Assembly: GCA_947184155.2 (NCBI GenBank)
Contig: CAMXCT020001446.1
Coordinates: forward strand, 344,001-408,000
Length of the DNA stretch: 64,000 nt
Reading direction: 5' to 3'
From: Cladocopium goreaui
Taxonomy: Eukaryota > Sar > Dinophyceae > Suessiales > Symbiodiniaceae
Shown: positions 1-64,000 of the stretch, piece after piece
Layout: every line of letters begins with the position of its first letter
How positions within the stretch are numbered: position 1 is the stretch's first letter
Notes under the pieces: model-generated
The model's input: the letters and a program-made list of their open reading frames with translations, nothing else
Database searches by the model: none
Told to the model about the DNA's origin: nothing
Translations under genes and position numbers: made by a program

Positions 1-2
1 AG

Positions 3-722
3 CTGGGTCATCAAATCATGTAGAGCTTGGTCGCGGTCAGTGCGGCCTTTGTTGTTTCTTTTGAGCACGTCTGCCATAGAGACATCCAGTGCCCACTCCA
101 GGTGCTTTTTCAATTTGTTATATTCACCCACGACCGCACCCACGCGGCTGGTGTTGTGGTTCACACCAGCAGCCAATGATTCTGATGCCCTTGCCATGTT
201 GTTGACTGCCGCTCCCACGGCCTCCAGGCTTCGGCAAAGGTCCTGCTGAAGAGTATGCGTACTCTTGATAAGGGTTTCGAGCTTGTCCGTCGAACCCTTC
301 AGCGCAGCGACCATCGAAGTGATTCCCACAGCCAAGCCCGTGGTAGAGTTCAGCAAGTCTGCAGCATCACTGTGATCAAGTGGCTCATGCATTCTCAACC
401 TTGGAGATCTCGATCTATCATCATCTCTTCCAGCATCTCCTTCCTCTTTGTCTTCCTTGTCTTCTCCATGGACATGAGCGGTGTCTTGCTCTTTCTCTTT
501 CTCTGAATCCGTCTCAGCAACTCCTGTCTGTGCCGGCAGCGCTGGATTCTCAGACAAGGGAAATTCTCCCTCTGCCGCTGGAGCTGCCGGGGCTGCTGGA
601 GCTGACACGTTCGCTGCCATGAATCGTTCGAGTCTCCTAGACAAGGCCTGATGCACTCTCTGGGATAAGCCGGGGCCCAAATACAGCTTGGGCATAATCT
701 GCAATTCAACTTGACGATCCAT
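3..722 (-). CDS. Partial acidic, SR-motif, coiled-coil protein of unknown function
   Basis: The frame opens with ATG at 722 and stays open for 240 codons to the left edge, so the C-terminus is missing. Seen in the translation: a short N-terminal region, an Ala/Pro-rich stretch near residues 40-50, a strongly charged Lys/Glu/Asp stretch near 70-100, an RSRSP motif near 103-108, and then long amphipathic helices from about 120 with heptad-like hydrophobic spacing. This suggests a nuclear or RNA-associated scaffold, but I recognise no family and infer no activity. Two hairpins with a shared loop lie 72 and 142 nt upstream. They differ from the hairpins of element A, so this gene may belong to another unit. 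Confidence 0.7.
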   Translation of the reverse strand, partial: MDRQVELQIMPKLYLGPGLSQRVHQALSRRLERFMAANVSAPAAPAAPAAEGEFPLSENPALPAQTGVAETDSEKEKEQDTAHVHGEDKEDKEEGDAGRDDDRSRSPRLRMHEPLDHSDAADLLNSTTGLAVGITSMVAALKGSTDKLETLIKSTHTLQQDLCRSLEAVGAAVNNMARASESLAAGVNHNTSRVGAVVGEYNKLKKHLEWALDVSMADVLKRNNKGRTDRDQALHDLMTQ

Positions 723-793
723 CTACTGACCATGCCGATTACAACTCAGCCCTTTCATGCCATGCCAAGCACAAACTCTCTCTTGTTCATCCT

Positions 794-814
794 AAGGTGC
801 GTGACGCACACCTT
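794..814 (-). repeat. Leader hairpin, loop CGTGACGCA
   Basis: Stem AAGGTG pairs with CACCTT around the 9-nt loop CGTGACGCA (plus-strand reading). It lies 72 nt upstream of the ATG at 722. The neighbouring hairpin at 864-880 has nearly the same loop but a changed stem. Confidence 0.7.
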
Positions 815-863
815 AACAGATGAATCACACTTCCGACAAAGATCACACTCACTACTACCCCAA

Positions 864-880
864 GATGCGTGCCGCACATC
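864..880 (-). repeat. Leader hairpin, loop CGTGCCGCA
   Basis: Stem GATG pairs with CATC around loop CGTGCCGCA. Compared with 794-814 the second stem pair changes from G-C to A-T on both sides, so pairing is kept. Confidence 0.65.
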
Positions 881-1337
881 CTGACAGGTAATATGTGACC
901 AAACTTCAATGTCTCAGACAAAAACAAAAATAGTGCAAACTTGTGGCAAACCGCAAACTCAATCCAAATCCAACTGTCAACGCATGCACAACTCTTCACA
1001 AAACTGCAAAACAGATCACAGTGGTTTCTGCGCATAAAACCCATAGACATGTCATGCAGCAAAAATGAAAACTCATGCAAAGCTCGTGACAGCTGACAGA
1101 AAACCACTCAAACTGAGTTCCACAAGTCCAAGTTCTGTCCAGTCCGAAATCGTCCAAAACTTTGAAATTCCAAGACATCCCAAAATTGTCATTTCACTCC
1201 AATCTCAGCTTGACAGCTCTTTCACCATAGCTTTTGCATTTCTCCTCGCAGCTATCGTCGGCTTCCAAGCCTAGCACTACCACCCGGCCTGGAACCATTG
1301 CAAAAACCTATACATTGGGAGCATATTTTCTCCCTAC
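881..1337. other. Gene-free spacer
   Basis: No convincing coding frame on either strand. The short frames here overlap the leader hairpins and have no gene-like composition. Confidence 0.5.
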
Positions 1338-1718
1338 TCAGACGATCCTGTGAGCGTCCGCGGCAAACTTGTATAATAAGTTGCCATTCTGGTCAAACTC
1401 CAAAGCCTTCATCATGCCTTGCCAACGATATTCGTTGGGTTTATACTTCAGAAGGACCCCCGCCTCGGCCTTTTGGAGATAGCCAATGGCGGTCAGTTCG
1501 ACCTCAACAAGGACATAATCCTTGGCACAGAACTCACCCTTGGGACCTTCCGGTGTCCAATCATTGAAGTACTGCGCACGCTCAACGGCAGCAATCGGGT
1601 CTTTTCGTAGTCCAAACCTTTTGGAATATTCGTCAGGCTGAATCTCCTTGCCATTGTTCAAGTCCTCAAACTGCTTAGGAGTCAGAGCCAACCAAAGACG
1701 AATGGATTCCATTGCCAT
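1338..1718 (-). CDS. Small hypothetical protein (126 aa)
   Basis: The longest open frame begins at a TTG (1727); the first ATG is at 1718. The protein looks soluble, with mixed helix and strand, a Trp/Leu-rich start and a central segment centred on AIGYLQKAEAG. The best support for its being real is a decayed second copy at 37207-37316, where the segments VEVELTAIGYLQK and EYRWQG are recognisable in two frames. I know no family for it. It lies among the small ORFs downstream of the helicase gene on the same strand. Confidence 0.6.
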   Translation of the reverse strand: MAMESIRLWLALTPKQFEDLNNGKEIQPDEYSKRFGLRKDPIAAVERAQYFNDWTPEGPKGEFCAKDYVLVEVELTAIGYLQKAEAGVLLKYKPNEYRWQGMMKALEFDQNGNLLYKFAADAHRIV

Positions 1719-1962
1719 TGATGCCAAAGGATCTCAAAGCGATCGTAAGGGCGGTTGAAATGCAAAAACACTGAGCCAAAGCTGTCTTATAGTAAAACAG
1801 CAACGGTGGAATGAAACCTCTACAAACATGAGAAGTCCAGACAAAAATGTCACGTCAAGTCCAGCATAATAGACAGCTCCATACTTCGTCTCTCACTTAG
1901 ACAGTATGTCGAGCCACAAACTGACAGTACATTTACATTCATTTCAGTCAGTTTCACGTTTC

Positions 1963-2005
1963 GGAACCTATGCAAGTCGTAATCGCCCCTGCCGTCCAGT
2001 TCCCT
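1963..2005. repeat. Dispersed 43-bp repeat, copy 1
   Basis: Identical over 43 bp to 2136-2178. It starts GGAACCTATGCAAG and ends CCAGTTCCCT, so its ends (GGAAC/GTTCC) are complementary. A related unit starting GGACCTATGCAG occurs at 2181-2222 and 3706-3746. Confidence 0.75.
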
Positions 2006-2135
2006 TTGTTTCTTTCTCTTTTACTGAATCTGTTCTCTGAGCCTATGCACGTCTGCAATCCAGCCCATGTGTGAACCTTGCAACGTCTTGCAATCTGGTC
2101 CACGTTTTGACTTTCTACAACCTTTCTTTCCTTTT

Positions 2136-2222
2136 GGAACCTATGCAAGTCGTAATCGCCCCTGCCGTCCAGTTCCCTATGGACCTATGCAGCGCCTCTG
2201 CCATCCAGCCCATTTCTTTTCT
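2136..2222. repeat. Dispersed repeat, copy 2 and related unit
   Basis: 2136-2178 is identical to 1963-2005. 2181-2222 is the related CCTATGCAG unit, which recurs at 3706-3746 with a one-base length difference. Confidence 0.75.
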
Positions 2223-3331
2223 TTCTGTTGTAAGTCAAAACTCTTCAATTCAAAAGAAAATTGCAAATCTCAAGTCCCAGATTCCCTCTCTTGCTTTTCA
2301 CTCTGAGCAACACGCAAACGCACAAACTACACTACCGTTCTACTTCCCTCTCTCAGGATCCTCTGCAAAGCTCCAATGCTGTAAATCTCTTGGAACTCCA
2401 TGCCATCCTTCCGGTAGTACAAGATGTCCACTCAACATGGCCCAAGGTTCGCAAAGGAAACCCTCCAGGGTCAACTAACATCACAAGCATCTTGTTCTCA
2501 GACTACGTTGGTTATGGCACTTCCTTTGAGCACGGAGATTTCTGCAAGCCAATTTTGACTGTGAGACGAACTCTATGATCTTTGTAGTGATGATTGCCAA
2601 GCGCCGTGCTCATCCATCCATCTAGAGAGGTACGGTACGATTGCTCTAAGCCAAAAGGGAATACTTGTATTCAAGTTGTCTTCACACAAAGTCCAGTCAG
2701 TCTGACAACAACTCCAGAGTAGCTACCTGTCTCAGGGTTCAATGTACCTTCTCTGCATCTGTCCCAGGTCTCACAAACAACTGCAACAATCCAAGTAACG
2801 TAAGTCATACCTGACCTGCCTGCGACACTGCAAAACTGTTCATATTCCGGTCAAAGAAAACATGAAAACAAACTCACAACAAAGTTTCTTGTCTCGTTTC
2901 AAAATACAGTTCAAAGCAGTTTCCACTACCTACACAGTTCAGGTCGTTCACAATGTCTTACAGCAATACATGCTCAACTCAAACACTTCCACAACTGCAG
3001 TCCAAACCAACATCCTTGGTTACCTGGTGCATCCGAGAAATCAAATCAACGTTCCCAAACAGGCAAACACAGTTCACTCTGGCCATTCTTACTCACCACC
3101 TGTTGTCAACCAACAGTCGCAACACCAAGTTCCGCTGTGCCTTCAGTGCCATGACGGTTCCTATTTCTCTCTCTCTCAGCACTCCAGTACCTATACTGCC
3201 AGGCAAACAACAATGCTTCAGGCTCCAATCTCAAGGTCACCAGTCAGTGCAAACATCCGTCAAGCTCTACTGCTCCTGCACACTACTGAACCTCAGGTGT
3301 CCAACTATTCACGCATTACATTACAAATGTG

Positions 3332-3592
3332 GCAACTAAACCAAGGTCACTGACAAAGCGAACTCGACCCTCCAGGCTCTCATGCCAACGTTTCTCAACT
3401 GTATGGCAACTAAACCAAGGTCACCGACCCTCCAGGTTCTCATGCCCATGTTTCTCAAATCTGTGGCAACTAAACCAAGGTCACCGACCCTCCAGGTTCT
3501 CATGCCCATGTTTCTCAAATCTGTGGCAACTAAACCAAGGTCACCGACCCTCCAGGTTCTCATGCCAATGTTTCTCTCTCCAACTGTCATCT
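3332..3592. repeat. 60-bp tandem repeat array
   Basis: About four units. Units 3421-3480 and 3481-3540 are identical, and the flanking units are diverged (the first carries an insertion). Each unit contains AACTAAACCAAGGTCAC and CCCTCCAGGTTCTCATG. The array is open in several frames only because the unit length is a multiple of three. Confidence 0.9.
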
Positions 3593-3705
3593 CCAGGCAT
3601 GACGCCAGGCTCAGTAGCACCACGCACTGTGCACTCCGTGCGTCCAGGATCAACTACAACCTGACCAACCTGTCGAGATGTATTTCTCTCTTACTTTTCT
3701 AATAT

Positions 3706-3746
3706 GGACCTATGCAGCACCCTGCCATCCAGCCCATTTCTTTTCT
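3706..3746. repeat. Dispersed CCTATGCAG repeat
   Basis: Near-identical to 2181-2222, including the shared tail CCAGCCCATTTCTTTTCT. Confidence 0.7.
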
Positions 3747-3759
3747 AGTTCTTTCAAAT

Positions 3760-3870
3760 GCTCTCTAGTGATTCTCCAGGCACTCTCTCTCTCTCTGCCA
3801 AAATCACCAAGCTTCCTAGTGACTCTCCAGGCTCTCTCTCTCTTTCTTGCCAAAGTCACCAAACCTCTTA
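3760..3870. repeat. Short tandem duplication with CT-rich core
   Basis: Two units of about 50 bp, each with CTAGTGAYTCTCCAGGC, a CT run, and GCCAAARTCACCAA. Confidence 0.75.
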
Positions 3871-4066
3871 CGCAACAAAACCGCTAGTCACACATGCAAC
3901 GCAACTCAGTATACTCTCACATGCAACTCAGGCGTTGTCACCTATTTTACACGCTTACCACTGCTGCCAGGAACCCTATCGCCTACATCTGCTAAATCTA
4001 TCACACAGCAATGGGTCACAGGTATTTCAACCTTGCAATGACCTGCGATACCTGCCTAAGATATGC

Positions 4067-4327
4067 TCACGGCTCACGCATCTCACCAATCTGCCTCTGC
4101 ATCTCGGTTTCCAACTCTCTGAGATGATCACGGAACATTGCCATGATGTCTCGTTGGTTCGCATTCAGACGAACATCTTCAAGCAACGGCAAAAGCCATT
4201 CCATGAGAACAATCAGAGTCTGTACCAGTCTCAAGACGCTGGTCACCTTCTCTAAACCGATAATCCAACTAATGTAGCGTTCCTCCATTGCTTCACGTAA
4301 TGGTCGGTTCTCACGACGGTTGTCCAT
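4067..4327 (-). CDS. Small helical protein (86 aa), function unknown
   Basis: The longest frame starts at TTG 4405; the first ATG is 4327 (MDNRREN). The protein is almost entirely predicted helix: an amphipathic stretch, a leucine-rich core (LIVLMEWLLPLLEDV) and an acidic/basic C-terminal helix, like a small coiled-coil protein. It lies on the same strand as, and downstream of, the helicase polyprotein. Similar small helical ORFs occur in element B before its helicase gene, but I see no clear sequence match. It may be a structural or RNA-binding accessory. Confidence 0.5.
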   Translation of the reverse strand: MDNRRENRPLREAMEERYISWIIGLEKVTSVLRLVQTLIVLMEWLLPLLEDVRLNANQRDIMAMFRDHLRELETEMQRQIGEMREP

Positions 4328-4430
4328 TCTTAATACAGATGGTATGGCGATACTTTTCTTGAGCTTAAACGCCTCGGTTCCACTCACACTCCAGTGGTTT
4401 CTCAACTTTTACTTTCAAAAACTTCTAGGT

Positions 4431-4615
4431 CAGTTGTCGGAGTCTCTACCGTCCAAACACTCCACTTGTGTCTCCAGGACCTACTCCCAACCTCAGCCTA
4501 TCGAGATATTCTCAATGCTCATCTCCAGGCAAGTTGTCGGAGTCTTCACTGTCCAAACACCTCACTTGTGTCTCCAGGACTTACTCCCAACCTCAGCCTG
4601 CCGAGATATCCTAAG
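4431..4615. repeat. Tandem duplication of about 97 bp
   Basis: Two copies, each with AGTTGTCGGAGTCT, GTCCAAACAC and ACTTGTGTCTCCAGGAC followed by CCCAACCTCAGCCT. The plus-strand frame of 227 codons at 4394-5077 reads through the duplication and is not considered a gene. Confidence 0.8.
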
Positions 4616-5624
4616 CATTCCAAAACATGTCATCTCCGGCAATCCATTGACAAGTCACCTTCAACCAATGACCTCACAGCCAACATGCCAAAAAGTGAAA
4701 CAAAACACACATCATCTGAATCAAGAATACTCAAGCTCTTCGATGCCCTTGACTTTACATCAGCAGCATACCAACCTAGTGATCACTTCAGAACCTTAGT
4801 ACAAGCTCAACACAAATCCCTGCAGAAGATTCAGGAGCTCAATACAAACGATCTCAGCTTCACCTTAGATGGTGTCCTTAGTACACTGCAACAAGGGTCA
4901 GCGGAGAATGGTGTGGGTAGCTCCGTAGAGCTCCGCTACCATGTAGAAAAAGCGCCGTGCACAGATCTGCGGTCAGATCCAACGCTTCTTCAAAATTCCT
5001 ACAGAACTACGCAGGCGGACGCGTACGTCAACCACGCACACCAAACACAAGCGCAGAGCGTAAATTCCCAAACCTAATTAAACTAAAGCAATACTGTGTC
5101 AAAAGGATTGTTTCACCCTCGACTCCCACATGCTGACGTCAAGCTCCTTCTTTTCGCTCCAGACGCAACACGATCAGTCACAGGGAAACAAAAACACAAC
5201 AAACAACAGAACGAAGAGAGAAACAACGAGAAGAAACAGAGAGATGTGTTCGTGTTCCCTGTGTCGGTCTGTCTTATGTCAAGTTATGTGACACAGCAGC
5301 TCTTGTTCATTAAATGAACTTCTGACACCAGTCCTTCGAGCCGATGTCTCAACTGGTAAACTCGATTCCAGGTTTCCAGTTAACAAACCTCAAGTTCTTC
5401 AAATAAAGGTCTGTTGAAACTATTCCAGCTGCTAGAAGTCTACAAAACTCAAATTCACTAGATGAACTCAAAATCATCGAAACACTTCCAAAAGTTCTCA
5501 AAGCAAACTGGTTCTCATCCAAACGTGAATAACCAGCTCACTAGTCACAAGCTGACTAACTTCTCAAGAACGAAGTGATTCACACAAGGTGTCTGTACAA
5601 CCTTCTTCTGAATACAAAACATAG

Positions 5625-6047
5625 TCAGAACACAAAGTTCTTTCTCCAAATCAGTTTTCCACATAGAGATAGCATCTCACAGCTTCCAACCTTAATGTAG
5701 AATAGAATGTTCTGTTCGACACTGTCAATGTAGGTCAGCCAAATACAGTTGTATCGCTGAAGTCTTTCGACCACTGTAATAGCCAATCCACAATGTAGAC
5801 CGAAGTCTTCTCCAAACAATGTTGTCCTCATAGAGATAACCAAAGTCATCTCAGCAACGATAAAATGCACACCAAAGTCATCACAATACCGAAACATCTC
5901 ATCACAAAACTCAGACAAATAAGATGCCCAAATATGGCCATTGTCTTCACAATACCAATGCATCCCATAGTCCAAACTCTTTTTTTTTCCGTCCAACGCC
6001 GTATAGCTTTCGCCAGGTCGTTCAACATGTTTCCAAGCATGTTGCAT
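5625..6047 (-). CDS. Possible ORF, 140 codons, weak
   Basis: Open on the minus strand, with Cys, Trp and aromatic residues and no low complexity after residue 30. However, its first 20 or so codons lie inside the dispersed repeat that recurs at 37.5 kb. I see no family, no upstream hairpin and no second copy of the body. It could be a small gene of the element or chance. Confidence 0.25.
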   Translation of the reverse strand: MQHAWKHVERPGESYTALDGKKKSLDYGMHWYCEDNGHIWASYLSEFCDEMFRYCDDFGVHFIVAEMTLVISMRTTLFGEDFGLHCGLAITVVERLQRYNCIWLTYIDSVEQNILFYIKVGSCEMLSLCGKLIWRKNFVF

Positions 6048-6629
6048 ATGAGATTAATTATTTAATTCACGCAGAGGCCAAGCTGTAGGGCCGCAAAAGT
6101 CAACTGGTAGAGGACCGATACATAGTCCTATTCACCTGTCACGTTTCAGAGGAAAACACAAAACCCCAACACAAAAAACAAAAAGCAAAAACAAACCAAA
6201 AACACAAACCAACAAAAGCAACCCACACAAAACACAAACACAAAAACAAACCACCACACAGCAATGACGTGACAGGTCCCAGTTATGAGTGAAAAGGATC
6301 TGTTGAGGCAAGAGGTGATATCTTAGTATCATCTCGGCGCATGCAAATGACAACTTGTGTGCCATGTTAACGCAGGCCCTTAACAAACCAACAAAAACAA
6401 CCAACCACAAAATCACAAGGGGTCACTTCAGAGGGTGCAGAAGCAACAAAGCTCAATGCGGAAACCAGGGATCCCCCCAGCCAGGATCCCCGAGATCTCA
6501 AAGAGCAGCCATCATGGCATAAATAACACCCTGACACTTTGAAGCAAACACCGACAACGCCGGGTCACAACAAAGTGGTGAGAAAACTAACGCAGTGAAA
6601 CAGAAGAGTGAAACAAGATCTAAGGTGAA
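5985..6629. repeat. Long dispersed repeat, copy 1
   Basis: Two blocks recur near 37.4-38.2 kb. Block 5989-6150 is present there as the reverse complement (37400-37562). Block 6305-6629 is present directly (37890-38207), including the exact stretch GGATCCCCCCAGCCAGGATC. An A/C-rich run (6160-6260) sits between the blocks. Near 6090 the text AACTGGTAGAGGACC resembles a tRNA D-arm, but no complete cloverleaf can be drawn. Confidence 0.85.
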
Positions 6630-6924
6630 AAAGACATCGAGGCTACGGCACTCACAGCCCACTCAGAGTCCTCTCAGAACCGCTTTTCCAATCATCATAT
6701 ATTGCATCACATTTGTGGTTGCGGTACTCACCTTTGTACTAGCGCTCTTGCAAGTGCTCTTCATGGTATGGGAGATTCACTCATCATTAGTACTGGGTGA
6801 GTTATGTGTATTCAGCTCTTCAGATGAAGTGCTGGCTCCCTTGGCTATGTGGTCAGCGGTCAGCTTGGCAGGTGTTACAACCAATGCATTTGATGCGGTC
6901 AGATGACTATGGTAGCTGGTTCAG

Positions 6925-7335
6925 TTACCTTGGTAGGGGAATGCGAGCGTTTTTCTCTGCCCAGGGACCAGGTCGATCGTCAAAGTGTTCCGCCGAGGTT
7001 CTGGATAGGCAACTTGTGTCAGCTGTGTTGAGGTCCTCAGTTGGGTAGTGTTGTACGCTCGCATGCATGAGCTGCAGTTGTCGACTTATCACTTCACGCT
7101 CTGTGACATTGGCACGGGCTTCTACTCGAATGCGCAGGCTCCTTATGCAACTGCAGGCTGTGCGAATGTCTCTACAGTCTTGCTCGTTGATAACACCTGC
7201 AAGAAGTTCCGCTTGTTGCAAGGCGGCAAGGGTGTCTTCCAATGTTCTGAGGGTGTTTGTCAGTTTGTGCACATGGTCCTGCAAAAGGAGGAGATCCTGG
7301 GCCTCATTGTGACTTTGGGGTTCAGCGGCAGGCAT
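6925..7335 (-). CDS. Small coiled-coil protein (136 aa), function unknown
   Basis: ATG at 7335. The protein is Gln/Leu/Ala-rich with heptad-like spacing (for example DHVHKLTNTLRTLEDTLAAL), a short cysteine pair near residue 58, and a polar C-terminus. It follows the helicase polyprotein by 482 bp on the same strand, with two element-A-type hairpins in the gap (7594-7612, 7717-7735), which supports it as a real downstream cistron. No recognised family. It could be an oligomerising RNA-binding accessory, but nothing in the sequence shows this. Confidence 0.6.
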   Translation of the reverse strand: MPAAEPQSHNEAQDLLLLQDHVHKLTNTLRTLEDTLAALQQAELLAGVINEQDCRDIRTACSCIRSLRIRVEARANVTEREVISRQLQLMHASVQHYPTEDLNTADTSCLSRTSAEHFDDRPGPWAEKNARIPLPR

Positions 7336-7593
7336 TCCAATTCACTTGGTTGCGCTGAACTCATACGGCCAGGTGGCATTCAAGCATTGCAGGTGCTGGA
7401 TTGCGCTGAGCAAAAAAGACGGGCGCCATGGCTTGATGTACTTTGACATCTCACTACACTACCATGCAACATTAAGGAAACAAAACAACAAACAACCCAT
7501 AAAAGGATTATTAGTATAAACGCCCCCCCCGCCTCCCGTCCCATACTGGATTCTGCATGCTGAGAACATGGTAGCCACAGCGGGCAGTAATCA

Positions 7594-7612
7594 ACCATGA
7601 GTACCCCATGGT
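7594..7612 (-). repeat. Element A hairpin, ACCATG stem
   Basis: Stem ACCATG/CATGGT, loop AGTACCC (plus-strand reading). It lies in the leader between the helicase gene and the 136-aa gene. Confidence 0.85.
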
Positions 7613-7716
7613 GACAACGCCGCTCAAGCGCACTGTCACCAAGATATATTGTGCTGGCAATCCTATGCTGGCTCCAGCATGTCGACTGGAAAAGGAATCG
7701 TAGCAGGCAGTTATCA

Positions 7717-7735
7717 ACCATGAGTACCCCATGGT
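7717..7735 (-). repeat. Element A hairpin, ACCATG stem, second copy
   Basis: Same stem and loop as 7594-7612. The flanks are also shared (ATCAACCATG to GTGACAACGCCG), so this pair is a local duplication of at least 30 bp. Confidence 0.85.
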
Positions 7736-7816
7736 GACAACGCCGTTCAAGCTAGTTCAAGATGGACGCTGATTGCACGAAGAGGAATTTGAGTGCTCTG
7801 TGTCGTTTGGTGCGTT

Positions 7817-10800
7817 TTATTGGAACCGCTCGTGTGGTGTAGTGCGAAGGTCTCTACTGCTACTGGCACCACACGCTCCCGCAGTGGCGGAGGGTGGCTC
7901 ACTGCTCCCCGCAGGTTTCATCATTTGGGCGATGAGCGGGTGAGTATGCTTGTCACGCAGGATGCGCGTCATCTCGCGGGTAAATGCCGCAGGGTCATCT
8001 ACTAATTTCTTTGCTTCCGCCAGTGGCTTGTCCAGAACAATGGCAATAAGCATTTCCCCACCATCCTTGTGGATGATTGTTGGTCGTCCAGCTTGTATCT
8101 CGGCAAGGATTGCTACTGCCTTGTTTTCACACAGAGTGCGTTCCCATTCTTCCAGCGCTCTCTGCGCTAGGGTATCAGTCTGTGGTGGGGCTTTCAGGGC
8201 AGCTGGTGTTCCTAACGCTTGTATGAAGGGGCTGTCAGGAGGAATGGGGGGCGGAAAATGCCGAATTGCCGAGACGGCCCGCTGAAGGTCATTTGCCTGT
8301 ACGTCATAGGAAGTGGTCGTTTTTTTATTTACTGCAGGTTCAGAGTCAGCCCATAGCTGTTCCAGTGTATAGCCAGGTTTTGGTTCCATATACTTGCGGT
8401 TCCACACTGCATGATGGGACCATTGAGGCGCGTCATGGTTGATTTCAACAGAATCTCGTTTCATATCATATTCTTTGAGCATGTCGTCTAATTCTTGCAA
8501 ACTAGCAGTTCTGTGAATGCAACATTGTCTGACGGCGCCATCAATGTGGAGTGGCCATCCTACTGGCATGTGGGAGTCTTCCAGGAGTCCATCGCCATTT
8601 TGCTCTATGATTGTGCCTAACATAGGGACATCAATGGTTGCTTTGAGGCTGACTTGTGCACGTTTGCACTTCCATGTGTCAGGTGCCAACAGGCCTCTGC
8701 TAGCTAACAGCTCAAGCGACTGGAATTGCGGTTGGTCAGTCGCTGGTAACACTTCTTCTTTGATAACTAACTTAAGACCATGAAGTGGCTGGGCTTGCTC
8801 CTTGTGAGGGTCTTGGGATCGCTGAGAGGTAGGGTCCTTAGGTGTTGTGTCCTCAAACCAGGTGGGGCGGACTGACTGGACTCCTATGGGACTAGCAGAA
8901 CTCGCAGTTTTGATGCTTTCTCTGCGCAGGCTATGGTAGACAGGCGGGATCATCCATGCTGGCACAAAGACTGTGATGAACTGCACATTCCAAATGACCT
9001 GCAAATTCTGCGGCTTCACTTCAGGCGTGATGCATCTTACCTGGCCATCAATCACTCTGGTATATGATTCTGAGCGGTCAAAGGACGCTGTGACTTTCAG
9101 GCCTAAGTACAGTTCTCTGAACCAGTATTCCTTGAGCATCATAAAGGAAAGGTGAGGTGCCCTCACTTCCATTACGTGCCTGGCTGGCATTAACAGAGTT
9201 ACCATCCATTCAGCTAAGAATTCAATCATCTTGACTTCGAGTTTAGGGAGGATGGCTTGGACTGCTCGTAGTGCGCCTGCGATGTCCGGGACATGTTTAC
9301 GTGAGGGAAGTCCCACTGTGCGCTTGGCGTACTCGTCCGCAAAATAAAGTCTGCACAATTTTGAGACCCATTGGCTCGGTTTCTCCATATCGATGGTGAT
9401 TTTGGCTAAGGGCCATGGGTCTGGGAGCGTGGATAGACAATGCAATAACTCGGAGGTGAGGTCTGCTGATATTACTGGGAGGGCTTCTCCTTGTGGGCGA
9501 TAGTCAACTGGAGGTCCAACCGTGCCTTTACTTCTTTGCGTGTGGGTGCGGGCGGCACTGTGTACAGCTTGGATGGTGGTTTCGTATTGGTTGACCATGG
9601 CTCTTAGGTATTTGCATGCGCGGACAGCTGCTTTTCTTGTGCTCGGCCCATCCTCTGGCTGGTTCTTGGCGGCTACTGCAAGAATGTCTCTCGCTTCTTC
9701 TTCTGGCGACCGTTTGGGTTCCGCATCAGGTGTAGGTGCATCAATAGCGGTACCTTGAACTGGCGCCTCTGCTGCGCGTGGCAGGTGGTCTGGGATTGGC
9801 AAGTTTGGGTGTAATCGCCATCCATCAAAGAAATATATGCCAGGCAGGGACAGGATCTCCTGGTCTGGGCCTGTCTGCGCTACAATATTCCCGGCGCGTG
9901 CTTTATACAGTCCTGAGGGTAGGCACACATAGGTGGGAAAGGGTGTGCGATCAGCAGCATAGGCATATAGGACAACTTCGGAGAAAGGGAGATGTTGCTT
10001 GGGGAGCCACTTGTGTTGGGTTCGTAAGCCTGCTTGAATTTCTTGGAAGCGCCCTCTGTCCAACCATCGAAGGTCTGACCCTCGGACCAATATCAGACGG
10101 TACCTTGCTCGCTTTACCTCGTCAGCTTGCTGATCGTAGTATTGGTTGGCGATAGCAAGGGGCGGGTATTCCCAGGTTGGTGGTGAATTCAGTGACCATC
10201 GGCTTAATTGTGCAAGATTCTCTTGCACTGGGTCAGGGTTAAATTCTGGCCATTTCCATGTCGTTTCTCCTCTCCGCAGGCCCCCGATGCCGTAGGCGAT
10301 GGTGGCAATCACCTGTGCCATGCCCATGAGCCCCATCATGTCCAGAGGAGAGACTAGCAAGGTTAACGATTTGGACCGGGTGAGTCCTACGGTGATTCTG
10401 CCCAGGCAATCTTCTGTATCCTCTGTAGGAGAGCCATTGGAGTAATATTTGGTGTTGAGAAAACCGATGCTGGGCTGAGCTACGATTGATACCCGTGCTG
10501 TTCCTCCTGCTGAATTGGCGATTGTCTCTACACGCAAGGTACGAACATAATCTCTTTTGAGCACGGAGCGATTCAAGTTGTTCTTGTGATCAGTTGCTGT
10601 GGTCATTGTAAAAAGTCCATCCGCAAATCCAGCATTGTGAGGAAAGGAGGTGAGGACCTCTGACACAAGAGTCTCTAGATCAGTCGCTACCAAACCGTTA
10701 ATCCTAGCATTTGTATCCCAAAGCACTAGCTGGAACCCTGGTGGTTTGTCTGGTAGTCCTCCCGAGGCAAAACTGCCTAGTTCCCATAGGCCATTTACCT

Positions 10801-13800
10801 GTCTGCAGAGAGCGGGGTATCTTACTGCAACCACTGCATGGTATGTCACAGGACTAACTCTGGAGCTGGAGGGAAGCATCAACCCCCAAGCATGGATGTC
10901 ACTCACACCGGCGGTTTGGGAGTTTAGGGTTGCTTGTATGTCCCCAGCCATGGGCAGGAGGGTAGCAGCATGTTGCAAGATCCAGGCAAGGCGCACGAGA
11001 GCCCGCGGAAAATTGAGAGCAGCACCCTCCAGCAGTTCTGATTCTACGAAACGGGAGTGTCGCTGTGTATTGGGCTGAGCTGCTTCAAATACGGCTTGGA
11101 GGCCTGGAAGAACAGCGCTGGCTGCTTTGAGATCTTCCTCATCCTGTGGCGATAGCTGACTTGTCCATAGCCGGCCTAAAGTGGACTGTCCTCGTTTGAG
11201 AATTTGACTAAGAGTCGTCAGACCTTCATTTGCCGAACCATCTAGCAGTCGGATCATAGCATCGGCAAGGGTGGCTGGCGTGTAATAATTGCGGTTACTT
11301 CGCAGGCCGTGCTTTTTGGCTAGCAGTAGTTGCCGTGACCGCTTTGCGTTGCGAGCTGCCCGATCAATGCCGCCAGGTGTCTGCTCTGAGTCTCCTGTCC
11401 ACAATACCAGAGGTTGCTGTCTCAGCAGGCTGATAACTGCAATTTCTCGGTCAGTGCCATACTGCTGGCCTTCATCAATGACCAGGAGGGAGAGCTCTTG
11501 CATAAAGCTACCCATTGTGGACCATTGCATGGTAAGATCCTGGGCTACCGTTCCCCCGGTGGCCAAAATTAACTGACACTTGTGCAACATTTGCCTTCTT
11601 TCTTTCGGGTGGATATCAAATTTAGTGTGGGAGTAACTGCTTTTGTTGCGCTCTTGGTCTCCCACCAGCCTACCTATGCGCCCAAACACCCCCGACGGGG
11701 GGTCGAGCCATAGGAGGAGGTCAGCAAAAGATCTAGTACCAGAGTTCTCTTTACAAATGAACAATATCTTGAGGCTATCGGTAGTATCGATCTCAATCAG
11801 CGCCAGGATGAGAATCGCCATCGATTTCGACTTACCTGCTCCGAAAAGCCCTTGGATGCACAGATCAAGCCGGTTGGTGAGTAAAGCCATTGTCACTGCG
11901 CAGAGTGTGCCTAAAACATGTCCGTCGATTTCAGCAGCAAAAGATAGTGCTGTGGAGCGGGTCCAGGGGTGGAGCTCGCCTTCAACGTGACATGGAATTA
12001 GCATGAGGTGCAGCAACTGGCCGCACAAGTGCAAGAAGTGTGATCTTTTGTTGCCCTCCATCCCCTCCACTGCTGTTTGGACATTATAGATGCCTAGTCC
12101 CAGGTGGTACCTGCACGGGGAGGTTTGCGCGACAGCGGTAAGCTCGCGGGTGGGCTTGGTACATCCAAACATCCACATTGTGTGGAGAAAAAAGGTCTTT
12201 GGAACCGGACTTTTTTGCCCCTGGACAGTTGCATCAATAGGGTCCAGGCGTTGGTCAGAATCAGTGTACAAGTCTTGGAGGGTTTCAAGCTGTTCCTTTG
12301 CAAAGAACTCAATGGCTGGTACTGTGAGGAAGGCGACCTCAATGAATTTGGGGTTACATTGTCTGTATATACGTGAGGCTGCCAGCTCATCCTTCTTTTT
12401 GGCTGCACGCGGTGTGATGGCGAGGACCAATCCAAACAGGATTTGGAGGTCATCTCCGTCATCAGCTGGTGCTTCTGCTGTGCCAACCATGGCGATGAGC
12501 CTACCCGTGCCAATGGGGCTGACTTTGTGATGGTGCGCATCACTAGCAAGTAGGCTAAACACATCAGTTTTACCAAGGCTTGGATGGCGGAACGCGAATG
12601 CATCCTGTCCGCCTTTGACTCTCCAGTGGCCAAACTCGCTGCCTTTGAAGAGGAATTCAAGGGCGATGGGTTGTGATGGCTGTCGAACCGGGCCTGCACT
12701 TTGCATTGTTAGCCCTGTTTCATTATAGCCTTCATTAGGACTGAGCATGGGCAGGTAGTAGTCTAACATGTAGACAGCCATGGGCAATTGTAGGGTACCA
12801 AGGAACTGTTGGACCATGGTGGTATAGTTATGCAACTTGGCCCTTGAGGAAATGGTAACTGTTGCCAACTCGGCTAGGTATTGGGTAGCTTCTTGCTCAG
12901 TTTTGATCTCTGCGTTATGGACAGCAATCTGGGTAACCAGTGCCTGTGTTGTGGTTTCAGGTAACTCGCACATTTCCGCTAACTCACGCAGGAGTTTTCT
13001 GGCAGTTCTTGGGAGCTCAAAACTGCACCAGGAGATCAGACGAAGAGGAGCTTGTGAGTACACTTCGAAGGGGAGCACCCCTGGGATGCCTTCCAGCTGT
13101 TCCATATCCGGTCGTCCTTCTGGGAGGGCAACCCTGGTCCAATGCGAATAGTTATGCTGTGCAGTGCCGAGGTACGCTCTCCATCCTGTGATATGCGTGA
13201 TTTTAAAGCCTCGTTGCTTAAGCAATTTGATGTCATGGTTCGACGGGTTCCAGACACAAAGCCTGTCATCGGCATGGTGGATGAGGTGAATCTCTCTCAG
13301 CTGAGATAAGTTGTATGTTGTTAGCAACGATGGTGGCAGCGCAATGGCTGCTAGCACGGTTTTGCCATCAACATCTGGGAACTCTGAGAGGATTGTTTCC
13401 CATACCATTCCTGCATACGAGCCAGCGCTGTGCCCTCGGATGTAGAAAGAACCTATCATATATCCTGTCAATCTGAGGTAGTCCGCTGGACGGATTTCAG
13501 GGGGCAGGCAGACTCCGACCAAAGGATGCGCTACCAGTAGCTTGGTAAAGAGTCTAAGGCCATGCGTGTACCCCGGCCATGGTGGTTTCCTATGCGCTGG
13601 AATGATAGGGCAGAAGCGCAACAGTTTCATGGCTCGACTGATGATCTGCGCTTGTAATTGGTTCGCACTGGGCATTCCTAAAACACGGCACCAGAAGTGT
13701 GCCCCGATGGGAAACATGGCGATGTGCAGTAGCAAATATTCTTGTGTGTGGGCAGTGCCTGCTACTGTGCCAACTCTTGCATTCCAATCGTCCTGTTTGC

Positions 13801-15964
13801 TAAGGGATGGCCCATAAACATGTGCTTCCTTTTTACAAGCTAGCAACACGTCCCAGTCTTCATCAAGTTCTCCTCCACCCAACCCAGTGCACTGAACTTC
13901 CAGGGACCCTGGGTCAGCGTCATTGAGTTGCCAGGAGGTGTTATCCATGACTGTGATTTTCCAGTCTGTGTATTTGGGGTCTTTATGGCTGGCAAGCACC
14001 TCATTGATGGCAAGCTCTGCGTTGTTAGGGTCAACGTTCAGTCGACGCTGTAGCGCTTCGAGCAGGGGGAGGATTGGGGTGGTGGGAAGCTGAAGGCTCG
14101 CATGCTGACCACAGAAAACAATGGCAGGCTCGCAATCTTTGGGCCAAGGTGTATGGTCATTACTGCTGTTAGGGGCTTCAACTGGCGTCCAAAGGCTCTG
14201 GAGTAGCAACACCTGCGTCGGAGTAAGGCTTCTGTTTTGTGGGACGTGCGGCTTGGCGACTAGTTTACTCCCTCTAACAAAGTCGCAACCTGTGGGGTGT
14301 GTCCATAAAGGGGGTGCCTCTTCAACTCCTATGAGCGACACAGCTAGCGGTTGCAGACCTTTGCTTAGCCACTGTTGGAGTTGGTGCCCTAGGCCTACTT
14401 TACTCCCATGGAAGGCGTGTAGAATTGGTGGCAGGCAATACCCTACGGTCAACTCCTTACTTTGGAACAATTTGTCTCCTGGAAGGCAGAGGATAGGGAA
14501 GTCAGCTGGGAAGACTGACATAGGGGAGAGTGCACCTTGCTCGAAGATGGGGCGTGCCCAGGTAAGGAATGGCGGTGTCCGCTCGACAAAGTCCGGTCTA
14601 AGATATCGGCCGTCACCATGGCGAGGCCATTCTCCTTGCTCCGGTATGGGGAAGGCAATGGTTCCAGCCCATTCACCTAGCATGGCCCATGCATGTGTCC
14701 AGTCAAGCGGAGTTCTAGCCTTACATCCTAGTAGGGGGGTGAGCAGTAGCCCACCTCTCATCGCTTCTGCAGGGTCTTCAGGCACGGCGGTTGTCGCTAG
14801 GAAACTGGCTCGGCTTTCTCGGAGTGCGGTGACCCAATCATCTGCTGTTCTGCGGTTGGCAGGGTGGGCTATTCGTCGCGCCTTTGGGGCGGGTGCATTA
14901 CTCGGCGAGGAGCTTGGTGCAGTGACCGATGGCATGCATGCTTCAGGGGTTGCTTGGTCCATGTCCACATCAGCTGCCTCAATGGGGATATGTCCTGTCA
15001 CAATGATCAAGCCGGCATTGAGTTCTGCCTTGGCCTCCGTGGCGAGGAGTACTGCTGGGGGGCACTGGTTAGAGCTGGCCATTATGTTGTGTTGCATTGC
15101 TGTGGCTCTAGTTGCCTTATCCGTCATAAGATTAACTAGCTCAGCTATCTCAAACAACGAGGTCGGCACGCAGTCAGTGTCAATGAGGGCAAAATTTACT
15201 GTGGGGAACATTAGGCACAGTGCCTCCAGAGCTGCGGCACCAGCCCAGGTATAATGGACCTGGTGCAAACCTGTATCAGCATGAATGGGAAAATGAATAG
15301 CAGTCGTTTTCTCACAGTAGGGGCCAGTTACTGTACATCGGCCTTTGATCCAGGGTGCAAAAAGTGGCCAATAGGCTGGAGGATCAGTGCCTGGCAGCTT
15401 GCGATTGTCCACATACACATAGACAGTGGCATACTCTGGTAGCCATGAGAGATTGTCTATGATCCACTGGAAGAGCGTTTTATGATGTACCTGGCTGGCT
15501 GCTGGACGTTGAATGCCATTCCCTTCATCTATCATGAGTGCAGGGTATGTCATGGGTGCCCTGGGCATGCGACATGAGCCGACATCATCCCATTTCCACC
15601 TTTGTTTGAGGTCGTCCATGCCGAGGGGAGTCTCAATCTCTTTCTGCGAGAGGAAGAGTTGGTCAAGCTGATGGCTTAATTGTGTGACTTCCTGGACATT
15701 GAGGAAATCGATAGGTTCAGCAATTTCCCACTGTTCCCTTGGAGGAGGTTCGGCCCCTTGCTGAAAATAAGGAGCGTCGTCGTCTGTATCGACGTCAACT
15801 GTTTCGATGGCGTCAAAGTATTCTGTGTCGCTGTCCATGGACACATCCTCAACTGTGTTATCCGGAACGATTGGCTCTGCTGGTTCGATCTCTGTATCTG
15901 AATCATCAGGGTCAGGCGACGTCAACGAAATGAACCTATTTGATGTCATAAGCTGTTGCATCAT
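7817..15964 (-). CDS. Giant SF1 helicase polyprotein with embedded alpha/beta-hydrolase
   Basis: The frame is open from TTG 16015; I take the first ATG (15964) because two hairpins lie just before it. About 2715 residues. Seen, in order: an acidic Asp-rich N-terminus; a domain also found at the right edge of the window (shared ADTGLH and TWAG); a DTDC segment near residues 262-265 that recalls a glycosyltransferase DxD; a serine-hydrolase elbow GHSAGS with Ser near 846, then HHADDRLCVW near 894-905 and an HNYSHW histidine near 937-941; then an SF1 helicase of the Upf1/Dna2 kind with Walker A GLFGAGKS (Lys near 1378), DEGQ (Asp near 1497), GDSEQTP, and motif VI VGLTRSK (Arg near 1863). About 850 further residues are unassigned. 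Known for the families: ATP-driven nucleic-acid unwinding; ester or peptide hydrolysis. The role in replicating the element is inferred. Confidence 0.85.
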   Translation of the reverse strand: MMQQLMTSNRFISLTSPDPDDSDTEIEPAEPIVPDNTVEDVSMDSDTEYFDAIETVDVDTDDDAPYFQQGAEPPPREQWEIAEPIDFLNVQEVTQLSHQLDQLFLSQKEIETPLGMDDLKQRWKWDDVGSCRMPRAPMTYPALMIDEGNGIQRPAASQVHHKTLFQWIIDNLSWLPEYATVYVYVDNRKLPGTDPPAYWPLFAPWIKGRCTVTGPYCEKTTAIHFPIHADTGLHQVHYTWAGAAALEALCLMFPTVNFALIDTDCVPTSLFEIAELVNLMTDKATRATAMQHNIMASSNQCPPAVLLATEAKAELNAGLIIVTGHIPIEAADVDMDQATPEACMPSVTAPSSSPSNAPAPKARRIAHPANRRTADDWVTALRESRASFLATTAVPEDPAEAMRGGLLLTPLLGCKARTPLDWTHAWAMLGEWAGTIAFPIPEQGEWPRHGDGRYLRPDFVERTPPFLTWARPIFEQGALSPMSVFPADFPILCLPGDKLFQSKELTVGYCLPPILHAFHGSKVGLGHQLQQWLSKGLQPLAVSLIGVEEAPPLWTHPTGCDFVRGSKLVAKPHVPQNRSLTPTQVLLLQSLWTPVEAPNSSNDHTPWPKDCEPAIVFCGQHASLQLPTTPILPLLEALQRRLNVDPNNAELAINEVLASHKDPKYTDWKITVMDNTSWQLNDADPGSLEVQCTGLGGGELDEDWDVLLACKKEAHVYGPSLSKQDDWNARVGTVAGTAHTQEYLLLHIAMFPIGAHFWCRVLGMPSANQLQAQIISRAMKLLRFCPIIPAHRKPPWPGYTHGLRLFTKLLVAHPLVGVCLPPEIRPADYLRLTGYMIGSFYIRGHSAGSYAGMVWETILSEFPDVDGKTVLAAIALPPSLLTTYNLSQLREIHLIHHADDRLCVWNPSNHDIKLLKQRGFKITHITGWRAYLGTAQHNYSHWTRVALPEGRPDMEQLEGIPGVLPFEVYSQAPLRLISWCSFELPRTARKLLRELAEMCELPETTTQALVTQIAVHNAEIKTEQEATQYLAELATVTISSRAKLHNYTTMVQQFLGTLQLPMAVYMLDYYLPMLSPNEGYNETGLTMQSAGPVRQPSQPIALEFLFKGSEFGHWRVKGGQDAFAFRHPSLGKTDVFSLLASDAHHHKVSPIGTGRLIAMVGTAEAPADDGDDLQILFGLVLAITPRAAKKKDELAASRIYRQCNPKFIEVAFLTVPAIEFFAKEQLETLQDLYTDSDQRLDPIDATVQGQKSPVPKTFFLHTMWMFGCTKPTRELTAVAQTSPCRYHLGLGIYNVQTAVEGMEGNKRSHFLHLCGQLLHLMLIPCHVEGELHPWTRSTALSFAAEIDGHVLGTLCAVTMALLTNRLDLCIQGLFGAGKSKSMAILILALIEIDTTDSLKILFICKENSGTRSFADLLLWLDPPSGVFGRIGRLVGDQERNKSSYSHTKFDIHPKERRQMLHKCQLILATGGTVAQDLTMQWSTMGSFMQELSLLVIDEGQQYGTDREIAVISLLRQQPLVLWTGDSEQTPGGIDRAARNAKRSRQLLLAKKHGLRSNRNYYTPATLADAMIRLLDGSANEGLTTLSQILKRGQSTLGRLWTSQLSPQDEEDLKAASAVLPGLQAVFEAAQPNTQRHSRFVESELLEGAALNFPRALVRLAWILQHAATLLPMAGDIQATLNSQTAGVSDIHAWGLMLPSSSRVSPVTYHAVVAVRYPALCRQVNGLWELGSFASGGLPDKPPGFQLVLWDTNARINGLVATDLETLVSEVLTSFPHNAGFADGLFTMTTATDHKNNLNRSVLKRDYVRTLRVETIANSAGGTARVSIVAQPSIGFLNTKYYSNGSPTEDTEDCLGRITVGLTRSKSLTLLVSPLDMMGLMGMAQVIATIAYGIGGLRRGETTWKWPEFNPDPVQENLAQLSRWSLNSPPTWEYPPLAIANQYYDQQADEVKRARYRLILVRGSDLRWLDRGRFQEIQAGLRTQHKWLPKQHLPFSEVVLYAYAADRTPFPTYVCLPSGLYKARAGNIVAQTGPDQEILSLPGIYFFDGWRLHPNLPIPDHLPRAAEAPVQGTAIDAPTPDAEPKRSPEEEARDILAVAAKNQPEDGPSTRKAAVRACKYLRAMVNQYETTIQAVHSAARTHTQRSKGTVGPPVDYRPQGEALPVISADLTSELLHCLSTLPDPWPLAKITIDMEKPSQWVSKLCRLYFADEYAKRTVGLPSRKHVPDIAGALRAVQAILPKLEVKMIEFLAEWMVTLLMPARHVMEVRAPHLSFMMLKEYWFRELYLGLKVTASFDRSESYTRVIDGQVRCITPEVKPQNLQVIWNVQFITVFVPAWMIPPVYHSLRRESIKTASSASPIGVQSVRPTWFEDTTPKDPTSQRSQDPHKEQAQPLHGLKLVIKEEVLPATDQPQFQSLELLASRGLLAPDTWKCKRAQVSLKATIDVPMLGTIIEQNGDGLLEDSHMPVGWPLHIDGAVRQCCIHRTASLQELDDMLKEYDMKRDSVEINHDAPQWSHHAVWNRKYMEPKPGYTLEQLWADSEPAVNKKTTTSYDVQANDLQRAVSAIRHFPPPIPPDSPFIQALGTPAALKAPPQTDTLAQRALEEWERTLCENKAVAILAEIQAGRPTIIHKDGGEMLIAIVLDKPLAEAKKLVDDPAAFTREMTRILRDKHTHPLIAQMMKPAGSSEPPSATAGACGASSSRDLRTTPHERFQ

Positions 15965-15990
15965 GCTGACGCCGGGTTGACCCTGAACAG

Positions 15991-16001
15991 CCGGTACCCG
16001 G
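15991..16001 (-). repeat. Element A hairpin, CC/GG core
   Basis: Core CC-GGTACCC-GG with outer pairs CA/TG and TGA/TCA (15984-16008, one mismatch and one bulge). It lies 27 nt upstream of the helicase ATG. Confidence 0.6.
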
Positions 16002-16101
16002 ATGTCAGGTGCCAAGCGACCGGCCGAAGGTAGTGAGTACTATGTTGGTAGGAAGTGCAAAACGTGTGAACGGGATTGGCTATGCTAGGGAAACCCCGAA
16101 C

Positions 16102-16117
16102 ACCCGGCACCCGGGGT
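16102..16117 (-). repeat. Element A hairpin, ACCC stem
   Basis: ACCC, loop GGCACCC, then GGGGT. Alternatively a CCCGG/CCGGG stem with a 3-nt loop. It lies about 140 nt upstream of the helicase ATG. Confidence 0.5.
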
Positions 16118-16641
16118 CAGGGTTCCCCTGGCGGGGCCGTGCGTTGAAAACAAAAGTGGTAGAAAGCAAAACAATCAGGATTTGTGTTACACCTAGGTGT
16201 ACGAATTGAAGTCGGATGGCTGACCTAGCGATGGAAACTAGTGGAGCCACAAAAGCTGCAGTGCGAACAGTTGTGCCTCTGACAGATTATGCAACCCACA
16301 AGCGGAAAACAAGTACTTGGTTCGCAGGACATGTTGGTTCGACAGATAACTAGATGACTAACGGTGACAGGACCTGGGACACACATCTAACCAAACGGCT
16401 TCGCAGGCAGATTAAAGCAATCCACTCACACAAACCAAAAACCCCGTAAATCCCCTTACTGCAGCTTATGGGGGTCACCTTGAGCGGGTGTTATCCCTTA
16501 CGATAGGTTTGGGGGGTATTAGCCTGGCACGCGGCTGCTTTTCCTTTGGCGCATCTGTGGAGTAAGCGGCATTAAATTAAAACAGCACTGGTCGAATGGT
16601 TCCGGACAGTCAGGAGCACGCAGTGCTAGCTGTCTGCCTGG
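16118..16641. other. Spacer between the 523-aa gene and helicase leader
   Basis: No gene-like frame. It contains the repeated-looking text GGGGTCAGGGTTCCCC near 16114-16129, but nothing else I can name. Confidence 0.5.
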
Positions 16642-18213
16642 TCAATCAATGATTTCCATTTCTATGTCTGCACCAGGAGAGGGTTGCAGAGTGTCTGATG
16701 ATCGGTCATCTCTCATTCGTTTAAGGCGCTTTCTGATGCGAGATAGTTGCTCGCGGGCATTGGAAAGCCTTGTTTCATAGGAGGCCACTCTCTCACATGC
16801 TCTTTTCTCCATTTTCTGTAGCGTCGAGATGTCAGCTTTGGCGAGGTCGTCGTCCTGTCTGGACTCACTGGCTGGCTCAGGGCTGCTAGCACCAGCAGTG
16901 TCCGTTGCCTGAGTCTCTGGCGATGCTTTGGGTGAATTTGCTGGCGACGATTCCTCTGTTGATGTGTCGTCCTGGGCTGCTTGTTGTTCCGGAGGTTGTT
17001 GTTGCTCATCATCCTTATTGTGAGCTGCGGAGTGAGAGTCAGAGGATAACACGCCGGTACCCGGGGTATCCGTGTGTGCTTTGTTCGCAGGCGGGGCCGA
17101 TGGTGGGCCTGGTCTTATGTGAAATAGCGATTGTGCACTGATTTTATCAGGTGGCTTGCTTTGTGGCGGAGTGGGAGCTTTTGGCACCTCGCCTGCAGCA
17201 GAATCGGATGACGCGGCGGCTGCCGCGTTGTCGGTGCTTTGTTGACTTGCAGCCAGCAGGTTGGCTGGTTTCTGGGTTTGTTTGGTCTTTGCTGGCCGGC
17301 TGTCTGTCAGTGTTTGCTGGTTTGCCTGATGGATAATAGACTGCAATTCCATATATTGTCGCTCTCGTTCAGCTACTTGCTGCGGCGTACTCTGAGTGCC
17401 CCTAGGGTCATGTGGAGTATCTGTTTGTACTGTTTGGACGTGCTGTTTGGCTGTGGCGCGCTCCGTCCACCTAGTTGGTTGAGGTGGCGGCGGAGGTTGA
17501 GTCCGTTTCGGATGCTGCGAAGACTTGAGTTGGTCAATGCGGGGCTGGAGCTCATCTCGCAGTTCTGGTGGGTACGGTTCTCCTGTCTCCGCTAACCACT
17601 GTACAGTTTCTGCATGCGTCCATAGGGTGGTTCTCCACAATGGGATGGTCTTGTCCTCATTAACCCAGAACAATGGCTTAGGCGGCAGCAAGTTATGGGC
17701 CTCTACGATCAACGGCAACAGGAAGGCTAATCTCTTTTGTTCATGGAAAATCATTGCTCCGTTCGGGTGAACCTTCAAGTGGGTATGGTTCCACACAAAC
17801 GGTTGCACGACACGCATGGTGTGAGCGTCTCGATTGAAGATGGATAGTCGGAGTTGGACATACGGTGGTGCTGCCCCGTAGACCTTGCCATCCCAGGGTG
17901 GTTCAAGAAAGCCCCACCGCTCTTTTCGGCCATAATTAACGGTATCCCAAAAGGCAGGGTCAAATTCGGTCTCAAGGGAATCGGCAAGAGTAGAAAAGAG
18001 AATCCACGGCACCTCGTCAATATGCAAATGGTATTCCACCAATGTGAAATTATATGTTGTGTGGCAATCACCTACCCATATTGTGCCTCTCACTGCAAGA
18101 AAGCGAACGCTGCTGGCTGCGGGCATGTCCCAATTCATTCCAGCCGATATGTCCAGTAGGTGTTGATCGGAAACACTGATTTGGCCAGACGGAAATGGGT
18201 TTGACCTCGGCAT
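16642..18213 (-). CDS. Globular plus disordered plus coiled-coil protein, ORF1p-like candidate
   Basis: The open frame extends to TTG 18426, but the first ATG is 18213 (MPRSNPFPSG) and two hairpins occupy the upstream part, so 523 aa is the likelier product. Residues 1-220 look globular with many Trp and Tyr. About 220-430 is Pro/Gln/Ser-rich and disordered, with PPPPPQP. About 450-505 is a coiled coil (MEKRACERVASYETRLSNAR) ending in an Arg/Lys-rich stretch (RIRKRLKRMRDD) and an acidic tail. The basic coiled coil resembles the layout of LINE ORF1 RNA-binding chaperones, but no RRM or zinc knuckle is visible. It sits directly upstream of the helicase gene. No counterpart with clear similarity is seen in element B. 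Confidence 0.65.
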   Translation of the reverse strand: MPRSNPFPSGQISVSDQHLLDISAGMNWDMPAASSVRFLAVRGTIWVGDCHTTYNFTLVEYHLHIDEVPWILFSTLADSLETEFDPAFWDTVNYGRKERWGFLEPPWDGKVYGAAPPYVQLRLSIFNRDAHTMRVVQPFVWNHTHLKVHPNGAMIFHEQKRLAFLLPLIVEAHNLLPPKPLFWVNEDKTIPLWRTTLWTHAETVQWLAETGEPYPPELRDELQPRIDQLKSSQHPKRTQPPPPPQPTRWTERATAKQHVQTVQTDTPHDPRGTQSTPQQVAERERQYMELQSIIHQANQQTLTDSRPAKTKQTQKPANLLAASQQSTDNAAAAASSDSAAGEVPKAPTPPQSKPPDKISAQSLFHIRPGPPSAPPANKAHTDTPGTGVLSSDSHSAAHNKDDEQQQPPEQQAAQDDTSTEESSPANSPKASPETQATDTAGASSPEPASESRQDDDLAKADISTLQKMEKRACERVASYETRLSNAREQLSRIRKRLKRMRDDRSSDTLQPSPGADIEMEIID

Positions 18214-18309
18214 ACCAGCAACAGGTACCCTGTCGTGGCAGTATGGAGGCAATTGCACGGCGTATGGTGAGGCCAAAGGATCGGAACCACTCACTATTGC
18301 AGGCAGCGG

Positions 18310-18368
18310 CCAAACAACGAGAACCCCGTGTTGGCTGGTGCGGCCAAACAACGAGAACCCCGTGTCGG
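18310..18368 (-). repeat. Element A hairpin pair upstream of the 523-aa gene
   Basis: Two near-identical units, 18310-18334 and 18344-18368. Each has ACG, loop AGAACCC, CGT, plus outer CCAA/TTGG pairing that is perfect only in the first. They lie 97-155 nt upstream of ATG 18213, as expected for leader hairpins. If translated they read SQHGVLVV-type peptides. Confidence 0.6.
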
Positions 18369-18844
18369 CTTGGGTGTATGAACGCGCGAAAAAGCTAAAA
18401 GTTGGGGTCAATGAGGATCCAGACAACTGGCTTATGCAGGTGCGGTGTCCTCACAGTTCGAGCCAACAGCTGCTGATGGAAACAGTGAATCATGTCCGGA
18501 TCAGGCACAGGCGACAAAATACCAGAAACTGCAGTGGTATAAAATATGTACAACATGTAACCCTTGACCGAATTGGATAACGACAGTGTGATGCAGGAAT
18601 AAACTGGCATGGGGGAAGTAGCAGGGGCGGAGCGAGTGGTGGAGCAGCAGCATTAGCAGAAAGAGAGGCTATCAGTACAAGCGAGAAAAGAGAAAACCCT
18701 GAGGAGCACTGTTAGCAAGGAGCACACATCATTGAGAGGAGATAGGGCAGCAGGATATCGGGAAGAGGATATAAGTCATGTGTGAGTAAACCATGGGAGA
18801 TAAATACCTGGTAGAATGAACACAGAGCTGAACCCTCCCCATTA

Positions 18845-18861
18845 CCCAAGGTGCCCTTGGG
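18845..18861 (-). repeat. Element A hairpin, CCCAA stem, loop GGTGCCC
   Basis: Stem CCCAA/TTGGG, loop GGTGCCC. The flanks ATTA and GAACAG are shared with 20547-20563. Confidence 0.8.
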
Positions 18862-19171
18862 AACAGTAGAGGAAATAAAGGATGCATGTGTCGCGTTTCT
18901 ACTGATGTGAGGGGCACCGCGGGGGGGGTGGGTATTAGGGACTACTTAACTAAATGCGCTAGTGCGGGAAGCAGCGGCAGTCAGCAACCTGCGTAAAACT
19001 TAGGACTGGCCATGGGAGTATACCCTCAACGTGACAACTCTCTAGTTGAAGGGAGCCAATGGTGGTTACCAGGGAATCCGGAGTGTTGACTGCTTAACTG
19101 TTTCATAACGGTAAGAGGCACTCTGCATAGTCCACTCAAAAAATTCTACCTGTACATCTCTGTTCCGCATT

Positions 19172-19441
19172 TCATCGCAGGAGTACACGCAGGATGCGCT
19201 GCTCTGTCATGAGCATCGTGCGATCACAGCGGGCAATAAAACTAATGATCTCAAGGTGGGTGGTTCGTAGCACTCCGCTGAGTACCTGTTCGTCAAACCC
19301 TATGTCGTCCAGGTCATCCATGGTTTCCTCCAACTGATACTGCAATCTCATGGCCAAGAGTTTAACCCGATGGATAAAGAGGAGCTGCTGGAGTAAAACT
19401 CGGACATGGTCAGCAGTTATGCTACGCGCTGCCCTATGCAT
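19172..19441 (-). CDS. Small helical ORF (89 aa), uncertain
   Basis: ATG at 19441. The whole product is predicted helical (VLLQQLLFIHRVKLLAMRL, then an acidic linker and another helix). It loosely resembles the protein at 53754-54137 in element B: LLxIxRV near the start, then an acidic linker with (F/L)DE and a second helix. Both lie between the RNase H gene and the helicase gene, so they may be counterparts, but the similarity is weak by eye. Confidence 0.4.
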   Translation of the reverse strand: MHRAARSITADHVRVLLQQLLFIHRVKLLAMRLQYQLEETMDDLDDIGFDEQVLSGVLRTTHLEIISFIARCDRTMLMTEQRILRVLLR

Positions 19442-20546
19442 GGAAGATCAGAACTGCTATACCTCACGATCGGACGGTCTGCACGAAGCAGGGTGGTGGA
19501 CAGGAAATGCCGACGGACAAGCTCTAGCCGAAAACTTACGGACGCAGTGACAATGATAGGGAGTAGTGTACACCTAACGACAATGACTAGGGAAAATCCC
19601 CTTTGGGTAGAACTAGGGATGAGATATACTCTTAGTGGATGGGCATCTTAGCATGACGGATGGTTGCAATTATAGTGGACCGTACTACTTAAATACCTCT
19701 CTGGTCAATTGACTGGATTGGTAAAGGGGATAATGGTTGACCTGGAACCATGGAAACCAATAAAGGTAATTTTCTGAATGTGGACGCTAACAGAGTTAGT
19801 GGTTCTCATGTTCTGGAATTAAGGACGTACTGCCACCCAGGTGCCCCTTCCATGCCCAGTATACTGCTCCCTGGGTCTTTGGGTCTTGGCAAAGACAAAT
19901 AACAACAAGACCAACCATTTCTGTGAACTTGTTAACTACTTAACACTCGATAGGCTGCTCTCGGGGAGTGGACGTGCCATTTCACGCAACCTCTTGGTCC
20001 TCATAATCGTCCAATAGTCGGAATACTGCAAGGCATCTCTGGGTTACAGAGAGACCACCTATTCGGCAGCCAATCTGTTAGGCTTTGTACCCAGACCACT
20101 GAACCTGGCTATGATGGTGTAAGACAAGTGCTGCTGAAGCCATACCTCCAGCAGCTAGGACGTACCAGTCTTCCAAGCAGCTGTTGACAGCATGTCGAGA
20201 GAGTTCATCAACCGCTGAAAATTATGACATGTCTAGATGGTCACTCAGCATTGGCCAAAGGGTCCACAATCAAAACCTTCCAAAAGGAACGCCCGATAAT
20301 AGGTCAAAAAGTGTAAGCCTCAACACTCTATCCTTAAGCCATTGGCCTTGTACTCTGGTTACACTTAGTCCGGGGCACCTGCGTCAAGATTCGCTGGCCA
20401 CAGAGAGCTTTACGGCTGCATGCCGCTGTCTGGCATATGGGGCCAGGCAGAGGCAGTGGCGGCAATAGGTACGTATCAAACCCTGTGAAGCACCGATTTG
20501 GAACATCGCAACGCATAGCAGAATAGCAGCTAAAGTCTCGCCATTA

Positions 20547-20563
20547 CCCAAGGTGCCCTTGGG
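20547..20563 (-). repeat. Element A hairpin, CCCAA stem, second copy
   Basis: Same as 18845-18861, including the flanks (CATTACCCAAGG to GGGAACAG). Confidence 0.8.
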
Positions 20564-20684
20564 AACAGCAGCTATCCTACTCTGCTGGTCCTCTAGGCTC
20601 TATCAAACTTGGAGCATGAGGTGCAATGGGCGGCGAGGGCACCATCTACTTGCACGAAGTCCTACCGGCTCAATTACTCTGCAC

Positions 20685-21438
20685 GAGGGAGACGTCATCG
20701 TGGTATTGCTTTACCCTCGTCGGTGGTGCTTACTTAAGGCTATTTTATTATGAGCGCTAAGAGGTCCTTGTAATCATTGGGCTATCTTATATCTCAGGCT
20801 AAGATAGTGCGCCGGCTGGCAAGATGATAGTGGGAGAGCAGTTCTAAGCATAGACATTGCTCAACATGACGACGTCGCCAACACGGCAATAACTATCAGA
20901 AAGGGGTCCTTTTAAATGTGGTAGACTGACTGTACCTGGGCAAGAGCTATTTCTGGAGCAACCATATACATTCGGCCAGTTTTATGGAACATCCACTCGC
21001 CCGGTACGTTACAAGGCGGTACTTAATTTGGAAAATTGGGTAGTGTGCTGGTGGCAAATTATGGTTGGAGCAAAGAAACAGAAACTTGCCAAGGAACGTG
21101 CGAATCGGCCTAACTACCCAGCTTTTGTGGCGCCTGAGCACGGACAGGGTAGTGTCATTTATTTGTGCCTGTGTCGAGACGCTTCATCTGCCCGAGGGAG
21201 GCGTCATCATGGTACTGCTTTGTTTTGCGTTGGCGGTGCTCACTCAAGGATAATTTATTATAATCACTAGGAAGTTCTTGTAATCATTGGGATATTTTAT
21301 AACTCAGGCTAAGATAGTGCGCCGGCTGGCAAGGTGAAAGTGGGAGAGCAGTTCTGACCGCAGTCGCTGCTCAAATTGGCGACGTCACCAACACGGCAAT
21401 AACTATCATAGAAAAGGTCATCTTAAATGCGGTAGATT
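20685..21438. repeat. Tandem duplication, about 509-bp spacing
   Basis: 20685-20935 matches 21194-21438 at roughly 80% by eye, with exact islands such as AAGATAGTGCGCCGGCTGGC and CCAACACGGCAATAACTATC. Confidence 0.8.
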
Positions 21439-21684
21439 GCATTTATCCATGGGTGCAGCACTTGAATAAAAGGGCCCGACGCTACAAGGGATTCCTGCAA
21501 CTAACCGAGAAATTTATAATAGCGCAATGGACTACAAGGCACGGGTAGATATTGAAGGGTCAGAAGTATAGTGTGAGACAGAACCGACCTAAGGACACAC
21601 GAGAGACTCAAAGACAGTTAAGGGCTGCAGTATTAGCAACTCGATGCGGGGTAGGGACAACTTATTCCTATACTTACTCCATTA

Positions 21685-21701
21685 CCCAAGGTACCCTTGG
21701 G
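21685..21701 (-). repeat. Element A hairpin, CCCAA stem, loop GGTACCC
   Basis: Same stem as the two preceding copies, with loop GGTACCC instead of GGTGCCC. Confidence 0.8.
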
Positions 21702-22313
21702 AATAGAAATGATCGCATGGCAGTTGAATGGTGGTAGTTTCACCGCTAGTCGTTTGATTCAGGGTCAGCTGTTGCGCACTCTGCTGCCTGTGCTTGCTGT
21801 GGCACTGGGGTGCATAGAGGATTTTTTTTTTTTGATTTTTTTTTGTTTTTTGTTTTTTTCCCTCCCCTCATCCCACCTCTTCCCCTGGGTGGAAAGTGGA
21901 GTCCTTCTAGACTCCCAGAAAAACAAAGCAGGAGGTAAAGAACAGAATGGGACTGTACAGCGGGTTGTACCTTTGGTCAACTGCGAGGTGGATATGGTCA
22001 TGCTGAGCAGCTACTACAGCCAGGCAACCTAATAGCGTTAGTAGATTGATATTAAGTTGATAGTAAGGCGTAGCTGAGTCTCCGCTTGCGGTTGAAGCCG
22101 GGTCCTGTCTGTAGGGTCACTGGATCCCTTGACGTGCCATATGCTGAATTGGCAGCAGAAAGTCGTGCATGCCTTAGGGTCCTTGAAGTAGAACCCAACG
22201 CGCATGGGACACTTGGGCTAGTTTGCGGAATTATAGCCCAGGTTTCTTATTATCCAGGGCAACGGTTCAGGATTAGGATGTCCTCATGGGTCTTGTGCAG
22301 GCGGGGAGAGCTA

Positions 22314-22330
22314 CCCAGAGTACCCCTGGG
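22314..22330 (-). repeat. Element A hairpin, CCCAG stem
   Basis: Stem CCCAG/CTGGG, loop AGTACCC. One base pair differs on both sides from the CCCAA/TTGGG copies. Confidence 0.8.
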
Positions 22331-22680
22331 AGCCCCCCCTTCCTTTGGCCTGACCAACATGCATGAGGCATAAGAACTAACTTGGCATGGGGTGGGCACA
22401 AGAAAAAGTAGTGAGCTGATGAGAATTACTTAGCGGTCGAAGACTTCTCAAGCAGCAATAACTACGCTGCAGCATCCGGAAACTGCCTGGTCAGTGGTAG
22501 TCCGTTTACTGTAGGGTTGCATCACCTCCTGTTGGATTACTTCGACTTGGCGGGCTGCGCTTTGTACTTCCAGGCGACTATAGTGGAGCAAAACCTGAGG
22601 CTCATTATGCGGGGTTACATTAGTCCCTGAGAAAGTGATTTTATGGTCACCAAGGAAGTTACAGAGCCTGGGAGGACGTT

Positions 22681-25600
22681 TTAACCCCCTCCCGTAGAAC
22701 GTTCGCGTCGAGCACGCAGCTTGGCAAGGGCTTCCAAGGGGGTGGCGTAAATGTATGGCGATCCTTGAGCCCTGCGCTGTTTACGTTGGGAAGTAGGGGG
22801 TGCTCGCCGGGCTAGGGATAGGGCATGGCTACTTGCAGTATATTTAAGGGTGTCTACGTATGCATTGTGCGCCGTGTAAAGAGGGGTGACTTTGAACCAT
22901 GTCTGACCAAAGTACAGCTGATGCTTGGAAAGAACGTCCTTCTCGATCTGCCTCAACATTTGTTCAGGAGGCGGGGGAGCAACTAAGAAGCCATCATGCA
23001 GCCATATCAAGGAGTGTGTTGGGTGGCGAGCAATGAGTGCACGAATAGTGTCCTCGACAATTGTGGCTTCGAAGTACTCTAGCAATCGAAAGGCGCTGTC
23101 ATTGTGGTTGACCAGGAACTCCGGGCGGAAACGCGGTAGCAGCTGCGTAGTCAGGGTTGTACTTAAAGAGCCTAGCTGGCATAGAATTGCGTTTACACTC
23201 GCACTGGGGGAGCCGTCGACCAGAGAGCTTAGGTATCGGTATGTGGTATCAAGGGAGCTGTTGATAATTCTCAGTGGAAGTTGCTTGATGGTGTCAGGAC
23301 AGATTGCTTCTACTTGCTGAATATAAGGGTCCCGGGCTAACTGCGCGCGGAACTCATCGATTGTTGGGAGGGGTACAAAGTCGGGCGCAAACAGTAATCC
23401 CAGGCGTCGGACAAGTTCATAAAAAGATCCTTTGAGGTCAATTTCGCAGTGATTCCGCCCGAAAAGTAAAATCCTGGCAGTTCTTGGTAGCCGTTGGCCC
23501 CCTATGGTGCAGCAATATTTTCGTCCATGGTTGTCAGCAGCTTTCGGGGAGTAGTCAATATCAATACTGCAATTTTGCGGTAGACATGGGGACAGGTAGG
23601 ATTCAATCAGCTGGCGGTGGTGAGGGTGGAGGGTCAGGTGTTTCCGGAGAAGGCCATGGTCAATACTGGGCCTCTCAACTAGGGTAAGGGTGGGCTGGCT
23701 CCAGGGTGGTTCAAAACTTTGAATGTGGAAACCTCCAACCTGAAAGAGACCCGTAGGGAATGATGGCTTAATGGACACCGGTCCAGCATCTCTATTGAAA
23801 GCAGCGGGATCACTCCTATATTTAGTCAATAGGAATTGGGTAGCTTGCCCTGCTAGGTCATCTGCAATGCCGTTGGCAACTCGAGGCAGGTATATGAAGA
23901 GGCTGCCAGGAAGGTGCAGACTCACGGTTGAACGAATGCTTTCCAGTGGTTGGTGCATGTCTATCCTTCGGAGACGGCCTGCAAATTGAAAGTACTTGAT
24001 AACAGGGAGGATGTCACCTTGGATGACCACCTTGGGCATGCAACCTCGGCTCGATAAGCGTTGCTTAACGACGACAGCCACTTCTTCAACCAGATACAAG
24101 CAGGCCATGATTTCTGCTTCTATATTGTCTGAACAATGAGGCAAGGCGACCGACCGACATGCAATAACTCGAGACCGACCACCTTCTATTACATAGATAA
24201 CATATCCAGCTCCTCCTAATGCATCATCATGCATACAACTACCATCGAATTGGCCTACGATCTGGATCGAGGGTTCCGATGGTGTATGGTCGGGAGAGAT
24301 TGCTAGGATCAACTCATTAGGACTGATGGATTGAAGAGCAGTGACAGTACAGACGGAATCAGGCGAGTTGGGGCAGGCTGGGACAATCTTAGCATTGGGG
24401 CGGAATCCTGCCATCCGGGCTCCTGCTGGGGTAATGAGGCTAAGCCATGGATGTCCAAGTGGGAGCACTGCAATTGGTTGATCCGGGGCAATGGATGTCA
24501 GAGCTGTGCAGACCAGATCAGGAAGTGCTGCAGAGTGAAGCGTAGCTGCTTCATTGGCAGTAGTTTGCATGTGGCAGGGATGGTGCTGGTTGCTTGCGCT
24601 TACATGCTGGGGTCTTACCGGTGACGTAGGTTCCGGAAGGAAGCGAGTTGGTATCGCTTGCAGGGCATTATCATGCAGGCGGGTTAACCATTCAGGGACA
24701 CTTAGGGGAACTGAGGATGGTGCATGTTGCATGCCTCCATGCTCAAGCAAGAGTCGGCGGAACTGATGCAAAATGTGGCTCGCGACTACGAATCCAGCTG
24801 TGTTGACTCGGGCTAGTTGATCCAAAGATTTCACTGGAGTGGGAGAAGGTGATAAGACGTTGGCTACGAGGACAGGCACTATGCAGAAGCGGGCCCAATG
24901 TTGAGAGGAGTTGTCTCCATATCCACATGCTACACAGGGAGCGAGATCTCGTGCCCGGTCACGCCATGAGGCAGGAATGGGAAAGGATCCTCGAGCGGAC
25001 TCTGCGAAGGCATGCCAAGGGGATGAGGTCGGGATCCCCCATCTCTCGCTACTGTACACAGTGGTAGCGTTAATACCATGGTCATGACAGCATTTTTCAC
25101 AGGCTGGGGCAAAATTAAGTCCGAGTGGGTACAGACGGGTGGGAACTCCACAGAGTTGGCATGGCTGCTCCGCCTGCAGCGAGCCTGCAAGTCGAAGCCG
25201 CAGGCATTCATCATCATCCTCATTTACTGCCCACCGTAGAACCGCAAAACGTGCAACCCCATGAACAGCAAGTTTAGGCACTGTGGCTAAATGGGTCAAC
25301 CACGCCCAAGACACCCCGCCTGGTAGGAGTTGTGAACTTACTCTAGACTGTAGATATTGCAGTGCATGCACTTGGATGGCCTCGTACAGACTGAGTTTCA
25401 ACTGGCGGAGGAACTGGAAGTGTTTTTTCCTGGTGTTTTGTCCTGCAGTTATGCGTAGCAAGTTGCCGACTGTGTCAATCCCGAGCAGGGGAGTACTCGG
25501 AATATGCGTTGGACAACCGCTCCTTGCCTTGTCCCTACATCCGGGTACCCCGGTGAGAGAAAGGCGGTAGAGCCATTCTGCCGAAGCCAATAACCCAAAC

Positions 25601-25689
25601 ACGCTGCAGTGAGTGTGACAGCTGGGTCTAGCGCAGGAGCAATACCTAACCACCGAAATATATGTGGGAGGTACCGTGCGGCCAGCCAT
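22681..25689 (-). CDS. C-terminal RT extension, zinc motif, RNase H and polymerase-like module (element A)
   Basis: Open for 1002 codons from an internal ATG. Comparison with element B shows it is really the 3' part of the reverse-transcriptase gene, entered through a frameshift near 25490. Numbering from 25689: a zinc-type pair CQLC/CEKC, then CVACGYGDNSSQHWARFC near 252-269, like the CxxC...H...C motif after LINE reverse transcriptases. An RNase H domain begins at QFDGSC (Asp near 482), followed by NIEAEI and QGDILP. After it comes a module with GRKYC, RLPRTARILLFG, a motif-A-like EIDLKGSFYEL (Asp 751) and a motif-C-like IWLHDGFLV (Asp 899), recalling family-A-like polymerase palms. Element B has the same motifs. 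The RNase H call is firm; the second polymerase is an inference. Confidence 0.8.
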   Translation of the reverse strand: MAGRTVPPTYISVVRYCSCARPSCHTHCSVFGLLASAEWLYRLSLTGVPGCRDKARSGCPTHIPSTPLLGIDTVGNLLRITAGQNTRKKHFQFLRQLKLSLYEAIQVHALQYLQSRVSSQLLPGGVSWAWLTHLATVPKLAVHGVARFAVLRWAVNEDDDECLRLRLAGSLQAEQPCQLCGVPTRLYPLGLNFAPACEKCCHDHGINATTVYSSERWGIPTSSPWHAFAESARGSFPIPASWRDRARDLAPCVACGYGDNSSQHWARFCIVPVLVANVLSPSPTPVKSLDQLARVNTAGFVVASHILHQFRRLLLEHGGMQHAPSSVPLSVPEWLTRLHDNALQAIPTRFLPEPTSPVRPQHVSASNQHHPCHMQTTANEAATLHSAALPDLVCTALTSIAPDQPIAVLPLGHPWLSLITPAGARMAGFRPNAKIVPACPNSPDSVCTVTALQSISPNELILAISPDHTPSEPSIQIVGQFDGSCMHDDALGGAGYVIYVIEGGRSRVIACRSVALPHCSDNIEAEIMACLYLVEEVAVVVKQRLSSRGCMPKVVIQGDILPVIKYFQFAGRLRRIDMHQPLESIRSTVSLHLPGSLFIYLPRVANGIADDLAGQATQFLLTKYRSDPAAFNRDAGPVSIKPSFPTGLFQVGGFHIQSFEPPWSQPTLTLVERPSIDHGLLRKHLTLHPHHRQLIESYLSPCLPQNCSIDIDYSPKAADNHGRKYCCTIGGQRLPRTARILLFGRNHCEIDLKGSFYELVRRLGLLFAPDFVPLPTIDEFRAQLARDPYIQQVEAICPDTIKQLPLRIINSSLDTTYRYLSSLVDGSPSASVNAILCQLGSLSTTLTTQLLPRFRPEFLVNHNDSAFRLLEYFEATIVEDTIRALIARHPTHSLIWLHDGFLVAPPPPEQMLRQIEKDVLSKHQLYFGQTWFKVTPLYTAHNAYVDTLKYTASSHALSLARRAPPTSQRKQRRAQGSPYIYATPLEALAKLRARRERSTGGG

Positions 25690-26096
25690 GGTCTGCCAAG
25701 GATGAGTTTAGCAGAGCGTTGTTGGTATAAATTGATGTCGTCTGGAGTAAAGCCAAAGTATGTACTTTGGTAAATATTAAGGGACAGTATGAAACAGTTA
25801 TTGGCAAGGCTTCTTTGCACTACAGAGTGGGCAGGTGTGGCGAAAAGGGCAAGCCGTTGGTTGGCTTTGGTCATGGCTTTGGGGTTAATGGCTTGTGTGC
25901 CCGTAAGTTCCTCTACTGGGGTCCACCCTTGATTACTACGGGTATATTTACCATACAGGATCAGACCCAGCGCAGTGGTTTTTCCCTCAATGAGGTGGGC
26001 TCCCCAGTCGGAGCGTTCAAGCGCATTTAGAGTACTATGGGAGGCAGGGTGATTAACTAGGACACTGCACTTGTTGGAGCAGCTACACTGCAACAC
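25449..26096 (-). pseudogene. Frameshifted middle part of the RT gene (element A)
   Basis: A 215-codon frame matching the thumb/connector region of element B's single RT frame (shared GAH, SxYFG and LGRxW patterns). It connects the frame ending at 26057 with the frame running to 22681. Two frame changes are implied: one near 26060-26095, one near 25482-25501 beside a run of four G on the plus strand. They are either mutations or indel errors. Confidence 0.75.
25541..25553 (-). repeat. Element A hairpin inside coding sequence
   Basis: CCG, loop GGTACCC, CGG. It lies in the translated RT connector, about 50 nt from the second frameshift. Confidence 0.45.
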
Positions 26097-28870
26097 TGTA
26101 CTAGGAAGAGTGGGTCAATTTTAGCAAGATGTTCTCCAGCTAGTATAAAATCCACCTCTGCTGGGGTGAGGCACACAAACAAATTTGATCGGCACACAAT
26201 AGTGGTGGTGCTATACCCGGTTCTATGAACCAACGCTTGCCGCAATGTAGCATGTCCTGATAACTTTTGTGCCCAGTGCAATGATGGGTATTGGTCGATC
26301 TGACCGGAGCAAGCTGCATGCATATTGATCCCGCTGGTTCGCCAGCAGTGGTGTTCATCAATTTGAATGCCGGCGGATTTCAAACGGATGCAAGCCTGCC
26401 AGGCATCCGAGAGCCATTGCATGCCAGCTGTGGTGTCTCCCACCATCGTGGTGTCATCAACATATCCTTGAACTGTTAGCATTCCGGGGATTCGGTTGAG
26501 GTAGGTTAAAACTGGATCCATGGCAACGCAGAAAAGCAGGACTGAGAAAGACCGACCCATGTCAACGCCCGTGACAATCATTTTTGAGGGCAGCAGCTTA
26601 CCCTGGACTTTGTGCCTGCATCTTCGGAAGAGTAGGATATGCCTGGTATACATGATGATCCACCAGGGGGCTTTGCACGCTGATAAAATTTGCAAGATCC
26701 AGTGGGGGTTAATCCTCTCGAATGCTTTGGACAGGTCTAAGGACAGGCATGCGCAGGGTGCATCTTGATCTAAAACAGCTTGGACGGATTGGACAGCACT
26801 TTGCGGTTCGCGGAAGACATTTAACACCGTTTGAGAGGGGTGAAGTAGCGGAGCAATCGCTTTAGTCATGACTGTTGCGATGCTTCCATCTATGACTCTC
26901 TCAAATGTCGATGGCATACCTAGTGGGCGGAAATTATCAGCAGTGGGGCCCATTTTGGCTTTCGGAATCCATGCTTGGACTGAACAAGGAGGTGGGACTG
27001 CGGACCTACAAATGTCATTGAGATGCGTAATCATCGCCTCCGAAGACACTCCAGGGTGGAGCCGCCATGCTGCATAGGGTATACCGTCTGGTCCTGGGGA
27101 GGAATCATTGGTGGCAAGGACAGTTCTGATTAGGTCTTCCGCACCAGGTGGGGGAACATGTGGCCAGGGCTGGGTTTGCGCTTTATATTGCTCCAGGTAG
27201 TCTGTCCACTCGGGATCATATTTGACAGGCGGTTGGAACCAGAACTTGCGGGTAGCGAGCATGGCTGCCGACAGGTCCAGATCAGTCCGGCACTGGTTGC
27301 CCGCACCGTCCAGAATCGGACCATTATAAAATACAGTGCGTGGGCAGCTAGCCCGCAATCTCTGCCACAGGGGGGCATTGGTACCAAGGCCACGACTTCG
27401 AGTAGTTTCATCTCGATTCCGAGTAATAAGATGCTGTTGTTGTAGCTGTAGGTCAAGGAGCTCGAAACACTTCCAAAGGAAGGTACGAGGCACCGTAATT
27501 ACCGTGGATGATTGGCAATATTCATCTAGGGCAGGGCGGAAGCCTGGAAGGGCCACCAGAAGCTCTCGTAGCAACCGCTTAGAAATATTGAGAAGTGGTC
27601 GATCAGATTGGAGGTGCTTCCTCAGAGTGTTGAAGTCCCGGGGCCGTTTAGGGAGTGACATCCACCATTGCCATAATAAAGTCTGGAGGGATTCAAAGGT
27701 GGGTTGGGAGACTAAGCAAAGCCGGCGAACCAGCGATTGGAGGGACGGCCACACTTGCCGGGTGTCATGTCGGTCCTTACCCGGTTGAAAGACACTCGCC
27801 GGGATGGTCATATGCAGAGGTAGGTCTGGGCTACTGGAAACTGGTGGCCTGTGGCGCAATTGGATGGAGATACATGCATGCCCAGCAAGTTCAAAAAGCC
27901 GATCATAGAATACCTGATGCTGGATTAGTCCTCGAGTCATGTATTCGATCGGAAGAATGACCTTGTCGATTGCTGACGAGCCATTTGGGCCCCAGAAAGT
28001 CGGTTCATCTTTAACGATGTCGTCACCCTGAGCAGTACTTAATATGCGGTGCCAAGCGTCAGGGGAGAGGTGATGCCCATGATTGAAGTCGCCGACTATG
28101 AAGAAGGGGTCAGGATGGTCCTGATGGTCAGATAACCATCTGGCAAGCGTTTCACAATCTTCTTTAGCGCTACTGGGATGACAATCGGCCGAAATCACCC
28201 AAAAGCAATCGGTTCTGGTCTGGACTTGCGCAGCAAGTAGTTTTCCAGGCGCGATAACAATTTCCTGTAGGAGTCTAAAGGAGCATGGAATCAATATGGC
28301 TACCCCTCCCGATAAGCCTCCATTTTCTGTGACGATTGATGGGGAGTGCGCGATATTGAAGCCTGGATAGGTTTGGAGGAAATTGGTAGCAGTGCTCGCC
28401 GTCCATCTAGTTTCTTGTAGGCAGACAATTCCTTGCCTAGCGCGGCGGAGGATGGCTTGTGTCTTTGGGTTAGTCCATTGCAACGTTCTCCACCCTGATA
28501 CATTCCATGTGGTTAAATGTCTAAGGGCAGTACAGCAATCTTGTTTCTTTTCAAGGCGATATTTGAGGACTTCAGCACAGAGAAGGCTAAACTCAGAAGA
28601 GTTGGTCAACGCTTGCGCAAGGAGTTGCCTAGAGTGGAAAAAACATTCACTGTGGATGCCACACTTGTTAGCCACTGTCTGAACGTCTAATATTGGCCAC
28701 GCAGCTGGTATCTGGAGCACATGCGGTAGAAAAGAGAGTGACTGCAGGCAGTGTAGGCTTTTTGGACATTTGGTCATAAATTGGAGTGAGTACAGTGCTC
28801 GGATTTGCCGGGACCACGCGTTGCGAAATTCGAGCAGCAGAGGCTTCGCAACTGTCCCGAGGCGCGGCAT
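26057..28870 (-). CDS. Endonuclease-reverse transcriptase of a LINE-type element (element A)
   Basis: ATG at 28870, two bases after the stop of the methyltransferase ORF, so reinitiation or shared translation is likely. Residues 120-345 form an exonuclease-endonuclease-phosphatase (APE-type) domain: TWNVSGW, LQETRW (Glu 153), VGDFNH (Asp 261), GSSAIDKV, and a GHACIS histidine. The reverse transcriptase follows: PGPDGIPYAAW, AWIPKAKMGPTADNFRPLG, LDLSKAFERI (catalytic Asp 712) and GYVDDTTM (Asp 805/806). Known role: the endonuclease nicks target DNA and the RT copies the element RNA from the nick. The frame stops at 26057 through a frameshift; the rest of the protein continues in two other frames. 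The catalytic residues are intact. Confidence 0.92.
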   Translation of the reverse strand: MPRLGTVAKPLLLEFRNAWSRQIRALYSLQFMTKCPKSLHCLQSLSFLPHVLQIPAAWPILDVQTVANKCGIHSECFFHSRQLLAQALTNSSEFSLLCAEVLKYRLEKKQDCCTALRHLTTWNVSGWRTLQWTNPKTQAILRRARQGIVCLQETRWTASTATNFLQTYPGFNIAHSPSIVTENGGLSGGVAILIPCSFRLLQEIVIAPGKLLAAQVQTRTDCFWVISADCHPSSAKEDCETLARWLSDHQDHPDPFFIVGDFNHGHHLSPDAWHRILSTAQGDDIVKDEPTFWGPNGSSAIDKVILPIEYMTRGLIQHQVFYDRLFELAGHACISIQLRHRPPVSSSPDLPLHMTIPASVFQPGKDRHDTRQVWPSLQSLVRRLCLVSQPTFESLQTLLWQWWMSLPKRPRDFNTLRKHLQSDRPLLNISKRLLRELLVALPGFRPALDEYCQSSTVITVPRTFLWKCFELLDLQLQQQHLITRNRDETTRSRGLGTNAPLWQRLRASCPRTVFYNGPILDGAGNQCRTDLDLSAAMLATRKFWFQPPVKYDPEWTDYLEQYKAQTQPWPHVPPPGAEDLIRTVLATNDSSPGPDGIPYAAWRLHPGVSSEAMITHLNDICRSAVPPPCSVQAWIPKAKMGPTADNFRPLGMPSTFERVIDGSIATVMTKAIAPLLHPSQTVLNVFREPQSAVQSVQAVLDQDAPCACLSLDLSKAFERINPHWILQILSACKAPWWIIMYTRHILLFRRCRHKVQGKLLPSKMIVTGVDMGRSFSVLLFCVAMDPVLTYLNRIPGMLTVQGYVDDTTMVGDTTAGMQWLSDAWQACIRLKSAGIQIDEHHCWRTSGINMHAACSGQIDQYPSLHWAQKLSGHATLRQALVHRTGYSTTTIVCRSNLFVCLTPAEVDFILAGEHLAKIDPLFLVQCCSVAAPTSAVS

Positions 28871-28872
28871 GG

Positions 28873-31800
28873 TTACTGGTTACACTTAATTAAAGAACAC
28901 ACAAAAAAGGCAAAATCAGGGGAGGCATCATCTATATTCCAGCTACATGCGAGTTCCTGACTAACTTTCCCAATGGGATTAATGTGTGGAAGAGTGTCAC
29001 TATGATCTGGGTACTTGAAAACACGGCTGTCAATGGATGCTTTAATCAGGCATGTTTGATAACCCTTAGTGTCATCGAGCTTCCAGTCATGCGCAGCAGC
29101 AACAGCGACATCACCTTTATTGTCAATAAACATGCAACCATGGAATACAGGATAAGAACTGGCTGCCATGTGTATATTGCAAGAGGATTGTTCTACAAAC
29201 CGAGACAGAAAGCAAATAATGCACTGGTCATATAGGAATGCTCCGATAAAACGATGGCAAAGTAGATACTGTCCTTTAGGTCCATACGGAACAGCAAACC
29301 AGATGCAGTTGGGGTTGGTGCAATGGAAAGGGATAGGGACAGCCGTAAACACAACAGGACGAGGCAGTTGCTGCCATGGGATGTCAACACGGGTATGACA
29401 ATTCCATGCGGCAGTGTCAAGGTGAAAGGTGTTCGAGCGTGGAAATTGAACACAATAGACAGTCCATTTGGCAGGGGCGTCCCCAAAGGTGGTAATATGT
29501 GCTTGATCCTCCCAATCAGCAATATGAACAAAATGGACAGAAACCTGCTCATGATGCAATATGAAGTACAGCCAGAGCAAAATTTGCGTCATGGTGGGGG
29601 CGCACTGTCCAACAGATTTAAGCATGTGGGAGATCCATTCCTTGGCCTGTGGACAATGGCGCTCGATAGTAGCGTCATAATTGTGCCCAAGGAAGAATTG
29701 CAGTAAATCTTCCGCTCTGCCAATTCCTGCTCCAAAAAACTTCATTCCTGTAAGGACGCTTTGCATGTGTTTTTCCTGAAGGAGTTGAACTGCAATTGGT
29801 GATAACTGCGACGGCGGTCTGTCGTCCATAACACCTAGGTCGGCAGGGTGAATCTTACGGGCAGTGGGCAGCAGTTGCTTGGGGAGTACATTTGGCATGA
29901 TTGGGGTTAAGGGTCCTTCAAGTGCATGAATTGGGAAGTCTGGCATTGGGTCAAGACCAATTTGCTTGGAGGAGAAATCACGAATACGTTGTTCTCGTGC
30001 CAGGGTTTGCACTTGTTCGCGCAGGGCTTGATATTGAGCACGAGCCTGTTTTGGGTGGGCAACTCCGGACCAGGCATGTTTGGTTGCTGTGTCAGCAGGT
30101 TCAGTTAGCCAGTCGCGTAGCCGCTCAGGGTGTCCTACGGCTGCCTGAATATATTCAGGATGAAAGCTATTACCACAATAGTTTCTAACTGTAAATTCAG
30201 TGAGCAGCGAACGATGTGCCTGCACTCTGTCAAAATGGTTGTGTAACCCAGCTAGTTTTTCGACCTCCTCACAGAGCAAGATTCTCATGGGTGCTTTGAT
30301 GTGGGGATGATGGAATATTGGCAGGATAGCGCGGACAAGCCGGTCCCTATCAATGGTGCTCACATTTTTTTGTCGGAGAGACTGCAAGAAACGATTCCAT
30401 GCGCGCAGATAGTGTGGCGGTAGGGATTTCTCGAAGTCAAGGGCAGGGATTATATCACTGGAATGCATTTTGGCTTGGAGTTGAAATTGAGCTTTATCTC
30501 CCCAGAAGAGGTAGTCCCATATAAGAGAAATTGGTTGGTATGCCGTCCAAGATAGCTGATACACGTTGTGTCCTAGGACAGATCTGACTCGTAGGAGTGG
30601 TCCATAAGGAATCGGATGACCATCAAAATCTAATAAGGGTCCTTCTATGTCACTTGGTTCGAGGACGACTGCCTTAGAGACTTTGACGCAGTCTTGGTAG
30701 TTGCGAAAGTAAAATCTGTTACGCCGTATGCCATGTGTATTCTTGGGGTCAACTCGGAAGTTATCAGGAGTGGAATCAGGGTTAAGCCCAAGGGCACGGA
30801 GGATTGCTTTTCGATGAATGTCAAGCATGGCACCTGCATTTTCAAGCAGAAAACGGATGTATTCAAGAGGATAGTTCATTTGCACAAGCCACAGGATTAC
30901 GTGGACATAGTAAAAAAGGGAGCTACAGTGGCCAGTGAGTCCCAGGAGTCCTTTAAGAGGACCGGCTGGGGTGAGGTCTTGACAGGGTGAACCCGCAATT
31001 ACAAACCAGCGGCACTGTGGTCCAGCTAATGCAAATGCTTCCTTAAGTATTTGGCATTGATTGCGAATAAGCTGCCGTACATCGTTTGCATAGAGCGTGT
31101 AAGTGTCTTTACTGGCTTGGGTCCATTCACCATCCGTGCGAAGACCAAATTGTTCTCCAACGAGTTGTCTGAGGATTGGATCACATTCTGCAACAATGAT
31201 GATACGCGGGGCACATCCTATAGCTTTAGTGATGGCCGGAATAGCTGAGCCTACACCATCAAAAAGGCTAATGATGGCATATGGGTGAACTTTGGAATGC
31301 TTAGCCCTTTTGGGAGGGGATGCATCTTTTTCCTTCACGAAGGAACTATGGGAAGCACCATTCTCACCACTGACTGGAGGGCAAAGGTTATCAGCATGTC
31401 CACAGGATGGACTGACTTTGTTGCAGCTATCATCAGGGCATGACCGGACAGCCTCTGCTGGTGCATGTCCATGCGTTGAACAATGGGCACCCTCATTGAT
31501 ACTGACTGGTGTCAAAGCATCAGTTCCACGGGGGTAAGGGGCAGCAACAAGCTCTTTATTACTAAGGTCTGCACGGGGTAGTGTAGCATTATCGTTTAGA
31601 GAAATGGCCGTGCAGCCAACTGTGAGTGCCCCACAGTGGCTTTCAGACGTATCACCCGTTATGTCATCGTTCTGGCCAGCATGTGGAATGGGTGGACTAC
31701 CATGAGGAAAGGGCGGACCAAGGCCAACCATGTGTACCCCATGGTGGCAGCTATGATCATTGCCGGCCGGCTCATTTGGCAGGGGGAGAGACGTGTGTTC

Positions 31801-34800
31801 AGTTGGGGGTGGGCAACCAACCACGGGTACCCCGTGTTGATCACCCGCCCTACAGTGGTCAGGGTGAGTGTGTTTCGGGGTATTGGCAGGAGGAAGGTTC
31901 TCACTTGATGGTGAGGGGTCGATTGTCTTGTCATCCAATGCATCAGTTAACTTATCTGAAGTACTGTTATTTCTCAATTTTTGTCTTGAAAGGCTGGGGG
32001 CCTGATATCGTTTGGCACTGATGCCAAGAGTATTTTTGGGATTTAACTTGGTTTTTTTAGGACGATGAGACTGCTTGGCACTCTGAAGTGCAGCAGGTGC
32101 AATGGCCTTGTACTGTGGAGGTTGGAAGGAGTAAGGCTGATGTTCATGCCGACGGAAAACAAAGCCCCATACAGCGGAGGTTGCTTTCAGTTGTTCGGCC
32201 GGGATCCAAGCATGGCCTCGTAGGTTATCATAAACGAGAACCTGTCCTTCATTGCAACGTTCAATGATGAGAAAATGGTGTGACGACTTTCCTTGAACAA
32301 TGATAATACCAGTGATAATGAAAGATTGAGAAACGGGATTAACACTCAAGGTGGGAACATCGAAGAGCTGTCCAAGGAGGTTCAATGCCTTGGTGGCATT
32401 TGGCAGTTGCTCAATGGGGCTTGTAATCTTGAGGGTGAATATCAAACAGCCTTCAATTTCTTCATTGCTTTGTTGGTCCTGATTGTAACAGTCACTGGCG
32501 TGAGAAAAACCAATATCCTCTCTGTCAAGTGCAAGGCGCGGAGCCCGATCTGCAATCATTTGCGGAAGATCAATGGTATCATTCTCAAGGTTAATACTCA
32601 ACATTGTATCAAACAGAGCAGCAGAAACCTTGCCTGATGCGTTACATGAAAGGCAGTTTACATGAAATTGCGCAAAGAAGAGTTCGCTATGGTCTGGAAA
32701 TAAGTCATCACTGGCTGCAATAATCGCGGTGTCAAGGTCAGAGACTTGCCCAGGCGGAAAGGCATTCACGTTCAGGTAGCTGGCGAAAGCAGCGCAGACC
32801 TCTCCAACGCTCACTCGTCTTCCTTGCACAGTAGCAGTCTGATCAGCCCATGTCCATCCATTGCCAATCGCACAAAGGACTAATTCTCTAATGTGGCCAT
32901 GAAACATGTTATCATTCCAAGGTGCATGGGTGAGGACACGAAGTGCAGTAACCGCATAACACATGTAGCTTGGGAAATTAATAAGATAACACGTTGCAAG
33001 CTTGGCAAAGTAATCACAGTCAGCATGGGAAAATGAGCTGGGCCATCCAGTGATGATTTCCCTATTAGAAATGAGGAGATTACTGCTTTGTTCGCTGCCA
33101 CAAAGAATATTGTCAATAGGGTTATGTGAGGCTTTGACAAAGATTACATCATCGCTAGGAGCATGCGCTTTCGCATTATCATCCAGTGGTTGATAGGCGG
33201 CATTTTGTGCTAAGAAGTCAAGGATAGTTTCTGGTGGTTGACTAGGTATACCCTTGTGTTCATCTTTGCTGCGGCTCGTCTGTTTGTTAATCTGCTTGCT
33301 CTTGTGTGAAGGTAAGTCAACTTGTAATGTAAGATGATCAGAATGATCTTGCTGTTTCAGCGTTGGGTCATTGGCAGTGTACGCTGGAGATGTAAGTGAT
33401 TCTGCGGCCTGGGGCATGGAGTAGGTATGAGTGGGTTTGTGGGTACCATCCTTTCTCTGAGTGGGGCAGTCCAATAGCGAGGGTTGAACAGTGGCGTTGG
33501 GGACAAAGTGGGCCTGGGCAGTAGGTTGGAAAGTGTCACACAACCGTGAGTACCCCACGTTGGCGACATTTTTGTGATCAGTGGGCATACCTGCGTTCTG
33601 GTGCAAGTGTTTCATTTTGGGGGAAGTGGGGCTGCTCGTAATGCCATCTTGGGTATTTTGTCCTGGTTCGCGATGGTGATTCTGATCGAGGTTGGCCTTG
33701 GCAGGGTTGCTGTTAGAGGCGACAGGGGATTGACCATGGAGAGTATCTACAAGTTGGCGCGATTCTTTACCAGAACTATGAGTGTTGTCGTCAACCGGAT
33801 CAAGCGCTGTTGCAATACATTCCATGGGCACATCATCACAGTGTTCGCCGGCAGATGCCTGATGGTGCGTTTCCGAGGGTGCTGGGGGTTTGTTGCTATT
33901 GGTTGGGGCAGGCTGCATCTCAATGTCGCCCTCAGGGGGTATGTTGGGAGATCCTCCGCACTGCCTGGGTTTGTAAGGTGGACGGTACGTCGGTCTATTT
34001 CCTGTTGGTGTTGGACTCGACTGTCCATGAGAAGGCACACTCTTAGTGCTGTTCATTCCATGGCCGTTCGGAAAATGAGCAGTCGGCGTGGCATTAGTGT
34101 ACTGCTCTTTCAATCCAGAATGGGTAGTACCAACTTCAGGGGTTCTTTGTGATGATACGACACAAGCATATGCTTCTCGGAGGTAACAACACTGCGTTTT
34201 ATCGACGACCTGCGATATTGAAATTCCAGGTGGGAGTGTGACAAAAATTGAGGATGGTTCAAAAGTACGTATGATTAATTCATCATAGTATCGTACCTTC
34301 CATTCATCACGCTCGAAGTGGATGGATTTCAAATGAAAACGCTGCTCGGGACCCAGGACGATATGATAAAAAAGCCATTTCAGATGGTCCCTATGCTTGA
34401 TAAATTCATGATGGAGTAAGTCAAGCTTAACAGTGTCAGGATTCACCACAAAAGATTCCTGGATGAAAGAGTTGTCACAGAAGTTAACTTTTTGTAAGCA
34501 TTCCATCAAGGGCATATGCAACTCTCTAGGCGAGAAAAACCAGGCTGGCGGTTGGGACGCAATGGCAATGATATTGGTGAAGTCCTGCATAGAATCAATG
34601 ACAGTGGTGCGCAAATCATAATACCTTTTGGCTGACTGTTTCTTATTTGGTTCGAAAGAAAGATGACTGATTCTACCTTCTTTAGGGATCATTTGTTGAG
34701 CAATGACTTTATTCCAGTGATCCCGCCTGGTCTCGACTTCAGTGAGGGAGACATCAGCACGAAAGTCTTCTGCAGAGGGGCACTGGTGTTGAATAACCAC

Positions 34801-36114
34801 TTGGCCAGGGTCACAATTCAGCGAAAGAGGGAGAGAGTCTTCATGTTTAATCTCGATATCAAAACATAGGCACTTTTGCTGCGACCTGTCGACCTGACAC
34901 CAGCGAATGGAGAAATTGACAGCCCCCACTTTTTGCTTGAGCAATCGCATTAAAGGTGATTGATTGGATTGATCAAGTTGATCCTCCTTACACAATGATG
35001 AGGGAATTTCAGCCCATAAAATCTGTGCAGGTGCGTACTGAAAGGAGCCAATCTTGCCAAATTTGACTTGAAAATGATTAGAATCATGGGCAGTCTGTGT
35101 GCAATGTGGCTCTGATCGCAACATGTGGACAGTGAAAGCACCCTGTTTAGGCCCAATCGGCAGATGTACATCAAATGGAAGAAGAGCCAAGTGAAGGTTA
35201 ATGACAAGTGACGGCGATCCAAAGATGGCAAGTCTTCTGTAATTCATGAAGTGGTACCTCACTTTAAGGTTGGCTAATTGGACAAGAATCTCATTAAGTA
35301 CGGTGTTCGGAAAAGCCTTCAAATCCAATACTGACATAGTGATCCCATGTGGAAAATGCTTTTGGAATTCTGAGTCATCCCATGGAAAGAAATGCTTAAC
35401 CTGACATTCTGCCAGTCCATGCAACCAAGCGGCATCAACAGTTGGCTGTAAGATCTTTTCTACAAGTTCGATGTCTGCCAAGCAATCATTGGCGATTTGG
35501 ACAGTGAGTGAGGTAACATCGATCTTATCTGATATACGATGGCATCCATTGGGTCTTCTGAAGTCAATATAGTTAACTACAGAAAGGCCTTGAAGTTCAC
35601 TGATCGTCTGGTGTCGTTCAACAACAGTTCTGGGAAAGACATACTCCAGCGTTCTGCAGGGTCGAGGCCAAGAAACATGGCAGTGTTCAGCATACGGTTC
35701 AACCTGGCATGCAATGAGATATTTCTCTCGGTTAGTTGCAGAGCAAAAGGTAACCCCAAGATTTTGCATGAAGCCAACATGCTGAACTTTATCGTTGAGA
35801 AGATTGTATAGCCATGCAGAAGCTTCAAATTCACTGGTACTACTTGAACAAGTGAAGACAAAATGAACAGAAATATCTTTGTTAAGGCATATGTCTATGA
35901 ATTTCTGAAGGACATAAGCTTTGGGGAGCAATAAACAGAGGCCTACTCCTGTATCACTGTGATCAAAAGCTTCTTCATAAGTGATCACTGTACCTGAATA
36001 TCTGTTCGAGTCAATATCACTTGGACAGTTCGCAACAAAAAGATGTTCCTTCCCAAGACTGGACACCAACTCAATGGCATGTTGTTCAACAGTGTCATGA
36101 GGGTTGCAGTTCAT
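28873..36114 (-). CDS. C5-cytosine DNA methyltransferase with USP-like domain, retroelement-borne (element A)
   Basis: ATG at 36114, 14 nt after a hairpin; 2413 aa. Residues 1-720 are globular but unassigned. About 720-1020 is disordered. About 1030-1320 looks like a ubiquitin-specific-protease fold: Cys box SYMCYAVTALRVL (Cys 1052), a CLSC pair, and a His box SSHHFLIIE...VYDN (His 1279/1280). About 1330-1590 is a second disordered linker containing hairpin-derived HGVxxVG peptides. About 1612-1990 is the methyltransferase: SLFDGVGS (Asp 1619), GSPCQDL (catalytic Cys 1711), LLENAG (Glu 1758), GIRRNRF and CGNSF. The spacing and context after PCQ are DNMT3-like, although the motif is PCQ rather than PCN. 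A further 400 residues are conserved with element B. DNMT-carrying LINEs have been reported in Symbiodinium. De novo or self-methylation of element DNA is the likely role. Confidence 0.88.
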   Translation of the reverse strand: MNCNPHDTVEQHAIELVSSLGKEHLFVANCPSDIDSNRYSGTVITYEEAFDHSDTGVGLCLLLPKAYVLQKFIDICLNKDISVHFVFTCSSSTSEFEASAWLYNLLNDKVQHVGFMQNLGVTFCSATNREKYLIACQVEPYAEHCHVSWPRPCRTLEYVFPRTVVERHQTISELQGLSVVNYIDFRRPNGCHRISDKIDVTSLTVQIANDCLADIELVEKILQPTVDAAWLHGLAECQVKHFFPWDDSEFQKHFPHGITMSVLDLKAFPNTVLNEILVQLANLKVRYHFMNYRRLAIFGSPSLVINLHLALLPFDVHLPIGPKQGAFTVHMLRSEPHCTQTAHDSNHFQVKFGKIGSFQYAPAQILWAEIPSSLCKEDQLDQSNQSPLMRLLKQKVGAVNFSIRWCQVDRSQQKCLCFDIEIKHEDSLPLSLNCDPGQVVIQHQCPSAEDFRADVSLTEVETRRDHWNKVIAQQMIPKEGRISHLSFEPNKKQSAKRYYDLRTTVIDSMQDFTNIIAIASQPPAWFFSPRELHMPLMECLQKVNFCDNSFIQESFVVNPDTVKLDLLHHEFIKHRDHLKWLFYHIVLGPEQRFHLKSIHFERDEWKVRYYDELIIRTFEPSSIFVTLPPGISISQVVDKTQCCYLREAYACVVSSQRTPEVGTTHSGLKEQYTNATPTAHFPNGHGMNSTKSVPSHGQSSPTPTGNRPTYRPPYKPRQCGGSPNIPPEGDIEMQPAPTNSNKPPAPSETHHQASAGEHCDDVPMECIATALDPVDDNTHSSGKESRQLVDTLHGQSPVASNSNPAKANLDQNHHREPGQNTQDGITSSPTSPKMKHLHQNAGMPTDHKNVANVGYSRLCDTFQPTAQAHFVPNATVQPSLLDCPTQRKDGTHKPTHTYSMPQAAESLTSPAYTANDPTLKQQDHSDHLTLQVDLPSHKSKQINKQTSRSKDEHKGIPSQPPETILDFLAQNAAYQPLDDNAKAHAPSDDVIFVKASHNPIDNILCGSEQSSNLLISNREIITGWPSSFSHADCDYFAKLATCYLINFPSYMCYAVTALRVLTHAPWNDNMFHGHIRELVLCAIGNGWTWADQTATVQGRRVSVGEVCAAFASYLNVNAFPPGQVSDLDTAIIAASDDLFPDHSELFFAQFHVNCLSCNASGKVSAALFDTMLSINLENDTIDLPQMIADRAPRLALDREDIGFSHASDCYNQDQQSNEEIEGCLIFTLKITSPIEQLPNATKALNLLGQLFDVPTLSVNPVSQSFIITGIIIVQGKSSHHFLIIERCNEGQVLVYDNLRGHAWIPAEQLKATSAVWGFVFRRHEHQPYSFQPPQYKAIAPAALQSAKQSHRPKKTKLNPKNTLGISAKRYQAPSLSRQKLRNNSTSDKLTDALDDKTIDPSPSSENLPPANTPKHTHPDHCRAGDQHGVPVVGCPPPTEHTSLPLPNEPAGNDHSCHHGVHMVGLGPPFPHGSPPIPHAGQNDDITGDTSESHCGALTVGCTAISLNDNATLPRADLSNKELVAAPYPRGTDALTPVSINEGAHCSTHGHAPAEAVRSCPDDSCNKVSPSCGHADNLCPPVSGENGASHSSFVKEKDASPPKRAKHSKVHPYAIISLFDGVGSAIPAITKAIGCAPRIIIVAECDPILRQLVGEQFGLRTDGEWTQASKDTYTLYANDVRQLIRNQCQILKEAFALAGPQCRWFVIAGSPCQDLTPAGPLKGLLGLTGHCSSLFYYVHVILWLVQMNYPLEYIRFLLENAGAMLDIHRKAILRALGLNPDSTPDNFRVDPKNTHGIRRNRFYFRNYQDCVKVSKAVVLEPSDIEGPLLDFDGHPIPYGPLLRVRSVLGHNVYQLSWTAYQPISLIWDYLFWGDKAQFQLQAKMHSSDIIPALDFEKSLPPHYLRAWNRFLQSLRQKNVSTIDRDRLVRAILPIFHHPHIKAPMRILLCEEVEKLAGLHNHFDRVQAHRSLLTEFTVRNYCGNSFHPEYIQAAVGHPERLRDWLTEPADTATKHAWSGVAHPKQARAQYQALREQVQTLAREQRIRDFSSKQIGLDPMPDFPIHALEGPLTPIMPNVLPKQLLPTARKIHPADLGVMDDRPPSQLSPIAVQLLQEKHMQSVLTGMKFFGAGIGRAEDLLQFFLGHNYDATIERHCPQAKEWISHMLKSVGQCAPTMTQILLWLYFILHHEQVSVHFVHIADWEDQAHITTFGDAPAKWTVYCVQFPRSNTFHLDTAAWNCHTRVDIPWQQLPRPVVFTAVPIPFHCTNPNCIWFAVPYGPKGQYLLCHRFIGAFLYDQCIICFLSRFVEQSSCNIHMAASSYPVFHGCMFIDNKGDVAVAAAHDWKLDDTKGYQTCLIKASIDSRVFKYPDHSDTLPHINPIGKVSQELACSWNIDDASPDFAFFVCSLIKCNQ
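31727..31745 (-). repeat. Element A hairpin inside linker, ACCATG stem
   Basis: ACCATG, loop TGTACCC, CATGGT. It lies within the disordered linker coding sequence and reads HHGVHMVG. Confidence 0.7.
31822..31836 (-). repeat. Element A hairpin inside linker, CACG stem
   Basis: CACG, loop GGTACCC, CGTG. Translated as QHGVPVVG on the minus strand. Confidence 0.7.
33545..33559 (-). repeat. Element A hairpin inside linker, CGTG stem
   Basis: CGTG, loop AGTACCC, CACG. The stem strands are exchanged relative to 31822-31836. Coding: NVGYSRLC. Confidence 0.65.
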
Positions 36115-36127
36115 GTAGTCGACTATA

Positions 36128-36146
36128 ACCCAGAGTACCCCTGGGT
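36128..36146 (-). repeat. Element A leader hairpin 1, ACCCAG stem
   Basis: ACCCAG, loop AGTACCC, CTGGGT. A perfect 6-bp stem, 14 nt upstream of the methyltransferase ATG. Confidence 0.85.
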
Positions 36147-36219
36147 ACAGTGACTACACAGAGGCAGGCAAAAGGGGCAACCTGGGCGGAAAAGACGATA
36201 ACAAGAACAACAAAGACTA

Positions 36220-36236
36220 CACTGAGTACCCCAGTG
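36220..36236 (-). repeat. Element A leader hairpin 2, CACTG stem
   Basis: CACTG, loop AGTACCC, CAGTG. Same loop as the hairpin 74 nt downstream, with a different but paired stem. Confidence 0.85.
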
Positions 36237-36281
36237 AGCCTTATGAAGGAATCCAAAAAGCTCACAAGTAAAAGAACTACA

Positions 36282-36294
36282 CTGGGTACCCCAG
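36282..36294 (-). repeat. Element A leader hairpin 3, CTG stem
   Basis: CTG, loop GGTACCC, CAG. Third of a leader series; the context CTACACTG is shared with hairpin 2. Confidence 0.65.
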
Positions 36295-36572
36295 GAGTCC
36301 TTAAACAAGTGGGGTTCAAAACAGGTGTGTTCAACGGTCACAATGCAAGAGGGCAAAACAGAGAAGGTAAATCTTAAACAAACAAAACTAAGATAACCCC
36401 CCCTCCCAAATTATCCTCACAACAAAACAAGTTGACGGGCACGTTTGTGCTCTTCCTACGGCAGTACTACCCTAGCCCCTTTATACTGGTGCCCCCAAAA
36501 TTAACTCACGCAAATCACCCAAGATGGATGTTTGCCCCTTGAGTTAAAATCAGGTTTCCCAGTCCCACGGGG

Positions 36573-36587
36573 TTTGAGCCGATACGG
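36573..36587 (-). other. Second, shortened spliced-leader relic
   Basis: The minus strand reads CCGTATCGGCTCAAA, matching the start (CCGTA) and end (GGCTCAA) of the leader with the middle missing. It follows the fuller relic directly. Tandem relics are known in dinoflagellates from repeated trans-splicing and retroposition. Confidence 0.5.
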
Positions 36588-36588
36588 C

Positions 36589-36608
36589 CTTGAGCCAAAG
36601 GGCTACGG
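36589..36608 (-). other. Dinoflagellate spliced-leader relic
   Basis: The minus strand reads CCGTAGCCCTTTGGCTCAAG. The canonical dinoflagellate leader is CCGTAGCCATTTTGGCTCAAG, so both 8-nt arms match and only the central A/T run differs. It lies 475 nt upstream of the methyltransferase ATG in the sense direction, as expected if a trans-spliced element RNA was reverse-transcribed. Confidence 0.75.
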
Positions 36609-37206
36609 ATCCCATAGTCCAAACTCAAAGCATAGTAGGTTCTCTCCATCAGATATTTCCAGCTGGCTTAAACTCTTCTCCAAGAGTTTCTAGCTGTGTT
36701 CTCATCACTTGGAGAGAATGAGCTTCACAATGTTCAGTGTCCAGGAGTGTCGTGGACACAAGAAGTAGTCTCAATGTCAAACCAATGTAGGTATCTTCAG
36801 CTCAAGCAATAAGCTGTACCAGACTCAAGTCGAATCCAGAATAGGATGTGGAACTGAACAATATACCACAATCACTGGTCAACACTGATCAATGACATCA
36901 TCCTGATGTCAGAAATGATAAGTCCGAAGACCAATAGAATATTGTGACACAGGATGGTCACATACAAGCTTCCTTCCGCAACAAGTAGAGTTCTCTACCA
37001 ATCTCCCATGATGCAATGAACTCTTGTAGCCTTCCACGTATCCTCTGTGCACAAACTATACAACTATGATGAATGATGTCGCTTTACCCTCATCCAACGG
37101 GCATACTCATAGGGTGTCAAATTTCCATACCTGGTTTCCGCATGGAGCTTTGTTGCTTCTCTGACCCACCAACATGGCCCATCGGTGTGTTTTGTGGTTC
37201 TTAAGT

Positions 37207-37330
37207 GATGGAGATGGAGATCTCAGCGCTTGGCTATCTTCAAAAGGTTGAGGGCGGAATCTTGGAGAAGACAAAGCCACCGAGTATCGCTGGCATGGGC
37301 CTGTGAAGCATGAAGAGCGGGTTTTGTTTG
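37207..37330 (+). pseudogene. Fragment of the 126-aa gene found at 1338-1718
   Basis: The plus strand reads MEISALGYLQKVEGGIL, similar to VELTAIGYLQKAEAGVL in the intact gene. After a frame change it continues KATEYRWHG, matching KPNEYRWQG. No start or end is present, and a GT-rich run follows. Confidence 0.75.
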
Positions 37331-37394
37331 GGTTGCTTTTGTTTGTGTGTTTTGGTTTTGTGTTTGGTTTTGCTTTTTTGTGTTTGGGTTTTCT

Positions 37395-38207
37395 GCTTCC
37401 TCTGGCACGTGACAGGTGAATTGGACTATGTATCGGTCCTCTACCAGTTGCCTTTTGCGGCCCTACAGTTTGGCTTCTGCGCGAATTAATTAATTAATCT
37501 CATATACAACATGCTTGGAAACATGTTGAACGACCTGGCGAAAGCTATACGGCGTTGGACGGAAAAAAAAGAATTTTTTCCTTCCGTCCAATGCCTCCGA
37601 GGCTTTCGCCAGGTCGTTACTCAAGCTTTTACTTGCCGGAAATTGAATTGAAATGCATGCAAAGCCATCAGTAAAAGAAGGCTACAAAAGAGAGCTGGTG
37701 AGGACCTTTACATTGTCCATAATGCTATCCCATTGACGAGAGCGAGCACAAACCAACAAGAAAACAAACAAAACCAAAAACCACAAAAAGCAAAACACAC
37801 AAAAAACAACACAGCAAAAAACCGCACAAACAAGAGGGCAAAGGGACAGCAATGTGCTCTTGAGGTGAATTCCGATAGCAGCTTGTGTGCCATCCTTCGC
37901 GCAGGCCATCTTACATCTCGACGCATGCAAATGACAACTTCTGTGCCATGTTAATGCAGGCCCTGAAACAAGAAAACAACCAAAACAATCAACCACAAAT
38001 TCACCCAGGGCCTCATCACAGGGTGCTGAAGCAACACAGCTCAATGCGGAAACCAGGGATCCCCCCAGCCAGGATCCCCGAGATCTCAAAGGTCATGGCA
38101 TAATAAGGCACCCAGACACTTTGAAGCAAACACCGACAAGGCCGGGTCACAACAAAGTGGTGAGAAGCTACCGCAGTGAAACAGGAGAGTGAAACGTGAT
38201 CTAGGGT
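37395..38207. repeat. Long dispersed repeat, copy 2, partly inverted
   Basis: 37400-37562 is the reverse complement of 5989-6150. 37890-38207 is a direct copy of 6305-6629. The two parts meet around the inverted repeat at 37531-37616. An A/C-rich run lies at 37740-37830 and its G/T-rich complement at 37318-37395. Confidence 0.85.
37531..37616. repeat. Inverted repeat with A/T-rich centre
   Basis: Arms 37531-37562 and 37584-37616: CGACCTGGCGAAAGC faces GCTTTCGCCAGGTCG, and TTGGACGG faces CCGTCCAA. They are separated by a short A/T-rich spacer with a few mid-arm mismatches. It could form a cruciform or mark a head-to-head joint of two repeat copies. Confidence 0.8.
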
Positions 38208-38208
38208 G

Positions 38209-40127
38209 AGACTGTGATAAACTGTACATTCCAAATAACCTGCAAATTCTGCGGCTTCACTTCAGGCGTGATGCATCTTACCTGGCCATCGATCACTCTG
38301 GTATATGACTCAGAGGGGTCAAAGGACGCTGTGATTTTCAGGCCTAAGTACAGTTCTCTGAACCAGTATTCCTTGAGCATCATAAAGGAAAGATGAGGTG
38401 CCCTCACTTCCATTACGTGCCTGGCTGGCATTAACAGAGTTACCATCCATTCAGCTAAGAATTCAACCATCTTGACTTCGAGTTTAGGGAGAATGGCTTG
38501 TACTGCACGGAGTGCGCCTGCGATGTCTGGAACATGTTTACGTGAGGGAAGTCCCACTGTGCGCTTGGCGTACTCGTCCGCAAAATAAAGTCTGCACAAT
38601 TTTGAGACCCATTGGCTCGGTTTCTCCATATCAATGGTGATCTTGGCCAAGGGCCATGGGTCTGGGAGTGTGGAGAGGCAATGCAATAACTCGGAGGTGA
38701 GGTCCGCTGATATTGCTGGGAGGGCTTCTCCTTGTGGGCGATAGTCAGCAGGAGGTCCAACCGTGCCTTTACTTCTTTGCGTGTGGGTGCGGGCGGCACT
38801 GTGCACAGCTTGGATGGTGGTTTCATATTGGATGACCATGGCTCTCAGGTATTTACTCTGGCTGGTTCTTGGCGGCTACTGCGAGAATGTCTCTCGCTTC
38901 TTCCTCGGGCGACCGTTTGGGTTCCGCATCCGGTGTAGGTGCATCAAGGACGGTACCTTGAACTGGCGCCTCTGCTGCGCGTGGCAGGTGGTCTGGGATT
39001 GGCAAGTTTGGGTGTAATCGCCATCCATCAAAGAAATATATGCCAGGCAGGGACAGGATCTCCTGGTCTGGGCCTGTCTGTGCTACTACATTCCCGGTGC
39101 GTGTTTTATACAGTCCTGAAGGTAGGCACATAGGTGGGAAAAGGGTGTGCGATCAGCAGCATAGACATATAGGACAACTTCGGAGAAAGGGAGATGTTGC
39201 TTGGGGAGCCACTTGTATTGGGTTCGTAAGCCTGCTTGAATTTCTTGGAAGCGCCCTCTGTCCAACCATCGAAGGTCTGACCCTCGGACCAATATCAGAC
39301 GGTACCTTGCTCGCCTTACCTCATTAGCTTGCTGATCGTAGTATTGGTTGGCGATAGCAAGGGGCGGGTATTCCCAGTTTGGTGGTGAATTCAGTGACCA
39401 TCGGCTTAATTGTGCAAGATTCTCTTGTACTGGGTCAGGGTTAAATTCTGGCCACTTCCATGTCATTTCTCCTCTCCGTAGGCCCCCGATGCCGTAGGCG
39501 ATGGTGGCAATCATCTGTGCCATGCCCATGAGCCCCATCATATCTGAGGAGAGACTAGCAAGGTTAATGATTTGGACCGGGTGAGTCCTACAGTGATTCT
39601 GCCCAGGCAATCTTCTGTATCTTCTGTATCTTCTGTAGGAGAGGCATTGGAATAATATTTAGTGTTGAGAAAACCAATGCTGGGCTGAGCCACGATTGAT
39701 ACCTGTGCTGTTCCTCCGGCTGAATTGGCGATTGTCTCGACACGCAAGGTACGAACATAGTCTCTTTTGAGCACGGAGCGATTCAAGTTGTTCTTGTGAT
39801 CAGTTGCTGTGGTCATTGTAAAAGGTCCATCGCAAAGCCAGCATTGTGAGGGAAGGAGGTGAGGACCTCTGACACAAGAGTCTCTAGATGAGTCGCTACC
39901 AAACCGTTAACCTAGCATTTGTATCCCAAAGCACTCGCTGAAACCCTGGTAGTTTGTCTGGTAGTCCTCCCGAGGCAAAGCTGCCTAGTTCCCATAGGCC
40001 ATTTACCTGTCTGCAGAGAGCCGGGTATCTTACTGCAACCACTGCATGGTATGTCACAGGACTAACTCTAGAGCTGGAAGGAAGCATTAACCCCCAAGCA
40101 TGGATGTCACTCACACCAGCGGTTTGG
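38209..40127 (-). pseudogene. Truncated copy of element A's helicase polyprotein gene
   Basis: Matches 8968-10919 at about 95% or more by eye, same strand. It covers the region from just after motif VI through part of the C-terminal extension, plus some sequence before motif VI. It has small indels, including a loss of about 40 bp near 38858 and two extra ATCTTCTGT units near 39613-39640, so it is split into several frames. Its left end abuts the dispersed repeat; its right end joins element B's methyltransferase gene. Confidence 0.92.
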
Positions 40128-42376
40128 CCGTCCTCCCCACCCAGTGTCTCCCCTTCCTCACGAAATGGCAATGCGAAACCGCGTGCAGTGACCCCATTGT
40201 TTCTACACTTCCACGTCAATGTCAGTCTCTAGACCCTGCCTCTAAGGCCTCTATTAGAAATGATCCTTCGCCAGAAAAACAGCCATTGGTACCTGATGAT
40301 TCTATTGTCGTTGAAATCGGTAAAAATCCCCGTGGCATTACAACCCCCACAAGGACCAAGACTTCCCAATCCTCCTCCTTACATCAAGGAGAAGCACTGC
40401 CCCCTATCCAAGCTGCCCTTAAACGAAGTTCTGTCCTCCCGGCCAACGACAAAACGCGTGTGTGCATTGACATCACTGGGGAAGATGACCATACTGAGCA
40501 AAATGACCCCTCCCAGACATCTATTGAACGTGAGACCCAAAGTCCGTCCCAACCAGCTCAGTTTGCCTCTCTCTCTCCTTTTGCTGAATCCAGCCGAAAA
40601 TGGTTCCCGACCCTTGATGCGCCCGTTATTGCGGCCTTAGCTAATAAAGCCCAAGACATTGCGATCAACTGTGGTCACATGTCTAGCATGAATACTGCAT
40701 TGTACCTCCTATCAAGAGGGCCGTGGATCCCAACACATGTTAGCATACATGTGCGACAGGCAGCCCTTGCAGCAGTTGGCGTAGGATGGAGTTGGGTCCA
40801 TCAAGTACCCACGACCTTTCCTTTTACATGTTTTGATGCTTGCTTGTCCCTTGCGACACTTAGCACCATTCCCCCCAACAGCACTGCTCAAAACGATGCA
40901 GTATATGAACTGTACTCAATCATATGTGCCAACCTTAGTCAAAGTACTCGCAACTTTCTTTTCTCAAGATTTGTATTACAATGTCAGACGTGCTTACAGT
41001 CTAGCGCAATACCAATTGACACCTTCACTGCCACAGTCAAGCCTGATACAGGTATAGATGAACTGTGTGACTCGCTGGTTCCAATCTGGAATACTAATGA
41101 ATTGGCAGAGTGTCAAGCTTGTTCATGTCTAGACACTGCCAATGCCAAGTGGAAATGTGACAAATTTGGCCCGTTGATTGTCGTCCAAATCAAAGTACCT
41201 CCAGGATGCTCCCTTCCGAAGCTTGAGGAAGAACGACTCCCGCTCGGGCACAAATTCATGTTCCAAGAAAGAGAGTATGAAATCCAGTGTCTCATAGCCA
41301 TTACTAGGCTTGACTTTGACAGCCAGCTCATAGTCCTGCATACTAGTCAGCCTGGAATGATAAGTATGTATGACCATAACAATGGTATACGAGTTGCGGA
41401 CTGTAAGTATGTCAGTGGGAAGCTCCTCATCAGTGGGCTTGTCATTCTGCCAGTTAAGTCACCCAAAGCAATCCTAATGACAAAGCAACTTTCTGAAGCA
41501 GCAGGAGGAGGTGAAGTTGCACAGTATCGCAGAAGACAGTTAAAGGTTGTCAAAGGCTTTCTCAAAACGCCTCGTAAGCAGCAAAGAACGCGAACCTCGC
41601 AGCTCTCCCCCCCTTCATGCAAGAACAATGCGAAAACCAAGTCGAGTAAGAAGAGGGCGAAGGTGACTAGACATGGACCCCCTAAAGATAGCAAGAATGA
41701 AAATGCAGTTGAAGAGATTGACCCTGAAGGATTACCTAGGATTATCGCACATGCAACGTTGGCCAACGTTGGTGTTATCTCGATGTTTGATGGAGTCGGA
41801 TCTGTCTATCACATCATTAAGAAAAAATTAGGTAAACCCCCTACTATCTTCATCGCTGCAGAAATTGATCCTGTCTTACGTCGGCTTGTTGCTGCCGAAA
41901 TAGGGCTACGTGAAGACCAACAGTGGGCGTATACGATTGAAGGGGTTGCTACCATCTACGTTAAAGATGTATGGGATCTTGTTGCCCGTGACTCTCTGAT
42001 CCTTCGTCAAGCCAAGGCGATGTACCCTACGATCAAGTGGATTGTTGTTGCAGGATCTCCCTGTCAAGATCTTACTTATGCAGGGTACTTAAATGGATTG
42101 CTTGGGCTGACAGGTCAGCGAAGTATGCTCTTTTTTGTTGTTTACCTTGTAATCCTGCATCTTCAGAAGCTATTTGGACCAGAATCGGTCCGATACTTGA
42201 CAGAGAATGCTGGAAGCATGCAAATTGTGCAAACTGACCGTAAACCTAAAGGCATGCAGCGCCTTGAACAGTCTGAACACTTCCAAATGTTTCTATACTG
42301 TCTTGGACTTCCTAGTAAGCAACCAACCAATCGGTGGGTATGGGACACTGGTCCCTATTATGGCATCCAGCGAAAA
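40128..42376 (+). CDS. DNA methyltransferase gene of element B, 5' part (USP-like domain to motif VIII)
   Basis: Open from ATG 40100, but the first codons are antisense helicase sequence; element B sequence begins at 40128, so about 900 N-terminal residues known from element A are absent. Seen: a disordered start; a USP-like region in which the Cys box is HMSSMNTALYLL (Ser at the Cys position), zinc-type pairs CQTC and CQAC, and no His at the His box; then the methyltransferase with SMFDGVGS (Asp codon 41889-41891), GSPCQDL (Cys codon 42062-42064), LTENAG and GIQRK. The frame is interrupted at 42376 inside motif VIII by the 1.05 kb insert, and continues at 43430. The methyltransferase residues are intact; the protease-like residues are not. 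Confidence 0.85.
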
Positions 42377-42548
42377 AGGGTGGGTAGGGGGATGGGGTCC
42401 CCGATACCTAGCCCTTAAGAGGGAGCGTGGACCCGCGAGGGTCCCAAGGTTGTTGGGTGAGGGTAAAGCTGGATACCCGTTGACCTCTCGACCTGGAACC
42501 ATGAAAGGACATGGTTACGTCACACTCCCTAGCCGGCAGGTTGGTGCT

Positions 42549-42566
42549 GTCCTTGGTGACTCGGAC
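42549..42566 (+). repeat. Insert hairpin a1, GTCC stem
   Basis: GTCC, loop TTGGTGACTC, GGAC. Confidence 0.75.
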
Positions 42567-42610
42567 GTGTCAACCTGTGCTGCGTGGTCGACGGGCCACA
42601 GCGCCATCCA

Positions 42611-42628
42611 CTCCTTGGTGACTCGGAG
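42611..42628 (+). repeat. Insert hairpin a2, CTCC stem
   Basis: CTCC, loop TTGGTGACTC, GGAG. First stem pair changed on both sides relative to a1. Confidence 0.75.
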
Positions 42629-42816
42629 GTGGTTCCCACCCTTCTATGTGGGTTCTCTTTGGGATGGTCAGGCAAGTTGGGTGAACCCCTGCGTGTGGAC
42701 TCACTGAGTTCGGACTGCGGTTCGTTCCACTGTTGTTCATGCAAAGGGGGGTCAGGTACACTTCTTTGGTAGGTTGTTGACTTGGTAGTGGTTGTCTTTC
42801 GATTGTGGTCCCACGT

Positions 42817-42836
42817 CCTCCTTGGTGACTCGGAGG
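42817..42836 (+). repeat. Insert hairpin a3, CCTCC stem
   Basis: CCTCC, loop TTGGTGACTC, GGAGG. Confidence 0.75.
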
Positions 42837-43429
42837 AAATGAATGGGTAACAGGGCCTAGCCCGCCACGATTGGATGTCACCACTGCTTCAACTTCCGAT
42901 CCATTGTTTGTGTCCTGGCTAACGGTCAAAGTTCGTGTGAGGGTTGCTATGCTCCGCACGGATCAGACCGTCGGTTCCTCCGTGACGAATGCCAGGGTAG
43001 TCACGGTGTCTGGGGTAACCTGGACCTCCTTCGTGTGTTCCCATGCTTTCGGGTATGTGTCACATGGAGGGGTGGGATCGCTATCGACTGGGTCACCCAG
43101 CGGTCGAGGTTCTGGCAGAAGCACCTCGGCTTAATGTACAGTCAGGCCACAGTAAGGTCCTACACCAAGGATCGAGCTGTGCTGCGTTGGGACCACACCC
43201 TTAAAAGGGGGAGGTTATAAGGTGGACAAGAAACCAACCCACCGAAATACCTCATGTGGGAACCTTCGCAGGCCACATCGGACAAAGACATCAACGGTCT
43301 TGTGTTGCTTGCTTCTGCGGGTTGCCGCCTTTTTGGCGAGCGAATACACAGGGAGACCGTGTACGTCCTTTGTGGTGGAAAGGGTACCGCCCCAGGGTGC
43401 GCCCTACATGGGAGCCCAAAGGTACCAAG

Positions 43430-45340
43430 CGATTTCTACGGAGTCACATGGACACAGAGAAACTGGCCAGTGTTCCACTCGCATTTATCGATGAATGGGG
43501 CCCTTTAGTGACCTTGAACGGTGAAAACTTACCATTGGCTCCATTACTCCGAACAAGAGGGCTGTCAAACGATGGAGTCCTGAAGCTTTCCTGGACAGGG
43601 TACCAGCCCAGTGCACTCCTATGGGACTATTCCTTCTTTGGTGGGAGGAAATCTTTCATGTTGTTAACCCAAATGGCTGAGGGAGTTAGGGTCCCAGACC
43701 TGCCGTGGGCAAGCTTCATTCCTGCGCATTTTCTCTCCATATGGAAACGTTTCCTTATTACTCTTCAAACGGACAGAGCGACCACATCCAAAAAAGATGA
43801 ACTCATTGAACAACTAGTGCCTATCTTTCATAACCCAAATATTGTGCTGCCAATGAGAATTCTGACTGTCCGAGAAGTACGCAAATTAGCAGGACTTGAG
43901 AATATCTTAACGACAGAAAGACATGGGCCCTCTCTTCTCACGGACAAAGTGATCCGAGACTTTTGTGGAAATAGCTTTCACCCATCTCTCATCAGTGCGG
44001 CTCTCGGTACGGATGATCAGCTACAACGGTGGGTTGAGGGAAGCAATGATGCGCAGCCGCACCACAAAGACCTACCGAGTATCCAAGAAGCCTACTCCAA
44101 ATACCAAGACTTGCTGAAACTGGTTTTGGAACAAGCAGCTGCTCGAGGAGTTCAACTCAAAGACGACAAAGTTGACTTTGAAGCGAAATGGAGGCACTAT
44201 ACTCTTCATGACAGTGCCGAATCCGTTTGCCCTCCAGTAGTGCACCAGCCGACAGTTTTCGTCTTTTTACAAGGGTCCAAACCTCCGAAGTATCAAGGAA
44301 CCCACAGCGAGGATAGACCCCCCTTTGGGGATAAAGAGCTGAGCAATATTATGACCCAAACTCGGATTGAATGGGTGCTAGAGTCCTCAAACACATATGA
44401 AAATGTTACCCTATCAGCACATATGCTTCACTTGGCTGTTAGAAATGGTCTTGGATTTCATGCCGAAGCTCAAGAGATTAAAGCAAAGCATATTGAACTG
44501 TTGAAGGAATATACAGGTGCTGAACAACTTACTGCTATTAAACAACTTTTCGTTGTTTTCCAGATTGCAACGCTCAGTGTAAAGCACCAATTTCCCTACG
44601 GTTTTATCATTTGGGCACCAAAAATTATGCAACCTCCCCTTATCTATGTTGGAGTACAGCGACCTTGCCTGCTATTCCTATTGCTTTCTCATGAGCCTGA
44701 TCAACCGTTTCGCTTTGGAACGGTAGCATTCGACTACCGACAAAGTAAAGACCTTCTCATGCATTCCAACATCCCAAAGATATTAGCTGATGTGGTGCAA
44801 GTTTCTTATCATACATTTGCGACCTACCCCATACTTGCTCGAATTGACAACGGGCAGCACTACATACATCTCAGTGAATTTGCGGCTTTACAGTGCCCTT
44901 TTTGTGCCTTGTGTTATTTGCACACACTTGGTGCCCCGCCGTGCTTTATGCACAACGCCTCGCCCGCCGGCACTGTCATCCATTTACTTGGAGGTCTGGA
45001 TGGCACAGGTGGCTTAAGTATTATAGGTGTATTAGCACGAGATATCAGCGGTGCCACTCCACAATGGATCGCTATACATGTTGTAGACAATCACCAAGTT
45101 CAATCTCTTACAGAATCTATGTCCTTTGTTGCGTACAAAGTGGCTACCCCTGTTGTATGGTCGCCAATGTGGTATGCGCAGTCATCGTCCATGCGACGAA
45201 TGCCCAGGCAACTTGGAACTCAGCTCATACAATCGCATACACTGGACCCATCAGGAGAATATCTCATCTTTGCAGGTACGGAGGAGTGGAGCAGGCTGCT
45301 CTTCGCACTGGGAGAAGCCCCAACGGAGGGAGTAAATTGA
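43430..45340 (+). CDS. DNA methyltransferase gene of element B, 3' part
   Basis: Continues the frame of 40128-42376 after the insert; the open frame itself extends back into the insert to 43256. It contains the end of motif VIII (the R-F after GIQRK), the target-recognition region with LSWTGYQPSALLWDY (element A: LSWTAYQPISLIWDY), and motif X FCGNSFHPSLI. The conserved C-terminal extension follows. The last third holds a small Cys cluster (CPFCALC). Stop TGA at 45338-45340; the endonuclease frame opens a few bases later, as in element A. Confidence 0.85.
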   Translation, partial: RFLRSHMDTEKLASVPLAFIDEWGPLVTLNGENLPLAPLLRTRGLSNDGVLKLSWTGYQPSALLWDYSFFGGRKSFMLLTQMAEGVRVPDLPWASFIPAHFLSIWKRFLITLQTDRATTSKKDELIEQLVPIFHNPNIVLPMRILTVREVRKLAGLENILTTERHGPSLLTDKVIRDFCGNSFHPSLISAALGTDDQLQRWVEGSNDAQPHHKDLPSIQEAYSKYQDLLKLVLEQAAARGVQLKDDKVDFEAKWRHYTLHDSAESVCPPVVHQPTVFVFLQGSKPPKYQGTHSEDRPPFGDKELSNIMTQTRIEWVLESSNTYENVTLSAHMLHLAVRNGLGFHAEAQEIKAKHIELLKEYTGAEQLTAIKQLFVVFQIATLSVKHQFPYGFIIWAPKIMQPPLIYVGVQRPCLLFLLLSHEPDQPFRFGTVAFDYRQSKDLLMHSNIPKILADVVQVSYHTFATYPILARIDNGQHYIHLSEFAALQCPFCALCYLHTLGAPPCFMHNASPAGTVIHLLGGLDGTGGLSIIGVLARDISGATPQWIAIHVVDNHQVQSLTESMSFVAYKVATPVVWSPMWYAQSSSMRRMPRQLGTQLIQSHTLDPSGEYLIFAGTEEWSRLLFALGEAPTEGVN

Positions 45341-45355
45341 TCATTGTTAATTGTA

Positions 45356-46396
45356 ATGATGATGATTTTGCGGAACTTGCCTGCTCCGCTGCTCCGTACA
45401 CTGCTTAAGATGCTCACGCGATGTGTCAAAACGACTTACCTATTTGAGACAGGGATTCAATGCCCGCCATATCTGTCGAAGATACGTGACCTATCAATAT
45501 TGCCCCATATACTTCATGTCCGAACACCATGGTGGAAGTTAACCCTGCAACATGTTGCCACCCTTTTCCATCAGGGTGTTGATGAATTTTATCAGCAACT
45601 TATGAGTGACTCACGAACATTATCTTCTCTTGCAGTAGAAGAAATAGGAAGAAGCATTCTCGAATATCGAAAAGCTATCAGACAAGATCTGCCATTCAGG
45701 CTTAAACGATTACACGTGTGGAATGTATCAGGGTGGACACTTACAACTAGAGTAGGCGATGCCAAAATGCGACTCATTAAACGACTGCTAAGAACAGGCC
45801 CGGTCTTACTACAAGAAACCAGATGGCATGCAGAAACCCATCAGGTCTTGCACCATAATATACCAGGTATTCAAGTTGCACACACCCAAGGATTGTTAAC
45901 AGAAAGAGGTGGAGTGTCGGGTGGCTCAGCAGCCCTAATTCCACCTGGGTGGAAACTTGACCGAACAGAAGTTGTCATACCAGGTCGCATTGTCCTTGCC
46001 GTCATTCAAGACAGATATTCTACCATCGGACTCTTGTCAGTGTATCTACATCCACAAACCAAGGTCGCTGAGCTAAAAGAATTAATCACCTGGGTCAAGA
46101 CCAGTAAAGTAGACTTTCCCCTTTATATGGGGGGAGATTTTAACCAAGTGGATGCCAGCTGCCCGGACCTTTGGAATGAATTGTTAGTCCATGCGCAAGT
46201 TCTCGACACGCATCCGCAACTTCACACCTTTGAAAGCCCTACTGGAAGTTCAGCACTCGACAGAGTATTATGTCCCACTGATTACATAGCTGCAGCCCAA
46301 ATCGATGTTATGGTAGCAGCCAACAGGCGACATCACCTAAGTGGACATTACCAGCTCACCGCGCACCTTTGTTGTTCGACCAAGAGTCAAAAGTGA
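45356..46396 (+). CDS. APE-type endonuclease part of the element B retrotransposase
   Basis: First ATG is 45356, 15 nt after the methyltransferase stop; the open frame reaches back to TTG 45344. Motifs of the exonuclease-endonuclease-phosphatase family: VWNVSGW, LQETRW, GGDFNQ, GSSALDRV, SGHYQL. The order and spacing match element A. The frame closes at 46396 in a neighbour-frame sequence, because a frameshift near 46360-46375 separates it from the reverse transcriptase; in element A the two are continuous. Known role: first-strand nicking of the target. Confidence 0.88.
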   Translation: MMMILRNLPAPLLRTLLKMLTRCVKTTYLFETGIQCPPYLSKIRDLSILPHILHVRTPWWKLTLQHVATLFHQGVDEFYQQLMSDSRTLSSLAVEEIGRSILEYRKAIRQDLPFRLKRLHVWNVSGWTLTTRVGDAKMRLIKRLLRTGPVLLQETRWHAETHQVLHHNIPGIQVAHTQGLLTERGGVSGGSAALIPPGWKLDRTEVVIPGRIVLAVIQDRYSTIGLLSVYLHPQTKVAELKELITWVKTSKVDFPLYMGGDFNQVDASCPDLWNELLVHAQVLDTHPQLHTFESPTGSSALDRVLCPTDYIAAAQIDVMVAANRRHHLSGHYQLTAHLCCSTKSQK

Positions 46397-49300
46397 TATG
46401 AAAGACCCAGTCCATCAAACCATCCCAACTAACGTGTTTTGCCCTGGAAAGAACGAGGCTGACCCCTACATGGTTCCCAACGATCTACAAGAGCTGATAA
46501 GAAGGATCCAAAGACTACCCCAGACGGATGAAGTTGAGTTTGTGTCCACCCTTTGGTCCTGGTGGAGACAACAACCTATTCCATCGGATCACCCTCGAAT
46601 TCCTGAGCATGAACTTCTACGGAAATTCCTTAAAATTCGAGCTGAGGTGTTACACGTACCTGCAAAGCATTTCCATGCACTCCAGGCTGCCACTTACCAT
46701 ATATTCACTTCCAGCGGGGTTAGTGAGCTCTATCCAGGAAAAATAACAATTCGAAGTGATCTGTTGAAACAAATCTTTGATTTTCTAGACCAGATCACGA
46801 TGACTCGGCAATATCCTGCTCTTGAGCAGGTAAATCAACAAGCCAGAGGTATCGGCAATAACATTACGTTCTGGAACCGTTTGCGATCCATTTGCCCCAA
46901 GGGCGTCATTTATAATGGGCCGATCCTCAATCAGCAGGGAGAACAGTGCACCACCTCCCAGATGCTGGATGAAGCCATGCTTGACACGCGGAACTTTTGG
47001 TTTGTAAAGCCTCAAGACTCTCTTCAAGAATGGGAACCCATTTTACGGGAGTATCAGACTGCTTCGTCGTGGCCGAGTATTGAACTTCCCCAGAAACAGG
47101 ACTTTCTCCATACGCTCCTTGGCACTAAAGATTCAGCCCCTGGCCCTGATGGAATCCCTTACTCTGCATGGAGGCTCTCCCCTGAAGACAGCTACCCAGT
47201 CCTAGATCAGCTGATGATGAAAATGGTAGCAGGCCTACGAGCTGCACCTGTACAAGTAGGCGTTTGGATACCCAAGGCAAAAGTAGGCCCGACTGCTGAC
47301 TATTTCAGGCCCTTAGGAATGCCCAATACCTGTGATAGGCTTGTTGATGGCACTATTGCTGCTGTAGTCATGAAAGCAACTTGTGCCTATATGCATCCTT
47401 CGCAGGTCGTCATGAATTGCTTTAAAGAACCGCAGCATGCTGTCCATGCCATACAAGCCTTACTGGATAGCAATACTCCCGTGGCTGCACTGCTAGTTGA
47501 TCTATCAAAGGCCTTTGAGCGGGTTAATCCCTACTGGATCTTACATATCCTGCGACTGCGTAACGCGCCGACGTGGGTATGTAACTATGCCAAATATATC
47601 CTATTTGGAAGGCTCATCCGCCATAAAGTTCAAGGCAGATTGCTGCCGCCTAGGGCGGTGCATGTGGGAGTTGATATGGGAAGGTCTTTCTCAGTGTTCC
47701 TATTCTGCTTGGCAATGGACCCGATATACCACTATATGAATCGTATCCCCCGGGTCCTCAGTGTTCAGGGATACATTGACGACAACACGATTGCAGGACC
47801 AGGACATGACATTACCTGGGTCAGTAGAGTCCACAAATGCTATCAATGTTGCTGGTCGGCAGGTTTTCAAATTGACCAGCATACCTGTTGGCAAGCTATT
47901 AGCACTGACTGTCTCCCCTTTTCAGTCCAATCCCTGCCTGGGCGGATCGAAAGTGAAGTTATTCTCCGGCAAAAGAAATACCCCACCGCACGAGCAGCGA
48001 TCTTATCGGCTATCCTTTCCCAAAAGACACTCCTACTTGCACGAGCTGACAAGTGTATAGGATTGACCCCTCGAGAAGCTTGCGGTATCCTTAATGGAAC
48101 TGACTATACACCCATATGCCCATTGTTGGCACTAGAGTGTAACTGTAGATGTAAAACAGCTCTAGTAATCAACAGCCCGCTTCCAAGCTGGGTGCTTCGT
48201 CAGTTAGATCAGTCAGGTTTCGGGGCACACTGCATCCAAGGTGTTGCTACCTCACTCGGACTATTATTGCTAGGGCGCGCCCAATTGTCTGATCGAGACT
48301 TCTGGACAGTAACTACACACCCTACTACCCTTAAACAAATCAATCCTAAGGCTGCCGAAAAGTTCATACATCGGCTCAGGCTGTTTCGGCAACCAGTCCT
48401 CTCAGTTGTCTCTAAGAGTATTGCTTTCAATACGTTTGCGCAAAGTGTGGTACTATACACTACATCCTATTTTGGTGCTGCCACAGAAGATCTTCAAATG
48501 TTGCGCGCGGCAGCAACGGAGCTCTTACTAGGACGAAGCTGGATTAGACATGACCTTCTTGCATTCGTATTTCGACTGTGTAAAATTGCACCACTACTTG
48601 ACCCGGGTGTAAGTATCCTTGTTTCTGCACTAGGGCTATTTCTGCGAAAGGGGGGAAAGGTTCATGAACTTTACATTGAAACTCCGCCGGCAGTGAACAG
48701 GCAAACACACGAAGTTAGGATACTATGGCAAGCGTGGGCACGTGTCGTAGGGGAAGATGTCCTAACAAGAGCAGTGTCAGGAAGTGGTACAATCAAACAA
48801 CGTATAAACGCAGTCAAAAAATGTGTGCTCCATCACATGATGCAGCTAGCATCTCACTATATTCGTAATAAGGTGCTAACGGCAGGATGGACGGGAGGAA
48901 TCAGCTGGGCATGGCTCAGCCATGCTTGCGAGGCCAACAAGCGATGGATTCCTAGCATTACTAGGTTCACCTTGTTACGCTGGGCGGTCAATGAGGATGA
49001 TGATGAGTGGTTAGCACGACGTGGCCAAAGCCGGCAAAAAAAATGTGCTCTCTGTGCTAACTTTGGCCGCGCATACCCACTTGGCGGCTATCAAACCGCA
49101 ATTTGTGAAACATGTATAGTAACCAAACAGTTGACAGCCTTCACGACAGACTCCCTGGAAAGACTGCTGGAGGCATCACGCAGAGTACTCCCTACACAAG
49201 AAGAACTACCAGCAAGTGAAGACTGGGAAAAATGCATTGCATGCTCAAAGGGAGACAATACTGTAGGACATTGGATTCGGTGGTGTGTTGTACCTATCAA

Positions 49301-49496
49301 CGCGTTAAGAAGCCTGACAGGAGATGATTCAATACTGTCGCTGGTCGAAGGCTCAAGGAAAAGCGCTAAGCACTTAGCAATAGCATCGCGAGTTGTTCAT
49401 CAATTCAGGTTGCTACTACGGGAATCAGGTGCAATGAGACATCAAATCTCTGCTCCCCTCACCCCTATCGATACCTGGATACATAACCTCGTGCAA
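46370..49496 (+). CDS. Reverse transcriptase of element B
   Basis: The frame is open from GTG 46341, but useful homology begins after the frameshift near 46370. Seen: APGPDGIPYSAWRL, VWIPKAKVGPTADYFRPLG, LVDLSKAFERVNP (catalytic Asp codon 47499-47501), RHKVQG, GYIDDNT (47769-47786). A connector aligns with the two broken frames of element A, and zinc-type motifs CALC/CETC and CIACSKGDNTVGHWIRWC follow. All catalytic residues are present and no internal stop occurs over more than 1000 codons. The frame is interrupted after 49496 by the second 1.05 kb insert and resumes at 50550 as RNase H. Confidence 0.92.
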
Positions 49497-50552
49497 AGGG
49501 TGGGTAGGGGGATGGGGTCCCCGATACCTAGCCCTTAAGAGGGAGCGTGGACCCGCGAGGGTCCCAAGGTTGTTGAGTGAGGGTAAAGCTGGATACCCGT
49601 TGACCTCTCGACCTGGAACCATGAAAGGACATGGTTACGTCACACTCCCTAGCCGGCAGGTTGGTGCTGTCCTTGGTGACTCGGACGTGTCAACCTGTGC
49701 TGCGTGGTCGACGGGCCACAGCGCCATCCACTCCTTGGTGACTCGGAGGTGGTTCCCACCCTTCTATGTGGGTTCTCTTTGGGATGGTCAGGCAAGTTGG
49801 GTGAACCCCTGCGTGTGGACTCACTGAGTTCGGACTGCGGTTCGTTCCACTGTTGTTCATGCAAAGGGGGGTCAGGTACACTTCTTTGGTAGGTTGTTGA
49901 CTTGGTAGTGGTTGTCTTTCGATTGTGGTCCCACGTCCTCCTTGGTGACTCGGAGGAAATGAATGGGTAACGGGGCCTAGCCCGCCACGATTGGATGTCA
50001 CCACTGCTTCAACTTCCGATCCATTGTTTGTGTCCTGGCTAACGGTCAAAGTTCGTGTGAGGGTTGCTATGCTCCGCACGGATCAGACCGTCGGTTCCTC
50101 CGTGACGAATGCCAGGGTAGTCACGGTGTCTGGGGTAACCTGGACCTCCTTCGTGTGTTCCCATGCTTTCGGGTATGTGTCACATGGAGGGGTGGGATCG
50201 CTATCGACTGGGTCACCCAGCGGTCGAGGTTCTGGCAGAAGCACCTCGGCTTAATGTACAGTCAGGCCACAGTAAGGTCCTACACCAAGGATCGAGCTGT
50301 GCTGCGTTGGGACCACACCCTTAAAAGGGGGAGGTTATAAGGTGGACAAGAAACCAACCCACCGAAATACCTCATGTGGGAACCTTCGCAGGCCACATCG
50401 GACAAAGACATCAACGGTCTTGTGTTGCTTGCTTCTGCGGGTTGCCGCCTTTTTGGCGAGCGAATGCACAGGGAGACCGTGTACGTCCTTTGTGGTGGAA
50501 AGGGTACCGCCCCAGGGTGCGCCCTACATGGGAGCCCAAAGGTACCAAGCGA
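49495..50552 (+). mobile_element. 1.05 kb intron-like insert, copy 2
   Basis: Same sequence and length as 42375-43432, exactly 7120 bp downstream. Differences noticed at 49567, 49973 and 50466. Removing 49497-50549 restores a continuous RT to RNase H frame at a codon boundary. Its hairpins lie at 49669-49686, 49731-49748 and 49937-49956; the GCGA tetraloop hairpin is at 49549-49564. Confidence 0.85.
49669..49956 (+). repeat. Insert hairpins b1-b3, loop TTGGTGACTC
   Basis: Three hairpins at 49669-49686 (GTCC/GGAC), 49731-49748 (CTCC/GGAG) and 49937-49956 (CCTCC/GGAGG), identical to those of insert copy 1. Confidence 0.75.
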
Positions 50553-52475
50553 CAAACAGAACTACCCCTGGACCTTCGAATGCAGCATATAAGGACGCAA
50601 TTAGCCTCCGCCCTCTGCTCTATTAATGACTCGCTACTCTCGTGCTGTGACAAACCCCCCCTCCACATTTCGTGTGCTCTTGCCCCAGCTCGAGTGTGCC
50701 TTACTCGTGAAGCAGTGGAAGCCAATCAAACATTTGCGGTCGTCCCCTTAGGCTCTGAATCACTGCATTTAATCCAGCAAACTATCCAGGTCGGAACAGG
50801 AATTTCCCCAAATGTCTCGCTCTCCACTTTCCAGTGTGAGTGTGGGGACTATCATTGCCGTATTACGGCATTACAGCCTATAGGCACCGATGAAGTGCTC
50901 AGTAGCTGTCTCAATTCTGACAAAACTACATTACTAGTCCAATTTGACGGGTCCTGCCATGCTGATACGGGCACAGGTGGGGCGGGCGCTGCTCTCTTAG
51001 AACTCCAGCGAGAAGGACTAACGTTGCTCAAGTGGAGGGCTGTTGCACTACCTAGCTGCCCAGACAATATCTTTGCTGAAGCGGTGTCAGCTAATCTCGC
51101 TACAGACCTTTTGTGTGAAGAAATGGTACACAGAAGCTACGCAGTTGACCATGCCTACTTACAAGGGGATATTCTCCCCATCGTAAAACACTTAGCCTTT
51201 GCAGGACGCTTTCGTAGGATCGACCTACAGCCTATTATACAGCAAATTCGCCGGAAACAATCAAGGTTTTTTGACCATGGAAAATGGGTATACCGCCCAA
51301 GAGAAGCCAATATACTCGCAGACTACCTTGCTGGAGTAGCGAGCCGAGCGGCACAGGCCTTCCCAGCTCATATAAGTGAGCCTACCGAAATCGCGGTTGA
51401 AGCGCCCTATCAGTTGGCCATGCGATCAGGAGCTATTGTACTGGAAGAGAGGCCGCGAGGTGTTACGATCCTATTACTTACCGAAGTTCCGAAGGTAAGC
51501 ATAGAATTGGTAAGTAAATTTATGATGCAAACTGCAAACCAGCAATACCGCAAAGAGGTTGAGACCTATCTAGCGGGCACTGCCAATCTCACGAAACCCC
51601 GAATAGTAGAGTATACAGCTTCTGCAATAGACTGTCTAGGCCGACTGTATGGCAGAGGTCCCTGTGCTCAAAGACTGCCACGAAAAGTACGATTACTCCT
51701 ATTTGGAAATACGCACCAAGAAGTTGACATGGTCGGCGCTTTCTACGAAATCATGAGACGACTCCTTCGCAGCAGTCACCTCCCTCACATAGTAGATCTG
51801 AGAGCGACACTTATGGATCTGCTGGAGTTAGTACCGCTGAATCGGCGGTTTGCCGTTGTCAAGCGACATCCACTAATTGTAATGAATGCAGGAGCAAGCG
51901 AAGCGTGTGCTAAAATTGAAAGGGAACACCATATCACATGTCCTCCAGCATTACATCACCTCAGCCTTCAAATTGAATCAGCCACGCAAGCTCTAGTTAA
52001 CAATCACCTGCCAGCAAAAAGGCCACAATATGCTACTCATGCCAGAGGTGCCGCTTTTCGAACTCTAGAATGGTATGAAGAACATATTATGATCTCTTAC
52101 TACAAGGAACTAACGAGAAGATGTCACATAACATCAGCGATCTGGCTTCATGATGGACTCTGGCTCCCAAAAGAAATTTCTCCACATTTACTCTATGAAG
52201 CTGAACGGGCAATGCTCCATCAATTACAGCTAGATTCATGCGATCCCCCCCTTTTCAGTTTACGTGAACTCGCCACAGATGCTCAGGCGCTTATACAGAC
52301 TCTCGATGACGTCAACGCGGCCACAAATCCCTCCCCCCTTCCACGCACCGAAAGAAAAAGAAACATCGAAAGTGAGCCATTTGGGACGAGACCCATTCGA
52401 TGGAACACACAAGCACCAACATCGGGCTACAATACCTTCACGGAACGTATGGCCAAACGGCGTAGAGCAACCTAA
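50550..52475 (+). CDS. RNase H plus polymerase-like module of element B
   Basis: Continues the RT frame after the insert; the open frame itself reaches back into the insert to 50376. RNase H begins at VQFDGSCHADTGTGGAGAAL, with NIFAEAVSANL and YLQGDILPIVKHL following, the usual D-E-D order. Downstream module, as in element A: GRLYGRG, QRLPRKVRLLLFGN, QEVDMVGAFYEIMRRL (Asp, motif-A-like), then FRTLEWYEEHI and AIWLHDGLWLP (motif-C-like HDG). A basic tail (RKRNIE, AKRRRAT) may be a nuclear signal. No frameshift over 640 codons, so selection has probably acted on this part. Confidence 0.85.
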   Translation, partial: RQTELPLDLRMQHIRTQLASALCSINDSLLSCCDKPPLHISCALAPARVCLTREAVEANQTFAVVPLGSESLHLIQQTIQVGTGISPNVSLSTFQCECGDYHCRITALQPIGTDEVLSSCLNSDKTTLLVQFDGSCHADTGTGGAGAALLELQREGLTLLKWRAVALPSCPDNIFAEAVSANLATDLLCEEMVHRSYAVDHAYLQGDILPIVKHLAFAGRFRRIDLQPIIQQIRRKQSRFFDHGKWVYRPREANILADYLAGVASRAAQAFPAHISEPTEIAVEAPYQLAMRSGAIVLEERPRGVTILLLTEVPKVSIELVSKFMMQTANQQYRKEVETYLAGTANLTKPRIVEYTASAIDCLGRLYGRGPCAQRLPRKVRLLLFGNTHQEVDMVGAFYEIMRRLLRSSHLPHIVDLRATLMDLLELVPLNRRFAVVKRHPLIVMNAGASEACAKIEREHHITCPPALHHLSLQIESATQALVNNHLPAKRPQYATHARGAAFRTLEWYEEHIMISYYKELTRRCHITSAIWLHDGLWLPKEISPHLLYEAERAMLHQLQLDSCDPPLFSLRELATDAQALIQTLDDVNAATNPSPLPRTERKRNIESEPFGTRPIRWNTQAPTSGYNTFTERMAKRRRAT

Positions 52476-52727
52476 ATACCCGTATTATGTACCTCAGCTG
52501 AATAACACACACTAGGGTAGTCGGTTTTCGGTATAGTCAGGCTTATCGAGCCCCTCAGTCCAATGAGATTGCTCAGTGCGGTAGAACTTGCTATTTGTTG
52601 TCATCTTCTGTGATTGATCACCTTTCTCTGCCTAACTACTATGAGGCAAGGCATAATCGTACAGCTCATGAGCCGTTTTATTGCTCACAGGCAGTTAATT
52701 GTGTATTCCATATCTCTGCCAATGGGC

Positions 52728-53102
52728 ATGGAGAGCGGGAGACCTAGACAAAAACCACAGCCATGCTCAGCGAACCTGTTATCCCATCATGTCACTCAGT
52801 TGCGAAAAGATCTGGCGAAGGCAACTGACAATGCAAGCCTAGCCGGTGTGGGCACTGAAAATGCTGTCAATCAACTGAGATTGGCCTTAAGAGCGCTCGA
52901 TCAAGCACTAGTGCTCCTGGCAAACGAAGAAGGGAATCACGTAGTCTCAACACGAGAAACGTGTGAAGAACAGGCTGACCGGAAATCTTTAACTGTCATT
53001 GATCGAGCAAAAATCTTTCAGAGATGGGAGGCAAGTCGGTGGCAAGAAAAGCACGGCAGGCAACAAAGTCGGAGTTCTGTGAAGCGGAAGTTGGATGAAT
53101 GA
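52728..53102 (+). CDS. Small helical, basic-tailed protein (124 aa)
   Basis: The open frame begins earlier (52614), but the first 35 or so codons are unlike protein; I choose ATG 52728 (52722 is equally possible). The product starts with a short basic stretch (GRPRQKPQP), then two helices rich in Ala/Leu (NAVNQLRLALRALDQALVLL), and ends in a basic RSSVKRKLDE tail resembling a nuclear signal. First gene after RNase H in element B. No leader hairpin is visible. Family unknown. Confidence 0.55.
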   Translation: MESGRPRQKPQPCSANLLSHHVTQLRKDLAKATDNASLAGVGTENAVNQLRLALRALDQALVLLANEEGNHVVSTRETCEEQADRKSLTVIDRAKIFQRWEASRWQEKHGRQQSRSSVKRKLDE

Positions 53103-53753
53103 GCCGACTTATTATTGCATATTGTGTTTGTGCCACAAAAGAGTCATACAGTGCGGAAGACAAAATGATTGGTCCACTGAGTGGTTTTTCTTGCCAGTTG
53201 AGCACTGCTCCTCTTTCCCTCTCTGGCCTCAAAACTAGGTAGCGAGATTCTACCTGGCACTCTATATATTGACCTCCCTCCTGTTGTTTTTCTCTATCTG
53301 GTTTATTTCTTTGTGCCTGTCTTATTTACGTCTGTGCTCCCTTGTTCCATGAGCCACACTCCAAATATGTATTTGATCGGTGGTACCGAATGTCGAGGCT
53401 GCTATGCATATCCCACTGTTTGGCTCCTCAATAGCGTTATTATACGGCAACTGACCATGATTGTGAATTTTCCGTCTACCTCATGATTTTTTGCTAAATT
53501 CTCCAATAGTCGTCCATGGGGTAATTTCCTCCCTAACTATGCAATGGACCTTCATAAGTATGTATCGTCTTCACTTTCTAAGATTGCACAGGGTACTTCT
53601 GTCCAAAGACGTGACAGGGGTCCCTCACACAAACAGTCATTTGACTCCATTGATCTCGGAATTCAAAAGTCTTATTTTCCTCCCCCACTTGAACTGTGCT
53701 AATATGTTGAATTAAAAAGAGATTACACAATTTCAGTTGCCGGATTGCCCGCC
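53103..53753. other. Spacer and leader
   Basis: No gene-like frame. It contains one hairpin (53599-53617) and T/C-rich tracts. Confidence 0.5.
53599..53617 (+). repeat. Element B hairpin 1, CTGTC stem
   Basis: CTGTC, loop CAAAGACGT, GACAG. It lies 136 nt upstream of ATG 53754. Confidence 0.85.
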
Positions 53754-54137
53754 ATGGCGTATGCTACATCGGATGCATCAAGCTGTGATGAACGACTTCT
53801 ACATATTAAACGCGTCATTAATAAGTACACAGCTTGCTGTACCTTACTGGACAATTTGCAGTCAGCTCACTACCATTTGCTCAAGGCGAAGCAACAGGCC
53901 AGGGAAGTATTCTGGGTTGACATACCAATGCCAGAAAAGCTTGATGAGAACATTCAAGCGCAAGTCACTTTACTTCACATGATCGCTGACTACAAAGCCC
54001 ACATCGTACGTGAAATGGAATACGCTCAAAACGAGCTGTTAGTCCCGGTGGTGTATCCCGATGGCATTGAGATCAGTTCAGATGTAGGCGAAGAACTACA
54101 TGATGTGAGGGAGAACTGCTTCCCGCCCTCACCTTAG
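53754..54137 (+). CDS. Small helical protein (127 aa)
   Basis: ATG 53754 in a good context (GCCATGG); the open frame reaches 9 nt further to a TTG. All-helical by eye: a first helix with DERLLHIKRVINKY, a linker DIPMPEK, then a second helix (VTLLHMIADYKAHIVREMEYAQ), a short hydrophobic strand and an acidic tail. It loosely resembles the 89-aa frame at 19172-19441 in element A. It follows hairpin 1. No catalytic motif, so a structural or adaptor role is more likely than an enzyme. Confidence 0.6.
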   Translation: MAYATSDASSCDERLLHIKRVINKYTACCTLLDNLQSAHYHLLKAKQQAREVFWVDIPMPEKLDENIQAQVTLLHMIADYKAHIVREMEYAQNELLVPVVYPDGIEISSDVGEELHDVRENCFPPSP

Positions 54138-54551
54138 CCACGGCAATTACCAAAGTCTGAGAAGTTCCAGCACTACCAAAGAAGCAAGATGACGATGTGC
54201 CTTCAAACTTCCTGTTATACACCTTGCCTGAGCTATGAGTGACTGGCCAGCCCCAATGTAGTTATGCCACGTATAGAGCAATTTTGTTCGGCTATCGAGA
54301 AAACAAGAACACGAGTGTATTCAGCTTGAGTGACATGTTACATAAAAGCTTTCCATGCCGGCAGCTACTGGAATTTAATACATGGTAACGGATTCCACAA
54401 CACCTTGCCAGTACATGTAGTCTGTCGGCTCAGACAGTTTCAGACAATACAAGTTGACCAAATGATTGCTACCTTCAATGTTATTACCTTGTTGCCTGAC
54501 ACTGACATGCATAGTACAGGTTTCCCTCAGCTGCAAAGCCACGGTGCTTTT
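54138..54551. other. Spacer
   Basis: No supported gene. It ends in the leader with hairpin 2. Confidence 0.5.
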
Positions 54552-54570
54552 CCGACCAAAGACGTGTCGG
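54552..54570 (+). repeat. Element B hairpin 2, CCGAC stem
   Basis: CCGAC, loop CAAAGACGT, GTCGG. 34 nt upstream of ATG 54605. Confidence 0.9.
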
Positions 54571-54604
54571 GACTGCACCTGGCAAACGCTCCAACCTCGT
54601 AGCC

Positions 54605-55414
54605 ATGTCGACCGCGCTCATGACATTTCTGAGGAACTACCACTGGAAAGGTTATAATGTCGAAACCATTCAGAGCACTCCAAATATGCTGACAAATCTA
54701 CATCGCGGCAAGTATCCTATCCATAGACTATGTCACAATGTCAACATAGAATGTAGAGCATTTAACCTGATGGAAGTATGCACATGGCTCAATGGTGAAA
54801 AATGGAACATCCTATGGGCTGAAGACGAGTCATGGCTCCCGGAGGAGACGACAGTAATGATGGGGGCTACACTGCCCCATGGATTCCATAAAGTCATCCC
54901 TCGAGAGTGTGACGAGGTTTACCTGCAGGCTTGGTTGAATATTACAGGATATGGTGGTTTCTATCCCTTCGCTGCAGAGGTGCGACACAACGGATATGCA
55001 TGCTGGGCCAACTCCAGACGCTTCGCAATAGTTGCAAAGAATGCCCAACACTGTGCTATTATTGCAGAAATTATGCATGCTTACAATATCTTAGGTAATC
55101 GCATTGAAACGCTGCAGCCAACCCTAGAAGGAATTGCACTGAGTGAGCAATCACGAATCAACACTGCTGTCCATGAAGATGATCGACCGTGCTTTGATTT
55201 CCGGCTCTCGCAAGAGTGCCAAGCTGCGATAGCAGGCCAGTTTCCTAATCATGCAGATGAAGCTGATAGGATCTTCCAACTCAGTGAAGGTATACAAGTG
55301 CTGCAAATGCAACATAATAACCTTGTCCAAGAAGCTAACCGAGCACTTTACCGACTACAGCAAAATTGGTATGCCCTCAGTGAAGCTTATGCAACCATCT
55401 TCACCGACCTTTGA
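54605..55414 (+). CDS. Trp/Asn-rich small protein (269 aa), tandem-duplicated family
   Basis: ATG 54605 after hairpin 2. The core has NGEKWNILWAEDESW, a GFYPFAAEV segment, CWANSRRFAIVAKN and AYNILGNRIETLQP, then a C-terminal helical region. The next unit (56146) is about 97% identical, and 59595-60758 holds a distant relative with NGECWNIV, IWPFYATES, WVSPRRFAVITN and DHNILANR in the same order. The conserved W-N-I / P-F-A / R-R-F-A-(I/V) pattern suggests a compact beta-rich fold, but I recognise no named family. Three members in one element suggest an important, multiplied accessory, perhaps a coat or nucleic-acid-binding protein. Confidence 0.75.
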   Translation: MSTALMTFLRNYHWKGYNVETIQSTPNMLTNLHRGKYPIHRLCHNVNIECRAFNLMEVCTWLNGEKWNILWAEDESWLPEETTVMMGATLPHGFHKVIPRECDEVYLQAWLNITGYGGFYPFAAEVRHNGYACWANSRRFAIVAKNAQHCAIIAEIMHAYNILGNRIETLQPTLEGIALSEQSRINTAVHEDDRPCFDFRLSQECQAAIAGQFPNHADEADRIFQLSEGIQVLQMQHNNLVQEANRALYRLQQNWYALSEAYATIFTDL

Positions 55415-56145
55415 GGCCCAATGATTTAGCAGAAGTCCTGTGAAGTTGATCGCCAGCAAATCCAAAAGAGGAACTCAGTGGTCAGCCCTTCCTGTGGTTT
55501 TTCTCGCTGATCACGCAAATAATCTTTAAGGGAACTGCACCACATGCTCACTTTGTAGTGACACTTTCATCCTTGTGACGTTTTTGGTGGTGACTGCACT
55601 GTGAACATGCGCGTGTGTTTGCTCACAGGTTTTTCATCCCTCCTAAGCTGGTATGTTAACAAGCGACAGCCCCTACACACCTATTAGCGGGTTATATGAC
55701 AGCCCTGTGTTTGTGCATCTCATGAATGTTCACGAAGGGCTCAAGGATGGACCCCAACCCGCATTTAACTTGTCTATCCTTGTTCAGTGGTATTAACTCA
55801 TGCACAATTGGCTACTTGCTTGCTGTCCTAGGTTCTTCCACAAGTCAAAAAGTGTGAAGATTAGGTGGGGTTTACTTCAGTGATCACAGGATATACACAT
55901 AATTAATATTTCCTCCATCCGAATGGCTGAGATACCCTAGATAGACAGTCATCTCAGAGGCATGACCGACATGATCCAATATTCAACATGCCTGCCATAA
56001 ATAAAGTAACCATGTAGGTCACGTTGCCTTTCCGACCAAGGACGTGTCGGGATTGCAACTGACTGACAACAACATCAGCTAACTGCCATCTCACTCTTAC
56101 TCTCACGACTAATGCAAGACCTGGCAAACTCCCACCCTCGTAGCC
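55415..56145. other. 3' tail of the gene above plus leader of its duplicate
   Basis: Noncoding. 55415-56000 recurs as 56957-57545 and the leader 56003-56145 recurs as 57547-57712, which shows the duplicated unit includes gene, tail and hairpin leader. Confidence 0.7.
56032..56050 (+). repeat. Element B hairpin 3, CCGAC stem
   Basis: CCGAC, loop CAAGGACGT, GTCGG. 95 nt upstream of ATG 56146. Confidence 0.9.
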
Positions 56146-56956
56146 ATGTCGACCGCGCTCATGACATTTCTGCAGAACTACCACTGGAAAGGTTACAACG
56201 TCGAAACCATTCAGAGCACTCCAAATATGCTGACAAATCTACACCGCGGCAAGTATCCTATCCATAGGCTATGTCACAATGTCAACATAGAGTGTAGAGC
56301 ATTTAACTTGATGGAAGTATGCACATGGCTCAATGGTGAAAAATGGAACATCCTATGGGCTGAAGACGAGTCATGGCTCCCGGAGGAGACGACAGTAATG
56401 ATGGGGGCTACACTGCCCCATGGATTCCATAAGGTCATCCCTCGAGAGTGTGACGAGGTTTACCTGCAGGCTTGGTTGAATATCACAGGATATGGTGGTT
56501 TCTATCCCTTCGCTGCAGATGTGCGACACAACGGATATGCATGCTGGGCCAACTCCAGACGCTTCGCAATAGTTGCAAAGAATGCCCAACAATGTGCTAT
56601 TATTGCAGAAATTATGCATGCGTACAATATCTTAGGCAATCGCATCGAAACACTGCAGCCAACCTTAGAAGGAATTGCACTGAGTGAGCAATCACGAATC
56701 AACACTGCTGTCCATGAAGATGATCGACCGTGCTTTGATTTTCGGCTCTCGCAAGAGTGCCAAGCTGCGATAGCAGGGCCAGTTTCCTGATCATGAAGAT
56801 GAAGCGGATAGGATCTTTCAACTCAGTGAAGGTATACACGTGCTGCAAATGCAACATAATAACCTTGTCCAAGAAGCTAACCGAGCACTTTACCGACTAC
56901 AGCAAAATTGGTATGCCCTCAGTGAAGCTTATGCAACCATCTTCACCGACCTGTGA
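56146..56956 (+). pseudogene. Duplicate of the 269-aa gene, frameshifted
   Basis: Matches 54605-55414 with few substitutions, but has one extra G in the run at 56776-56778. The frame from 56146 therefore ends at 56790; the rest of the homology continues one frame over to the TGA at 56954-56956. It could be a fresh mutation or a homopolymer sequencing error. The first 210 residues, including WNILWAED and RRFAIVAKN, are intact. Confidence 0.85.
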
Positions 56957-57712
56957 GGCCCAACGACTTAGCAGAAGATCGGTGAATTTGATCGCTAGCA
57001 AAGCCAAAAGAAGAACTCAGTGGTCAGCTTTTCCTGTGGTTTTTCTCGCTGATCACGCAAATAACCTTTAAGGGAACTGCACCACATGCTCATCTTGTCG
57101 GGGCACTTTCATTCTGGTGATTTTTTGTTTATGGTGACTGCATTGTGAACATGCGCGTGTGTTTGCTCACAGGTTCCTCATACCGCCTAAGCTGGTATGT
57201 TTAATAAGCAATATATCCCCTACACACCTATTAGCGGGTTATATGACAGTCCTGTGTATGTGCATCTAATGAATGTTCACGAAGGACTCATGGAAGAACC
57301 CTAACCCGCATTTAACTGTCTATCCTTGTTCAGTGATATTAACTCGTGCACACTTGGTTATTTGCTCGCTGTCCTGGGCTCTTCTACAAGTCAAAAGTGT
57401 GAAGATTAGCTGGGCGTATGTTCCAGTGACAACGGAATAGGAACATAACTGATCTCCTCCATCATAATGGCTGAGATACCCTAGCGAGACAGTCATCTTA
57501 AAGGCATGATCGACATGATTCAATTTTTAACATGCCTGATATAAATAAGGTAACCATGTCGGTCACGTTGCCTTTCCGACCAAAGACGTGTCGGGATTGC
57601 AACTGACTGACAACAATACCAGCTAACTACCATCTCATTGTCACTCTCACGATAACTGCTAAACAATAATATTTGTGTGTAGTGGGCCTCCACTCTCTCT
57701 ACCCGTACTGCC
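56957..57712. other. 3' tail of duplicate and leader of the 248-aa gene
   Basis: Noncoding. Contains hairpin 4 and a T/C-rich stretch ending CTCTCTACCCGTACTGCC before ATG 57713. Confidence 0.6.
57576..57594 (+). repeat. Element B hairpin 4, CCGAC stem
   Basis: CCGAC, loop CAAAGACGT, GTCGG. 118 nt upstream of ATG 57713. Confidence 0.9.
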
Positions 57713-58459
57713 ATGGATTATGTGCGGCTCCGTGGAGAAGAACACCAGCTCCCTATGCCAGTAAAGATGATCCTGTATAGCTTGGAAGCAGCGCAAGACC
57801 TTATGGTGGCTGTACGAGACCTCAGGCGGACAGTACGGCTAGTGCAGAGTGGATGTGTCACCCTTTTTCCAGAGGAAGCACATGGCCTGCAGTTGATATA
57901 TAGTACTCTAGAAGCTGACCTCCAACAAGTTGAAGTGGATGGGCAGCGCATCACACAGCATCTCTTGACAGCACTCGCAGCATCGTACGAGGACATAGTC
58001 CGTGTGGCAGGTTTTAGTCGCCCGTCTACACGAGGTGTGTGGGTCAACCACCTATACTTAGTCCCAGCTGCCGATGGAGGCATGACCGATCAGGCGGGAC
58101 TTGCCTCGGTGCCAATAGATGCCCGACCCTTTCGGTTAATCATTCAGACAATACATATCACTGCTACCCTGGGCGGATTTCTGGATCGTAGAACAATGCG
58201 GCAAGCAGTTGACACAGTAGTGGAAGTTGCTTTCATGCTATTACGGTCAGGGGTGCCACCAAACCTCCGCCTCTGGACCACCACAGCAGCTGGAACTAAT
58301 TCAACAATGCAAAGACTCCAACCTAACACGCTCCTCGCGGAAGTGGCCAGAATGATGGCTCCCACCATAAGATTTAGTCTTCTCGTGCAGGACCCGCCCA
58401 CTGCGGCCATCCGCAGTCCTGACAGAGAGTTGAGTGCGCCGGAGGTTGTCCTCCTATAA
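57713..58459 (+). CDS. Hypothetical protein (248 aa)
   Basis: ATG 57713 in the context GCCATGG after hairpin 4. The translation looks like a mixed-fold soluble protein: a helical first 90 residues (LEAAQDLMVAVRDLRRTVRL), a middle with alternating hydrophobic strands (VWVNHLYLVPAADGG), then FRLIIQTIHITATLGGFLD and a Pro/Arg-rich end. Good amino-acid balance over the whole length supports a real gene. No family recognised and no second copy in this window. Confidence 0.7.
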   Translation: MDYVRLRGEEHQLPMPVKMILYSLEAAQDLMVAVRDLRRTVRLVQSGCVTLFPEEAHGLQLIYSTLEADLQQVEVDGQRITQHLLTALAASYEDIVRVAGFSRPSTRGVWVNHLYLVPAADGGMTDQAGLASVPIDARPFRLIIQTIHITATLGGFLDRRTMRQAVDTVVEVAFMLLRSGVPPNLRLWTTTAAGTNSTMQRLQPNTLLAEVARMMAPTIRFSLLVQDPPTAAIRSPDRELSAPEVVLL

Positions 58460-58630
58460 CAAAAGTGAAATGGATGGGAATGTTAGAGTTGCCGCATATA
58501 CCAATCGGTGCATTTTTGCATGTTGTATGTTCCACCCACTACCCACGCGTGCCATCGTTTGCTCAAGAGTTATACCCCATGACACAAATCCAACGAATAC
58601 CACTTAGTATTTAGCTGAGGTGATCACTAG

Positions 58631-59098
58631 ATGTTTCCAAGCAATTATGCTAGACATGGAGATCTTGCCAGACAACGCATGCAGAACTGCCATGGTGACG
58701 AAATGAAGCACTTAGACGTTGTGGATGGAGTTATCGGAGCAATCTCGCTCGAAGCAAGACCTCCATCTGCAGTGATAGGAGACAACATCGAACTGCTAAT
58801 TTTGCACCTACGAATGCCTGATGCTGAGACCTGGATCGCACACACTGCTACACATGCAGTAATCCGAATCGAAGAGCAGCAAATACAAGACTATCTCCTC
58901 ATATCCAATGGACTCATGCATCGGACCCCCTGTGTTTTCTTGATCAAGGAAGAGACGGTGGACCGCCTTGATGATGGGCTGCTTGAACAGCTGTCCCGTG
59001 AAGGAATAGGCCTCACAGATTCATCCACAATGTACATAGCCACAGCTTTTGTACAACACAGTTACACTGAACTTACTCACTGTTTAGTCTCTTTTTGA
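58631..59098 (+). CDS. Hypothetical protein (155 aa)
   Basis: ATG 58631, 171 bp after the previous stop on the same strand, with no hairpin in the gap. The product alternates strands and helices (GDNIELLILHLRMPDAETWI, IRIEEQQIQDYLLI, TPCVFLIKEETVDRL). It may be translated from the same message as the 248-aa gene. No family recognised. Confidence 0.6.
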   Translation: MFPSNYARHGDLARQRMQNCHGDEMKHLDVVDGVIGAISLEARPPSAVIGDNIELLILHLRMPDAETWIAHTATHAVIRIEEQQIQDYLLISNGLMHRTPCVFLIKEETVDRLDDGLLEQLSREGIGLTDSSTMYIATAFVQHSYTELTHCLVSF

Positions 59099-59594
59099 TG
59101 AATCAGCTGGCGTGACGCAGGTACTATACTTAGCATCCTTCGGTGTGATATCGCCAATTCAGAAACTCTGGCAAAAAGCGAGTTTTGTTTCCGCCATGGC
59201 AGCGTCCATGATCAACATATGCATTCATGTACACGTGCTCACCTTGATCCATGTCTACAGTTTAAATATGGCATTATTTTTAGCGTACCCTATCGCGCAC
59301 CTGTGGCTCAAATCGCTGTCCCCCTTACAGGGCTCCCACTCCTCTGACCAAGGACGTGTCAGGGGAGTACCCACTCTCTATTCTGCCTTCCCTCTCCTTT
59401 GCCTTCCTCTCTTCCTCTCTTTTTGGCTGCCCCTTTTTGTTTGTTTCTACCTCTGCTGCTGTCTTTCACTGTTGGCCCCTCGTGTTTCCTTTCTGGTCTG
59501 TCACTCTCACTCGTCCGTGATTGCTTCCTCTTCTCTCTCTTCCTGCCCGCCGTTCCTGCTCCTGCCATATCCTTGTAAACCCTGGTGAGCAGAC
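59099..59594. other. Leader with hairpin and long pyrimidine tract
   Basis: After hairpin 5 (59344-59362) comes about 200 nt of C/T-rich sequence ending near 59575 and a short AAACCCTGGTGAGCAG before ATG 59595. This resembles a splice-acceptor region (polypyrimidine tract then AG). Confidence 0.6.
59344..59362 (+). repeat. Element B hairpin 5, CTGAC stem
   Basis: CTGAC, loop CAAGGACGT, GTCAG. 232 nt upstream of ATG 59595; a pyrimidine-rich tract lies between. Confidence 0.9.
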
Positions 59595-60758
59595 ATGGCG
59601 CAGTGGATCGGTGATAAGGTCACGCTAAAAGCAGGCCCACTGACTGGACCTGACCAAGCGAGCCCAGCTGGTGACAGTAAGGAGACTGAGACTCACAGTG
59701 CACACCAGAGACCTGAATACCAAGAGTCCTACATTATGGAATACGACGGCATCCAGGTCTATCGGCAGCAGGGCTGCTATGAGCATGCCCAGCAGCTCCA
59801 TGCATAGTCCTTCTACGAATACAGAATGTGCATCAATGGCGAATGTTGGAACATTGTTCTCAATGATGACATGAAGAGCCCACTGGACTGGACCTATCCA
59901 GGGTCCAGTTCCACCAAGCTGTCACATGACTTTTGTCATCTAGACACCGAAGCCAGTGATGATGTATATACCAACTTTTGGTTTGTGGAAATGGGTGGCC
60001 GGCAGATCTGGCCCTTCTACGCCACAGAGTCCTTTCAGGAGGATTTATGGATCTGGGTTAGTCCCAGACGATTTGCTGTCATCACAAACCACCGACACAA
60101 TGAGAAACTGAATCATTTCTATGTTGACAGAATGCATGACCACAATATCCTGGCGAATCGCACGCCCTGCTGGCCTTTCACAGAAATGACCAATAGCTCA
60201 GGCAAGGTGATGGACAAAATTATTGCCCTGAACAGCAAATCCCGCTGCAGTTCAGCAACTCACGAAACTTTCAAGACTGGCTTTGAACACAAAAGTGCCA
60301 TAAAGGCTATGCCGCGAAAAGACGAGAACTTGTATGGCAAGAGAAAGTACACGGACCCCACGGGACAGACCAGTACCCAGCAGCTCGACCCGACTGGGAA
60401 CTACAGTGAACGTGACTTGCAGAAACTCAATGCGACTTTTGCTGGACGATCGGAGCCGCAATCACCCCCCATGCCAAGTCACACAACAAGCAAAGTCACA
60501 ATGTGGCGGCATGGTGAGGTACCGCCGCTTGGACCGGCAACAGAGGGCCGTGCTCGGGCCACTAAACAGCTGGCGTATGCACGCACTTTATTAACCTTCG
60601 TAATGGAGGCAGCCACCCAAATGGAAGAAGTCGTGGGCAACTTGGTACAGATCGAGCAGGAACAAGCCACGGCTAGAGAGGAAGAGTTGGTTCAAGCTGC
60701 CTCAGCTGCTCCGACAGAATCGTGCACAGATCCAGCTACAGAGGGAAGTCAAACCTGA
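59595..60758 (+). pseudogene. Distant relative of the 269-aa family with an internal in-frame TAG
   Basis: ATG 59595 opens 70 codons, then TAG at 59805-59807; the same frame continues to 60758 (388 codons in all). The homology to the 269-aa family (NGECWNIV, IWPFYATES, SPRRFAVITN, DHNILANR) starts just after the stop, and reading in the same frame on both sides suggests one gene. After the core there is a Lys/Arg-rich, Pro-rich linker and a C-terminal helix (ATQMEEVVGNLVQIEQEQA). Either a nonsense mutation, suppressed readthrough, or translation from the ATG at 59826. Confidence 0.65.
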
Positions 60759-61369
60759 GTGACATTAGCCTTTTGACATCTGCATGCTGACTACAGTCCG
60801 AAGGAACTGCAGCGAAGACTGCGGCCCTCCCTCACCCTGAGGATGTTGGACATGAAAAGATGGCAAGTTCGCTAGCTGCTAATTTTGTGAACAGAATTCT
60901 TGAAGTTGAGCTGATGAGTTTTTGTTTGTTTGTCTTTGCATGGGACCCCTTGCCACGCTGCTTACTAGAAGGCCCGCAGCATTCCTAGTTCAAATAATAG
61001 CATCGGACTCTTGATCCTCACCGAGGCCTTCCTGATATAAGCCTGGTCACATACCAACTAGATCGATCGTTAGATCTATGGGATCCTAGATATGCCATAC
61101 AGCACAGGCCGTTTGCTTCTGACTGGTTATTTTGTTGTCGTTGCGTCAGTTTGCAAAGCCCTTGAGAATTGTTCTCTCGTGATCTCCTCAGCAATATCGG
61201 CTCCAATTTAGATGTTCTGACATGCTACTAGTCTGTTTGCAGGTCCTTATACACCCCTCTGCATCCTACTTAGGCATTGTTGAGTTCCGTGGTTGCAAAT
61301 ATAACAGCGAGGCCTCTCTGGCTAAAGACTGTCAGGGTTGCCTCCGATTACTTATTCCCAGGGGCAAGC
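60759..61369. other. Spacer and leader
   Basis: No supported gene; the ATG at 61222 opens only 60 codons. Ends with hairpin 6. Confidence 0.5.
61318..61335 (+). repeat. Element B hairpin 6, CTGGC stem, short loop
   Basis: CTGGC, loop TAAAGACT, GTCAG (one G-T wobble). 34 nt upstream of ATG 61370, which favours that start. Confidence 0.8.
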
Positions 61370-62488
61370 ATGCGACTCCGTGTCTGCCATGGAATCCACG
61401 GTGAAACAGCCCTGACGATGGACGTCTTGGACCGGACAACCCTCGGATGGGACATTATTAAACAGACGGCTAAGGTGCTCGAGTTGGACTCACCTTTTCA
61501 AGTGGTCCTATACGCAGCCAGCTCGTCAGTAATCCAACCGCCTTTGAGGGCTGTTCAGTTCAACACAGATACAAATGAGGCAACATTCTGCTATATAGTG
61601 CAGTCGTTACAAGTCCCGTCAGCACAGCAATACCGAGACCTTCTCGCTGCCATTTGTCACAAGGATGTGATTGATGTAAGCTATCTTCTAGGTAAGGGCG
61701 TAGGCCTTATGGACATGGCTACGGAGGAAGGGCATATTAGTACATTAGTAGCTTCAGCTATCCTTCGAGACCATTCTGCTGATCCATACGCTTCCCAGAC
61801 TGCTGCTGGCCACTGTTTCCCTCGACATGGAGCCACACTAACCTACCTACTGCTACAAGCCCATGCTGACCCCAATATCATTCCGCCCAAAACAAAACCT
61901 ACCACCATGTTGGAGTTAGCAGTTGAGTTGGGCAGCTCGCAGCATGTACAAATTTTGCTTGAAGCTGGTGCCTCAGTGATGCCAGTGAAGGGAGCGCTCC
62001 CCCCCCTTTTTCTTGCTGTCCTTCATCGACACAGGACTAATGTACAGCTGCTCCTAGACGCACAAGCGGACCCGTGGCAGGAGATTCCGATTGCTTCCGT
62101 GCTTTGCCATTCATTGGAATGGCATGGTTACCCTGCCCGAAAAGAAGTCTTCAACTCTGTACAAGCTGCTGCTGCGCAAAGTGCTGAAGACACAGTCATT
62201 GATATGCTACAGCAATGGTGTAGCGCCACAGACAAGAACAGAAGTGAGCAAGCCTTTTTAGCGCGAGTGAAATCCACAACTTTGACAGATCGGGCTACCC
62301 CAATCATCAATCGAATTGTTTGGAAATACCAACACATCATTGAGAAACAGTCTCGACAACCAGATTTTACTACGTTTCGATGGCGCAGAATACTCGACGG
62401 CTTGTCTTTACCAGTACAACTACGCCCTGAGCTGCGGACGCCCCCGGAGCCCAACCAGGAAGACACATTCCTACACCAAGTTGACTAA
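61370..62488 (+). CDS. Ubiquitin-like plus ankyrin-repeat protein (372 aa)
   Basis: The open frame reaches back to 61277, but hairpin 6 and the ubiquitin-like start favour ATG 61370. Residues 1-55 look like a beta-grasp ubiquitin-like domain (MRLRVCHG, then TMDVLDRTTLGWDIIKQTAK). From about 95 come ankyrin-type units: YRDLLAAICHKDVIDVSYLL, a degenerate unit, TLTYLLLQAHADPNI, MLELAVELGSSQHVQILLEA, and LFLAVLHRHRTNVQLLLDAQ. The C-terminal 120 residues are helical. Proteins joining a ubiquitin-like start to ankyrin repeats are abundant in dinoflagellates, so this may be a captured host gene. A protein-binding adaptor role is likely; partner unknown. Confidence 0.78.
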   Translation: MRLRVCHGIHGETALTMDVLDRTTLGWDIIKQTAKVLELDSPFQVVLYAASSSVIQPPLRAVQFNTDTNEATFCYIVQSLQVPSAQQYRDLLAAICHKDVIDVSYLLGKGVGLMDMATEEGHISTLVASAILRDHSADPYASQTAAGHCFPRHGATLTYLLLQAHADPNIIPPKTKPTTMLELAVELGSSQHVQILLEAGASVMPVKGALPPLFLAVLHRHRTNVQLLLDAQADPWQEIPIASVLCHSLEWHGYPARKEVFNSVQAAAAQSAEDTVIDMLQQWCSATDKNRSEQAFLARVKSTTLTDRATPIINRIVWKYQHIIEKQSRQPDFTTFRWRRILDGLSLPVQLRPELRTPPEPNQEDTFLHQVD

Positions 62489-62669
62489 TGTTGTGCTCCA
62501 GATGAACATTTGCCCAGTAGGATGCGAGTATTAGGCAAAAAGGAACTCTGGCCTGCTTGTTATCGTCAGACACTCGAAAGAATGTACACATACAGCACTT
62601 CTCAGTTGAGCCATGGTTTTTGTAATGCACCAGCACCGTGTGCTCTGTCACAGAGTTACACTGCTTCCT

Positions 62670-62689
62670 GCGAGCCCATTGGCTCAAAG
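62670..62689 (+). other. Possible degenerate spliced-leader relic
   Basis: Reads GCGAGCCCATTGGCTCAAAG. The inner AGCC and the end TTGGCTCAA match the dinoflagellate leader, with small indels. Less certain than the relic at 36589-36608, and 770 nt from the next ATG. Confidence 0.4.
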
Positions 62690-62935
62690 AGACAGTCGTA
62701 GACAGTCTTGCTGCCTTAGCTCATTTCCAGGAAAGGGCCCTCCTCACAACGTTAAGGGATAGAACTAGCCAACTTCCCGGTTATCGGGCGAAGGGTATTG
62801 CTACAGTGTCGTCTTCATTCAACTAAGTAGATATTGATCTCTCGTGCATTGGAACCACATTCCACGATAGCATCCATCATTGCTCATTCCACCTCATCTT
62901 ACTGCTCCCTCCTGTTTATTTGACGTCTGGTTTCT

Positions 62936-62954
62936 CTGGCCAAAGACGTGCCAG
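62936..62954 (+). repeat. Element B hairpin 7, CTGGC stem
   Basis: CTGGC, loop CAAAGACGT, GCCAG. Perfect stem; compared with CTGAC/GTCAG the fourth pair is changed on both sides. Confidence 0.9.
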
Positions 62955-63021
62955 GGTTATCAGCGCCTCTTTTCACCTCTTCTCCCTTTCTTCTCTTTTC
63001 TCCCTCTCGTGCTTGGATTCT

Positions 63022-63039
63022 CTGACTAAAGACTGTCAG
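63022..63039 (+). repeat. Element B hairpin 8, CTGAC stem, short loop
   Basis: CTGAC, loop TAAAGACT, GTCAG. Same short-loop variant as hairpin 6. Confidence 0.85.
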
Positions 63040-63191
63040 GGCTTCCAGCTTCTTCCTCCGGTTCCCTCCCCCTGATTCACCTCTTTCGCTCACTACGTGT
63101 GCGCTACCTAGCTTAATCATTGCTCCTAAATCTTCGTGTCCTGGTTGTTTGATTTGATCCTTTTTGTTTGCGCTCTGGGTGCTTGAACTGC

Positions 63192-63210
63192 CTGGCCAAA
63201 GACGTGTCAG
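63192..63210 (+). repeat. Element B hairpin 9, CTGGC/GTCAG stem
   Basis: CTGGC, loop CAAAGACGT, GTCAG, with one G-T wobble. Confidence 0.85.
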
Positions 63211-63369
63211 GTTTTTCAACACCTGCCCCCCCTCTCCCCCTCTTTTTTGGTTTGTTTGGTTGGTTGTTGTGCTGTTGGCCTTTTCTTGTTGTTGCCTGCC
63301 TTGTTGGTCGTTCTTTTGTTCCTCCCGGTCGGTTTTTCTGACTTATTCTAATTGGTGTGCTTGAGTCTT

Positions 63370-63388
63370 CTGACCAAGGACGTGTCAG
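63370..63388 (+). repeat. Element B hairpin 10, CTGAC stem
   Basis: CTGAC, loop CAAGGACGT, GTCAG. 75 nt upstream of ATG 63464. Confidence 0.9.
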
Positions 63389-63463
63389 GATTCTCAACAC
63401 CTCCCACCCTCCCCCTTTCTTTAATTCTGTAGTCAAATCAGCTGCCCAGGTATTCACAGTGTG

Positions 63464-64000
63464 ATGTCTCTGCTTTCCAGAGAACAGGTTGCGAAGTCTT
63501 GGTATGAAAAGAACCCAAATATCAGGTTCTTTGACCTGCTCTACGCAATTGAACAGCACAAGAGCATTTCGACTGAATACGGGCTAAATGTATCGATTGA
63601 GCAGCACTGGCGATTTGGAGACCCCCATAAGAAGACAGCTGCACCGGATCGGCATGACTATGAAATTGCCATGGTCGACGGGAGCGAAACCTTACCTGGA
63701 CCTGATTGGCACAAGTTGTACCGATGGCTGGTTAGTCAGAGCTCAGCGTTTCTGCCCTACCACACGGTATATCTGGTGACGGACAATCGGGATCTGCAAT
63801 CAGACGAGGTCAAGTCGGTGCCTGGACTCAACCATTGGCCCATGGTCGCTGCTTGGTGGAAAGAACGGCTACGATATGTCGGTCCATATGGCGAACTTAC
63901 CACAGTTGTCTTTGTCCACATTTCGGCTGACACTGGTCTTCACAAGGTACACCCGACATGGGCTGGGACGTACATCCTTGATGCTTGTGTATTCCTCTTT
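63464..64000 (+). CDS. N-terminus of element B helicase polyprotein (partial)
   Basis: ATG 63464 opens 179 codons to the right edge without a stop. From residue 70 it aligns with residues about 140-260 of element A's helicase polyprotein: LPYHTVYLVTDNRDL versus LPEYATVYVYVDNRKL, then ISADTGLHKVHPTWAG versus IHADTGLHQVHYTWAG. The first 70 residues differ; element A has an acidic region there. The helicase and hydrolase domains would lie beyond the window. This places a helicase gene downstream of RNase H in element B too. Confidence 0.85.
   Translation, partial: MSLLSREQVAKSWYEKNPNIRFFDLLYAIEQHKSISTEYGLNVSIEQHWRFGDPHKKTAAPDRHDYEIAMVDGSETLPGPDWHKLYRWLVSQSSAFLPYHTVYLVTDNRDLQSDEVKSVPGLNHWPMVAAWWKERLRYVGPYGELTTVVFVHISADTGLHKVHPTWAGTYILDACVFLF

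Follow-up and report, generated by a model that had tools for sequence, protein, structure and literature searches.

LINEs are generally 4 to 8 kb long, and how their second DNA strand is made is still under debate. The nearest known element to the one described here is SymbioLINE-Dnmt (de Mendoza 2018, PMC5890265), which we compare by description only, as given in the available part of that paper. Target-site duplications (TSDs), conserved UTRs and a high copy number are reported for it there, and the terms "helicase" and "spliced leader" occur 0 times each in the same text. The paper bears out the first-pass annotation of our locus in treating DNMT-bearing Symbiodinium LINEs as known. We analyzed a stretch of 64,000 nt (the window) from Cladocopium goreaui (GCA_947184155.2, contig CAMXCT020001446.1, positions 344,001 to 408,000 of the forward strand) and searched the 1.17-Gb assembly containing it for further copies. 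Our data argue strongly for an autonomous APE-type LINE (non-LTR retrotransposon) of about 30 kb that exists in at least two families, A and B, and for which we propose a retrotransposition cycle. Read from its 5' end, the unit starts with a spliced leader and continues with a methyltransferase ORF (ORF1), an EN-RT-RNase H ORF (ORF2), a 602-amino-acid (aa) ORF and a helicase polyprotein; a 3' UTR follows, and the unit closes in a fixed 3' terminus that bears a short A tail. The unit is repeated across the genome, together with numerous 5'-truncated copies.

Boundaries of element A

Element A is a single retrotransposon insertion on the minus strand, running from window position 36608 to 5980. 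Its TSD-bounded length of 30,629 bp agrees with the giant size claimed at first pass; the 3' end, previously placed at 1338, is instead read at 5980. The insertion is abutted on both sides by exact copies of an 18-bp TSD, GAGTTTGGACTATGGGAT, at 36609-36626 (5' copy) and 5962-5979 (3' copy). As a control, we compared the longest shared word in 281 zone pairs from the window: it was at most 16 bp in 278 pairs and 53, 61 and 300 bp in the remaining 3. Among six copies read at both ends, a TSD was found in A alone and in none of the other five. The 3' terminus of A (5980-6022, minus strand) reads AACGACCTGGCGAAAGC...GTTGGACGG plus A9. Thirteen distinct 3' termini, from the window and further genomic loci, follow one pattern and close in short A runs, mostly of 6 to 10. 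Along with this fixed 3' end, 5' truncation, as in LINEs, is seen in three copies (A', C512 and C2223). In a self-comparison of the window, the two ends of A shared no direct repeat and hence show no long terminal repeats.

Coding regions of element A

All coding regions of A lie on the minus strand. ORF1 (28873-36153; 2,426 aa) has a C5-methyltransferase-like core near 29977-31443 and lies upstream of the EN-RT ORF. The DNMT call is based on motifs and weak Pfam matches: the GSPCQDLT and ENAG columns are invariant in 20 aligned proteins, and Pfam DNA_methylase was matched in 3 of the 20, with a best E value of 9e-4. The first part of ORF2 (26057-28879) joins an APE endonuclease and a reverse transcriptase (YVDD) in one ORF (Pfam Exo_endo_phos, 6.7e-10; RVT_1, 3.8e-15). 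Its remainder (22681-26114) occupies two other frames and contains RNase H (about 23815-24270) and a polymerase-like domain (about 22864-23697); ORF2 of the window's A is thus interrupted by frame changes, and it is open in other copies. Further downstream lies the 602-aa ORF (16642-18450), for which a family search returned no family. A small ORF of 138 aa (6928-7341) lies 3' of the helicase.

The helicase polyprotein (7817-16039; 2,740 aa) has its core at about 10340-11872 and a probable alpha/beta-hydrolase domain at about 13118-14305 (GHSAGS). The SF1 motifs Walker A, DExx, GDxxQ and TR are all present, and the columns GxGKS, DE[GA]Q, GDxxQTPGG and LTR[SA] are conserved in 17 proteins. On the basis of these motifs, we take the helicase to belong to SF1 (UPF1-like); Pfam gave weak matches only, to DEAD in 7 and AAA_30 in 5 of the 17. 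Among the best 56 of 3,453 candidate copies, the frame is stop-free in 53, and 9 of these reach the full 2,740 aa. Between A and the truncated copy A', dN/dS is 0.19 over 625 codons.

For the domain after RNase H, structure prediction suggests a fold similar to that of family-A polymerases. The "polymerase-like tail" of the first-pass annotation therefore gains support from predicted structure and none from sequence, as profile comparisons gave no significant match. In this domain, GR..., E[IV]D and HDG appear as putative counterparts of the beta-hairpin arginine and the two palm aspartates of TV-Pol. The fingers motif RxxxK is not evident in the tail, where one lysine (K723) is largely conserved, and we found no sign of a D5 helicase domain.

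The structural matches of the RNase H/tail model also bear on whether this is an endogenized virus or virus-like replicon, with reverse transcriptase, methyltransferase, helicase, and parts resembling a protease and a polymerase, that uses a LINE-type reaction for its integration. In BFVD, the matches of this predicted model are led by viral replication proteins (67 with E ≤ 0.001), including those of Pyramimonas orientalis virus (1.7e-8) and Zamilon virus (1.8e-6); the polyproteins are large, and ORF1 gives a weak peptidase C39 signal in 4 of 20 members. We nevertheless consider this origin very unlikely. The APE endonuclease, TSD, 5' truncation, fixed 3' end with an A tail and high copy number are hallmarks of LINEs, three scans of viral contigs with protein queries yielded no confirmed relative and one further scan was without any match, and no capsid gene was noticed in the general annotation.

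Linkage of reverse transcriptase and helicase

First-look searches of the assembly gave 1,223 candidates for the reverse transcriptase and 3,453 for the helicase, of which the best 49 and the best 56, respectively, were scored and listed. Among the matches listed, at least 10 same-strand pairs were found, including the window copy, compared to 0.035 expected under a uniform model. The helicase lies 13.8 to 22.6 kb downstream of the reverse transcriptase in the listed pairs and 13.8 to 14.9 kb downstream in 8 of 10. Listed reverse transcriptases, in turn, lie 7.7 to 8.4 kb downstream of 15 of 40 scored 5' ends. In all ten other copies that were read where the helicase was expected, it was present downstream on the same strand.

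These data weigh against a shorter DNMT-LINE (ORF1 plus EN-RT-RNase H) that stands beside an independent helicase gene or second element by chance or local duplication. Several observations would suit such an arrangement: the surplus of helicase candidates, about 4 kb of poorly coding DNA between RNase H and the 602-aa ORF, truncated copies such as A' that hold the helicase without the reverse transcriptase, and the separate acquisition of helicases by insect LINEs (PMC6338049, in the part available). However, a single TSD encloses both the reverse transcriptase part and the helicase, the ten further copies are colinear, the offsets are nearly constant, and the order is kept in the diverged family B. 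The surplus is itself expected if 5'-truncated copies retain the 3'-located helicase, although it could also mean that some helicases stand alone. The proposal of the first-pass annotation that the helicase belongs to the mobile unit was thus upheld, and among the ten further copies, out of 1,223 reverse transcriptase candidates, none ended after RNase H. Chance linkage is largely refuted already, and we regard it as extremely unlikely.

Element B and neighboring copies

The same gene series, recognized at first pass on opposite strands of the window, was found in both places. Element B (40128-64000, plus strand) is 5'-truncated: it starts inside ORF1, at about 40128, directly next to a truncated A-type copy, and runs past the window end. 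It comprises methyltransferase (40128-45340), EN (45341-46396), reverse transcriptase (46341-49538), RNase H with the polymerase-like tail (50325-52475), small ORFs, and helicase from 63425. BLASTP of A against B gave 29 to 40% protein identity, in agreement with an order shared by descent: 37% for the methyltransferase ORF in two stretches (E = 4e-47 and 6e-39), 33% for EN (2e-50), 40.5% over 602 columns for the reverse transcriptase (6e-132), 36% (2e-38) and 33% (8e-35) for the two pieces that follow it, and 29.5% over 572 columns for RNase H plus tail (3e-55). The helicase N terminus, cut in B by the window end, is 34% identical over 153 columns (3e-19). Over the 5.5 kb that follow on the contig, the B helicase continues in one frame to window-equivalent position 69499 (2,025 aa), and this extended protein aligns to residues 132-313 and 327-2073 of the A helicase (29% over 1,832 columns; E = 1e-172). 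Its Walker A motif is VFGAGKTRS. By sequence comparison, B is a diverged sibling family of A with the same gene order. The small genes noted between RNase H and helicase occupy the same position in both elements, but no convincing similarity was found between the 602-aa ORF of A and the small ORFs of B.

Between A and B lie the 5'-truncated copy A' (37575-40127, minus strand) and, tail to tail with it, the short 3' end of a further copy, A'' (37321-37574, plus strand). A' has an internal deletion and links the helicase C terminus with the 3' UTR and 3' terminus; it is 95% identical to A at 10919-8968 and 87% at 6628-6330. The methyltransferase ORF of B carries a 1,050-bp insert (42383-43432, plus strand), a second copy of which (49503-50552) is 99.7% identical; the flanking protein is uninterrupted in P0102.

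A spliced leader at the 5' end

At its 5' end, A begins with a spliced leader, CCGTAGCCCTTTGGCTCAAG (36589-36608, minus strand). This is the single match in the window, with up to 2 edits, to the dinoflagellate leader CCGTAGCCATTTTGGCTCAAG, as printed in the available part of PMC6616646; 60 simulated sequences gave 0 matches. Fourteen copies were examined, and the leader is at the exact 5' boundary in all 10 with an intact 5' UTR, with differing flanks outside; in two copies, another leader is stacked on the first. This leader is a new observation, and its position in intact copies indicates that it is a trans-spliced RNA that is copied.

Dinoflagellate retrogenes have been described as marked by 5' relics of the leader (PMC12014239 and PMC6616646, in the portions available), as would be expected of a large retrogene, namely a host-derived polycistronic mRNA copied by another LINE. 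Such an origin is the least probable of those that we weighed: the unit itself encodes EN, reverse transcriptase and RNase H, whose motifs are conserved and many of whose frames are open, and it recurs with a single fixed 3' terminus and in two families.

Proposed retrotransposition cycle

For an autonomous LINE, we propose that a long polycistronic RNA would receive the host leader at its 5' end by trans-splicing. Bound to the 3' terminus, element proteins would then nick the target and start reverse transcription there (TPRT), on a template 4 to 7 times the length of an ordinary LINE. RNase H would strip away the template, and the family-A-polymerase-like domain and SF1-type helicase may aid copying and strand displacement, including that of the second strand. 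ORF1 may act on the RNA or on the newly made DNA, by packaging or methylation. Trans-splicing of the next RNA, either inside the old leader or a short way upstream of it, would produce stacked leaders. It is a plausible but still tentative reading that this LINE has a near-complete DNA replication kit (reverse transcriptase, RNase H, a second, DNA-copying polymerase of family-A type, and helicase), copies 30 kb and its own second strand, and has its 5' end renewed in each cycle by the host spliced leader.

A LINE of 30 kb whose helicase is conserved, and which may even encode a DNA polymerase, would challenge the view that second-strand synthesis must be left to the host. Its leader reveals which RNA is copied, and stacked leaders would provide a natural clock that counts retrotransposition cycles. 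Dinoflagellates have many leader-tagged retrogenes, and a review favored LTR elements as their source (PMC6050394, in the part available); the element offers a LINE candidate for that role. A giant LINE may also help to explain the huge, methylated genomes of these organisms.

Comparison with known systems

The following comparisons draw on the available parts of each source. The insect LINEs TRAS and Jockey are likewise non-LTR elements that gained an SF1 helicase, which the paper describes as an accessory domain taken up from RNA viruses (PMC6338049); in contrast, the helicase here is in a separate 2,740-aa ORF 3' of ORF2 and has been retained in both of the diverged families. Terminons (Arkhipova; PMC6431247) are also giant retroelements with several extra ORFs and common 5'-truncated copies, but they are Penelope-like elements of rotifer telomeres with hammerhead ribozymes, whereas ours is an APE LINE at internal sites. 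As in the TV-Pol family of virophages and mobile elements (PMC2579912), a minimal polymerase predicted to be family-A-like occurs in a mobile element; unlike TV-Pol, the putative domain is fused to RT-RNase H and its likeness is by predicted structure only. Like SymbioLINE-Dnmt (PMC5890265), the element is a dinoflagellate LINE with a DNMT ORF upstream of the EN-RT ORF. SymbioLINE-Dnmt is reported to lack poly-A tails, whereas short A tails are found here, and the present element differs from it, as described, in its 30-kb length, helicase polyprotein, predicted polymerase-like domain and 5' leader.

Layout of elements A and B

When the window was read in six frames, the minus strand showed long open frames between 36153 and 7817, and the plus strand showed them from 40091 up to the window end. 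The minus-strand frames lie within element A, a giant LINE insertion (36608 to 5980), which is flanked by two copies of the exact word GAGTTTGGACTATGGGAT (36609-36626 and 5962-5979) that are separated by 30,629 bp and have no third site in the window. From 5' to 3' on the minus strand, A consists of a 5' UTR, ORF1 (2426 aa), ORF2 (broken in the window copy), a gap of ~4 kb with low coding capacity, a 602-aa ORF, a helicase ORF (2740 aa), and a 3' UTR terminating in GTTGGACGG plus A9. The 5'-truncated A-type copy A' (40127-37575, minus strand) lacks the RT and retains the C-terminus of the helicase together with the same 3' terminus as A.

Pfam matched an RT and an APE endonuclease in A and an RT in element B, a 5'-truncated, diverged sibling (40128-64000, plus strand), with a weak RNase H match in each. 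The proteins of A and B follow the same order at 29-40% identity, far beyond chance, and the B helicase, which extends past the window end, stays in a single frame (2025 aa) and contains a Walker A motif. At 40127/40128, truncated A' and truncated B meet head-to-head at their 5' breakpoints.

Element B also contains two 99.7% identical copies of a 1050-bp insert (42383-43432 and 49503-50552), which split its methyltransferase and RT ORFs, both times behind AAAGGGTG. The methyltransferase reading on either side of the insert is uninterrupted in P0102, a relative of this protein, with nothing lost. Because most other B-family RT frames are longer than the 1065 aa of the window copy, the RT insert appears to be rare or confined to this copy; the insert is possibly an introner-like or site-specific element. 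Further downstream are a 1.54-kb tandem duplication at 92% identity (54577-56115 and 56119-57659) containing a small ORF, a third relative of it at 59808-60755, and an ankyrin-repeat ORF (61274-62488) immediately ahead of the helicase.

The helicase accompanies the RT in other copies

We searched the assembly containing the window (1,165,616,438 bases, 6202 contigs) for further copies. With the RT query, 49 copies were scored out of 1223 candidates (95 to 100% identity); 48 lacked an internal stop, and several had ORF2-sized frames of 2063-2097 aa. With the helicase core, 56 were scored out of 3453 candidates, 53 of them stop-free and 9 with the full 2740-aa frame. The larger candidate count for the helicase is expected from 5' truncation, these first-look counts being rough and possibly including other families.

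All five other copies read in stretches (C512, C3668, C1580, C6138, and C2223) were colinear with A over the whole stretch between the RT and the 3' end, helicase included; the first 128 bases are missing from C512, and C2223 starts at ORF2, directly after the 3' end of another copy. A same-strand helicase was likewise present in the 3' zones of all five further copies (C14, C6015, C1210, C4445, and C902). Among the matches listed, 10 same-strand pairs had the helicase no more than 30 kb downstream of the RT, against 0.035 expected, and the offset was 13.8-14.9 kb in 8 of them. Contrary pairs within ~30 kb (three in the wrong order and three on opposite strands among the matches listed) are read as nested neighbors. 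A listed RT also lay 7.7-8.4 kb downstream of 15 of the 40 5' ends scored (193 candidates).

Six copies were read at both ends, and of these only A has a TSD. The flanks of different copies agree with one another across 14-19 bp, as if ends had been swapped via recombination, assembly, or nesting, and two such cross-matching sites fall inside helicase genes of other copies. One helicase gene word, CCTCATTCACCATGCA, is the insertion site of other copies (flanks of C3385 and C4445; loci L014, L019, L028, L030, L039, L040, and L044), and a second is common to C14 and C2916. Tail-to-tail 3' termini, 0-160 bp apart, recur in the window (37321-40127, junction 37574/37575), L019 (8911/9070), L020 (1503/1514), and L027 (at its start).

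Encoded proteins

ORF1 contains a C5-methyltransferase-like core whose PCQ and ENA columns are invariant across 20 aligned relatives, 4 of which give a weak C39 cysteine-peptidase signal. The helicase motifs (Walker A, DE[GA]Q, GDxxQTPGG, and LTR[SA]) are conserved across 17 homologs at 28-92% identity, and on these motifs we take the protein to be a UPF1-like SF1 helicase. Its dN/dS between A and A' is 0.19, indicating that the protein evolves under constraint. Upstream of the helicase, the polyprotein region at 13118-14305 (minus strand) is probably an alpha/beta-hydrolase domain, judging from its GHSAGS motif and from structural matches, which are weak. Word-limited searches of protein databases gave 17 clustered relatives for the helicase, 50 for the RNase H-tail, and 82 for ORF1.

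A spliced leader at the 5' end

A starts with CCGTAGCCCTTTGGCTCAAG, the sole window site that differs by no more than two edits from the leader of dinoflagellates, given as CCGTAGCCATTTTGGCTCAAG in PMC6616646; no match this close occurred in 60 simulated sequences. The 5' UTR anchor was present in 10 of 14 copies examined at the 5' region, and in all 10 it is directly abutted by a leader (2-4 edits), with unrelated outer flanks. Two copies, C6138 and C4445, carry a second, shortened leader behind the first. Such stacking is described for host genes retroposed repeatedly (PMC12014239); alternatively, it could arise by one trans-splicing from a tandem-leader gene (PMC6616646). Under either origin, the copied RNA had been trans-spliced. 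Behind the leader, all 10 anchored copies share the string GGC[CT]GTATCGGCTCAA, which, at a guess, may be an older leader relic. Together with the kinship to DNMT-bearing LINEs, the leader is the ground for assigning the genome to a dinoflagellate.

Comparison with known elements

In searches of the open-access literature, covering the entries listed and the text consulted in the papers cited here, we found no giant helicase-bearing LINE, no LINE that carries a family-A polymerase, and no description of a LINE whose 5' end is a leader. The nearest relative is SymbioLINE-Dnmt (PMC5890265); the words "helicase" and "spliced leader" are both absent from the text of that paper.
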